Positions 1 through 64,000 of a DNA stretch of 64,000 nt are shown one piece after another. A program made the translations under genes and the position numbers. Positions within the stretch are counted from its first letter, which is position 1; the number at the start of each line of letters is the position of its first letter. The DNA is from Asterochloris sp. CNOR1 (taxonomy: Eukaryota; Chlorophyta; Trebouxiophyceae; Trebouxiales; Trebouxiaceae), in assembly GCA_963969365.1 (NCBI GenBank), contig OZ017749.1, positions 682,001-746,000 on the forward strand, written 5' to 3'. The notes beneath the pieces were generated by a model, which saw nothing but the letters and a program-made list of their open reading frames with translations, made no database searches and was not told the DNA's origin.

Positions 1-505
1 ATCGTGAGTAATGTTGAGGGGACAGCCTGCAAGGCAGGGGCTGGACTCCGTAGGGCAAGTTGGGCCTCTGTCTCTGGCACAGGTGTTGCTGCTTGACACA
101 CGACTGAAGGGTAGAGCACGCCCTCTGCGAGGCGCCCCTCAGCTTACTTACTTCTGCCTAGCGCAGCCGGACCTGCGGCGCTGGCGCTCCGGCTTGTGTG
201 ACAACTCACTTGTACAGCTGAGACGTGAGGCTCAGGTGGGAGACACAGCCCGGAGCAATGCTGGGGTTGCAAGGAGGCAGCTTCTGCAGAGCCCAGACGG
301 CTGCGCACAACCCCTCTCTGTAGTGAGGCCTTCCTATGCCAGACAGTGGGTTGCCTGCTGCTCCAAGCTGCCTGGCTGGGCTCCCGTGGCATGAGTCTGG
401 TTGCCATAAGAGGGTCTCACTCCTCAGGCAACGTCACCTCAGGCCTCTCAGCAAGGTGTATGCTGCCGTGCAGGGCTCTTTCCCAGGGGTTTGCCCACTT
501 TCCAG

Positions 506-1269
506 TCGCCGGAGCAGCTGAAGGAGTCCCTGTCCCTCATTGACCCCTCCTACAAGTCCTTCTACACCCTGGACAAGTTCCCAGAAACCTACGCAGATGC
601 CAAGGCTCGCTGTGCCCATGTGGCACGCGGACTCGCAGGCCGCCACCCTAGAGACAATTTCCTTATGGTCGGCCATGGCCTCTCAGTGGAGTACTTGGTG
701 AGCTGGCAGCTGTGATGCACATGAACTCTTGACAGTGCTATTGCAGTCCCTACAGCGTCATTGGTGCTTGTTCGCGTCACCAGCAGCTGATGGGGTGGCC
801 TGCAGAGTGTTGCAGCAGTCCCTGCAGAGTGTACTGTGCATCTCTGTGCCACCAGCAGGCGTTTGGGACTCTCAGCATGCCAGTGCTTTCTGAAACGCTG
901 GTCCTGCACAATGCAGCTGCTGTAGGCCGTCACCTGCTGCACACTGTTTCATGTCTTATTCAGTGCAGCAAAGCCGTGCACGCATCAGCTGCTGCCTATA
1001 CCCCAATTGGCCCCGCGGCATGCACAGTATTCCCAATCCAAAAGATGGGAGTTCTTCTTCTGCTGCTGCAGGCCACTGCGCTTGTCACAGACGAGCCCTG
1101 CAGCGTGCACATCCCCTACTGCTGCCTCACAGAATGCATCAGGGTGCCAGGCGGCAGCGAGAAGTGGCGGTATGGGGCCCACATGGAGCACAGCTTCCTC
1201 TCAGTTCCGCAAGAAAAGACAGAGGCCGATAGGCAGCGTGAGCTCTGGTATGAGACACAGGAGGTGTAA
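506..1269 (+). CDS. Histidine phosphatase (phosphoglycerate mutase-like) protein, 3' part
   Basis: Two exons join in phase 0: 506-697 (after ttccag, ending at the donor after TACTTG) and 1072-1269 (after tgctgcag, ending in TAA). The first has the typical late part of a branch-2 histidine phosphatase: a Lys-Ser-Phe-Tyr region, a helix rich in Ala/Arg, then FLMVGHGLSVEYL, where the His is the second catalytic histidine of the family. The second exon gives IPYCCLTECIR and a polar C-terminus, as in UBASH3/TFIIIC-tau55-like phosphatases. The N-terminal RHG motif must lie left of the window. A possible upstream exon at about 170-225 (acceptor gcgcag, donor gtgagg, reads PDLRRWRSGLCDNS) does not match the phase of the exon at 506, so another exon may be missing. 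The substrate cannot be told from the sequence. The gene converges on the WD40 gene, whose stop is at 1641. Confidence 0.7.
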
Positions 1270-1640
1270 CCTCAACACCAGCCACACTGCACTTGCGCAC
1301 TTGCCCAGACCCTAACATTGCAGATATGCCTAGACAGCAGGTGGCAATCCACTGATTCGCTTGACCAGGCAACCACCCTGCCTGGTCCCAGCCTGAGACA
1401 ATGAGCAGCCCCTATTGACGCTGTCCATGTGTGATGCCTCTGGTTGTACTTGTCAGCAGCTGCACTGCAGCCAGGAGGCTCTCATGGAAAGAGCCCAACA
1501 TTGCAACTTTTACTGTGCATTACAACAGTGCAATGACCTGCCAGGCAGTCATTGCTACACACAGGCTGTCCACAAGTCAGTCTTGTAAGCTCAACTGTTG
1601 GCCTGGGAAAGCTAACATGCTGCTGAGAAGGTCACCAGTG
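1270..1640. other. Convergent intergenic region
   Basis: The 3' ends of the histidine-phosphatase gene (+) and the WD40 gene (-) face each other here. A long open frame starting at 1431 on the + strand is the shadow of the last WD40 exons and their introns. I see no further gene. Confidence 0.5.
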
Positions 1641-6606
<4,966 letters not shown>

Positions 6607-6972
6607 CAGGAAGGCATGACAGCATGGCGATGATTAGTGATGATCAACGATGCAGCTCATGTGCATTCTGACGATTGAGGGATGTGAATGAATGGAAACA
6701 GACAGCTGAAAGCACTTCAAAATCCTGAAAAGCAAGTGTAAAGAGTAGGTCAAGGGCTTCTTGACCTACTCTGCTGCATACTGCTGGAGGTGCAGACTGC
6801 TCTGTCTCATACAGAGCTCGCATCCCACAAGCCAGCTCTGCACTGCTTGAGTTGTCCTGGTGTCTTTGGCATTGCTGGGCACCTCAGGCACTCAGCAGGC
6901 TGGCTCCTGGCCTTCTCACTAGGAGCTGGGGCTACTGAGCACTCGGGGTTCTGAGCTCCCTGCACAGCAGCA
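6607..6972. promoter_or_regulatory. Divergent promoter between WDR13-like and CFAP96 genes
   Basis: The start codons of the minus-strand WD40 gene (6606) and the plus-strand CFAP96 gene (6973) are 366 bases apart, so this stretch must hold both promoters and 5' UTRs. No TATA box is evident. It contains the hairpin at 6742-6772. Confidence 0.6.
6742..6772. repeat. Perfect 13-bp inverted repeat, 5-base loop
   Basis: The left arm agagtaggtcaag (6742-6754) is the exact reverse complement of the right arm (6760-6772), with loop ggctt. It sits in the shared promoter of two divergent genes and could be a palindromic regulator site or an RNA hairpin in a 5' UTR. Confidence 0.85.
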
Positions 6973-9745
6973 ATGACGTCCAAATGGGGAACCTTCAGCG
7001 AGCCAGGCTACCTGCATCCTGGCCACATCTACCGCAAAGGCTACAAGTGGGTGACTGCTCAGGTCCTGCTGCTGCTACCATGCTGGTTGTGACACAGTGA
7101 GGAATTCCTCAGAGTCCTTGGCATCTCCTTGCTAGTGCATGAAAAGAGCTGTCCTCCCTGGCCGCAGGGAGCCTCCCAGCAAGCTCACTGGTGTCAACTT
7201 CAAAGTCGGTGGAGGAAAGGAGGGCAAGGTACACATCGCAAGGCTCCTTTGTTGTCACTGCATGTCCAGGGGTTGTCAGCACTATATATCGGCTGCCCTG
7301 CAGACAAATGACGCCACCTTTTCCAAGTTTGAGTCCATCCATGCTGGCGACCGGTATGAGGATGCGCAGACGAGGTGCAGCGCCGCTCATATGCGGGCAG
7401 GACCACTGACTTGGTCACAGCCATGTTGTGCTAGCTAAGGCTGGCGCCCCACAGGCTCTGACTCTGCATGCTGGCCACCACCGCAATGACATGCTGCTGC
7501 AAATCCAAGAGAGTCTAGAAGTCCTGAACAAAATCGTCTCACTGCAGGCTGGCCGCCAAAGCCAAGGCAAAGCTGGGTACGAAGGAGGTGTCCTCCGTGC
7601 CCTTCAAGGCAGCCAGTCCCATGAAAAAGGCCACTGGCGCTCAGGCTGGCAGCTACTATGGCACCCTGGGCGGCAGGATCTCCTATGAGCCAGTGAGCTT
7701 AGGGTGTGCTGGCCAGGCTCTGCTGCTCTGCAGTGGGATGCGCAAGACCAGCACTCATTAGCATGCATAGCCTGGCCTGTGCCCAAGCCACGAAGCAAAG
7801 GCTCCATGGGGCCATCTTCAATGCAGATTGTGCTGTCCTGTGATGCACTGCAATGCCTGCTCTGACCTGCAGCCGAACCCTTCTGTGGCTGCAGAGGGGC
7901 TGCTGTTGCCTTGCACGGGGACCTACACTATTAAAGTGCTGGTTGCCGTTGTGAGCGGGCTGGTAGCTGGCAGGGATGGCTTAGTTCCCTGCTGATGGCT
8001 GCAGAATCCGGAGCACAAGCACACGAAAGACAGCATAAAGCATGAGGGGCGGCAGATCATCACTAGTCCAGCTAAGCGGGGCACATATGGCTTTAACAAG
8101 ACCACACTGAGTGAGCGCAAGGGGCCCAAGGGCGTGGTGAGTATATGCAAGGGCTGGCCTGGCAGCAGTTGCAAGCATCATCACATCCCCTCAAGCAGGG
8201 TGATGATGTGTGCTCAAGTATGTGTTAGCTCAGTCTGCGACATGGCTCAGAGCAGTGCTGCTGCTTGGCAGCCTTCATCAGCCTGCCAGGCCAGTGGTGT
8301 TGCCACCTGCTGCTCTCTTTGCTGGTCTGGTTTGTCAGCAATCAACACCTGGTCTGGCAGCAGACGGTCTCATCGGACAACCACAGCTGCTGTTGTTGCT
8401 CAGACCACCAGACAGCAGCTCAACCGCCGTCGCTGCTGTACAGCCCAGCACTCGGCAGCCTTTCAATCGCATGCCCCTGGCCCACATTTTGGCGTGGCGC
8501 TATCCACAGCCCAACTGCCAGCCGAGTCTCAGCCCACATCCTGCCTTGATCAGCATGTCAGGCAGCTTTCAGCTTGCACCCTCCCTGTTGTGGAGGTGAG
8601 TGACTGCCCAACTGGAACCCTGAGCTGTCTGGCTGACAGCCTGCCATTTGCACCGCACAGATGGGCGAGTACCAGTACTATGCAGACCCCTATGATAAGC
8701 GGGATGCAGCCAAGGGGATCAGGGTGCAGAAGAAGGCAGAGGGCGTGTCTGCGCAGCCCTTCAGGCCTGCCAGCGGTGGACGCGTGGGGGCCACCTTCAA
8801 CCGGATAGAAGTGAGAAATGCCCAAATGCCTTGCTACCAGCAAGTAGCAGGCCTGCTGGCTGCACTGGCTGGCTATGTCAGCTGCCGCTTCCTCTCTGGC
8901 TGTCCTGCAGCATGCTGCACATGCACATTGTCAACCCCAAGATCCTCTCCATGGCAGCTGCCGTGCTTGTAGTTCTGCTGTGCATGAGACTGCATGTCAC
9001 GTATCACTGGCAGCACCCATGCCTCGGGCTGTTGTGCACAAGTTCGTGGGTGTCCACAATTCATGTCTCCTCAGACCTCAGTCCCCTGAGCTCCTGTCTT
9101 GATGCTGCAGTACATGCCGCGTGGGCCTGACTCGGTGCGCAAGGGGGCCAAGCAGGAGGGGCCTCCCTTCCGGCCGCCGCGCTCTGCTCCACACTCGTTG
9201 GGGACACTGGGCACTCCCTTCGAGTACATGCCCACACCTGATGTTAAGCTGGTGAGCATAGCTCATTGGTGTCCTTGGAGAAGGGTGCACACATGCCCGC
9301 CAGGCAACAAGCTGGTGTGCACTGCACCTGCCAGGTCTAAAGCAATGGTGACTGACCTCCGTACCCCGCATTTGGTAGTTGCTGGGCACTGACAGCTGGG
9401 GCAAAAGGCTCCGTCTGGTGAGCTGCTGCCAGCTCTCAGGCCATGCTAGCAGGTCCTGCCGGGAACTGAAGGTGCCTGGCATGCCGCTGCCTGTGGGCTT
9501 CATTTCTGCCCATACATGCCTTTGTGCTGGCTTCTGGCTTCCCCTTCAGGCGTCAACAGTGCTGGCATCCGTGGGAAGCTAAGACAGCCCAGCACCTTGC
9601 ATGTCAGCCCAGCAGCAGGCACTGCCACACCCCTGGTGTCTCAAAAGGGGGCCTTGTGCTGCAGAATGGGGAGAGCAGACGAGCGAAATGGGAACAGTGG
9701 ATGAAGGAGGCCAAGAGCTGGAGACCAAATTTTGACCACAGGTGA
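6973..9745 (+). CDS. CFAP96: Cilia- and flagella-associated protein 96 (UPF0602 / C4orf47 family)
   Basis: Eight exons: 6973-7046, 7168-7228, 7304-7374, 7548-7692, 8005-8136, 8661-8810, 9111-9251 and 9665-9745 (TGA). The lengths sum to 855 bases, or 284 residues, with every phase matching. Family landmarks appear in order: WGTFSEPGYLHPGHIY near the N-terminus, FESIHAGDRYED, the basic linker with VSSVPFKAASPMKK, GSYYGTLGG, PAKRGTYGF, YYADPYDKRDA, SAQPFRPASGGR and PPFRPPRSAP. These are the short Pro/Gly/Lys motifs of CFAP96, a ciliary/basal-body protein in animals and flagellate protists. The final exon (RRAKWEQWMKEAKSW) fits by phase but is not diagnostic. Its presence suggests that the organism has, or kept genes for, flagella. 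Confidence 0.82.
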
Positions 9746-10118
9746 GATGCTGCCCCTCTCTGGCGTGCATAGTCCACACAGAGCTCCTCAAGAGCAGGTC
9801 CTGAGTGCCGGGAAGCGACATGCAGGGCGCCTGGACCGACCCGCAGCGTCATACGCTTAAATCTTCACGCCACCTCTAGATGAGACCTACTTGGATTTCT
9901 CTGCTGTAAATGATGTCACGCGTGAATCATCGCCAAATAATTGCAACTGCCTCTGTAACCGCCAACAACTCGAGCATTCGCTTGTCAATTTGGCTTGTCA
10001 CTTTTAGCATGCCGAAATCCGAGAAGAATGGCCAGACGTGGCAGTCATCAGTCATGCAAAAAAAAGAGTACATGAACTCTTCAAAGAAAGTTGCTTGAGT
10101 CTGTCACGTAGACCCGGG
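9746..10118. promoter_or_regulatory. Intergenic region and promoter of the first bZIP gene
   Basis: This is 373 bases between the CFAP96 stop and the bZIP start codon. It is more AT-rich than its flanks from about 9900. It contains the perfect 10-base palindrome tcacgcgtga at 9916-9925, flanked by gatg and tcatc. No other gene is seen. Confidence 0.45.
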
Positions 10119-13100
10119 ATGGAGCTGTTCACTTCGGACTCGGTACAGGAGAGCTCTGTAAATTTTCCAGCACAGTGGCATCCGAGTCTTTACTCAGTTC
10201 CTGCTAGGCCCGCTAGTGATCCCTTTGACCTCCCGGGGGTGCTGTACCCCGACAACGTTTCCCTAGAGCCAGTACAGGGGCTCACTGTCTCACAGCAGAG
10301 CAGGCTGAGAGGACCACAAGAGCAGGTGGATGTGAGATCCCTGCTGGCCACTCTGGCCAGGCAGCAGCAGCAGCAGCAGCAGCTGGTGGTGCAGAGCCAG
10401 CGGGGACCCCCATACCCAGTCGCAGGCAACAGCTGGAACCTGGACACGCAGCCTGCTGCAGTCCAGGTGAACGCTGAGGCCACCTGCAGCCTTCCCATGC
10501 ACGTGAGGCTCCTGGGCAAGAATTTAGTGCACAGGGGGGACTCTCATGTGATGCATGTGTCTATGCATCCCCACTCCTGCACAGCTTGTTGCTCATGGCC
10601 TCTGCTGCAGTGCTCCCGACAGGCAGCGCCAAGCAACATTCCCTCCCCCCACTGCAGGGGTCTGCTGAAGCAGAGAACACCACGGAGGGCAGGGGTGGAG
10701 GGGCAGCAGAGGGCCCCGGCACTGAGGACACAGCCAGGCAGGCCCGCCACAGGAAGCGGCGCCACAAGGAGCACAAGCGTACTAAGGTTTGCTTGCATGT
10801 GGCCGACAAGGAGGGCCACGTTCCTGGCCCACAGGCAGGACGTTTGGGCAGGCCCTGGAGACCTGCGGCCTGTGGACAGTCACCCTGCCTTCTGTGGTCT
10901 CACTGCCTAGGCGCTCAAAGATTGTGGTGCCTAGTCTTGCGTCTTCTGACCGGTCACCTACCATGCATGGCTTCTAAGACACTCACTGCCCGCCTGCTGG
11001 GTCTGGCACAACCCAGTCGACCCGTGAATGCAGTCTGAGCTGAAGAAGATTCGCATCGCGTTGGCAGCGTTGCAGGAGCAGATGCAGGCGACCGCGGCAT
11101 GGCAAAGCAAAGCCCTGAACTCGCCTTTCCTTGCAGAGCGGCGGCTGCTCCTGCACGAGTCCAGCACCGAGGTGGGCTGACGTCATCGGGGGCAAGGTTC
11201 TAGTTTCATGTGCTGCAGCCGTGGGATGGTGCCAGCCTGCGCACTGCACTGCTTCACTGCACAGCCCTCCTGCCACAGAATGTCCTCCACAGCCAGCAAT
11301 TCCCAGCATGTAGAGTCCTGCCAGCATGTTTCAGACCCGGGTCCAGTTGTGATAGTTGGCCGTCAAACGCTGTTGGGGAGCGGAAGAGCTCGATTCTCTC
11401 TGTCAGACTGATGGGGACGCTGCTGTTCCTTGCAACTGCTGCCCATCACCTCTTGGGAGATGGCAGGGCAGCGCATACCACTGCAGATATCTCTACATGA
11501 CTGAGGACATGCACTGCAACGCTGCTGCGCTGCATGGCAGTGCCTCATGGAACTGCTGCTGCGCGAGAGGTACTAATGACTAATACTTGTGCGCCGCGCA
11601 TGCCCCTCTCATTTCTCATGTATGTAATAGGAGCCAACCACATCCTTTTGGTTAATCCACCTGGACGTGATGCCAAGCTGTGGCCACCAGACCTGGCTGC
11701 AGCGACCCTGGCAGATGCTTGCGACCTTCTGCTGTTGCATGCTGCTCAGGGCCTGATGGAGGCGGGCGAGCTGGCAGGTCTGCCGATGCCAGGCAGCCCC
11801 AGCCTGCTGGGCATGGCCCAGGGCATGCCGAGTGTAATCCACATAAGCGTGGTGGGCGTGGAGGGGCAGGACGTAGAGGCCCAGCAGCTGATCAGCATGA
11901 GCTTTGACCAGGCGCGGCGTCTGTGGAAGGTGGGTGCTATTCCTCCTGGCGCCCATGCTGCATCAGGCAGCCTGCACAGAGGCGCAGATGTGTGCTGAGG
12001 CAGCAGGCAGGGCGAAGGAGCTGCTGCGCCCTGCCTGAGCTTTGACCAGGCACGGGGCCGGTGGAGGGTGGGTGCTGTTGCCCCTGGTGCCCACTGCTTC
12101 TCGTTGTGGAGTTCACAGGGGCTGCGTGTGCTGGACCTGGCTACAGACAGGCTGCAGTCAGGCTTGGACCAGGCACAGCGCCTCTGGAAGTTGGGTTAGT
12201 GCTTCTTTGCATGTCAGGCATCAGAAGCTTGGAATCAGTGGCATTGCGCCTCTGGTTGGTGAGATGGCTTGATGTCAGGTCAGACACAAAGAGCTTGCTA
12301 TGTGCTGGAGCAGACAGACAGCGAGATGCTTGACCTGGCTGGAAGGTGGGTTGCGAAGCTGTCCGCTGCATTGGGCAACACCACAGAGGTCCGCCGGCTG
12401 TCGTATTGCTGCCTGCTGGGCCGGCAGCAGACAGGCAGCAGACGACATGTGTGATGCACTGTGACCAGGTACGGCACCTCTGGCAGCGGTACAGCTGGTT
12501 TGAGCTGTGGTCTTGGCTGCTGATAGGTGTGGTCTGGGCTGCAGATGGTTGTATTCTGGCATGGGAATGAGAGACATGAGCCTCCTGGGAAGCGGGGAGG
12601 ACAGCCTCTAGCCTGCCTTGTGGGAGGCAGCTCCCTGCATGAGCACTGACAAGGCACAGCACCTGCACAAGGCAGGCTGTCTGTTCGAGAACACAGGGCG
12701 AGTGGATCAGGGAGCCTGCTGGTGTTTGGCAGAGGGCTAAGCTTGCTTGGCAGTGGGAGGGAGCAAAGGGCCTGCTGGGGGCTGACATCAGGGCAGACTG
12801 GCTTGCAACTGCATGGCAGCAATTCTGGATGATGGGGTCTGTGGCTCTTACAATGTAAGGACCGTGTTGGCCTGCACTGCTTGGCAGTGACCTGCATTCA
12901 TAAGGCCTTTTGACACGCACGCATGGGGAGGTTTTGTGTGTTCGTACGACATTATGGGCACTTCTATGGGCAGAACTTGCACCGCGCTCCACAGCCAGCC
13001 AGCACATCAGTACCCCTTGCCCATGCAGCCGCCTCTGCGTTGCCACAGTGCCTGACAAGCACACACAAGCAGCGTCTGCGTGACTGTCTCCTCATAGCTG

Positions 13101-15005
13101 CCTCTGCCATTGCCATATTGCCTGACAGATGTTCCGGTAGTGTTTTGGGTCAGCTCAACGCTGACGTGCTCCTGTTGCCCCTGCAGATGTTTGTGAACAG
13201 GGCTGCACATCTGCTAGCTGAGTCCTCTGAGGAGTGGGAGGCCAGCCAACCATCCTGGCAGGAGACTGAGGTGGGTTGTTGTTGAGCATTAATGCGAAAC
13301 AGGAGCTCTTTCTGCAGTGGTAGTTAGTGCACAGGCGCTTCACACATCAGCGGTCAGTGCAGGTTGCAAAGCCACCAGCCGTTGTATGCTGACCTCATGC
13401 CTGCCTGTTTTCTTCTCTGGCCTGCCCTTGTCCAGTGGCTGGCAGGGGGCGCTGCTGCCTGCTCACATGTCACTGGGCCTGCCCAACTGGCCCTGCAGTG
13501 GCCATTGCTGCCCAGGCCTCCATGTTGAGAGCTAGCAGCATGGGCATACCTTGTCACCACACACAACAGCACTCTCTGCCGCCACAAGCTTGAGGCTGCT
13601 CATACCGAGGACAACATGGCAGGTCAGCCCCAGCCTAACGTGCAGCAGCAGCCGTCCTGTTCCCATCAAACAATTGTGCACTTGGCGGCCTTGACTCATG
13701 GCTCATATTGTTGAGCATAGCATCCAGCACATGAGTTCAAGTACTCGCCTGCCTGCCCTGCAGGTCCTGATGAAGGAGATGGGGTTGTGGATCTATATGC
13801 TGTCCCAGGCCAACATTCCTCTGATGACTGCCCTGCTCAGTCAGAACCTGGAAACCAAACCCACAGGGGGCCGCCCCTGGGCCTCGGGCGCAGACCTGCA
13901 GCGGGCGCTGCTGGTGAGGCTAATAGCTCGCCTCTTGACACTCATGCTGAGGACGGCCAGCAAAGCAGGTGCTGCCATGGCAGCATAGGTCTGCAGAGCT
14001 CTTGAGCAGAACCTGCGGCGCTGCTCCTCACAGTCAAGGAGGAGTGGGCAGCAAGAGAGGGTGATAGAATTGGCCAGATAACTGACGCTGCGCAGCTTTA
14101 ATGTTCTGCTCCATGTCACATTCATCGCTTATCCTGTGCATGAAGTGAGGGGCTTGAAAGAGGGACAGGAGCAGGGGTGCAAGACGCCAGCGCTGTGCAG
14201 CATTGCATCTCCTGCTCTTCCCTGGAACCGGTGCCTGTGCTGTGCAGGAGGTGCTGGAACTGAAGCAGTGGCAGCAGGAGAGGATGGCAGAGATGCGGGA
14301 TGTCTGCCGGGAGAGGTTGGCGCCCCTGCTGCGACGCCAGCGGCAGCTGCTGGCCACGCTGCAGAGCGTGGCAGCCAAGCAGGCTGCGGGCGTCCCTGAG
14401 GCCAGCGACGGCGCCTCAGAGACTAGCGACGGCGCCAGCTGGGGGCACATGAACCAGGTAACTCAGTAACAAACAGTCAAGACCCAAGAGGCCCATATAA
14501 ATGTGCAGGGTTTCGGAGGCGAAGCCACCTTTTGCATCTATTGACAAGTTTGATGTGGCAGGGTAGCTGCTTCCCCTTCCTCAACTCTGCCGTCACTCCA
14601 GTTGCTCTAGCCTGCGCAGACGGCTGGGAAATTCTTCAAAACATTTTACATCAAGGCGCCAAGCAAGTATGTTGCTGATGCAGGTGTCCTGCTGCAAGGA
14701 GCTGCAAGAGTGTGCTGCTTGGCTGGCATCCACCCGCAAGAAGTTTGAGACGGAGTTCTGGCACGACGTGAGCCAACATGCTCCCTGCTGCACTGTCTAC
14801 CCACCTAGTCAACTGTTTCTGCCAGCCTCTGGTACTTTCATCACCATGCCTGCCAGAGAGCCTTGGCCTGACCCAACTTGGTGTGGCACATCCCTGACTA
14901 GCAGAACCTGCATCAATAGGCGTGCATTGCTTGAGTCTATTCCCTGTGCAGGTTTTGACCCCCCGCCAAGGCGCTCAGGCCATGGTCTGCAGTTTTCCCT
15001 GGTGA
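10119..15005 (+). CDS. bZIP-like transcription factor with long helical C-terminus (paralog 1)
   Basis: Exons read: 10119-10466, 10658-10786, 11034-11171, 11631-11929, 13187-13270, 13764-13913, 14248-14457, 14684-14767 and 14952-15005. The 11631 exon starts in a phase that needs one more unseen exon between 11172 and 11630. The first ATG in frame is 10119; the frame is open upstream only from a GTG. A Gln run (CAG repeats near 10363-10381) is followed by a very basic stretch (RHRKRRHKEHKRTK) and a heptad-like helix (LAALQEQMQ), then helical segments ending in VLTPRQGAQAMVCSFPW. That ending resembles the C-terminus of chlorophyte bZIPs and the LTxRQAARAL motif of plant TGA factors. The terminal TGA overlaps a good donor (TG|gtgagc), so a further exon is possible. 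Aligned with its convergent paralog, it lacks the Asn and Arg of the N-x7-R DNA-contact motif. Function is presumably transcriptional regulation. Confidence 0.65.
12037..12675 (+). repeat. Series of decayed copies of an exon 3' end inside its intron
   Basis: The end of exon 11631-11929 (gagctttgaccaggcgcgg, then ctgtggaagg tgggtgct across the donor) recurs at about 12037-12080, 12161-12203, 12458-12493 and 12641-12675, and more weakly at 12327-12352. Several copies keep a usable gt. All lie in the single intron between 11929 and 13187. Confidence 0.7.
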
Positions 15006-17061
15006 GCACCTGCCAGCTGCTATGTCACCTACTGATTCCCAAATAACGTCCCACTGCACAGAGTGGCACCTGGCTCCAGCTGCCGTCACGCCTGAGTTCC
15101 TCAAGGCTTGTTCCCCTTGGTCAGAGTGTGTTGCAAAAGCCTATGACCAAGCCTTGAGCACCCCCCCTGCAGGGCATGCGATGCCCTTGGCCTGTGTGAT
15201 TTTGTGGCAGAGCTCAGGGGCCATGCTGCACCAGGTGAGCCAAGTGGACAGTTTTTACACCACTGTTTCGTCATGGTTGTGCAATGCATTGGTACTGGTA
15301 GTGTTCTATGGCAAGCCTTGGCACTTGAATCAGCACAGGGAAGGGGTAGTCATCAGAGTCAAGTGCCAACTCAAGCCACATGCAGATGAGCTCGCATTTC
15401 TGCAGGAAGTTTGCTTGGCACCTGTCGCTGTCCTGAGTACTGCGCTATGTGGGTCGCTGCCTCATGTCATTTGTGGTAGACATTGTTGCTATGTTGGCTG
15501 CTGCAGAGGCCTTCCTACAGTCTGAGCAGCCAGCTCGTGAACAGGCGTAACCTGCAGACCCTCCATCTCCCCAAGACCACAAGTTGCTGTTCTGTCCACT
15601 AAAGGCTGATGTCGGCATGGCTCTGCCAGACCTCAAAGCAACATATGCAGGTGTTTGTCGCAGCGTCGGACCCTGTCCCCTGGGTCGACGTGCAGTCTGT
15701 TCTGGTCTTTGCCGCCATGTGCACTTCAGACACTGTCTGTACTGCTTTCTTTGCCCTTGACTCTGATGACTACCCCTTCCCTTTGCTGCTAAGTTGCAAG
15801 TGCCAAGGCTTGCCAGAGTACACTACCAGTCCCTATGCATTGGACAACCTCAAAGAGTCTTTGATTGAAAGCTGTCCATGTCTGCTTGAGTCTCTGATGG
15901 ACAGGACCCAACAGCAACACTTCAAGGAGCTGCAGCCCGTTACCAAGGAGACATGCAAGCAATACAAAAGGCCAAAACTGGAGCACAAAGCTGTGTGTTC
16001 CATCAGGGTGGTTGATTGGGACTGGATAGCTCTGCTGACTAGCAGGAATCTGATGGCAGTCTTTCAGTGAGGAAGTGTGCACATGGTATGTGGTCAAAAG
16101 TCATGTAGGCATGTGGGCACCACCAGGTAGCAGCAGAGGGCCATGAATGTCTGCTGCTGACAGTTACTGCAGCATGCTGCGCAGGTTCAAATACAATGTG
16201 CATTGAGCCAGCACAGGAACCCCTGGCTGTCATTGGGAAAGGGTGGCGTTCTGTTGCACATTCCAAGGCTCATTTTAAGGCTACTTTGACAACAAAAATT
16301 CTGCATGCAGAGGCAGCCAAGTTCATGCGTGATGCTTGTCCACCTCAGAACAGCCACAGGCATCCTTGCAGTCACACAAGACCTCAAGCAGTGACCAGGC
16401 AAAAGCATGCTGGCAGCGGCATCAGAGTGCGGCAGCTTGCCTGTAGAGGGGTGCCCTGCCTTCACACTCAACACATCTGCAAGCTGCAGAGTGCTGAAAC
16501 ACCACCTGCAGTGGAACCCATGCCTTTGAACACCGGTGCTGACCCTCCAGCACAGGCGGCACATTCCACACCCTGGCACTAGGCAAACTCAGGCGTCTAA
16601 ACAGCCAGAACAGCAGAACCCAGCATTGCAGCGAAACTTTCAAGCCCCTCATGCATTGTAATATGCATGCATTGTAATGCGCATTTCCCACAGCAAACAA
16701 ACATGCACACATGTGTACAGGGGAACCAGCAATACTGACGGAAACATCATGATAAGCCCTTCTGCTCTCTGACGGTGCGTAAGCACCTGCACAGCACATG
16801 TTGCAGACCCTGGTGGTACAGCACCAAGCCACAAAGATGCAGTGGTGGTGACTTGCTGCGCGCTGGGGGCGCATCTACCCAGGTGCATGCGAGCAGCATT
16901 GGGAAGACGGCACCTACCTCCCAGACTGGTTCAATGAATGCGTGCCACGCCGCGTCTTCCTTCAGTGCAGCACCAGTGCCTCTCAAAGAGCAACTCAAGG
17001 GCAATGCAGACTTTGGGCCAAGAGCTATAGGCTACATACGAAGCAGCTAGAGCCGCCCATG
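15006..17061. other. Convergent region between the two bZIP genes
   Basis: The region is about 2 kb and holds no gene I can support. Two plus-strand open frames, 15022-15525 and 15609-16070 (153 codons), have no recognisable motif, and each contains one arm of the foldback repeat at 15276-15848, so they may be remnants of a mobile or duplicated segment. From 16100 to 17061 I see only short chance frames. Confidence 0.4.
15276..15848. repeat. Foldback (inverted) repeat, arms of about 92 bp
   Basis: The segment 15276-15366 is similar to the reverse complement of 15754-15848. Shared strings include ggcaagccttggcacttg and aaggggtagtcatcagagtc, with scattered mismatches and one small length difference. 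The spacer is about 390 bp. No target-site duplication or transposase was recognised. It could be a foldback/MITE-like element or an inverted local duplication. Confidence 0.75.
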
Positions 17062-20000
17062 TCAGGCCTGGACACTTTGAGTCCCTTCGGGACACACAGT
17101 TCTCATGGGCATTTGCACATCATCAATGCCCGTCGGCCCCACCTCCAGGAGCACCTGCTGCAGCTCCTGAACAACTCCCAGGGGCTGAAGAGGCCGTGCT
17201 TTGCCATGTGCTGGGGCCTGAACATCTAGATCTTGGCCAGAAGGTGGCTGCTGTCCGCCCCACAACCCTGTCTGTTGCTGTTCTGCTGTCCTGGCGTGTG
17301 CGGTCTGATGCTGCTGCGCCTGGGCAGCAGCAGCAGACCCCAACGGCTGTGTTGGTGGCAGCTCATGTCTCTTTGCAGGCAGGGTCTGCTGCTGCTGCAG
17401 TGCAGCAGCACCATGCCTGGGGCCTGGCTGGTGGTACGAGTGTGGCTGAAGCTGAGGAGTTGAGCGGGGATTGTTACTCTCTGACTGCATGATGTGATCA
17501 AAAATTGATCGGTTGGGCTGTGCAGACTGAAATGCAGCCGACTGAGGGTGCCTGAGGAGGGACTCAGTGGAAGTTGGCAGAGGTGGGCTGAGGCCTGGCA
17601 TTGCTTGACTGGTGTTGGAATCGAAAGAATACGTGCCAGAAAGGGCTGCCTCTGCGCCTGCTGCGGCCTGCTGTGCCGGCGCAGAGACAGTGGCCCCAGG
17701 CTGGGACGCGGCATTACTGGATGACGGCAGCAGCACCTGGGGGGGCCAGGCTGCATCGAATGTGGTCGTCTGGCCCATTGGTCGCCCAGCCGGCTCTGTG
17801 GGCTTCGTAACCTTTGCTGGGGGCAACACAGCCTCGTCGCCCTGCCTGGCAGGGCAACCAGCCGGCATCAGGCCTGGCTGGGACCTGGCAGCCTGGGCGG
17901 CATAGCTGAGGCTCTGCTGCATGCTCCTGCAGCTCCCAGCCATGCCAGCTGAGGGCTGAGCACTGGCCATGGCCTGGTCTGTGAACCCTTCCTGGCGTCC
18001 TGGGACGTCGGCCCAGCCTGTTGCCGGACGCCCTGGCTGTGCACTCCTGCTTGGGCTGGCCCTCCCAGTCTGGAAAGCCCTGGAGAGGTCAGCCTGAGCA
18101 GGACCTACGGGACTGGCTTGGGCAGGCTGGGACGAGACGCTGCCATGCTGTCCCGCACCTTCATCCCTTGTTCTTGATCTGATCAAGGACCAGGCCGGTC
18201 GCTGGTCCCCTGGCTGAGCACTGCCAAGAGCTGTCTGGACGCCAAGCGCAAGCTCAGCAGCGCCAGGGGTTGCCACCTCCTCCACCAGCAGTGGCGGCGG
18301 CTGCGGAGGCTTGAATAAGGCTCTGCTAGGTTGCATGGCCTGAGCAGACAGCCTGCAGACAGGAAGTGCAAGGCTAGTTGCTTACGACCGACAGCTATTC
18401 TGCAGATAGCGAGGCTCATTGGACCTGTCGCAGATCAGGCAAGGGGTCGAAATAGGTCTGTGCTGGGCCGCATGCGGGAGCAGCGCTGACCTGCATTGTC
18501 ATGAGCAGCGCAGTGCCATGCAGTGCTGCCACCTGGTCAATGGGTCGCCCCAAGAGGGCTGATTGGTACGTGCCTCGGTCGTGACAATGCAGCAAGATGA
18601 ATGGTGGCTTCCTCCGGATCAGACGCTGCCTTGAAAATTCTGTGCTGGCTGGTCAAGCTTATCGATATGCCTCTGAGGCCGTTGTCTCCAGGTACCGCTC
18701 ATGATGCTGAACGGTCAGAGTCTCACAGCAGCGCAGTGCAGGGGTCAGCAGCCTTCAGGCCCACCTGTGCAGCTCGGCAGTGAGCGCCAACCGCCTCCTG
18801 ATGAGCGGGCCCTGGGTGCGCCGCAGGATGTTGCGCCGTCGGACCAGAGCCTCCTGCTGCTCCTGCGTCAGATTGAGGCAGCCCTGCAGGACATTTTCTT
18901 TTTGAATGCCAAAGGGCTCTCAGTGCTGCAGTGCGGGGCCCCTGTCAGGCCTCTGCATGGTGATCAAGGCCGCCCTGCGCAGGAGTCAGTGGAAAAGTCT
19001 CTGCCCTTGTCAGGGCTGCAGTGGCACGCCACACAGAGCACAGCAGTATACATGACCCTGTGATGCTGCAGCGCCATGCCAAAGGATGCCACGTGCTGCA
19101 GAACCTTGCAGTGCTACTGCGGCATCAGGGACATAGAAAGGGAACAGAACACCTAGCCGCCAGCCATGTCCAGGGCAGCAGCAACAAAACAAGTTTGTGG
19201 TGCCCTGAGTCCTGTGTGATGAGCATGGCAGAGTTTGGATGGCTGTGCCAAGACCAAGCGGGTCATCGCTGTGGGCCTTACCAGCAGTGTCTCATACATG
19301 TGCGCATCTGGCACGGCCTGGACGGGCGCTGCCTGGCCTGCAGCATCCAGCGGCTGCTCCAGCAGTTGCTGCAGCAGGGTGGGGTTGCCGAAGGCCAGCC
19401 CCGTCAGCCACTGGCTGAAGGTGGTGATGCCCTCCTGCAAGCAACATGCTGTCGGGGTCAGGTGGGCACAGATGCCTGGTGACCCGAGGAGGGCCACCAA
19501 GACTGTGTCTGGCAATAGGGTATCCCCTGCCACCAGACAGAGAGCACAGTGCTAGCAGGCGCCAGCGACTTTGGTGGCGCTCAATGGCAGTGGCAGCTGC
19601 GTGTCCTGGACACAATTGACAGCACCTGAAACATCTGGGAGCTGCTGTGCATGCCACTGATGCTGCAAGCGGCACTGCATGCGCTTGAAAGCATGCTGAA
19701 GCATGCCTGCAGCTCAGCGCATGGTCTGGGTTTGGGGCGCTGCACAGCACGCATTTGAACAGCATGCAGAAGCGCACCTGCAGCCTCAGCGCGTCGTCTG
19801 GGCCTGGCCTGGCCTCAGCCATCACTTCAGACCAGTCGTTCACAAAGCACTTCCACAGCAGGCAGGCCTCCTGGAAGGGCAGGCTGCAGGCGCGACTCGT
19901 GTGCAGCTCCTGCATGGGCACCCCCCCCCCCCCCCCAAGTCAGCAGACCGAGACACGCCGCTGTGCACAACGTGGAGAGCAGGAGCAGGGCTCAAGGCTT

Positions 20001-21519
20001 CCCAGTGGACCTCTGATGCACCATCATGCCGCTCTTCAGGCCTTCAAACTGACAACGACTCCAGGGTGCTCTGTGAGCTGGTTGGAGGCAAGGTGTGCAT
20101 TGCAGCCACGCTGCAGTACTGCAGGCCCAGGGCTGTCGCCCCTGGAGGGAGTGTGCCGTGGGCCAGGCATAAGACTCCCCATACACCTCCAGCAGTCAGC
20201 ATGTTGCCAACCCACTCAGTCCAAGCGTTACGGGCTTCACCACTGTGTAGGCACATATGAGGCACCTCTGATCCTTGGCCAGTGTGGCTACCCTTGTCTG
20301 GTGGGTGTACATGACCCCGTGATGACCAGGCACCCCACCTGCCGCTTCCCTCCGAGTGGCAGCACCAGCTTGTGTGGCACCCGAGTGCCCAGCATGCCAG
20401 CCAGCCTGGCGTTGACGCTGACCCAGGGGCCACGCAGCTCCTGCAGGAAGCAGGCACGGCGGGGACCTGACCAAGGCCAGGCTTTGCTCACTTGCGGTGA
20501 GGCAGATCCCCCGAGGGGCCGGCACAGCAGTCCCTCTAGAAAGACAACTTCGGCATCCCAAGCTTGGGCCCGCGCATGGCCCACCATGGGTCACATGGAG
20601 CCCTCATGTCTTGCCAGCAGCCCCTCTCTGCAGAGGGCCAACCCCCGATGGCAGGTGATGCCGGGTGCTGATTACAGAAAGCCATGGCATCACTGTTGGA
20701 GCATGACCACGTCATTCAGGCCGCTGTGAAGCCCCGCTGGGTGCTCATCACAAACATGACAGAGCAATGACACCACACTCTGCATCTGCAAGCCTTGTGC
20801 ATCCTGGTGGCAGCTGCACAGCGGCATGCTCAGCAGGCAGCAGTCCCAGCCTGACAGCATGAACAGTCAAAAGATACTGCATCAGGTTCACACCTCCATG
20901 TGGGGCGTCCCGGCACACAGAAAGGTGCTCCTCTCCAGAAGAGCATTGCGGCTTCGCAGGCGCGAATTCACAGCCAGTGCTGACTGCAGCTGCTTCTGCA
21001 GCTCAAAGATCTGCCCCTGCATGACCTTGCGCTCTCCCTGGGGCCAGGGCAGAGCAGCTGCATCAGTCTCTGCATCAGGGTTGCTCTCGAGAGAGGTATG
21101 CCAGGCATGGCTGCTCTGCACCCTGCACCTCTATGGCCTTCCTGCGCCCTCTTGAGGGCCAGCCTGTCTGCCTTGATGAGGCCACCGCAGTCAGCCAGTG
21201 CAGGAGAGTGCATCAGGGAACTCACGGTGCGCTTCTTGCGATGCTTGGCCTGCGACGCTCTGTTCAAACGACGCTGGCGCTCCTGCCTGCTTTCCTGCTG
21301 ATGCGCAGGGTCTGGTGTGCCCATCTGCTGCTCCTCCCTTGCCTCCTGTCGCGCTGCAGCATGACTGGGTGTCCTCTCTGTGTCCGACTGCAGGTCCTCA
21401 TTAGTTTCGAGCTGAAGCCTGGGGTCATGGAGGGACAACTCAGCGCTGCCCCGACCGTCGTGAAGCATGGCATGGAGAGCATCTTCTGAGAAGACGTCCA
21501 AGAACTCGTCGTGGTCCAT
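17062..21519 (-). CDS. bZIP transcription factor with Q/P-rich C-terminal tail (paralog 2)
   Basis: Seven exons on the minus strand: 21226-21519 (first ATG 21519, in-frame stop upstream), 20894-21037, 20339-20440, 19778-19909, 19282-19434, 18765-18883 and 17062-18352 (TGA). They total 2235 bases, or 744 residues, with all phases consistent. The first two exons join to a textbook bZIP: basic region NRASQAKHRKKR with N-x7-R, then nine residues to a zipper M-x6-L-x6-A-x6-L-x6-L (IFELQKQLQSALAVNSRL). Middle exons (LLWKCFVNDW; TFSQWLTGLAFGNPTLLQQ; NLTQEQQEALVRRRN) align segment by segment with the gene at 10119-15005. The last exon is a 430-codon low-complexity Gln/Pro/Ser/Ala tail, probably an activation or disordered region, which the paralog lacks. 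A possible cassette exon at 21129-21171 (ADRLALKRAQ) lies in the first intron but would break the zipper spacing. Confidence 0.8.
19921..19936. repeat. C16 homopolymer (G16 in the transcript)
   Basis: Sixteen consecutive C on the plus strand. In the minus-strand bZIP transcript this is a G run ending about 10 bases before the 3' splice site at 19910, where a pyrimidine tract would be expected. Confidence 0.95.
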
Positions 21520-21613
21520 GCAGTGCTGCACAGATCTGACCAGGATCTGCACTGAGAGGTTCCTGGGTAGGTCAGCCCCAAAACCGTGTCGGAAGATCAG
21601 CCGTTAAGCAAGT

Positions 21614-21874
21614 TCACTTGGCTTTCATGCAATTTGAATAAATTGTAAATCTTAATTGTGAACCAGTGTTGCTCGCAATCCTGACGTTGGCATGCTTAAA
21701 GATCTGCTGCACGGCCTGGACAGAAGTGAAAAGGACTCCAGCAAGATCAAATTTGGGTTTGTCAGCAGACTTGATCACTCTGCCAGTCTCGATCCCAGAA
21801 TTCGAACCCATCACAATATAGACATCATCACCTTTACCCTCTTCAATGTTTGTCACGGTTAACCAGTCCCCTAC
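21614..21874 (-). CDS. Last exon of an unrecognised, AT-rich gene
   Basis: After an acceptor (ttggcag) the frame runs 86 codons to TGA: VGDWLTVTNIEEGKGDDVYI, then GSNSGIETGRVIKSADKP, a hydrophobic LAGVLFTSVQAVQQIF helix and SNTGSQLRFTIYS. It reads like real protein and starts in phase 0. It is clearly more AT-rich than neighbouring exons. Upstream, 21975-22075 contains coding-looking sequence in other frames (SFQDVSKKEAVPRNAP), but no junction gave a consistent phase, so the 5' part is not modelled. It lies between the lycopene cyclase stop (22416) and the second bZIP start (21519), on the same strand as both. I do not recognise the family. Confidence 0.45.
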   Translation of the reverse strand, partial: VGDWLTVTNIEEGKGDDVYIVMGSNSGIETGRVIKSADKPKFDLAGVLFTSVQAVQQIFKHANVRIASNTGSQLRFTIYSNCMKAK

Positions 21875-22415
21875 CTGCCAAACAACGCACAATATCAGGT
21901 GTGGCACTGGCGCCAGAACCTTCATGGCTCTTACTTCAGCTGGAGGCTTGGATGAAGCATTTCACAGGCAAGGAGGTGCATTCCGGGGCACAGCCTCTTT
22001 CTTGGACACATCTTGGAAGCTGAATCTGCCACAAGACAGCAAACAAGTGACTTGGCCATTGCAGCATCCTGTGGAGGACCGACGACCAGCCTAGTGTGTG
22101 CAGCACGCTTCACTTAGCTTGCCAGCATGACTGTCGTGCACATGCAGATTGCCAGTGTTCACTTGAGCAACTCACAGGAAATTCATTGTATGGCCTTTAC
22201 TCATCCTGTGGTAACTTGATTACTCAAGACCATCATGAGAATAGCTGCTGCAGTCAGCTTGGCGGTGGTGACGGCACTGCTGTCCAGCATTTTTGCTTGG
22301 AGACCTGCAGCACAGCATGAGGCATGGGGAGTCTGAGCGCTCAAGAAGTGCCAGTGTTGTGAGCATGTGTGCCACCACGCTGCAATACAGCTCCAGAGTC
22401 TGGCCTGCAAGGCGC

Positions 22416-25400
22416 TCATGACACAGCAGACACCTCACCAGCATACGTCCTCAGCATGTACATGCCGGCAGGGTCCGTGATGAGGTGCTTCATCAGCTTG
22501 AACTGGATGCCTGGGGGCGCCTTGATCATGGTCAGGAAGGCGAAGGCCAGCAGGTGCCCAGAGGAGAGGGATGACGCAAGGAAGCCTCGCCAGTAAAAGT
22601 CTGGGAGGCTGAAAAACGTCCTGAAGAAGTTGTTGGTGGCGCCTATGTCGAGCTGGGTGAGGAGCTCCATGCCAAAGACGTGGAAAGCCGCCTGCAGGCC
22701 GGCAAACTACATTTGTTGTAGTTTGTTGAGCTGTTTAAGCTGGTGTGTAAGTTGGGCAGCTGGACGGCCGGCAGGTCAGGAGTGTGCACATGCACATCAT
22801 CATGCCGGCTGTGTGGAGCTTCCGGCTATAAAGGGTTGTTGACCAAAACGCAGGGTTGTTGCGGAGCCCTATGCAATGTCATGCAGCTTCCTCAAGTCCA
22901 CTTGCTTTCAGCTGAGCAGAGGGTGCTTGACACATCACTCTTGCAACCCAAGAGGCGCCTGGCCTCACAGACAAACTTCACAGGCCACCTTCCACACCAA
23001 ACCTACTGCCAGGAGCGGTGTGCACACGCCATCCTGTTCCCTCCCCATCAGCTTAGCCTGCCAGACATTCCAAGTACCTTGCTGGGGCGGTGGTGTAGCA
23101 CAGTTCAATTTGCATCGTATCCCATGCCTGCCAACCTGTGGCCCCCTGTCCTTAGCCACAGAGCCTGTCAGAGTATTCAATGGACAGGCCCTGCCCACAG
23201 CTCACAGCTCAGGCAGTACCTGGCGCCGCTTCTCCTGCGGCCACAGCGCCTGCCACACGCTCTCGGCCCGACGGTCGACATCGTCGCTCTTCCGCTGCAG
23301 CAGACGGGCCACATCACGGGCGAAGGCAGGGGCCTCCCGCAGGCTGCGAGCGATGCTGTACCCTGTGGCGGGGTGCACCAGGTTGGCGGCCGCGCCGAAG
23401 GCCGTCAGGGTCTGATCTCCTGAGGGCAGGGGACCGCCCACAGGGATGAAGGACCACTCCTTCTCATAAATCTTGATCACCTGCAGGCACGCACTTTGTG
23501 TCGGTCTTTGGCTCCAAGTAAAGAGAACAGGGTTCTCAGAGGGGCAACAGGTGTGGGGGATTGACAACCGCCTGCATATGACGGGCAGACAACGCTGGCA
23601 CCTGTGCTCTGCCTCTGCTGTCAGAACCCCCCCTACTCTGAACAGGGCAGCCTCTTTGACAGCCAGGTATGGCCCTCCTGCGAGGCACCTCCCTGCAAGC
23701 AGCGAGCGCTCTTCCCCTCAGATGTAGGTTCCCCTCAGATCAGCCGCTGGGAATCAGCTCGATCAACGCATCTTGATACCCCTGGCTGCCAGCCCCTGTG
23801 GTGGCAGAGCAGGCGTCCAGACATCCCAATGACAGGCCGCCTCTGCCAGCCCGGACAGCCCTGATAGTGCACTGTCCACCCTAGTCGTGCCAGCTGCACT
23901 TTGACCTATGGTTTCAGGAGCAGAGCAAATGACCTCTTTGTATAGGCACTACACTAATAATGGAGGACAGCAGAACAGGGGGCAGGTCTGACAGACGAGC
24001 AAGCCACCAGGAGCATGCAACAAGGGGCAGCTAGGGAGCATGCAGCTGGATGCCAGCATGCTGGCGCCGCTCCCCAGCATGATGCGGCTGCCATTTGTCC
24101 CGCTTGGAGATGGTACCAGACACCCCAGGTACAAATGCCTGCCACTCACAGACACCACTCGCAACAGTGCTGCCAATGGGCGCCGACCACCCCTCCAGCT
24201 GTTGCTTTAGTAATAGTCTATCACCAGACCCAGCTTGGCACTCAAGACGCCTTGATGTCGGCTTGACATGCCCCAAAAGGGGCTCACTCAACCGGCACGT
24301 ACCTTGATGCCCATGGCTGCCAGCCATGACGCTTGCGGACAGCACAGATCAGCCCCACTCCTGCCACCTGGCAATCACAGAGTTGACCACCAAGCCCACC
24401 TTGATGCCCATAGCCGCTAACCGCCTCTCCAGCCGCCTCTTCAGAACGGCAAAGGGCAAGGCAGGCTTGGCCACCAGGCAGGTCTCCTCCAGAAAGACGC
24501 GTCCGCGGTCTACAGGCATCGCGTACAGGAACGAGGGCACCTCAGCCTGGGTGCCCCAAACGCCCTCGCCCGCCAGGGGATGGTTACCAGGCTCAAGTCT
24601 GCAGCATACAGTGCAATGGCGCCAGTGGAGACATGTCTGGTGCCTCTGCCTTCAGGAAGGCTGCCAATTAAGGTGCACTGCAGGGGTTGCCACCATCAGT
24701 ATGTCAGCAAGAAATCAGCTGGGTGAGTGCCCTCCCCCTTTCCTCCCCCATCCCAGATTGCCTACCTGCGAGCACCGCCATCCCACAGCCCGGTGTGGTG
24801 CCGTCGAAAGTCCATGAACAGCATGGAGTTGGGGTCGTAGGCTTTGTCATATCCCTCCACCTCAGCCTCAATGCCGTATGCTGTCTGGGCAGCCACTGTT
24901 GGAGCGCCACCCTCATACTGTAAAAACTTTCCGGCAGCTGCGCCTGCTGCCAGAATGACCAACCTGAAGCCGGGGGGGGAGGCTTGTTTTAAAAAACGAC
25001 GCAGCAGTGCCTGTCAGCAAAGTCCACCTCCTTGCTCAAACAGCGTTGCTCGACCTCCTGCCAGGATGAGCGGTCTACAGGTGTAAGGCAGATGCCAATG
25101 CAGAATTGCAGGTGGGTGTGTGGTGCATACGCTGAACCCTGTTCTGTTGTGCAGCAAGCGCAGTCCAGCTCACAGACATATGTAATGTCTACGAGCTGGT
25201 TTGCCAAGCCTGGTGCCTCGACATGCTGCAGCCCGCATACAGGCCCTCGCCTGGACTGAAGGCGGCTTCCGTCTTTGAGCGTCAGCTGGGCAGTGCCGTG
25301 CTCTGGCAGCACGCTGTGCCCCGTCATCTCCCCAGGCAGGAACTGCACCCCCTGCTGCTTGCACCGCTCCATCAGCTTGTTGCGCAGCCGGCGGCGGCAG

Positions 25401-27491
25401 ACCCTGCCATACCCTCGGCCGACATGCACCTGCACCGACGGCCAACAAAGCATCAAACAAAGACCAGCCTTCTTGCGCAGGTAGCTGTGGTCCGCAAAGG
25501 GTGCAGGCCCCGCCATGCTCTTGGCTGCCGCTCACCTGCAGCCACTTGGTAGCATAAGGGGCACAGGCGGTGGCGGCCTGGAGGCAGTAGTCACAGACAC
25601 AGCAGCAATGGCCCCTCAGCAGACCCCCACCCACCTCTTTGCATTAGTCAGCACAGAGCTCACTGCACAAGCCAGCACAGAGCTCACTGCACAAACCAGC
25701 ACAGAGCTCATGGACAAGCAACAGCCTGATCATCCCCTGCCCTCACCTCACTGCGTTGCCTGATAAGCAGGTGCCAGCGTCCCAGTCAGATTTTGAGCGA
25801 CCGAAGTGGCAGCAGCTACAGATCATGCATCACAGTCCCCTTCAGCCGCCGCCTCCCCGGACCAGCAGGTGGCAACACTCCAACAGCAACTCTGTGCTAC
25901 CTCAAACCTAAAACCAGGGCAGAGCCAGACGACAAGCCCAGCCCCACTTCATTGTTGTGCCCAAATCACCAGCAGGCAGCATCCCAGCCAAAGCTTCCAA
26001 CATCCCAAGCTGCAGCCACCAACTTAGCGCTTTTTGGCCTCTCAGCAGGCCGCACCTCATTGCCCTCCCCAAACCAGCATGTGGCATCGTCCCAGACGCA
26101 GTTCAGAGTGTCCTCCAGGCCCAGGTCCCTGAACTCATCCTTCCACACGCCATAGTTGTTTACAAAAGGCTTGTCGTGCCCTGCAAAGACGCACTTAGCT
26201 GCGGGTGAGTGCAGCTGCTTTCACTGGACAGGTGCAATCTGTGGCACCATGACATTGATTTCAGCCAGGGCATGCTGGCTTCATTTGAAGCCATGGGGCC
26301 TGCGCTCAGCCACAGAAGCGCAGGTCTGCCAGGGCTTTCAAATATGCCTGTATGCAAGACGAACCAGGGAGCAAACCAGCAGCTTCAGTGAACAGGCCAT
26401 GCGGACTACTGTCCAAAGCTGGATTGCGTGCTTGGCAACAGAGCTGCCACCCGCCAGCAGGTTAGGGCTTGCACCAGAGGCTGCTGTAAGGCATGCCCAG
26501 CAGGCTATGGCCTGCACTGTCTCAGATTTGATAAACAGAAGGGGCTGCTGGTGACTGCAGAGAGCACGACATGCCTGCTGGAGGAAACTGAGCGTTTGAT
26601 CAATTCTTGCAGTGCTGTACAGGTCTGTCCATCTGTTTTGTGCCATTGTGGCATGTAAAGCAGCCTGTGGCCAAACCAATACAACCTGGGGCCGTCCCCC
26701 TGGGCAGGCAGTCTTATCAGGCAGTGCTGAGCAGGCTCCTGCAGAAAGGCCGGCCAGCCCACAGCTGACGCCTGCCAGGGCTGTCGGCATGCGCAGCAAG
26801 CACAACTCTGTAGACATGTCTGCTGCGTCCAGGGCACTCTGCACCAGCTGGTGACCCTCACCTAGCAGGCAGACTGTCAAGCCCTGCTTGGCAAGCTCTG
26901 CAGATAGTGCGAGCCCGGCTGGCCCGCACCCGACCACACACACGTCGCTGGTGGTGCTTCTGGGGTGGAAGGGGTGCAGCATGTTGCTGAGGCTGCGCTG
27001 CTCATCGTCCTGCTTTTCCGCCTGCATGTGTGCATCCGACAACAGCAATGAGGGCATGTGAGCCCCAGATATGCTGGTCCAGACACTGCAAAGCGGGTGG
27101 CATGATGTCCGGCAGTCTCAGCCCAAAGGCTGTCATAGCTTCCAGGCACAAGTTTAATTGGCAGCAATCAGACGGGTGCCTTACGCACCTGCCTGGCGAA
27201 AATGCCATTCCGGTATATGAGGCTGGCGCAATGCCAGCTGCTCTGTATGCTCACCTGGAGCTTTACAAGTGGGGACTCGTAGTGGCCTTCTCTGACAGCC
27301 TGATTTGTAGCACTGGGAGATTGCTGCTGGGGGCGTTCCACCACTTGCGTGGCTGCTGTGCAAATTCTGCTGGATTCAGTCCTGGCTGGCCGCTTACGCT
27401 TCTGCCCAATCAAGGGACACCTTGCAGAGTTTGCTGAAGCGCAGCCGTGCACCTGGTGCAGGGCATGAGGCAGACTGGCATGTGCTGCCAT
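22416..27491 (-). CDS. LCYE: Lycopene epsilon cyclase (plastid)
   Basis: Eight exons: 27255-27491, 26862-27021, 26056-26180, 25251-25429, 24766-24963, 24400-24598, 23220-23480 and 22416-22691. They total 1635 bases, or 544 residues, all phases matching. The enzyme forms the epsilon ring on lycopene, the committed step to alpha-carotene and lutein. The first exon is a Ser/Ala/Arg-rich transit-peptide-like leader (ATG 27491; an in-frame ATG at 27638 is an alternative). Next come the dinucleotide-binding motif VVGCGPAGLALSAELAKQG, FVNNYGVWKDEF, GRVCRRRLRNKL, VILAAGAAAGKFLQYE, FLYAMPVDRGRVFLEETC, WSFIPVGGPLP and HPATGYSIARSLREAP. The C-terminus (LITDPAGMYMLRTY) fits epsilon rather than beta cyclases. 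The intron after 25251 has a GC donor (AG|gcgagg); its phase only works with that site. An alternative donor (GCTG|gtgagg) exists just before the stop. The gene is divergent from SRP68. Confidence 0.92.
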
Positions 27492-27819
27492 CAGAACAAC
27501 AGACACGCACACGGGAAGGCCTAGTAAGTCTCCGCACTTGATGAGGGCATCTGAACGAGGCGCAGGGTCCGATCTGGGGTGAAGATCAGGTGTGATATCT
27601 CCGCTTTTCCTTCTTCGAAACATCACCTCTGGGCACATGACTCAAGCGTTAAGGCCAGCTGTGGTCCCTGCCTAGTCTACCTTGCGGCTGAAGAGACACA
27701 CGGGAAGATCTGACCTATTCAAGCTCTTCCAGACTGAGTCTTAACAGGACAGCGGCGGGGGCTGCCTGGACGATCTGATGCACAGAACACTCTGAGAGCT
27801 GGCAGGAGGACAGCCAAGG
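27492..27819. promoter_or_regulatory. Divergent promoter between LCYE and SRP68
   Basis: The two start codons (27491 minus, 27820 plus) are 328 bases apart, so both promoters and leaders lie here unless the alternative LCYE ATG at 27638 is used, which would shorten it to 181 bases. No clear TATA box or repeat was noticed. Confidence 0.55.
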
Positions 27820-30800
27820 ATGGCAGACATGGAGGCTTCACAAGCTGAAGCAGGAGACGCCTCAATGGAGCCTGCAAATGAGACATATCCGATGTCAGTG
27901 TTGACACTGTCCCTCATGCAAGTCATCAAGACAGCTCAAGCACAGCATGGCCTACGGCATGGCGACTATACACGATACAGGTGTGTGTGGGTGACTATGC
28001 TGCATGCAACGTGTTCCCAGCACACAATAGGGTCCATGCCAGAGCCTGCTGCCACAGGACCGCACACTGATGATGGTCAACCCCTCTCACCTGCAGGCAA
28101 TATTGCGCACGACGGCTGCAGCGCCTGTACAAGGCGCTCAAGTTCACCCATGGCAAAGGGAAGTTCCAGAAGAAGGAGCTGCAGGCCAAGGACGTCACAG
28201 ACGACAGGTGATACAGGCATCTGGCTGCACCTGGCTCGAGTGCACGTCGTGCAGGGCTTGCGCAGAGCAAGCTGTTTTGCTTCTTCAGGCTTGCCTGGCT
28301 GACAAACCTACCAGGATCAGCTGACGATGGGCCTGCGCTGCACACCCACTGTGCCCTGAGACTGTGCCGTTGTCAATGCTTGGATTGCTGTGCAGGCACC
28401 TGCTGATCCCCCTGATGAGCGCGGAGAGGGCATGGGCCACTGCCATGGAGCTGAAAAGCGAGATGCAGGACCAGGCAAGTTCAGGGCCAGCAAGCCATCA
28501 GAGCTGGTCAAGGGCTTGGCACACATGCAGGCCTGTGTCAATCACGGCCTCAGCTGCCAGGGCCAGCTTTAATGGGTAGCTGTGTAAACATGAGAGGCAA
28601 AGAGCGGAATCACACCTGGCTCAACAAAGGCATGTGCATCAAGTGCACCTGTCACTGTTCTGCCAGGCAGCATCCTCCGCCTCAGAACACCATACATGGG
28701 CTGCCCATGTAGTGGTGAATCGGCAGAAGCCTGGTCTGTCCCTCACGAACCAGGCTGTTCTGACAGGCAGGCGTCATAGTGTTGCAGGTGAGTGCAAAGC
28801 GGTGACATGGCTGCAGGGGTTCCAGCAACAACAGACGCTGCGGCTGTGGCGCCATGAGGCTGGAGAACAGCGCCAGCATGCTGTTTGCTAGCTGTTCCTG
28901 TATTTGTCTCTTGAGCCATGTTTGTGCTGCCAATTCAAACTACAACAGCTGTAATGGTCACACTTGCTGGGCAGGCACTTTAGTCCCAAGCAGGCACCAA
29001 ACTATATCATGAGCTGGGCTCAGGCTGCTGCAGGTCAATGCCAAAAAAAGGCAGCATGCAATTCGGAAGCTGGCAAAGGCGGCGCAATGGGGGGCCCACT
29101 TGGCCGCCCTGGCCAGTGCCCGCGCAGATGACAGGACCTGCGCTGAGGCTGAGGCCTATGCTGCCTGGCTGGCGGGCCTGCAGCATCAGGAGCAACAGCG
29201 GCGGTGGCGGGCAGCACAGGCGCAGTTTGAGAAGGCGCAGTGAGTGAACCTTGCAGCTCGGCAGGGCATGCACTATCAGTGGTACCTTGGATAACAGCTC
29301 CGCAGGCCCTGTCTGCTGCAGATGCTGCACACTCTCCTGGCACAGGGCAGTTCGCTCATGCTGAATCCCTATCGGTGAAGCTGCAGCACCGGGAGCAGCA
29401 GCCACAATGACCGCAGCTCAGGCGCAGGTCGAACAGGTGCAGTGGAGCAGGGCAAGCAGATAACTTGGCACAGATGGCTGGACAGTCTATACAGAATTTG
29501 TGTTTGATGGTGTGCCTGATGCCACTGTAGGGTCTACTCAAGTAAACTGTTTGCAATCTGGGTCTCACAATAGCAGAGCCTTGGCAGGCCTGTATGGGAC
29601 CATGAGGCTCCCTGTGCCTTGATGTTGGAGGCCTCCCTCCACCTGCCCTGTAGGTGCATCCTGCAGCAGCTGGCCTCCCTGGGCAGCTACGAGCAGCAGA
29701 GCCTCTGCCGCCAGCAGCTGGAGGAGCTGGCCGGCGCCATCCGCTTCTGCAAGTACGAGCGTGACAGGCAGGGTGGGGCTGATGACAGCGGAGAGGGCGT
29801 CCCAACCAGCTTGGATGGGATTCAGGTGGGTTTGCATCACTGGTAGTGGACCCTCCTGAGCTTCTGCATGCTCTAGCGTGCAAGCAGGGAGGCACAGAGG
29901 AGAATGGGGCTGGCCTTCAAGCGTACTGGCGGCCAGCCAGAATGCACAAGGGTGTCTCAGCATGCAGGCAAGGGGCAAGCAACACAGACATCGGTCAACA
30001 GAGAAGGATGAGCACGCCAACCCAAGAGTGCTGAAAATCTCTGATGCCGCCTAACAGACTACCAGGGAGTGGCACGGCTGGGCAGGGTGTCCATAGCGCA
30101 GCTAGGCATGATTGCACAACGCATCTCAGTGGAAGAAGGAGATGGAGTGGGTGCTCAGACTGTCATGAGGCAGCCTAAAGTTGCGTGTGGCTGGCCTGTG
30201 GCAATGGTGCAGCCTGTTCCTGCTGTAGCTTGCTGCACGGGACGTTGCAGGTCGCTGCTGCCTGCACAGCAGCTGGAAGTTATGCAGTTTAGTCCCTCTC
30301 CCTTTGCCACCAGAAGCCACTCCGCGCTGAGCTGCATGCTCCGTCTGTCTTCAGGGTAAGCTGTATGCCCTGGAGAAGGGTGTTGTGCCCTCAACCCAAC
30401 ACATAACTTTAAGCACTGATGTGCCTGCAGGGCGGACTGGATGCATGGAAGCAACGCAGGGCGCTGCCCCCTCAGCCCTGGAAACCTGCACTGAACTCCA
30501 GTCATGTCTGCAGGGCAAGCTGGATGCCTTGGTGGCACATCGGGGTGCTGTGCCCTCAGCCCCAGGAGCCTCCCTGCAGTGGCGAGGCGCAACTTATACA
30601 GTCAGCAATCCTCAGATACAGGCAGCCCTCCAATCTGCGCTGGAGGCGCAGCAGAAGCAGGGCTCGGCCGACCAGGCCATCAGCGCCTTTGGGAAGCTGA
30701 AGGCTGCCCTGGCAGAGCTGCTCAGAATACCTCCAGGTGCGGGGCTGATAGGCAGGCTGCGCTGTCTGTGATGCATGTCAGGAAACTGCTGAGGACACCT

Positions 30801-33800
30801 ACATGCGAAAGGGCTGGGCAGCTTTGTCTCACTGGTCATATCAGCGGCCTGATGCGGCTGCTCTGGACACCTTTAGGTGAGGGGCCAAGGTGCAGGAGTA
30901 TTACCGCCAGGTGCCCTGCTAAGCAGCTAGCTCCTACCGGAGGCGGCAAGGTGTAAGCTGCGCAAACATGTCTTCAAAGCTTGTTAGGGGGGTTGGTGGG
31001 AAGGCTGGAAAGCTGTGCTCTTGACCACTGAATACTGCCCGGGTAGACCTCTGCCGGCCACCCCTGGATGAGCTCAGCCTCTCAGCATGCAAGCCTTTCA
31101 GCAGCATGCTGTGCATGCCAGCTGCAGCAGCCAGGTGCAGACAGACAGCGTGGCGGGGAGGCTAGGGAGAGCTGCTAATGAGACCTACAGGTGAGAGAGG
31201 TGTATGAGCTTGGAGCAGCATGCTGCGCAAGTCAGTGCAAAAGCACTGCAGCCAGTGGCACACAAGAGAGCTCCGCATATGTGTCAGTGCTGGGTCTCCC
31301 AGCAGAGCTGCTGAGGACACCCTGCAGATGAGAGGGCTGGGCAGCTGATTCTCAATGAACAAGGGGATGGCATGGTGCAGCTGCTGACGATGCCTCCAAA
31401 GGATTGGTGCACGTGCAGGCTATTTCATTGAAATTGGCAGAGCTGCTGGCCTCAGATGAGCAGAAGATGGCCCTCTGCAATGGGCTGTTTCACAGACCCA
31501 AGCTGTGCAATGATGACTGCAGTGTCTCGGTGCCTGCATGCAGCAGCCCTACCCAAGCCAATGGACTCCCCTGCTTGCTGCAGGTGGCCAGAGCAGGGCA
31601 GGCCTCCACAAGGAGGGCTGCATGCTCCACAAAAGGGCTGGTCATACTCACTCACGTGCTACCAAGACAGTGCCTTGTGCCTTCCACTGCATCCTGGTGA
31701 TTACAGTGACTGGGCGCCGACTCAGCCCGCCATGTGGCTGCCGGGCGCACAGGACCAGGCAGGCATCGACAGGGTGACTGTCAAGCCCTGGAAACGGCAG
31801 TGCAAATGTACCTGCAGGCAGTCAACAAAGGGTTTCCTGTCCACTCCATCTTGGTGGTCTGATCCTGACACTGTTCCTTAAGTGGCTGCAGGCAGGCAGG
31901 ACAAGGCAAGCATTGACCAGGGAGGTTGTAAAGCCCTGAGAAGGCTGTGCACATTATCTTACCGACCATCAAGACAGGACGATCTGCCCTACACTGTGTA
32001 TTGATGAACGGCTCTGATTCTGCCATCTGTGCGGCTGCAGGCGGGCAGGACAAGGCAGGCATTGACAGGGAGGACTGCGAAGCCCTGGAGAAGGCGGTGC
32101 GGGGGCTGCTGCTGGAGCAGAGCATGCGGCGCCAGCGCCAGCAGGCTTCTGCTGCAGAGGCCCTATTCACCGGCAGGCGTGAGGCGGGGATCACCTTCAG
32201 CCGCAGGAAGGTGTGTGCGGTCGCTGGCTGGGACCCACAAGCTGTGGACTGCTGCAGAAGCCCGGTCCACCAGCAGTCATGAGGTTGGGACCACCTTCAG
32301 CCCTGTAAAGATGCCTGTCACAATGTGCATTGCAATTCTTGAGTCCATGGAGCAGGTCCGGGGACTCCAGGAGCACATTGGCTGCCAGACACGAAGGGCA
32401 CCATGACATTACTGCTTCCCATCCCGCAGCAACAGTGCAGGGTGTTCTCGCAGGTATTTGTGCGAGTTTGGGCCGCTGCCAAATCAAAGCTTAGTTCTTC
32501 AGGGCTGCCATGCTTGCAGGATCAGGGCATCGTCCAGAGGACCTGCCGCACCTGCATGACAACCTAGCTGTCCATGCCCTTTGGAAGGTCTTCAAGAAGC
32601 GTGTGCGTCTTGCTGCAGGAGCGGGGCAGCCGCCCAGAGGACCTGGCCCGCCTGCACGACAGTCTGGCTGCGAGCGCAGACGCCTTGGGGCGCCTGGCTG
32701 CCCAGGAGCTTCGCGGGGCACAGGCAGAAGTGCTAGAGGAGGAGGCAGCAGCCCAGGTGTGGTTGTGTGGGGTTGGTGGCAGTGGCGATGTGTGTCACTG
32801 TGCCTGGTTGTGAGGCACTGAGGAGCGTGGGACAGTCCTCCATGCCTTTAGGTAGCAATGTGCCTCTTCACATCTCATCAAGGTCCATTAGATTCTTGAG
32901 TGGAGGAGGTCATCGCTGTGCAGGTCGCCTCTTCCTTTTGTCATTTGTGGTTGAACTCACAAATGTTTGAGCCGCATGCGCAGCAGGGACAGGCAGGCAG
33001 ACGTGCTGGAAACACACCAGTTGACGTCTAGGGCTCCCTCGATGGGCAGTTGCTCACCACCAGGCTGTATGATGTTCAGTTCTCTGTCCTAGCTCCAGCT
33101 GAAAATTCAGCTGATTTGTAAGCTCACCTCTGAGTTGTTGTTGGTGCATGCCAGAGCCGCCTTAAGCGCTGCACTGTTTTGCCCAACCAGTTATGCCTCT
33201 GCCCTGCAGGCTGCCCAGTTCAAGGCCATGCGCTGCTTTTTTGCTGCGCATGGCCTGCTGGTGACTGGCAAGCTGCCAGAGGCGCATGCCCTGTTTGGGA
33301 GAGCTGCCCAGCGTGCCTCAGAAGCCAGCAGCCTGCATGAGGTGAGGCTTGCGCAGCAGCAACCTCAGCAGCTACCCACAGGATATAAGATGCTCTGGCA
33401 GCCGCCATCTTGCTCTGGGTGCCAACTGGATTGACGTTGGACAGCCTGCCCTCCTCTGACTGGGCGGTCTTCGCACATTGAGGCCTATTGTTGCATCCTC
33501 TGCCCAGTTGCTGGGGTGCTTTCCTGCAAGCCCATCAGCCAGTCCTCAGTGTGCCCTCTCAAGCCAGCTATGACGCGGCTGGCATGCCCAGCTTTTGTGA
33601 GGGGTCAAGGGTCACTGCTGTGCAGGAGTGCCAGCATGTGGACTCAGCTGCAACAGCAGAGCTCGAGCAGCTGCAGCAGCGGGCGATGGCGTGGCAGGTG
33701 GTGGCTCATGCAGACCAGGCAGCTGCAGACCAGGTCACCCAGGAAGGGACTCAGCAGGCTCTGGGCAACCTGTCGGTCACCCAGAGCTCAGCAGGCCAGC

Positions 33801-34326
33801 CAAGCCCTGTTCAGCAGCATCTTATGCAGGTGAGATCGCCTTCACCTGGCTGCGCTCATCGACTGGTAGTACATGCCAGGGGCGCCAGGTAGCTGATGGC
33901 AGGGTGTGCCCCCCTGCCTGCAGCCAGCAGCACTGGACTGCTTTGCCTGCTGCCCTTGCAGAGTCTCAGCACTCGCAACCAAGGTGGTGTGCTTGAGGGG
34001 TGTTGCATCCGGCATTCCTCAGGTGCACTCTTGCCCACTGTGATGTTGATCTGCTGTCCTCCCCAACACTGCATCTGACGCCCCTCAGCTGAATGCCCCG
34101 CTTGGTGCAGGGCCTGGACAGCTGGCAGTCCTTTGCTGGGGAAGGCGGACAACATGCCAGGATTGCGCAGCTGCCGCCCTTGCTGCAGAGCATGCCAGTC
34201 AGGCCGTTCATGCTGGATCAGGCGCTCAATCACCTGCCAGTTCCCAGCATCAGCCACAGGGTGGCCAAGAAGGAGGAACAGAAGGGCACCTTTGCTAAAT
34301 TGTTCAGCTGGGGCAGCCAGAAGTAA
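27820..34326 (+). CDS. SRP68: Signal recognition particle subunit SRP68
   Basis: Eleven exons: 27820-27980, 28097-28207, 28396-28474, 29034-29239, 29654-29825, 30514-30736, 32041-32210, 32619-32756, 33210-33341, 33626-33829 and 34111-34326 (TAA). They total 1812 bases, or 603 residues, with all phases agreeing; animal SRP68 is about 620. SRP68 binds SRP RNA through its N-terminal domain and pairs with SRP72 through its C-terminus in co-translational targeting to the ER. Seen in order: AQHGLRHGDYTRYRQYCARR, the basic helix, LIPLMSAERAWATAMEL, AEAEAYAAWLAGLQHQ, SLQWRGATYTV, RPEDLARLHDSL, AQFKAMRCFFAAHGLL, and the C-terminal PFMLDQALNHLPVPS. The intron after 28474 uses a consensus GC donor (CAG|gcaagt). 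Introns 5, 6 and 7 are full of decayed copies of neighbouring exon edges. Confidence 0.93.
30347..30495 (+). repeat. SRP68: Two decayed copies of an SRP68 exon 5' edge
   Basis: Upstream of the true acceptor at 30513, the exon start (ctgcagggcaagctggatgc, continuing to a gtgccctcagcccc string) is repeated at about 30350-30400 and 30424-30490 with substitutions. The nearer copy keeps a complete cctgcag acceptor. Confidence 0.75.
30776..31960 (+). repeat. SRP68: Copies of both flanking exon edges inside SRP68 intron 6
   Basis: Copies of the upstream exon's end (ctgctcagaatacctccagg) appear near 30781-30822, 30856-30885 and 31304-31350; the first and third also share a gggctgggcagct tail. Copies of the next exon's start (gcggctgcaggcgggcagga) appear at about 31735-31800 and 31882-31952, before the true exon at 32041. 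The second of these keeps the acceptor; in the first it is mutated. Confidence 0.7.
32250..32590 (+). repeat. SRP68: Copies of both flanking exon edges inside SRP68 intron 7
   Basis: At 32250-32316 there is a decayed copy of the end of exon 32041-32210 (shared string accaccttcagcc-like, with the donor mutated to gtaaag). At 32512-32590 there is a decayed copy of the start of exon 32619-32756 (gcaggatcagggc; agaggacctgcc; cctgcatgacaa). Confidence 0.75.
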
Positions 34327-35437
34327 ACAATGCCTGGGGCCTTTGGCTGAGAGAGTGTTAATATGATGTGGCAGCAAAGCATGCAGTGCCTGGAACCCTG
34401 CTGCATTGACAACGTTTCTCTTGAGGAGACAGCAGCAGTGCCAGTATCAAAAAGCAGTTACAAACGAAGTTCAAGCAGTTGCTCTGGCAACAGGGGAAGT
34501 TACAATGGCGTCTGCAGCTACAACATGCCTCCTGTTTGCAGATCGTCACGCCCAGCATTGTTAGCATCAGTGCACCCAACTGTCGCAGCAGGCCGTTCTT
34601 AGCTGGCCTACACCAATGGTCAAATTGTGTGCAAAGGCCATGCTCCCAAAACATTACTATGTACGTCTGGGCATTTAAGGTGACAATGCAGGCAAAGGGC
34701 AGGCTGCTTGTCAGTGATCAAGCAACGAGCAGGCGGCGTTTGAGTGGTGATGGACACATAAAAGCAACAAGAATATGCAGTAGCAAAGCATGGTCATGAT
34801 GCAAAGCAGGGGATAGTGCTCTCTTGATGAGGCCAAAAGTAAAGCAATGAGAACAGCACTCACAGACACAGCAGGAGCCTCACACACACCTGGTGCCACG
34901 GTGTGCAGGTGCTTGTTCATGCAGGTTTGTTGTCTGCAGGACATGTACAGGGAGGTGGCCATCATCACAGCGCATGTATTGACCAGGCTGGATTCGTATG
35001 TTTTTGTCAGCAATACAGGCATGCCTTCAGAGTGAACAGGCTGACATCAGCAATCAATACAGACCTATCAAGGCTCAACATGACTTGTAGAGCAATTTGA
35101 CTTGCTTTCTTCGCCATGTCCCAGTTCGGAATTAACTGATGAACAGACATTCCCTGCCAGCTTGGTCTTTCCGTCCATTCACCATCTGCTCAAACACAAG
35201 GCCACTCAGTGTCGGAATTGCAGCTTTTCAATCTCGTAGGCTGCTGAGGTTTTCAGAGTCACTATCTCACAGGTATGCTGTTTTAATCTGCTGCTCAGCT
35301 CCAATGTATGCCTGAAGACACCACAATTTAGCTTGCGGGCTGCACAGTGCACCAACCGCATTGCAATACCACCGCAGCTTAGGCTACGTTGTCACTGCTG
35401 CAGACTACCCCATGCAGTACATTTGAGACAGCCCAGG
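34327..35437. other. Intergenic region SRP68 to raffinose synthase-like gene
   Basis: About 1.1 kb, more AT-rich than the coding parts, with no reading frame that looks like protein and no repeat that stood out. It must contain the SRP68 3' UTR and the promoter of the next gene. Confidence 0.5.
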
Positions 35438-38400
35438 ATGCAGCCACAGCCCCGCAGCACCAGCATGCTTCCCCTTGCAACAGTTCAGCTCCAGAGCGCA
35501 GAGGCGCCCAGCAAGGCAGCTCCAGCAGAGCCTGAGCTGGCAGCGCACCTCAGCTCCCTGCTGCCAGTCAGGCTATGCGACAGCACACTCAGCGTGCTGG
35601 GCCACGACTTTATTTCTGGGCTGACGACACGAGCTTTCGGAAGCCCAGATGTGAGAGCACAGGAACAGCAGGGGGTTGTGCTGGGACTGGCTGGCGACTC
35701 ATCAGTCGCCCTCCGAGACTTCAACCTAGGACAGGTAGGCTGCCGACAGTGTCACCACAAGCGTCACCCCCAGCTTGTTTTGGTGCCTGAAAGGGGAAAA
35801 GTCTCACTTCACCCTGTGCTGCAGCTCAAATGTCGGCGCTTCCTGTCGTCAGCCCGCATCAAGTTGTGGTGGCAGACCCCTGAGTGGGGCTGCAGAGCCA
35901 AGGATGTTCAGCCAGGTGGGTCCTGCTGTCCCTGCCATGCTCAATTCAGCGTGAGTGTGCTGTGGCTTGTGGCTTGTGTGCCGGGGTCTCGTACCGTGCA
36001 TGTGTGCTCCTCTTATGCACACAATTTATCTTGACAGATGATCCCCATGCAGCTGTTTTCCAGGCATCCTGCGGCATCCTCCTCTTTGCTTTGCCACCAT
36101 CTCAGCATCACCTACAGCCAAATTCGCAGATTGCATGCCACAGCCAGGGTGGCCACCCTAGGCCATAGCACTCGAAGCTTGCATGCTGCCTGCAGAGACC
36201 CAGTTCATGCTGCTGGAGCTATCGGAGGGAGGCCCCTATGCCGTCCTGCTGCCCCTGATCTGCCACAACACCTTCAGGGCGACCCTGCGCCCGCCCAAGT
36301 GGGGCCAAGGGCGTGACACACTAACCCTGCGCCTGGAGTCTGGCGCTGAGGATGTCACTGCCAGCCGCTGGGAGCATGCCTTGTACGTGGCTGCTGGGGT
36401 CAACCCTTACCAGCTGGTGGATGCAGCTGTGGCCACTGCTGCCGCCCTGTCAGGTGAGGGATCGGCCCCCGGTAAGGCGGGGAGACGAGCAGTGTGGGGT
36501 ACTGCGAGCATGCTTGCATGCACATGCTGGACTGGGTGGCAATGGTCGCCCCCCTGTCAGGCAAGGGGGCTTGATGAGGTGCACTGCTGAAGCTGCTGGC
36601 GTGTGACACAGCGGGGGTCTGTGTGCTCAGCAGAATTGCTTGCATTGCCAGAGGGGGCCAGCATCATGACCAACTCTGGCTGCGGGTCTCTGAGCGCATC
36701 TGCCCCCGCAACACACACTCCCGCAGCAGCGCATGGCCTCCTTCAGCTGCAGGGCCTCCAGCTGCAAGCTTGAGGGCCGCGCACCAGCCTGACTGCCCTG
36801 CAGGCCGCCACGCATGGCTGCGTGGCATGGTGCAGCTGTACGTGCATGTGGGCCATGCTTATGGGAGCTAACACAGCAGCTGCATAGACCAGGGTGGTGA
36901 TGCCTGACTGGCCTGCAGGCGGCAGCAAACCTCGGGCCCTGAAGGAGCAGCCGGCTACGCTGGACCTCTTTGGCTGGTGCACCTGGGACGCCTTCTACTT
37001 TGCAGTGTCTGCCAAGGGCATCCAGCAGGGCCTGCAGAGCTTCAAGGACAGCGGTGTGCCACCCAGGTGAGAGGGGAGACTGCTGGCTTTTGCATGCTGT
37101 GGCGAGGTGCTGGTTGTTGGAACACACAGGAGCTGGATCTCGCTGTCTGAGAGCTGCCTTCGCCTGGCCTTGCACCTTTGGCAGGAATGCCTGCTTGCCA
37201 TGCAACAATGGGTCCAAATGAGGTCACAAAGAAGGGTTGGGTGGCAGCTGACAGATGTGGGCTGGCGCTGGTGGAACGCTGCAGAGCTCTTGACAAGCCC
37301 ACTTGCAGATGCTCGCACCTGTGCAGGATGCTGCTCATCAACAGCGGGTAGTTGACAGATGCTACTTCTTGCAGCCAACTCACCCATGCTGTTGTGTCTG
37401 TGCAGGACGCTCATCATTGACGATGGGTGGCAGCTGACAGAGGTGGATGAGGAGTGGCAGGCGCACGACAAGCAGGCTCACAGGGTGCGTCCCATGGCAG
37501 CCCAGCTGGCAGCGGTCTCTGGCAGGCCTGGCTCTACAGCCACAGCCCCAGGGGGCGATGTGAATGCCCTGGCCCACCCTGAGGCAGCCACAGAGCCCCG
37601 CAGGGAGCAGCAGGCACAGTGGGAGGCAACGCAGCAGCCCCAGCAGGGACGCAGGGGCCCCCTCGTCCTTTTGCTGGGGGTTCTGGCAGTCCTACGTGGA
37701 CTGCTGGGCTTTCTGGAGGCCTGGCTCATGAACGGGCTGCACCAGGCAACCCAGAGCCTGACCACTGTGCTGCCCGGGTGGGCCTGGGTATTGGTGGGCA
37801 GGCTCGCCGCTGGGCCCTTGCGCAAGCCCATCCTGCGCCTGTACGCCAGCGCGGGGGACCACACCCGGCGCCTGACATCTGTGAAGGCCAACGCCAAGTT
37901 TGCATCCCTCAGCGCGGGGTCTGATGAGCCATGGGAGGTGGGTTATCTGTCAACGGGGTGGCTCTTGTGAGCAACCATCAGCTTGATCTGTTGTCAGGAG
38001 CGCGGGGCTTGGTGAGCTCACGGAGGTGAATCAAGGGTTTTTGTGGTCCCCAGGCGCTGTGGGGAAGCCTTTGCAGAAGTGGGGCCTGCTGGGTGGGGTC
38101 ATAGCTGCTCGTCTGACCTTCCTGGGGTTAAGGGCCGAGCCTAGCAGTGGCATCGTGCTGACTGCTTCACCTGACTCGTCGAAGCTGCTCATGTAAATTT
38201 TAAGTGACCACCATGCACGAGTCATGACTTGTTGACCCAGTTTCTGTAGCTGGGCAAGGAGGACCTGATGGGCTAGTGGTCCACTCACTGAAAACAAAGC
38301 GCTCTCAACATCTTCCTCTGACTGCCTGCAAGCAGTACCTGAGGAGCGCGCCCGATCCTGACCTGCTCCCCTGGCTGTGTGCAGCTGCGCAAAGAGGACC

Positions 38401-41400
38401 TGAAGAGTGTGGTGGCCAACCTGCGCCGGGAGTTTGACCTGGACTTTGTGTACTGCTGGCATGCACTACATGCCTACTGGTGCGGGGTCAGTCCTGATGC
38501 CCCAGGCACACAGGCCTATGCCAGCAAGCTGGTCTACCCCAAGCCCACCCCAGGTGCGTCTCAGCAGCTGCAGCCTGCACTGGGCTAATGCTGTGCAGTC
38601 ACTGGTCTGTGTAGAGCGCTGCTAGGCTACAACACTGCTACAACACTGTAGTCTGGGTCTGGTAGATGTGCGCAGCCCCTGATGCAGCAGGCGGTCTCAG
38701 TAAAGCAGCAAACAGCAGGCTCAGTGTACCAGTTTGAGCCGTGAGTTGTGTTGTCAGGGCATTGTCTTTGGGGCCCCTCGTCCCATAAAATCTGTGCTTT
38801 CTTGCATCTCCACTTCTAGCAGCTCCTTGCTACGCTTTGACAGCACGGCTTTGATGCAGGTACGCTGGAGGTCGATAACAGCACCTACTGGTCAGGCCAT
38901 GTGCTGGCAGGCAGTGGCACTGTGGCAGACCCTCGGCCGCTGCACTCAGACATGCACCGCTACCTGGCTGGTGAGGTGACCTGCCTTGAGGTGTTGCAAA
39001 AAGAGCAGCACACAGTTCTTGTGCAGTGCCTCCAGCCCAGGCAGGGCCATCATAGGCAGTCCTGCCAACAGTTAAAGAGAGAATGATGATGCCACAGCTG
39101 ACTGAGCTCAGCTGACTGCCAGGAAGTGCTGGCATCCTCTGCAGCGCAGCATGTTGAGCGCGCCTTCTGGGCCCGCTGCAAGCTGTGCCAAGCTGTGCTT
39201 TGCCTGTGTGGGCAGCCTGCTGAAATCAGCAGCACCTGCACAGTTTCGTGGCCAAATACTTGCACTTTTGATGCCCAACTCCCATGCCCAGCTTGTCCAA
39301 CTATCGTTCTCTGGCCACACCACCTGCAACTTGCAGTGGCATCCTGTTTCACTTACTCTTGGTGTGCCCTGGCCTGCATGTCTCAGCCCTGTGCACCTCT
39401 GATGTTGCAGAGGCTGGAGTGGCAGGTGTGAAGGTGGACGTCCAGGCCTCGGTGGGCCTCATGGGCTCCAACTGCAGAGGCGGCCCTGATCTGACCTACA
39501 AGTACCACACCTCTCTGGAAGACAGCATCCAGAAGCACTTCCCGGGGAATCACTGCATCAACTGCATGTGCCACTCCACAGAGAACCTGTACAGGTGAGG
39601 CAACTTGGCGGAGGGCTCTGGTCGTGGTGCTTTGCAAAGCTGCTGGCAGGCTGTGACTGTTGCGCCTGCAGCCCCTGCTGGGCATTTGTGCCGCATCAGA
39701 TGGCCAGTCTGGCAACTGCTGCCAGACTGGCCTGCGCATGGTTGCATAGCACCACTTTGAGGCGACCCACCTCAGTCGTTTCTCAGGTCTGGGCACCGTG
39801 GATACTTTTGCCGCTGTGCTGGTGCCGACTCAGCCTGCTGGTGGTATGCAGCCATTGGCCTCTGTGCTTGATTCCTCAATCGTGTCCAGGCCTGCGCACT
39901 CTGGTGGGGCTGAATTTCAGAGGGTGTGCCCATCACCAGAGACCCTCATCAGCAGCTGGTCTGCGACGGGGCCTGTCCTTTGCAAAGCTGTCTCATGCAC
40001 TCATGCTGCATCCTGCGCTTGCCTGCAGAATGCGGGAGACAGCTGTGGCGCGTGTGAGCGACGACTTCTATCCTACAGATTCGGCCTCATGGACCAGCCA
40101 CATCCCCATCTGCAGCTACAACTCCCTCTTCATGGGCGCACTTATCCAGGTGAGCACAATCCAGGAGAGACTCAAGGATCTTTTTACTGAGGTTGTATCG
40201 TCTGCTGCAACGCCCTGTTCAGGTAGGCCAATTGTAAGAGGGACTCAAGAAGTTCGTCGTTGGATCTCAAGTGGGCTTCCTCAGCAGTCCCTGCAGTGCT
40301 TGGAACGGCAGTGAGGCTGCACATGTCTACGCAGCTGCCTCTCAACTGTTAGTAATTCACCAACAGTGTTGTGCTCTCTGTTGTGTGGTGTTCACCTTGC
40401 CAGATTGGCTTAGCACTCAGCTTCAATGGGACAGCTCATTGTATGCTGCAGCCTGACTGAGCCCTGCCTGTTTGACCGTGGCTCAGTCCCAGTTGGTCAA
40501 TCCCTTACACCCTGTTGGTGCCTGCCCTGCAGCCTGACTGGGACATGTTCCACTCCAAGCACCCGGCGGCTCTGCTGCACGCAACAGCCCGTGCCATCTC
40601 GGGGGGGGCGGTCTACGTCAGCGACAAGCCGGGGCACCATGACTTCTGCCTGCTGCGGCGCTTGGTGCTGCTGGATGGGTCTGTGCTGCGGGCGCGCCTG
40701 CCTGGCAGGGCCACCCGTGACATCCTGTTTGACGATCCCATGAGGGACGGACGCACTCTACTCAAGGTGAGGGGCGCGCCTGCCTGGCCCGGCCACCCAT
40801 GACATCCTGCTTGACAATCCCATGAGGGACGGGCACACCGCACCCTGCTCAAGGTGAGGGGCGCGCCTGCCCGGCAGGGCCACCCACGACATCCTGTTGG
40901 GCAGAACACCTTGGAAAATGTCAAAGTGCATCCTGCTTGGGGTGAGGGTGCACCCCGCCTGGCAGGGCAACCCGTAACACTTTGTTGTCAACTCCCTGAG
41001 GGAAGGGTGCACCCTAGTTAAGTTAGGCTTGCTGCCTGCCCATGACATGCTGCTTGACGATTCGATGGGTGCGCCCGCTGAATGTGAGGGTGACAGTCAG
41101 AAATCTGCAGCTGCCTGGTGCCTCAGCCAAGGCTCGGCTGTCTTGATGTAGCTGCGCACCATGCTGTGACTTGGTCAATGGCGATACACGCTCAAATGTG
41201 GCTCTGCAGCTGTCCAATGCCATAGCAGACAGCACAGCTTGGCTGCATGCCTGGGCAGGCTTTGAGCTGGCAGGAATAAAATGATGACGGATGCATGCAA
41301 TCTGCTCCATATAGGCAGCTGCCTGGAGTAGGTGCAGCTCGCATCCTCTTTTCTGGGGCAGACCTGCAGGGCTGGTGGAGCTCCCTAAACCTGACAGCAT

Positions 41401-42622
41401 GTCTCTGTTGAAGGAGCATCAGTGCAGCTCTGTTGCTTCTCACCTCTGTTCGCCATGGTGCTGCACTTGCAGGGCCAGCGCCACTGCAGCAGCCTGCTGC
41501 CCTGCCCCGCCCTGCACTGCTGCCCTGCACTGCTGCCCTGCACTGCAGCAGCCTGCTACCTGTCCGCCATTGCAACACTGACAGTTTCTTTTGCAGGGCA
41601 TCAGCCACTGGCTTGCAGAGATGGCTGCTTTGGGGGGATGGACGTCATCTCCAGCAGATGTGAGAGGCGCAAGTGAACTGACCTGCCCTAGTCCGGAAGG
41701 ATCTCCTGGAGTGTGCCAGGTACCCCAGGACAGCTTGTTGATGTGCCTGCTGCAGGTGTGGAACATGAACGCCGTTAACGGAGTCCTGGGGGTGTTCAAT
41801 GCACAGGGTGCCACCTGGAGCCGCCGGCAGCGCCGCTTTGTCACCCACGACAAGCTCCCCAGCACCCTGCAGACCATCGCTAGGCCCCGTGACATCGACA
41901 CCTTCTATGTCCAGCATGCTGCCACAGCCAGCACCAACGGAGGTGCAGCGGCAGCTGGCCGGCACTTTGCCATGTACTCAGACCGCAGCGGCGCCCTGCA
42001 GCTGCTTAGCGCGCAGGAGGGTGTGCAGGTGAGGTCTTCTGGCCCAGTGGGGTACAGCATATGCTTGCCAGCACAGCCGCTGTGCAACCTAAAGTCATCA
42101 CAGCTGCTCGTGGGTGGCCTTACATTCGTGAGCCTTCAGCATGTGCCACTGCACAGCAGTGTGATCATGAACCTGAAGGCGCATGGTTTGCTGGTTCTGC
42201 TTCAGGCTGGATGGTTGGCAGCCCTTCGTTTGCTTGAGGTTCCCGCATGCAAACGAGCCCAACTCTTCCAACTGCAGGTGGCCCTGCCGGCAGCCGAGTG
42301 CGACATTCTGGTGGTGGCCCCCGTGCAGCAGCTGGGCAGTACAGCTTTCGCTGCCGTGGGCCTCGTGAACATGCTGAATGCGGGCGGCGCAGTGCTATCC
42401 TGCCGGCTGCAGCTCCCCAGCAACGGCAGCAGCTGTGGGCCCCAAGCTACTGCCGAGATCTGGGGGGCAGGCGAGCTGCTTGCCCTCAGCAGCCGGCGCC
42501 CCGTCAGCCTGAGGTTGAATGGCAGGGAGGTACAGTTTGACTGGGAGGCAGCATCCCAGGCCCTGAGGGTTGCCGTGCCAGAGGCGCCCCAGCTGCGCAC
42601 CACAGTCACCGTCAGCTTCTAG
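35438..42622 (+). CDS. Raffinose synthase / alkaline alpha-galactosidase (SIP-like), GH36
   Basis: Twelve exons: 35438-35734, 35825-35915, 36196-36453, 36919-37066, 37406-37937, 38385-38553, 38860-38970, 39411-39594, 40029-40149, 40533-40766, 41756-42028 and 42278-42622 (TAG). They give 2763 bases, or 920 residues, with all phases consistent. The family acts on raffinose-type galactosides, either transferring galactose from galactinol or hydrolysing it. Landmarks: [54 protein letters not shown] (its Asp is the expected nucleophile), ARVSDDFYP (acid/base region), [45 protein letters not shown] and [14 protein letters not shown]. Which reaction is catalysed cannot be told. Exon 37406-37937 carries an extra hydrophobic segment after IDDGWQ. 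ATG 35438 was chosen; 35465 is also possible. The longest intron (40767-41755) begins with serial exon copies. Confidence 0.92.
40767..41092 (+). repeat. Four serial decayed copies of an exon 3' end plus donor
   Basis: The last ~85 bases of exon 40533-40766 with its donor (marks: gggcgcgcctgcctggc, cacccgtgacatcctg, cccatgagggacgg, ctcaaggtgagg) are repeated directly behind it at about 40771-40859, 40859-40947, 40947-41030 and 41031-41092. Divergence rises with distance: the first copy is near-identical, the last retains only fragments. The first two copies end in gctcaaggtgagg and gcttggggtgagg, so they keep potential donors. Confidence 0.9.
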
Positions 42623-44653
42623 GCCGGCCTCCCTGAGGCATTTCAGTCTGTGCACCACAGCGGCACCCTCTGCTCAGCCCAGACCTCCCTGCCCTTGTAC
42701 GTAGCAAAATTACTGGGGACCCCTTCCCCTTGCGCACCACAGTGGCAACTGGTTCGCAAGCCTGGCCCCTCTGCTGCATACCATCCATGTCAGCAGCTCG
42801 AGTCTGAAGTCACAGCAGAGCGCCACAGAGACCGCCACCTTCGTGATTCAGTGCAAGCATAGGCATCTATTTAGTTGTACGCTACTGGTTACTGCAGCCC
42901 ATTGACTGTGCCCCAAAGGTGTACAGTCCTTCCCCGCGGTCCCCTCCGCTGACTGTGTGTTGCCTCAGGATACATCGCGATCAGTGCCTACTCCTGGCCG
43001 ACACTCATGTGCTCTAAGCATACCCATGCTGATGCCTGACCATCCCCATCTGCAATTGCGAGCTGCGATTTGAAACCCATTATGCTGCAGCATCGTGTTC
43101 TGCAAATTCTTTTGACATTGGCCAACTTTTGCAGCATATTGTGGGTGCTCTGTTTTCGAGCACGGCAGCTGCCCTACGAGCAGGGGCCCCTCCTTATGGC
43201 ACACATCTGCAAGCAGGTTCAAGCAATGTTCCCAGGCCCCTGTGCACCCATGAGCATTTACATACCACGACCAGATCTGCATGACTGCGGTGCCACACAC
43301 ATCCATGACTTCTGCAAATGCTTCTTGCTGGGGCACAGGGCAGGCACACCTCAAGACTGGATGCACCTTGTTTGTCAGCCTTGGCATGCATCTTGCTTGG
43401 CCTGGGCAACCATCCCAGCAGGCCCCTGGCAAACTGTTTGCGGCCTTTCAGCCCTCAGGCTCCAGGTTTGCTGCAATGGCTTGCAATTTCAGTTTTCAGG
43501 CCTCTGCCGGCAGCTGGCAGTTCGCATAAGCATCCAGCATGCACAGGCGCTTGACCGCCTGTGCCTTGGTCGCTGCTGCTTGAGGTCTTGTTCCTGGCAG
43601 CTGCCTTGGTGTCTACCCGTTCTGACTGCCCCGCTACCAGCTCTGCCTTGCAAGCCAAAGCTGCATCCTTGTGGGTTTGCGCTGGACAGCTGGGCAAGCA
43701 GGTGGCACAAGGGCCTGAGACTGGCTCGGCCATCACACTGATGACCAATCTCTTTGCAGCATTCCGGGACAGCGTGCAGCATCTCTAGCGTCTGCCTCCC
43801 TGTCCCTGCTTCAAGAGCCATAGCACATGAGCAGAAGATTGCCTCAGGCTCACTCAATTGCTGCCGGGTGCAACCTTCAACCTGCCAGACATCACAGGAG
43901 CCATGCAGAGAAGACTTTGGCCGTCCTTGCCTCCTATATGATGCTCAGCTTCTGGAAGAGCCGCTTCTCTACTGCTGCCTGCAGAAAAGTGCACAGATGT
44001 CAGATGCAGCCAGCAGGTACGACCACCAGCATGAATGAGGGTGCAGGGCAACAAGAGCGTGCGTCACCTGAAGTAAGGGCTCATCTGGAGGCAAACAGCA
44101 TGAGCACAGCGCTGGCTTGCCAGTTTTGATCGCTGAGGGAGGAGGAGGCGACGTCAGGAAGAGCTAATTGTGACAGGTGCTGAGGCTCATGCAACAAATG
44201 CTGACCTATCTTTTGCGCCAGTGCTCTGCTGCGTGCATCAGCGCTGGGCTTGAGAAGGTCTGCTGTCGGTGCTGCGCCCTGTGGAACAGATGCGGTCAGT
44301 CACATACCCTGATGTTCAGCTGCAACCAGAGATCTTGCCTGTGGCATGGCTGCACACAGCTGGCCCAGCTGGGTGGGGCCATGGCTGATCCAGACAAAGA
44401 CCTGGTTTGGCATGCAGATGAGCTGGAAGTGCACAGTTACATCCTCATGCAGCACCTCGCTGAAGCAGCTCTGCTGAAGCATTGGGGCTTTGCCATAGGT
44501 CAAGATGCTCCCTTTCTAGCTGCAAGTCTTGGCAAAGCGTGCCAGGGCCCATTGCCCCAGGATGCACAGCGATACCGAGACAAGTATGCATGGTGATGTG
44601 TTGTCATATTTGTGAGCTTGATCGAGAGACTAATGCTGCGTTGTTGTCTGCAG
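42623..44653. other. 2-kb region without a supported gene
   Basis: The plus frame 43070-43741 (223 codons) and minus frames near 43455-43857 are open but show no family signature. A frame starting at ATG 44381 (MADPDKDLVWHADELEVHSY) reads more like protein and might be a 5' exon of the AAA gene, but no junction phase fits the exon at 44654. The region otherwise holds the 3' UTR of the GH36 gene and the AAA promoter. Confidence 0.4.
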
Positions 44654-47600
44654 AGTCTGCTGCCAGCATGGCAGCAAGCAAGGCTCTCAATGCCGGTGGA
44701 GCAGTGTTCAACATGCCCAAGAGGGCACAGGCTCTGCTGGGAAAGATTGAGCAGGCAGAGTCCGAAGAGGCAAGCTGGCCTTTGCAGATATTGCTGGGTA
44801 CTTGGGAGACTATCTTGGCATTCCACTATGTTGATCAGTTTTGCATCAGTAATTACAACATCTGTAATGCGCAACATCTACAGGAATTTTCTTTGTGCTC
44901 AGACAAGGACTTCTACAAAGAGCAGGAGGTGCTGCAAGGCGTGCGCATCCTGCTCCACATCTGCAATGAGAACCTTCACTCAGAAGGTTTCGATATAGTC
45001 GATACCTACTCTATGGCAGTGGCCAAGAGCCATGGTAGGTGCCCAGCACATATGGCCTTGGAGTATGCTGCCAAGGGGTCAAAGCACCACCCATAGTGGG
45101 ATGAGCATCATGTACTTATGATCCTAGTGACGGCTTGCCAGGCTAGTTGATAGACCGTGCAAGGGGAGGCCTGTGTGCAAGTGACCCCACCACTGAGTCC
45201 TGGCAGTCATGGGTACTGTGCCACATGCATAGGCTGCGTCAGTGTGGGCGCCCTCCACCGATGGGCCCCAGATCGCTGCTGACTGCCGCCACTTGCCTGC
45301 CTCCCTGCAGGCGCCGTGAATTCGGGGGGTGCACCCAAGCAGAACGGTCACCTGGCAGCTGACGATGTGGAGGCACTGGTGGCTGAAGAGTTTCACCTGG
45401 CCAGCTTCCAGCTAAGGCAAACCCATGCTGCGCTGACTGCAGCGCTGGAAGCAATAAAGGTGCAGTCTGAAAAGGGGGGTTGTGTGGGGCACCCTTCATG
45501 ACGAGTGTCCAGACTGTACGATCATGGCAGCCTTTCGCAGCACCAGGGCACATCCAGGTGCGCTGTGAGGAGAAGGTCCAGCCTGCCTGACAACTACAGC
45601 CAACACACGAGGCGGCCACAGTGCACAGGCCTACCTCTGGTCTGAGAGTTACGCTGTCTGATGGCAGCCCCAGGTGAAGGGTGGAGAGACACGATGTTTG
45701 CAGGCCCACCAGCTGCGCAGCCTACATCCTCCACCTGCCTTAAGTCCTGCACGTCTGTTGATGCTCAGCTTCACTTATGTTCCCTTGCAACTGCTGCAGG
45801 CCGATCACGCACCGCTGGGCTGCCCTTGAGCAGGGCAGGGGCCGCCTCCCAATTGTGAACCTGTCACCTGCAGTGAGGATCCGGGCAGCAAGGTCTGCTG
45901 TTGGTTGACTCTGCCCTTTGCTACCCCTGCAGGCCCACCAGCAGCGCCGCTTGGCCGCCTTGGAGCAGAAAGGGGCCCTGCTTCCCCGCTTTGAGCGCCT
46001 GGTCCGCCGCCTGAAGTTGGGCCCAAAAGAACGGGTTCTCCTGGAAGCCGTGCTGGTGGGGCAGGTGTCCGCAGACCTGCCCTCCAGCGTCATCACGTCA
46101 CTGGCAATGTCCATGCCCAACCCTGTGGTGCTGGCAGGCATGGTGAGCCCGTCAGAGATGCCTGAATGCTTGACAGCGCTGGTGGGATGAGGGGCTGGGG
46201 GTTGCTGACCTGCCGCCCTGTTGTGGTGGCCGGCTGATGAGGCTGGGGACGGGTGCACACATCAGGTCGTGCTTAGTAAGCATTTGGGAGCTCTGCTCAG
46301 GTGGCTGCAGAGCTGGTGATGCTGGGCTTGCAGAGGGTGCAGCCCTGTGGTGCTCGTCGGCATGGCAAGCACTCTGTAGGTACAAAGCGCTGTCTTGTTG
46401 TTGCGGGCAGGGTCAGCTGTCAAGGGGTATGTGCACACATTGCAGGACATGAGTTGGAAGCAAGCGGCCCCACAGATCAGCACAATCAGGCCAGTGCCAA
46501 ATTGTGGAAACGTCGGGAGGTGTCTGGGGTCAGCGCAGTCACCATGAGGGTCCCTGCGCAGCACTATTTTGCCGGCTGTTTTGGCAAGCTGTAGGGTGCA
46601 CAGACCAGCCCTGTAGCCCACATGGGTGCTGCTGGCTTACTGATCCTCAACGTGCATAAGCAAGGCCGCCATGCAAGTCCATCAGGTAAAATGGTGCCTA
46701 AGAATGGCATCCTCACCAGCGACAACATATGCAGCGCTTGGTAACCGCTCCTCATCGGTGGACTGGCTGGAAACCCCTGCTGACTCAGTGCAGAACCCTC
46801 CCAGCTTTGTACAGGCTACATGCACTGGCTAACCATCTAAAATTATGATTGCAGGACACCCTAGAGCTGTTTGAGTTTGTGCGGCCCACTAGGCTGCACA
46901 TCAAGCAGGTGAGGCACTCCCTGCCGCACTTCAGCACCTTTGCAAGCAAGTGCCATGAGCAGGGCTTATCCTCCAGAGTTCTGCAGAAGACAGGATCCAC
47001 GTGCATCTGCAGGGTCTAATGCCAGACTGCAGCAAGATGATCTTTGCCTCCACTGCCAACACGGATGACTACTACTCAAGTGGGTACATGCCTGAACACT
47101 CCGTCTCAGTGAGATTTGCAGCTGTTGACTGCCTTTTCTTAGGCAGGGGCTGCAACACGCCCTTACAGCTCACCCAGAGCTGTATTCTTTCTCAAGCTAT
47201 GTGCGTGGCATGCTGTGCAGCCACCTTAGGAACCAACAACGCCTCACGGGTCATCAACCAGCTGCAGCTCAGCACCGAATCTGTCAAGGCTCTCATAGGG
47301 GAGGACCTGACTGAGGAGGAGTTGCTCAAGGCAAATATTGATGGAATGCTTGATGCTGAATATCATGCTGGCAACTTTATGTGTCAGATGCATGAGCTGT
47401 GCTTGCAATGTCAGATGCCACCTGCTCTGAATCCATCTGTTGCTGGAGCAGGGGAAGCGTGCATGCATCCTGAGCCGCCTGCATGCGCCCAAGTGCAGGC
47501 GCTGCTGAACAAACCGCAGTGAGGTCCAACACTTGTCCTCAATGAGCAGCCTGCTGCAAACGATGTGCTGGTGGCTCATTCTGCACAGAAGACAGTCATG

Positions 47601-50600
47601 CGTGCTAGAGACATGCATTTGCCCCCTGGCACAGCCCATTAGCTCTCCGTTTTTCTGCCTTCAGTGGAGTTCAATGTCATGAGCTCTAGAACTAGCAGCT
47701 GCAGCATGCAGGATGATGAGGTGCCTGCAGCAGTGGCATGAAAGCTATGTGCATGCGCGTTGACAGGCCCGCACTGTGCCTGAATAAGCAGTGCCTTGTC
47801 TTTTCGCAAATCAAAACAGCCCTTCATCATGCGCAGATGGCCTAAACTGCCGCCCCAAGATGGCGCATCATGCGCAGCGGGCTATTCACTACCCCCCCGC
47901 TTTGCATGTCCTTCTGGGTTCTGCTTAAAAAGCCAGCCAAGTGCATGTTCACAGTGCCTACCCCCTGAGGGCGCTGGCTGTGTGATGCTTTGGTTGACGC
48001 CAGACTGTGCACATTGCTGCAGGTGGATCAAACCTGTCTCCTTGAGGTCCTCCAGGAGGAGCCCACCTTTGACCACCAGCACTTTCGGGACGTCAAGGCT
48101 GAGGAGGGCGGCTCATGGGATGAGCCCAAGCCAGAAGGTGAGCTGTCCTCAGTGCATGAGGCAGTGAGTGTTGCGCTAAGGCTCCAGAGATGGGCCCAAA
48201 CCAGCATGGGAGCTTTCCTCCAAATGAAGAGGTGGTAGGTGCTTTTCAAGCTTGGTCTGGAGGACGCGTGCATGTGACATGTTGATCCGTCCACACTTGC
48301 CAAGCTGGTTTGTCCAGCAGCAATTGCAAGGCAGTGGGTGTCGCTCAAGCAAGATGCAGAGCGTTCTCCAAGGGGCGATAAGCGTCGCCTTGTCCATGAG
48401 GCTGTGCATGCAAACCTAAGCATGCTCAGCATGTTGTGGGGCTTGTCCTACGAGGAGGCATTGCTGTCACCAGGTAATAGATGGTACTCAGATAATGATG
48501 GGCTGTGTGTCAAGCCTGAAGCAGTGGGTGCTACATTGAGCAGGCTTTCCAGCACTTGCCTAAGTTGGGAGTGCCTTTCTCAGGTGTTGCAGAAGCCTGG
48601 CTATAGCACACTTAGAGCATAACATCAGCCTGGCAGTCTGGGCCTCGTCAGTCATCATGCTGTGATGCACTGGTTTGCAAAGGCCTTGGTAGCAAACCCT
48701 GCTGCTGCTGTGCCGCAGTGATGTGACCTGGCCTGCAGATCTGGAGGAGGATGTCTTTGAGATGATTAAGGCGGAGGTTCAGAAGGAGACATCAAAAGCA
48801 GGTGAGGTTATGCACATCTGCAGCCCTTGTGGCTGAGGAATGCACTGCCACCCTCCAGCTACCTTCACTTGGGGCCCACCAGCAGAAGTCACATTGCATG
48901 AAGCTGTTTCATCTGCTGAGCATTCTGTCTCGAGTGCAGAGCAGCCAGCAGAGCAGCCCCAGCCCAGCATGGCTGCAGCTATGCAAGCTGCTGAGGCAGC
49001 GCTCAAGCAGGGCCAGGGTCAGCTTGACCTGCAGGCTGCGGCCGGCGCAGACACCACAATCAAGCCTGTACAGGAGCCTGCTATAGAAGGCTCACAACAG
49101 CCTGCAGACCAAGCAGAGGCGCGGGCAACCAGCGATGCCAGCACTCAGCCACAATCGAACTCTCCAAGGCTTGATAAGGGTCGGGACTTGCTAAGGCCCC
49201 CATCAAACCTCAGTAGGACGGAGAGCCGCCTCATGACAGGATACACTGATGATCTTGATTACTTGGAGGACCACTTCAAGCTGGTCATCACGCAGATGAA
49301 GTGAGTGGGGGTTGTGTGCTGCAGTCTAGGAGTCGGAGGGTCCCAGTCTCATGCGGCCCCCACTATCAATTGCCTGCGCTCACAGCAGGCACTGCACTGG
49401 CTGCTACACAAGACATCAATATTGCCAGCTGGCAACTTAGCAGCTGTGCCTCTGTGGGTCCTACGACACCCCTGGTGGTCCAAGGACAGCAAGCTGCACA
49501 GCAAGAGTGTGACAAATTCTGTTGGGCATGCAGATTGGGGCGGCTGCGTCGCATTCTGGCATTGGATGAAGGGGACACAGACGGCCTGTCAGACGAGGTG
49601 AAGCTTTGATGTTGCCAAAAAATGTCCTGCAGGTGTGCTGCAGTGTGTGCAGGCTAAAGCCAAACAGAACAAGTGGGTCAGGTGCCCAGCAGGAACCTTG
49701 TCAGAGAATGAAGGGCAGGGATGGCAGAATTTGCCATAACGGGAGCCAACACAGCTCTTGCTAAGAGCTCTTTGCAGTCTCATGAGACAGCACTACTGCC
49801 CCCACTTGCATGACCTGCCCACAGCAACAGCCAGCGTGGTCTGCCTCAGTGTTGGCTTCACCTGTTGTTACTGCCTACAGTGTCAACACTGGAGCTGCAT
49901 CTGGCAGTGCACCCTTGCTCCAACAATGATCGCGTTATTGCCATTGCCTGCAGGGCCTCTACTACAGCCGCAGCCAGCAGGACCCACGCACCAAGGCCAT
50001 GCAGCAGCTGCGTGAGCTGGAGGGGCGTGAGAGGCTAGAGAAGGGGCGCCTAGAGCGGCGTATGACGCTGACCACTTTCGGGGCTGGTGAAGGTATGTAG
50101 GTCTCACAGGAGGTGTTTTCTGGCAATGGCTGCAGATGGACAGCAAGAGAGAGGAGGGGTTTGCACAAAGAGAACATGAACTAGCAGCCACCTGGGTCTG
50201 CCATGACTGCTGTAAAAGGTGCGGCCTGCGAGGAGCTGACTGCCCTACGCGCCATTAGTGGCATGCTTCCCAAAGTGCTGGTAGAGAGCCGGGCAGCATG
50301 CTAGGCAGCGGACGGTTCTGGCCTAAGCCGGCAGCATGATAGCAGCAGCGTGGTGCAGCAGCCTTATGACACTGCTCCACTTTGCTGGCACAGCAGGGTG
50401 GCTGCCCTCACAGAGCAGCAGACCCTGTCACTGTGCAGTGCTGCTCCTGTCGTGAGGGACAGAAAGCACTGCATCAAGTGCATCGTGCGCTGCCAGTGTG
50501 ACGGTTTGATCAAGCATTTGCCCGTCAGTGCTGCAGGTTCAGAAGGCAAGTGGACGCCCCGCCTAGAGCGCCTCGTGCGGGCGCGGCAGCTAGCTCCCTT

Positions 50601-53600
50601 TGAGCGGCAGGTGCTCCTGCTGCTGGTGGGGTGCCACATCTCCCCGCCGGTGCTGCGCACCTTCATTAACACCAGGACCGGGATGGACGAGCTCAGTTCC
50701 AGCAAAGTTACGGTGTGTGCGGCAGAGCAGGCCTGGTGCATTTGTGAGGGCGGCTGTGAGGTCTGCTGGTAGCAGGTCTTGTCACGAAGAAGCATCATCT
50801 GTCAGGGGAGTGCAGAGCATTTGTTACTGAGAGCTGTGTGTGCCCAAGCCGATATTGTCAGCCCTTTTGCATAGCCAGGGTACCTTTGCCGCAGAGGGTT
50901 AGGCAAGTTGGCCTTGCAGCCCATGATTGGCCACTGCTTTTGGCAGCTTGAAGGAATGCTCTGCACGTTCCCCCAGCGCTGTTTTCAACGTGCAGCTAGT
51001 TCTTCATATTTGTTGCTGTGCTGGCAGGCCACCAAGCATCACATACTGCGCACTGCCAATGCTTCGGCACATGTAGATGTCTGCCAATCAATCTCATTTT
51101 GTGCAGGTCGGATCTCTGCTTCTCGTCTTCCTCCCTGCATCTCTGTCTGAGCAGATCAGAGCACGCAAGTTCTTCAACAAAAGCGGGCGGCTGGTCAAGG
51201 ATAGCATCATCACTTTGTCTGACAGCTCCTTCAGTCGCGATGTGACAGACCAGGTGACCTTGGGAGCTGCATTGGTAGAAAGGGTGTGCTAACAGGCCTG
51301 GTTGGTATTGCTGAACATGTCTCTGACAGCTCCTTCAGTGGGGAGGCCCTGATAGCTGTGGAAGATTGCTGTGGGCTCTCCACTTCTCAACATTCAGCAG
51401 TTAGCAGCAGGTTGCTCCCCATGGCCAAACATAATGAGGAGGTGAAACAGATCAATCCCGTTGCCTGCATCCGCTGCCAGCAGCTACCTGCTCATGCCAG
51501 GTGCTTTCTGTGGCCCAACAATTGGTTTATGATGATGATGATGATGATGATCAAGATCAAATGTGCTGCAGGGTGTGGACATTGATCGGCGCATGCTGGA
51601 CTTCCTTGTAGGGCTAGATACAGAGTTCAGTGACATGGTGAGCCAAGCAGGTCATCAGGATAATCTGGAAGCTCAGCCTCTACTTTTCTCTCTAGGCACA
51701 GCAGCTCAAGCACCATGGCTGAGTGTGCTGTGGGCACCAGGCTGCAACACATGCTGGCTGCATGACCTGCTTGTGAAACCCACCTGCGTTCACCTCCTGC
51801 ACGATTGTCTTTACCCTTGTGTACAGATGCACTTCAACCTCATCTACGGCCCCTCAATTGTTGTTGTGGAGCCCTCTGCCTGCATGTTGCCAACGTGCCG
51901 CCTGTCTGGCAGGTAGACAGCAGCATCTGTCTCCTCACCCCATTCAAGGTGCAGCTCTCTGTACATTGTAGTATTAGCTGTCTGGCCTGCAGGGGCACGG
52001 CAGTGACATCATGGCCCCCCCCCCCGGGTCATATGTAGACATCACAGACCTCTTGTTGAGGCCTGCTCATTCTTGTGAGCACGTGAAGCCTGTCTGGCCT
52101 GCAGGTGGACGGCAGTCACCTGTACTTCCCTGCGAAGGTCCAGCTGGAGGACGTGATTCTGCCTGAGGAGCAGAAGCGCCTCATCACAGAAAGCGTGGTT
52201 AATTTTGGGGCCTACAAGCGCGTCCGCAAGATGATGGACCTCACAGATTCAAGTGGGTGGCTGCCCAAAATGCTGTGATGTTCCAAGTGTGCCGACAGAA
52301 AGTTATCAAGCTGACTCACATCAGGGACCCTGGCCTTCGCCGTGCAGCAGCAGGCCAGGCATCAATAGTAGCATCGCACACTGCAGGTCACTCCCAATGC
52401 GGTGCCTGGCAGCAGCAGTGGACCTGCAACTTCACCTGTGCAGCGGCCCTCATTACCAACAAACCCAAGCCTGGTGTTCAACCTGCCTGATGTAATCCTG
52501 CCTGGTGTTATGAGCAGCCAGACCTTGCAGTGCTGTCTCCAGCAGAGGCTGGATGCGGCTGCGGCCTGACCCTGCTGCCCGAGTCTGGCAGCTGCGCGGA
52601 CTCGCTGTGCCTCCCTTCCTGCAGTTGGGGCAGCAGTACTGATCAGGCGTCTGCTGCTCCACCGACGGAATATTCTGGCAACAACAGTGGCCTGGTCACC
52701 TTTGCTGTGGCCAGGGGTGGCTACACTCGCCTGACCATGGATCTGTGACACAAACCCTCCTGGTTGGAATCTGCTGTTCTGCCTGAGCCAGCAGGGGCAG
52801 GAGGGCAGTGAGGGACATGACTAGGAGCAGCAGAAGTGGTGGCCTGACTCTGCTGGTCTGCTAGTACAGTGGTCAGCGGTGGCAGCCTCCTGACCATGCC
52901 GTGCCATCTCTGCAGTGGCCGGCGGCAGCGGTGGCCTGACCCTCCTCTTCCACGGCGAGTCAGGCACGGGCAAGACCATGATGGCCAACGCTGTTGCCCG
53001 GCATGTCAACAAGAAGGTGCTGCTCATCAACTTCCCCTCGCTGGGGTCCAACGAGGCTGGAGAGGTTGTACGCTTCATATTCAGGTGGGCCTAGGGTTGT
53101 TCTGGCATGCCATTGGGCCGTCCTGCAACTACAGCATCTCAAGTGCTATAAGGCAAGCAATGGTGTCACCTGGAGGAAGGTGCAGGATCTTGTCTCATTG
53201 TGCAGGGGACACCTGGATCAAAATGGCGAGTGTGTGGATAATTGATCTGCGTTCCCCTGCCACAACCCGTAAAGTTTCGCAGCACCCCTGCCGTGGATGC
53301 AGGATATATGTCATCACAGCAGCCTGCAGACTGCAGCAGAGACTTCCTGCAGGGAGAAAGTGTCTAGTTGCACCAGCCTGCAAAGTGCAGGCTGTCATAT
53401 GCAGGCATTTCCATCTGGCCTGCTTGTGGGGCATAATCTGCACCCAGAGTTCTGCTCTGGTCGTTGTCCTGTGATCCATCTGCACCCTTGCTCTGCAATG
53501 GCAAGACCTGCTACAGCACGCTGTGCAAAACCAGAAAAAGGTAAGCACTGCCTTACGTTTTCTCTTAAGTCAATGGAAAAGGGTGATGACTTAATCAAAT

Positions 53601-56600
53601 CCCGTATTGCGCATTGATGAAGCAGGCCATCCTCAGCTTTGAGTGGGGTAAAGCTACCCTAGCTTTGCAAAGCAATGAACATCTGTAGGCAATTTGCGGC
53701 CATGAGTGTATCAAACATGATGTGCAAAAAGGTGCCTGCTGCACTGCAGGGAGGCCAAGATACATGACGCTATCTGCCTGTTTGATGAAGCAGGTGGGTC
53801 CTGCAAGTGCTGCCCGTGACTCCTTCTTGCCACCCTTTGGTGGGCATGCATGGGTCTACGCAAAACAACACCCAGCCGCAGTCACCGCAAGGATGACAGG
53901 GCTATGTGTTCCTGTTGTGGCTTGAAGCCTCAGGCTCCCTTGCTGCCTGCCACAAGTCCAGCCTGCACCTCCTGAGCTTTCCAGAGATGCAGGCAGCACT
54001 TCATGATTGCAACACAGTACTGCAGGCAGCCTGTTCACCTGTTCCCAAAGAGCTTCTGGTCTCTGCAGAGAGCTTGTTTGAGGACCGCGGCAAGAGAGGC
54101 AGCTACCATGTGAACATGCTACTGACAGAGCTGGAGAAACATGACGGCATTTGCATCCTTGCAACCAATAGGTGTAGATGAGCTCCTGCCCAAAATCCAG
54201 TGCAATGCACTTGCAGTGCTCTTCCCAGCGCCTCAGGCCTCAGCCGTCATCTCACATCTGCTCCTCCATCATATTGCTGGGCCTACCCTACCAAGCTTGT
54301 GCTGCCAGCTAGCTGCTCAGTGGTGTCCCTTGCATCAGCTGCGAGCACTCCTGGCTGGCCACACAAACCCCTGCCCTGCCAGCTGCTGAGTCCATAAAAG
54401 TGTCAGGGTTTTGTTACCCTTACACGTGCACTGCCACTGGGACTGACCTCTTGGCCCAGCTGGCTGTGCAACTTGTGCGCTCAGTGCCATCTTGTCCATT
54501 GTCTCATACCTTGCCTGCGCTTGGATGCAGACCCTATGACTTGGACGACGCCATGCACCGACGCATCCAGCTGGCCTTCGAATTCAGGTGGGTGCTGCCA
54601 ACAAGTAGCTTGGAAGGTGCGGCTACCTATTCTGTCATCACTTTTACACAAAATGCCTCGCTGCTTTTGCCATCGGCACTGGCATAACCTTAAGCGATGA
54701 TCCAGTCTTGTACATCATTTACCACTGCGTGGTGCCACCTGGCTGCAATGGCAAGAGTGCAAGTAGCATGACAGCCTCCAGAAACCAGTATAGAACCCGG
54801 CACAGCCTGCTTTACAACTAGTGCTGCACCTGCTGCTGCCAAGTGCTTCAGGTGGCTGCATCACTGGGTACACTCAGCATCTTGCGCTTGTAATGCCTGC
54901 TGCAAGGCCAGACCACCTGCCATGCTAAGCTTCTGTGCTCCCATCCATGTGCTTCCCGTTGCGCATCCTCTGCCCAAACAGCTGCACCATGCAGTGCACT
55001 GCTGCAGACAGTTCAAGTCGCTTCATTGCCTGCTGCCCCATTGCCCGTTGTGGTGGTGCAGCAAGCACAGGCACTCGTCTCTTGATGAACTCACCAGTCC
55101 CAACTGCTGTTGACGTATCAACCAGCAACTGGCCACCTGCCACAGCCCTGCCCCACCTGCTTCTTCTGCTGCTGCCACTGCTGCTAGCCCCCTCCTGCTC
55201 CTTACGTCTGTCATGCCTGCTGCAGGAAGCCTGACCACCTACAAAGGCAGGCCATCTGGCGCAAGCAGCTGGGGGGGAAGATCCAAACCGCAGATGACCT
55301 GGATGTCAGTGCCCTTGCGCTCAAGTACGAGCTCAGCGGCGGGTTCATTCGCAATGCTGTGCAGGCTGCACTCAGCAGGTAAGCTTCAACCGTTTGTTGA
55401 TGTTTGCATTAGAAGTGCAATGCAGAGCAGGCTGCCCTTTACAGTGATGCCCTGCATGCTGCTGGGTGTGGACGGGAGGCGTGGTCTGTACTGGTGCAGC
55501 AATGCATGCTGACATTGGCAGGTGAGGCAGGTGGGCCCATCACTGCAAGCCTCCGGCCATATTGCTGCACACTGCCGGGGAACAGAGGCGTTTACTGATG
55601 CGGCAGTGCATGTTGGCAGGTGAAGCTATGGCTGACACCTGACTGCTGCTTGCAAGTCGCACATGCCAAGCCTTGCCGAGAAGCCACGGCCAAACACTTG
55701 CAGCTGTTCTTGCTGCACACTGAGCGGAGAAGAGGGGGTCTGCAAAGCTGTACAGGTCCAGACTGGCCAGCCTGCTGTGGATGCGGGCGTCTCAACAAGC
55801 TCCTTCATCGTCCCCACGCATTGACAGCAGACTGCTGGCTATGGTGGCCAAGCCCCCACCATGCAGGCCAGACATCACGGTGATTCTGGTGCCTGCGTGA
55901 CAGGGCTGTACGCCTGGCTTGACCTGCGTTGCAGGGCTACAGCCCGTGACAGTGAGGGCCCCACGATCTCCCAGGGCGACCTGCTGCATGGCGCCCACTT
56001 GCAGCTGCGAGGTGCCCTGCGCATGAAGGACTTTGACCGCAGAAGGGTCCCCACCCGGGGGCTGGAGGCCGTGCTGCTGCCAGAGAAGCTCAAGGCACAG
56101 CTGCAGAAGGTCGTCTCCCACGAAAAGGTGGGTCGCGCAATGCACTGAGGCAGGCAATATGGACGTGGAAATGCAGGCTGCTGCCAGACAAGCTCCAGGA
56201 GCAGCTGCAGAAAGTTTGATCCCAAGAAGGGGTGGGTGTGCCTTCAAAATGTCCCGCAGGGGGAGTTGGTGCTGCTGGCAGGGTAAATGTTCCTGAGGCT
56301 GGTGTTGCACCCGTGCTGCACTGTCTTGATGTGGGGGTACCGCCTCACGTGTGAAGCATGTACCAGCTCCCATTGCCGTCGAATGGCGCTCTATGCAAGA
56401 GAAGCCTGCAGCTGTGAAGGCGGGCTAGCGCTGCCCTGTGGAGGGCAACTGCACAGCGACACAAGCATCACTTGGAGATGTGTCTCACCTAGCACTTGCC
56501 CTGCAGCATCCCCATGAGCTCAAGGTTGCAGAGCGGGTGCAGCCCCCAGCAGGGGACCCACCTGCTCCACTCCCCTCAGCCCTCTTCAGCAAGCTGCACC

Positions 56601-59233
56601 CTTCTATATAGGAAAGCACTTGCAATCGGTCTGCTTGTGATGTGCCACACGACAGCGCCTGGAGTAAGGCTCAGCTCTCACTGTGCTCTGTTGCAGGCAA
56701 GGGCAGTCTTGGTGGGACAGTGGGGTTTTGGCCAGGACGGCCGCGACATGGGGGGCACAGTCTGCCTATTCACAGGTGGTTTTATCGATGTGTTGCTGTT
56801 CCACCAGCCCTCCTAGTGTGTGGCTGGAGGGCGGCTGCTATCTCTATAAGCGGGACATGCTCCTGGCTTGGCAGGAGTGACACGCTTCAGCAGATGCCAC
56901 TGCAGCGCCCAAGCGAGCTGCAGTGCCAGCGCTCCACACCGTGACTTGGTGACATGCCCCGAACCACTGTTGCACATATGCCTGCCTTTTGTGCCAACAT
57001 CATCCCATCCTGGACAACATATGTATGTGGTGACAGAACCTCCTGGCAGTGTGAACCGCTTAACCCTGTCTAACAGCAGGATGGAGCTCCAAGTATGATC
57101 AATCACCAAGCACTGCAATCAGGGCCCAGCCTTACCAAGCTATGGCTTCTGCACGCCGTGCAGGAGAGCCAGGCACCGGCAAGACCTTGGCAGCTGAGGC
57201 AGTGGGGTTGGAGACGGGGAAGAGCCTCAAGGTGACCCTCCCCACTTAGCAGCGTTGTCTGAGAAGGCTACTCTGCCTGCAGTCAGCTCCGTGTTCCTTC
57301 AAATGGCTCTGCTTCCATGGCTGTGGGTTGGGCATGCTTGGTCATGGACAGCATCCCAAGTTGCCCACGGTGGTGATGCTGGGGACATGCAAGAGGCACT
57401 TCTCCTGTGCCTCCTGTCAAGACAGGGCTGCTTGCAGTCTGTACTCCAGTGGCGAAGACATAGTGGGGCCTGTGGAGGGTTGCGAATGCTGCTGGGCGGT
57501 CTGAAATGTGGAGGCACCATGGAAGGGTGCTGCTCGCTCCTTGCGCAGTACATGTGCTGCACCTCAGTGCAGAGCATGGGGGTGGCCTGGCTGCTTCACC
57601 GACGCAGCGAGTCGATGTCCTGTCCAACACAACGTTTGCACTGCGCCTCAGGCCTCGGCAAGCGGGCTGCCTGGCTGCCACTGTGTTGCTGCAAGTCTCC
57701 ATGTGCTCTCCCAGGTGGTGAGCTGCGCCTCACTTGTCAGCAAGTGGGTGGGCGAGACCAGCAAGAATCTGGATGCCCTGTTCCAGGAAGCCCATGCCAC
57801 AGGTGAGCGTGCTTGATGGCGCAGACACAGAGGCGGGAGCTGGCTCAGCCCCCCAGAAAGTCACCTTCCTCAGCACTGCTGCGCTTTCTGGGCCTGAACA
57901 TGCTGGGGCTGTGCACTTCACGCTTGGGACGCTCATGAGGCTGAGGCGTGCTGCTTCTCAACGGGCACACCTGTGACAGGCAACATTTTCACCACGCTGG
58001 GAGCCTCTGCATTTGCTTTGCCAACTGTGTGACCTCCAGAGTCTTTGGCAGGTGCCTTTTCTGCTGCCTGTCTCCAGGTGACCTACCCTGGCACTGCCCA
58101 ACCCTGCTGCTGTGGTGATGTTGCACTGACTGGCTGACCTGCAGATTCTGTGCTGGTGTTTGACGAGGCAGAGGGTTTGTTTGGCAGCCGCAGCAGCACC
58201 GTGGGCAGCAGCACTGACAGATATGCCTCCATGGACGTCGGTGAGGTCTGGCACCGCTCTCAGTGGTGCTTGTCAGGCAGCTCTTGTGCCTCTCCCATGG
58301 AATGGCAGCATTAGCCTCTGCGCAATCCACTGCAGTACTGTTCCATTTGCAGTCCTGCCTGCTGAGCAGTTGTTAGGCTCCCCCTTCAAGCTGTCAGCAT
58401 CAACCCACCACATTGGCCTGCATCTATCTGCTGGATACCTTGCACAGGCTCATGAATGTGTTGCAGGCGTCACTTGCTGATCTGCCAACTGCCCTGCAGG
58501 GGTGTTGTTGTATCATTTGGAAGCGCACACTGGTATCACGATTCTGATAACCAACAAGCCTGAAGCAATTGACAGTGCCTTCCAGCGGCGCATCACCTTC
58601 TCCCTGGAGTTCCCAATGCCTGATGCCGCCCTCAGGTCCGTGCACAGACCCAGATCAGCGGCTGAGCCTAACTGACAGCTGCACCTGCTGGACATTCTCA
58701 AGCCTGCTCTCAGCACTGAGGACTGGTTCACCTTCGCACCTGAGTCATGCCTCAGCTTGATCGGCGCCATCAAGGCTGAAGCTCATTCATGCTGAGTTTC
58801 CCGTGACGCTGTTGCCCTGCTTTCACCCTTGCTGGTGTGATCATGCCCTACCTGCATGCAGAGCAAAATTATGGAGGTCAACCGTGCCGAAGGCGGCTCC
58901 TGTGGCAGACGATGTCAGCTGGGAGGCCCTGGGGCGCTCATATGAGATTGCAGGTGGCTCTATCAAACAGGCTGTGATCAGGGCAGCCACCAGAGCCGCT
59001 CTGAGGATGCAGGTGGGAGATGTGGTGGCATCTGTGTTTTGATTGTACATGGGCTGGTGCCTGTGTTCAACCTGTTGTTGTCTTCCTCCTCATCATGCTG
59101 GCTGAATTTGATGTTGCTCATTCACATTCAGGACGGAGCGAGTCAAATCACAATGACTGACCTGAGGGAAGAGGCCCAGGACGAGGTCAGCAAATCAGGC
59201 GGGAAGGGTCATCCCTTCGGCATGTACACCTGA
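44654..59233 (+). CDS. Double-AAA ATPase with duplicated winged-helix-like N-terminus
   Basis: Exons: 44654-44797 (tentative), 44903-45034, 45311-45459, 45933-46142, 46855-46908, 47013-47079, 47221-47330, 48023-48137, 48739-48801, 48886-49300, 49534-49597, 49954-50092, 50537-50712, 51107-51253, 51572-51637, 52105-52252, 52916-53084, 53750-53793, 54069-54171, 54531-54587, 55226-55378, 55935-56127, 56697-56775, 57164-57231, 57715-57802, 58145-58240, 58500-58635, 58862-59012, 59132-59233 (TGA). From 44903 the frame is intact for 1163 residues. Module 1: Walker A GESGTGKT, Walker B AICLFDEAE, sensor ILATNR, arginines MHRRI. Module 2: GEPGTGKT, SVLVFDEAEGLFG, ILITNK, FQRRI. Two similar segments lie upstream (LLPRFERLVRRLKLGPKERV and WTPRLERLVRARQLAPFERQ). 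This arrangement resembles bacterial winged-helix AAA proteins, including those near contractile injection systems. Likely a remodelling ATPase; substrate unknown. The 5' end is uncertain; ATG 44669 is a candidate start. The intron after 47330 has a GC donor. Confidence 0.82.
45696..45850 (+). repeat. Two decayed copies of an AAA-gene exon 5' edge
   Basis: The start of exon 45933-46142 with its acceptor (cctgcaggcccaccagcagc, then ttggagcagaaaggggcc) is echoed at 45696-45722 (ttgcaggcccaccagctgcg) and 45791-45850 (gctgcaggccgatcacgcac, then cttgagcagggcaggggcc). Both copies retain a gcag acceptor. Confidence 0.7.
51319..51360 (+). repeat. Decayed copy of an AAA-gene exon 3' region
   Basis: The string tctgacagctccttcagt from the end of exon 51107-51253 recurs exactly about 100 bases downstream in the intron, followed by diverged sequence. 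Confidence 0.7.
51529..51550 (+). repeat. (ATG)7 microsatellite
   Basis: Seven ATG units plus one base, in the intron just upstream of the acceptor at 51571. It also replaces the usual pyrimidine tract position by about 20 bases. Confidence 0.95.
51898..52010 (+). repeat. Two decayed copies of an AAA-gene exon 5' edge
   Basis: The acceptor and start of exon 52105-52252 (tgtctggcctgcaggtggac, ggcagtcacctgt, aaggtccagctgg) recur at 51901-51960 (tgtctggcaggtagacagca, aaggtgcagctc) and 51979-52010 (tgtctggcctgcaggggcac, ggcagtgac). Confidence 0.75.
56175..56240 (+). repeat. Decayed copy of an AAA-gene exon 3' end plus donor
   Basis: The end of exon 55935-56127 (gctgctgccagagaagctca, cagctgcagaaggt, cacgaaaaggtgggt) is repeated about 90 bases downstream with substitutions, again ending in aagaaggggtgggtg, so a potential donor is preserved. 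Confidence 0.8.
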
Positions 59234-59373
59234 GGCCAGAACGCTAGCAGCATCATTTAATCAATTCAGTTCAAGTGTCTATCAAAGATTCATTGGCATG
59301 AAGCTTTGAATTGAGTTCAGAACCTAAAAATTTCCGTTACCCTTCACTGCTATAAATGCATGCAGAAGTCTGT
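59234..59373. other. Short convergent 3' region
   Basis: Only 140 bases separate the stops of the AAA gene (59233, plus) and the next gene (59374, minus). The stretch is AT-rich, so the two 3' UTRs probably overlap. It holds no gene. Confidence 0.6.
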
Positions 59374-62300
59374 CTAGCTGACATTTTCTGAATAAAGGTC
59401 ACCCAGCTGCTGCTGAATGTGTGACTTGCTGTACCTGAAAGGCCTTGCCGCCGCTGTCAAAGTCTCCACCAATCTTAGCCGGCGCTGGCCGTCGACCAGA
59501 TTTTCGAGGATCCAGTTATCAAGGGTGTTCTCATCACAATTCCAGGAGCCTGGTTCGCCAAGCTTGAGGGGCTGCAGAATCTGCTCTGCATGCTTGCCTG
59601 ACTGCAGGTCCACTGTGGCCAGGACATGTCTCACTGCCTGCTGCATCTCGGACTGACTGAGGGCAGGGAAGACACGATTCAAGCTTTTGATCTCCTGCAG
59701 ACAGGCAGCCAATGTGATCAACTTGCGAAGGATCACAAGGGGCCATCAAATCAAATAAGCATGTGCTGGTGCATGCGGCTGCCAACAGGCTCACCTTGAG
59801 AGCAACTGGGCTGGGCTCAGCCAGCCCATCTATGGGCAGATGCAGCGTCCCATTCTGATGGTTGTACTGGAAGATCACAGACAGGGTCTCCTGGCTCCTG
59901 ACGCCGGCTCTGCATATGAACGCTGGGAGCTAGGTGCGCTTGTGGGTCATCTCGGTGCACTTGCTGCCGGTGCACAGCCTGGGAGGCGCAAGCAGCCAAG
60001 CAGTCAGCACCTCCATGAATGCCCAGCAGCTTGACCAGAAGAGTGTCTGGTGCATTTGTCCAGCATGAGGCAGGAGTGCTTCAAGGCCTAGGCAGGCGCT
60101 ACATGAGCAGCAGTGTCTCATCGTACTCATCTGGGCAGATGGCAGCTTGCAATGCTTGCTCATTTCATGATGCCCAGAGCAATGAGCCCCGGTCCCTGAT
60201 GCTTTGTACTTCGTGCAACAGGGGCTCATTCTTCCCAATCGATTGTTCCTTTGTCTTTGTCAGCAGGACTGTAGGTCTCGCTGCATCCCAGCCTGCTTGA
60301 AGAGTGCTGCTCTAGTTCTGCAACCGCGCTTGGCCCAGGGCTTGCCCAGCTCCTGCATGACGTCAGCCCCAGATGCAGCTGCAGCCGGAGCTGGAACTCA
60401 TCACACCAGTCCACATGTACCTCACCCAAAATCCTCCAAGCCCAGCCCCAGGTGCAGCTGCACCTCATGCAGCTCACACAGGTTGTAAGCCCCCTCAGTG
60501 GCATGCATCCTCTCCAGCAGCGGGGGCGTCAGGTAGGTCACGAAGAGGGCCACGTTGGTGCCAGGGGAGTGCTCCAGGGTGGCTGCACAGCAGACTTGAA
60601 GGGAGTCAGCAGGCGCCCTGTGGGAATGTGAGATGCTGCTGGAGGGGTTCAGGGTGGCTGTACAGCATGCAGGCAGAGCTTCAGCAGATGCCCGCGGTAT
60701 TCTGTGCAGCCCTGTATACACAAGAGCTGACAGTCTGTGGCTGGGCAACATGCAGGTGGGAACACCCAAAGGTGCTTGCGGGACAGTTTGAGTTTCAGCG
60801 TGCAAATCAAGGCCGGCAATGATATGAAGCATCTGCAAAAGGCCCAGAATTGCCACAAAAGGATCAGGGGCAAGTGACTGGCCTGCTAGCCCTGTGAGCA
60901 GCCAGATTGCCAATAACAACCCTTCTGCCTTCCTGCCTCCACTGCGATTGTGCTGCTGCCACCATGCATGCAGTAAAGCCTCCTCCAGAGTAAGGCAGGC
61001 GCCTGTATCAATCACTGCACCTGTACAGGAGCCATAGCTGGAGATGAGAGGGGCATAGACCACGTCAAAGTCTGGAAGGATACCCCGCAGCACTGGGATG
61101 ACCACACCCTCAGGGAAGAGGTCTGCACAGGGTAGACGGTATGATGAGTATGGCAATATAAACAGAAGGACCGTGTGCACCTCCCCACCCTGCACATGCA
61201 GCAGCTCAGCAGTATGGGCAGCTGCAGCAGTGCAGAACCCAGAAGTGTAGGGCTTATCAGGGTTGCATGGGCATTGTGGCTTGAACCATGCTGGTGGAAG
61301 CTAGGCAAAGGGTGCTGCAGCTGGCTGCTCAGGCTGCGGCATTTGCAGCAAGTCAATGCAGGCGACTGCTGCAACAGGCCACCGTCCAGACTGTGCAGGA
61401 AGACGCACCTGCTGGGAATTTCCTTGCCAGCTGGGCCGGGCCTGCATTGCTGCCCACTGCCAGTACCGGGACCCAGCTCAGGTCGGCGGCCGCTGTGGCC
61501 CAGTCAACACCACGCTGCCTGAGCAGGTCTGGCACACTGCAGCACAGGAGGATCTGGTGTGCTCATACTTCTTTTGCTGTGCTGGGTGTGCTGGGCCTGC
61601 CCATGGGTGAAGATGAGGGCCTGACAATATGCAGACTCATGCACCTGAGTCAGTTGACTGCTAGCATCTGTATATGCTCCACAGACCGGAAAGACATGAT
61701 CTGGGGGCAGGCGTCTGCCTCTGCCTGCATACCTCAGAGGCATGATGCGGCAAATCTGCTCTGACACCCAAGCATGCTTGCATGCTGAAGGGGGCCTGCC
61801 ATGGCGCTCCAGCACGCTGGCGCACCAGCCACAGCATGATGCAGTGCTCGCACCTGACTGAAATGCCATTCTCCTGCACCTGCAGCTGCTCTAGTTGCGC
61901 ACAGCCCTGCCACTGCTTGTCGTCAAAGATGTAGTGCTGGCCACTCACAAATAGGAAGCTGGAGTCAGGCCTTGTGTATGGATAGCCCTGCAGGATCCAA
62001 GAAAGACAAGCATCAAGAGGGAGACATGTGAAGAATCATACTGCCAAACACTGGCAGACCATGCTTGAACAGCTGTAATGCTGTGCTGCAGCATGCAGGA
62101 GCCCTCACTTTGGCCCTAGCAATGCGCTGCTCATCAGGAACTGCGGGTGGGGGGGCAGCAGCTGTCTCAAAGCCTTGCTGCCTGCAAGCTTGGATACACT
62201 GTAATCAGCTGAATGTACTGAACAGAGGCCTCATCAGTGCTGCAATCACCTTTCTGCTTTGCTCATGAGGTCTCTTCGGATCCGCTCTCTGATCCTGTTG

Positions 62301-62452
62301 GGCTGCGGTTGCAAGGTGGAGTCACCAAGCGATCGAAGGCCCCCCCAGCGCATTGCCCAGATCAAAGAAGAAAAAGAGAGAGCAGTTCTGCTTGGGGCCA
62401 AAGCTTTGATCTGTGCAGAGATCTGATCTGTGCATATCCAATTAGCAGCCAT
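59374..62452 (-). CDS. Conserved protein of unknown function, possible gamma-glutamylcyclotransferase-like fold
   Basis: Eight exons: 62250-62452 (ATG 62452), 62109-62181, 61854-61987, 61409-61536, 61021-61122, 60426-60582, 59795-59897 and 59374-59694 (TAG). They give 1221 bases, or 406 residues, all phases matching. The first exon looks like a Ser/Arg-rich organelle-targeting leader, then RIRERIRRDLMSKAE. The third has GYPYTRPDSSFLFVSGQHYI; the fourth PVLAVGSNAGPAQLARKF; then IPVLRGILPDFDVVYAPLIS, SPGTNVALFVTYLTPPLLER and MHATEGAYNLCEL; near the end SPVALKEIKSLNRVFPALSQ. The GSN near the start of the core, the SSYG and the later T-E-G-x-Y recall the gamma-glutamylcyclotransferase/AIG2 fold, but this is an inference from spacing only. 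I do not know a named function. The alternative donor at 61880 for the third exon gives a wrong phase. Confidence 0.75.
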
Positions 62453-62487
62453 CTGTGCTTGTCAGACAGGAAGCCTCCTGCCGAAAT
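62453..62487. promoter_or_regulatory. Very short divergent spacer
   Basis: If both start codons (62452 minus and 62488 plus) are right, only 35 bases lie between them, so the promoters must overlap the other gene's coding sequence or one start is wrong. Confidence 0.4.
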
Positions 62488-63995
62488 ATGGAGGGAACGA
62501 TCCAGCGCCAAGAAGCCTGGATGCTGCTTGTTGGACCACTGTCTGATGAAGCCATTGGCTGCCTCAGATCTGGCCTGCAGCACTTGATCACGGTGCTCGC
62601 TCTGCAGCCACAGAGCCTGCAACATGTGTCCATGGGGCAGGGCAGTGTGAAGCTGAGCAAAGAGGGACATCCCCAGCTTGTGGTGAGCAGCAACAAGTTG
62701 GTTCCCAACAAGACATTCCTTCTGCACAACAATTATGTTCTGCCACCTGCTCAATCCAGCCATGCTGGTGCTGCAGCTGCAACAGGACTTAATGCCCTTC
62801 TCCCCGCAGCAATGGTACCCAAAACTTCAGACCATGAAGTCCAGCAAAGCTCCAATCAGCAGCGGCAACTTCAGTGAGTGCAGCAGCATTGCCTCCGTGA
62901 CTAGATGGGCCAGGCACACTGGCCTCACCTCTGCGCATATCTGTGGTAGGCAAAGCCCTCCACCTGCAGCCAAAAGATCCTGAAAATCCGTCCCAGAGAC
63001 TGTAGGGGTGTCTGACAGCACCCGTCTGCCTAATTGTGCTGCAACTCAGCCCTCAGTGCCTAAACGCACATACCATCCCAGCTGCCTGCAGGCAAGGTGC
63101 TAAGGCGCTTCAAGCCAGCCACCAAGAAGGCCATGATATTTCATGCTGTAGTACCCTGTGCCCTGGCAGTATGTGTGACTGCTTCTACATTCCTCAGGGT
63201 GTTGCACTCACGCACAACATGCAGAAAGGTGCATCTATCCCTGCAAAAGTTGGCTGAGCATCCTGCCTTAATGCCTGCAGGCAAAGCTCTCAAGGCGCTT
63301 GTGAGCCGGGTGCTGGACAAGGCACCAACAACCACCCATAGGGCGGTGACAGTGGTGGCGCAGACCTTCAGCGATGCCGCGGATTACGACAAGATTCTCA
63401 AGGTCTGCACATGTCAACAATGCAGGCACACCATGCAGCTTGTCAGGCCCCTTCTCAGCGTCGATGCAGTGCCCGTGCCTGCCTGCTGTGAAGCCTGCAC
63501 TGCCCAGGGCCTGCACACCTTGGCCAGAGCATTGTTCTGCAGGAGCTGAGCCTGCCTGTAGCTGCCATTGACAGCATGCTGCCAGGTATTGCAGGAGCCC
63601 CTGCGCTCACGCCATTGCAACATGTTTGAAAGGACAGTAATGCCTCAGACTGCCTGCAGCCTGTCTGCACAAGTCTGTGAACGCCTCCAGTCAGGGCCGT
63701 CTGTGGCAGCCAGTGTGCAACTTGCAGATCACCACCACCTTAATCATTACCCATGTCGCAGGCGCACTCATTCCAAGCAAGGCATTTCAGGAGCAGCAAA
63801 AGAACTGCCAGTCACTGACAACATGCTGCCCTGGCCTGCAGCAAGCAGCAGTAAGGAACGTGCACATCGAGTTCGTGGCCATTTGTGAAAACCTGGAGCC
63901 AGCGGGCGGGGACATGCAGGCTGCTGCAGAGCTATCAGCCTTTGGGGTGGCCCTGGAAGAGCATGAGAATGCTTCCCTGCAGTGGTGCCGTCTTG
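62488..63995 (+). CDS. Unrecognised gene, 5' part, runs off the right edge
   Basis: Exons read: 62488-62682 (ATG; WMLLVGPLSDEAIGCLRSGL), 62810-62873 (QWYPKLQTMKSSKAPISSG), 63281-63402 (KALVSRVLDKAPTTTHRAV) in agreeing phases, then 63595-63636 (tentative, EPLRSRHCNMFERT) and 63762-63995 (VRNVHIEFVAICENLEPAGG). The phase between the last two does not match, so an exon or boundary is missing in 63637-63761. The window ends in a donor (TTG|gtgag), so the gene continues to the right. The product appears soluble and mostly helical; I do not recognise a family. Confidence 0.5.
63081..63115 (+). repeat. Decayed copy of an exon 5' edge
   Basis: The acceptor and start of exon 63281-63402 (tgcctgcaggcaaagctctc aaggcgctt) are echoed about 195 bases upstream (tgcctgcaggcaaggtgcta aggcgctt), keeping the acceptor. 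Confidence 0.75.
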
Positions 63996-64000
63996 GTGAG

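Follow-up and report, generated by a model that had tools for sequence, protein, structure and literature searches.

Local copies of exon edges within the introns of Asterochloris sp. CNOR1

Introns of the green alga Asterochloris sp. CNOR1 frequently contain short direct copies of the exon edges that flank them. In a sample of 244 kb, 34 of 238 donor edges and 42 of 238 acceptor edges have a same-strand copy within their own intron, and 69 of the 238 introns (29%) are affected. We consider it about 60% probable that short local DNA duplications across splice junctions lengthen these introns, with the outer splice site staying in use and junction events being over-represented. Herein, short direct duplications would strike exon–intron junctions at the DNA level, and they would be tolerated because the outer site, which is the upstream one at donors and the downstream one at acceptors, probably remains in use. 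The entire extra copy would turn into intron and leave the protein unchanged; it would then decay neutrally, with its source conserved as exon, and repeated events would yield longer introns. The copies may come from staggered breaks or paired nicks that are repaired by fill-in, in many cases with filler added where the ends are joined. Paired nicks reportedly give short direct duplications and are a possible source of the copies; we know of no preference of such duplications for exon–intron junctions.

To our knowledge, the lengthening of introns without transposons is poorly understood. Here, a large share of the sampled introns holds insertions that are identified by sequence and can be traced to their source with single-base precision. 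With sister genomes and long-read RNA, one could thus measure directly how fast introns grow, what becomes of the copied splice sites and which repair pathway acts. Exon fragments in introns need not originate from old exons, and annotators should expect in such introns exon look-alikes with splice motifs.

The sample comprises the window, a 64-kb stretch analyzed as a whole, and 18 further stretches of 10 kb, each taken from a different large contig, together 0.4% of the genome. Gene models are predictions by a GHMM gene finder self-trained on these 244 kb, with genes of less than 240 coding bases left out; Pfam was run on five window genes only. Of 250 predicted introns, 238 were testable, 11 having no flanking exon in their stretch and one being shorter than 100 bp. 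Exon-edge copying extends beyond the window: the latter contributes 7 donor and 10 acceptor edges with a copy (51 introns tested), and the other stretches contribute 27 and 32 (187 introns), with copies in 15 of the 18. On a fair reading of this 0.4%, introns may grow in this way throughout the genome, as an earlier note on the window had proposed.

The cases on which that note based its claim of copied adjacent exon edges were recovered by repeat search alone (Table 1). Its case in a gene at the right edge of the window is a direct pair (63083–63110/63272–63300, 31.9 bits) at which no exon is predicted even with a relaxed prior, and for the gene it labeled bZIP 1, Pfam gave only a below-cutoff CFAP96-like match on the gene model.

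Table 1. Exon-edge copies and source edges in the window (positions of the 64-kb stretch)
Feature	Positions	Strand	Basis
Predicted exon (source edge), donor after 11929	11762..11929	+	GHMM gene model
Copy 1 of 11929 donor edge, 83% over 66 nt	12033..12098	+	Repeat search pair 11895-11955/12033-12093
Copy 2 of 11929 donor edge, 83% over 35 nt	12162..12196	+	
Weak copy of donor edge at 24399, score 30	24138..24210	-	
Copy of donor edge 29180-29242	29383..29444	+	
Copy of acceptor edge 30468-30532	30317..30373	+	
Nearest copy of SRP68 acceptor edge 32013-32100, 89%	31858..31950	+	Repeat search 31884-31938/32033-32087
Second copy of SRP68 acceptor edge 32013-32100, about 81%	31733..31803	+	
Third copy of SRP68 acceptor edge 32013-32100, about 78%	31577..31621	+	
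Copy of SRP68 exon end 32151-32202, ending 8 nt short of donor	32251..32302	+	
Copy of SRP68 acceptor edge 32614-32670, own TTGCAG	32515..32570	+	Repeat search 32531-32570/32631-32670
Short copy of acceptor edge 36902-36923	36787..36808	+	
Copy of 37424-37446 near acceptor 37405, 96% over 23 nt, without junction	37238..37260	+	
Copy of acceptor edge 38350-38403	38215..38268	+	
Raffinose-synthase (GH36) exon, donor after 40766 (source edge)	40533..40766	+	Gene model, Pfam
At least 3 copies of 40690-40771 unit (exon end + GTGAG), first head to tail	40772..41067	+	
Short copy of acceptor edge 45928-45950	45699..45721	+	
Copy of donor edge 46118-46148, with GC in place of the donor GT	46340..46370	+	Repeat search
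Copy of donor edge 48110-48150	48180..48220	+	
Copy of acceptor edge 52090-52119, 90%	51978..52007	+	
Copy of acceptor edge 52884-52946	52513..52576	+	
Copy of acceptor edge 55201-55240	54881..54918	+	
AAA/winged-helix gene, last exon bases + GTGGGT donor (source edge)	56073..56133	+	Repeat search
Copy of 56073-56133 edge, 80%	56177..56237	+	Repeat search

The excess over shuffled gene–intron pairs, which had been set as the test, is large: introns of other genes gave on average 0.05 donor and 0.40 acceptor matches over 20 draws. The copies have the same orientation, as had been stated, with reverse-complement matches to the own intron at 0 of 238 donor and 0 of 238 acceptor edges; these two controls rule out chance similarity through splice motifs or composition. 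The equally claimed locality is borne out, the copies being restricted almost wholly to their own intron; within the same gene, neighboring introns match the edges in 2 of 832 comparisons and farther introns in 2 of 3740. A dispersed repeat, mobile element or introner-like element was rejected as their origin, since only 2 of 76 copies match anything else in the 244 kb; one of the 48 spacers searched matches elsewhere. Local pairs lying 100–400 bp apart (at least 30 bits) are direct in 117 cases versus inverted in 2, and at distances under 100 bp the inverted pairs equal the direct ones in number (48 against 43), as hairpins would lead one to expect. Start and stop codon borders, which are conserved and unspliced, have copies at 2 of 43 versus 76 of 476 splice edges (p = 0.028), or at 1 of 42 once a probable donor is removed (p = 0.008); at a lower threshold of 26 the contrast is not significant (5/43 versus 99/476, p = 0.10).

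The copies are roughly 30–120 bases long and start typically 80–160 bases from the start of their source, with the clusters lying at a median of 122 bp from it. The exon part is mostly 10–95 bases, and most copies also hold intron bases, which, together with this spacing, speaks against the reinsertion of spliced fragments considered in the earlier note. Head-to-tail arrays are present, e.g., with an 82-bp unit at 40690, where repeat search alone finds 3–4 copies within 40690–40925. The 56073 edge and its copy at 56177 are separated by a 43-nt spacer without detectable homology. The gene finder read through the donor of this AAA/winged-helix gene to a stop at 56148; to the right of it the window contains open frames, with no gene model predicted.

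Copying is concentrated at the junction and does not take in the whole exon, in agreement with the original observation: 40-base windows have a match in 10.4% of cases at the junction, in 1.5–3.7% inside introns and in 0.3% deep in exons. Local pairs scoring 32 bits or more number 147; an intron copy is combined with a junction-spanning copy in 71 of them, and 29 consist of two intron copies. Counted as clusters, the junction-to-intron ratio (IJ+EI)/II is (53+13)/21 = 3.1. Such a ratio could in principle stem from tandem duplication that strikes uniformly, with junction copies merely staying visible longer because their partner in the exon escapes decay. Local pairs of the intron/intron and intergenic kinds do occur (21 and 13 clusters) and have similar periods (medians 99 and 87), and exon partners do evolve slowly. 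Moreover, a looser local-match test (26/179 real donors, 14.5%; 34/178 real acceptors, 19.1%; random points, 7.9% in introns and 4.7% in intergenic sequence) yields only a two-fold contrast, in which the random intron points include the copies themselves. This explanation is nevertheless unlikely in view of simulations of even tandem duplication with conserved exons and decaying introns, which were run at a constant rate, with old bursts, with several indel rates and with 300-bp deletions (one variant being a single-run trial). They gave pooled ratios of 0.5–1.1, the highest value listed for a single replicate being 1.19, against the observed 3.1 (binomial p 3e-6 or smaller). With an old burst the expectation rises to about 1, and a slight plateau forms at the junction (up to 3.0% versus 1.3% in introns); the uniform profiles are flat or form a plateau over 60 exon bases, without a sharp junction peak. 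Young pairs make up about 40% in the constant-rate runs versus 9/53 junction and 4/21 intron clusters in the real data.

Junction weights of 3–6 in the simulation produce ratios of 2.3–3.7, so that a weight of about 3–6 would be needed to reach the observed one, although the weighted runs overfill the region 40–80 bases into exons (3.4–6.2% versus 1.5% observed) and thus fit imperfectly. On these simulations, whose parameters were chosen by us and on which the junction excess depends, junction-spanning events would be about 3–6 times commoner, relative to intron duplications, than a uniform process with preservation leaves. Protection of edges from large deletions was dismissed as a cause, because its simulation does not reproduce the excess. 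A DNA motif alone was likewise rejected at donors, since donor-like motifs remote from exons are not enriched for matches in the looser test (4/147 intergenic, 12/186 in antisense introns); acceptor-like motifs match in 20 of 101 intergenic cases, which could not be told apart from the effects of missed genes and of low-complexity CTGCAG sequence. Tentatively, the junctions themselves may be the hotspots behind the excess, with a transcription- or splicing-coupled process copying about 30–120 bases that surround a functional donor or acceptor back into that intron, in many cases together with a new spacer of short length. If so, introns would owe much of their length to such copying, and each intron would be a readable record of past junction sequences.

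The decay of the copies is compatible with neutrality. Their identity to the exon at codon positions 1–3 is 0.814, 0.831 and 0.754, and high-identity clusters are about equally frequent among junction copies (9/53) and intron pairs (4/21). It is rather improbable that selection retains or favors the copies as back-up or alternative splice sites or as splicing enhancers, so that they persist longer than other duplications: AG is intact in 29 of 36 acceptor copies, slightly above the neutral expectation (p = 0.11), and junction windows match best of all, but GT is intact in only 15 of 27 donor copies, which is the neutral level, and the high-identity clusters give no sign of slower decay. Neither dinucleotide thus differs from neutral decay, and the earlier proposal of a lasting gain of decoy splice sites is not upheld. 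A preferential loss of donor GT (12/50 changed versus 4/75 at self-picked neighbors, p = 0.005) is not claimed, because GT changes at about the average rate of the copies. Relatives appear to share two copies, that of L020 in P0005, with a gap, and that of L004 in P0037, in another frame; that the copy in P0005 is gapped while the spacer aligns also speaks against selection. No dated presence/absence event was seen for any copy. The decay with distance described earlier holds at 11929, at 32040 and, from the first copy onward, at 40766, but a general age gradient was rejected, as the nearest copy is the best match in 14 of 32 arrays with 13.1 expected by chance.

Many exon-edge copies, in small numbers overall, are suggested to be set off from their source by nonhomologous spacers. 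Among exon-edge pairs of at least 78% identity, 3 of 21 are gap-free versus 49–60% in four tandem-duplication simulations. Simple tandem duplication should, moreover, leave spacers that resemble their flanks, which is mostly not the case (mean z of 0.29 versus 1.0–1.2 in simulations). Both observations would fit templated insertion during end joining, by which an exon edge is placed into an intron break and the spacer is original intron. Overall, we regard this route as doubtful. Pairs below 78% identity are gap-free in 6 of 14 cases (simulations, 50–66%); over all types, the 19 of 51 do not differ significantly from the 46% of the most aged simulation (p = 0.15), nor do exon-edge pairs differ significantly from intron and intergenic ones (6/14, p = 0.11). 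Templated end-joining repair also makes inverted copies, of which none were found at the edges; furthermore, head-to-tail arrays exist, and the choice of the junction as template is left unexplained.

It is very improbable that the copies are relics of introns born when an exon stretch containing AGGT was duplicated in tandem, or of duplicated exons with both splice sites that have since decayed. The copies do carry one splice site, and intron gain by tandem duplication is documented in the excerpts of PMC4974935 and PMC3443670. However, the predicted copy across the opposite splice site, with donor and acceptor both from the duplicated exon, was found as a junction–junction pair in 0 of 147 pairs, and the complementary splice site does not bound the copies (GCAG near the boundary in 8 of 34 donor copies, random 19%; GGT[GA] in 4 of 39 acceptor copies, random 11%). 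Exon duplication or complete pseudo-exons, an idea raised by the locus at 56177, were rejected on these boundaries and because 0 of 73 edge copies reach the far end of their exon (exon queries of at most 250 bases).

Among the matches listed from the open-licence literature, which does not prove absence, there is no genome-wide report of exon-edge copies in introns, and the pattern is described there in single genes only. In the potato RdRp gene, according to the excerpt of PMC4974935, a short direct duplication crosses an intron–exon boundary, copies the splice signals along and makes a new intron. The copies proposed here to arise by junction duplication resemble this type of intron gain (also PMC3443670, in excerpt) in being short and direct and in including splice signals. 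Unlike in the single-gene potato case, existing introns seem to lengthen and the copies give rise to no predicted new intron; some 29% of the sampled introns are affected. In fungal [D] stwintrons, a functional donor is likewise duplicated beside the original, for which the authors invoke asymmetric break repair (excerpt of PMC7138796); there, duplications of 4–7 nt lead to nested introns, whereas the copies described here span 30–120 nt with coding bases and concern donors and acceptors alike. They are also local and intragenic, like other duplications inside genes, a class that in the excerpt of PMC4974935 includes duplications with entire introns; here, in contrast, only the junction and its adjoining exon bases are copied.

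Gene models come from a hidden Markov gene finder for which the 244-kb sample (the window plus one 10-kb stretch from each of 18 large contigs) also served as the training set. It converged at 31 genes, 270 exons, and 250 introns with a mean length of 551 bp, and the splice signals are very strong: donors read AG followed by GTGAG or GTGGG, and acceptors read TGCAG. Each exon edge was searched as a 75-base query against the same strand of its own intron, with a score of at least 30. Of 238 edges of each type, 34 donor and 42 acceptor edges matched, as opposed to 0 of 238 for either type in the reverse-complement control and means of 0.05 donor and 0.40 acceptor matches over 20 draws of same-length DNA from introns of other genes. 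At least one copy is present in 69 of the 238 introns. The observation of the earlier note that introns contain decayed copies of the adjacent exon edge is borne out as real, and the pattern is widespread and non-trivial. Other introns within one gene barely match (2/832 comparisons for neighbouring and 2/3740 for farther introns). Copy-bearing introns have a median length of 542, versus 434 in the remaining introns, which may partly be an effect of the larger search space. In 40-base windows, matches peak at 10.4% where the window spans the junction and fall to 6.5% in the 40 exon bases adjoining it, 1.5% at 40–80 and 0.3% at 80–120 exon bases; within introns they occur at 1.5–3.7%.

The copies are direct rather than inverted beyond 100 bp, and only 2 of 76 match elsewhere in the 244-kb sample. 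From start to start, copies in junction clusters lie a median of 122 apart; the corresponding medians of intron and intergenic pairs are 99 and 87. Copy–exon identity at codon positions 1, 2, and 3 amounts to 0.814, 0.831, and 0.754, the pattern anticipated for a constrained exon and an unconstrained copy. The copies show 0.11 gap openings per mismatch; of 27 donor copies 15 keep GT, and of 36 acceptor copies 29 keep AG, as neutral decay would allow in both cases. The complementary splice site is absent as a boundary of the copies. The best account is local duplication over exon–intron junctions masked by splicing; herein, DNA duplication would cross the junction and splicing would hide the extra copy. 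What would be new is that the duplications favour junctions and, perhaps, that they come with spacers.

A junction-spanning duplication stays visible longer because one of its two copies remains conserved. Simulated genes took their exon and intron lengths from the measurements; their introns evolved neutrally and their exons slowly, with indels, balancing deletions, and duplications of ~75–100 bp, and detection was identical to that on the real data. The observed ratio of junction and exon clusters to intron clusters is (53+13)/21 = 3.1. Uniform duplication gave 0.5–0.9 in one set (0.43–0.69 for pairs of an intron copy and a junction-spanning copy over intron–intron pairs alone) and 0.59 in another, 0.81–1.07 with an old burst, and 0.60–0.83 with 300-bp deletions. 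Hence, a junction excess is left over after the visibility bias. Weighting junction-spanning events by 3 to 6 yielded 2.28, 2.37, 2.54–3.69, and 3.22, an imperfect fit with 3.4–6.2% matches at 40–80 exon bases versus the 1.5% observed. Annotation error could shrink the excess, as could differences between exon- and intron-derived sequence that the simulations leave out, and under a looser test the contrast was smaller (14.5% of donors and 19.1% of acceptors versus 7.9% of random intron points, copies included). Start and stop codon borders serve as a control since they share the conserved-beside-neutral layout in the absence of splicing. Copies occur at 2/43 of them versus 76/476 splice edges (p = 0.028), an independent hint that junctions are special; at threshold 26 the counts are 5/43 versus 99/476 (p = 0.10). 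Sample-wide, 20 of 101 acceptor-like motifs in intergenic DNA fall within local repeats, versus 4.7% of random intergenic points; exons missed by the gene finder, low-complexity sequence, or an effect of the motif may be behind this.

Of 21 exon-edge pairs with an identity of at least 78% and a period of at most 160, only 3 lack a gap, and the spacers in this class are unlike the flanking sequence (mean z 0.29, standard error 0.29); tandem duplications simulated at comparable identity are gap-free in 49–60% of cases, with z of ~1.0–1.2. Below 78%, 6 of 14 are gap-free (simulations 50–66%). Intron pairs (6/14) differ non-significantly from exon-edge pairs (p = 0.11), and intergenic pairs stand at 2/6. 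All pairs pooled give 19/51, as opposed to simulated shares of 69–79% at a constant rate and 46–68% with an old burst, the difference from the lowest share (46%) being non-significant (p = 0.15). Young exon-edge copies probably have spacers without homology, which would point to filler having been added at the joint or to the edge having been copied into a break nearby.

Relatives were compared via protein collections containing open frames from related genomes. The exon in sample sequence L020, whose product we take to be eIF3a and which shows a PCI domain in several matches, is identical in the relative P0005; the intron copy upstream of it can be recognised in P0005 despite a gap of 9 residues, and the spacer aligns. 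The source edge in sample sequence L004 is common to the relative P0037, where, in our reading, the same copied stretch is encoded in another frame after the edge. With copies recognisable in these relatives, the L020 and L004 duplications seem to predate the splits from P0005 and P0037, respectively.

The window occupies positions 682001-746000 of contig C4. The assembly measures 56.4 Mb in 21 contigs, with contigs 1–18 spanning 1.99–4.47 Mb each and contigs 19 and 20 spanning 43 and 110 kb, so that 215 kb are left for contig 21; the GC content of the window is 58%. A published account gives 56 Mb and 9 introns per gene for the lichen alga Asterochloris, a GC of 56–62% for 98% of the nuclear genome, and ~111 kb and 218 kb for the algal mitochondrion and the chloroplast, respectively (PMC6652019). 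A Pfam scan of five window genes out of the 31 predicted backs the models by SRP68 (250 bits), raffinose synthase (560), and lycopene cyclase (285), along with winged-helix, AAA, and WD40 domains; the fifth gene, owner of the showcase donor, has a match below the cutoff only.

Coordinates of gene-model features and local repeats in the window and in sample sequences L005 and L006
Sequence	Position	Strand	Feature	Reading
Window	11929		Showcase donor	
Window	27056-42622		SRP68 and raffinose synthase merged into one model by the gene finder	Probably two neighbouring genes rather than a fusion
Window	40690		Raffinose-synthase array, unit 82	Plainly head to tail
Window	56127		Putative donor after this position	Suggested by the repeats; the gene finder instead read on
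Window	56148		Stop ending the gene-finder model	
Window	56149-64000		Zero genes from the model, yet open frames present	
Window	59374-59745	-	Example of such an open frame	
Window	60566/60641		Short direct pair	
Window	60364/60443		Short direct pair	
Window	63083/63272		Short direct pair	
L006	9010-9316		Tandem array from a predicted exon into the neighbouring intron, 77.8% over 207 nt, offset 96	Candidate for an exon also lengthened by duplication
L005	119-457		Intergenic duplication, period 173 bp, full unit covered, best 32 nt at 88%	Ordinary tandem duplication, present outside predicted genes too
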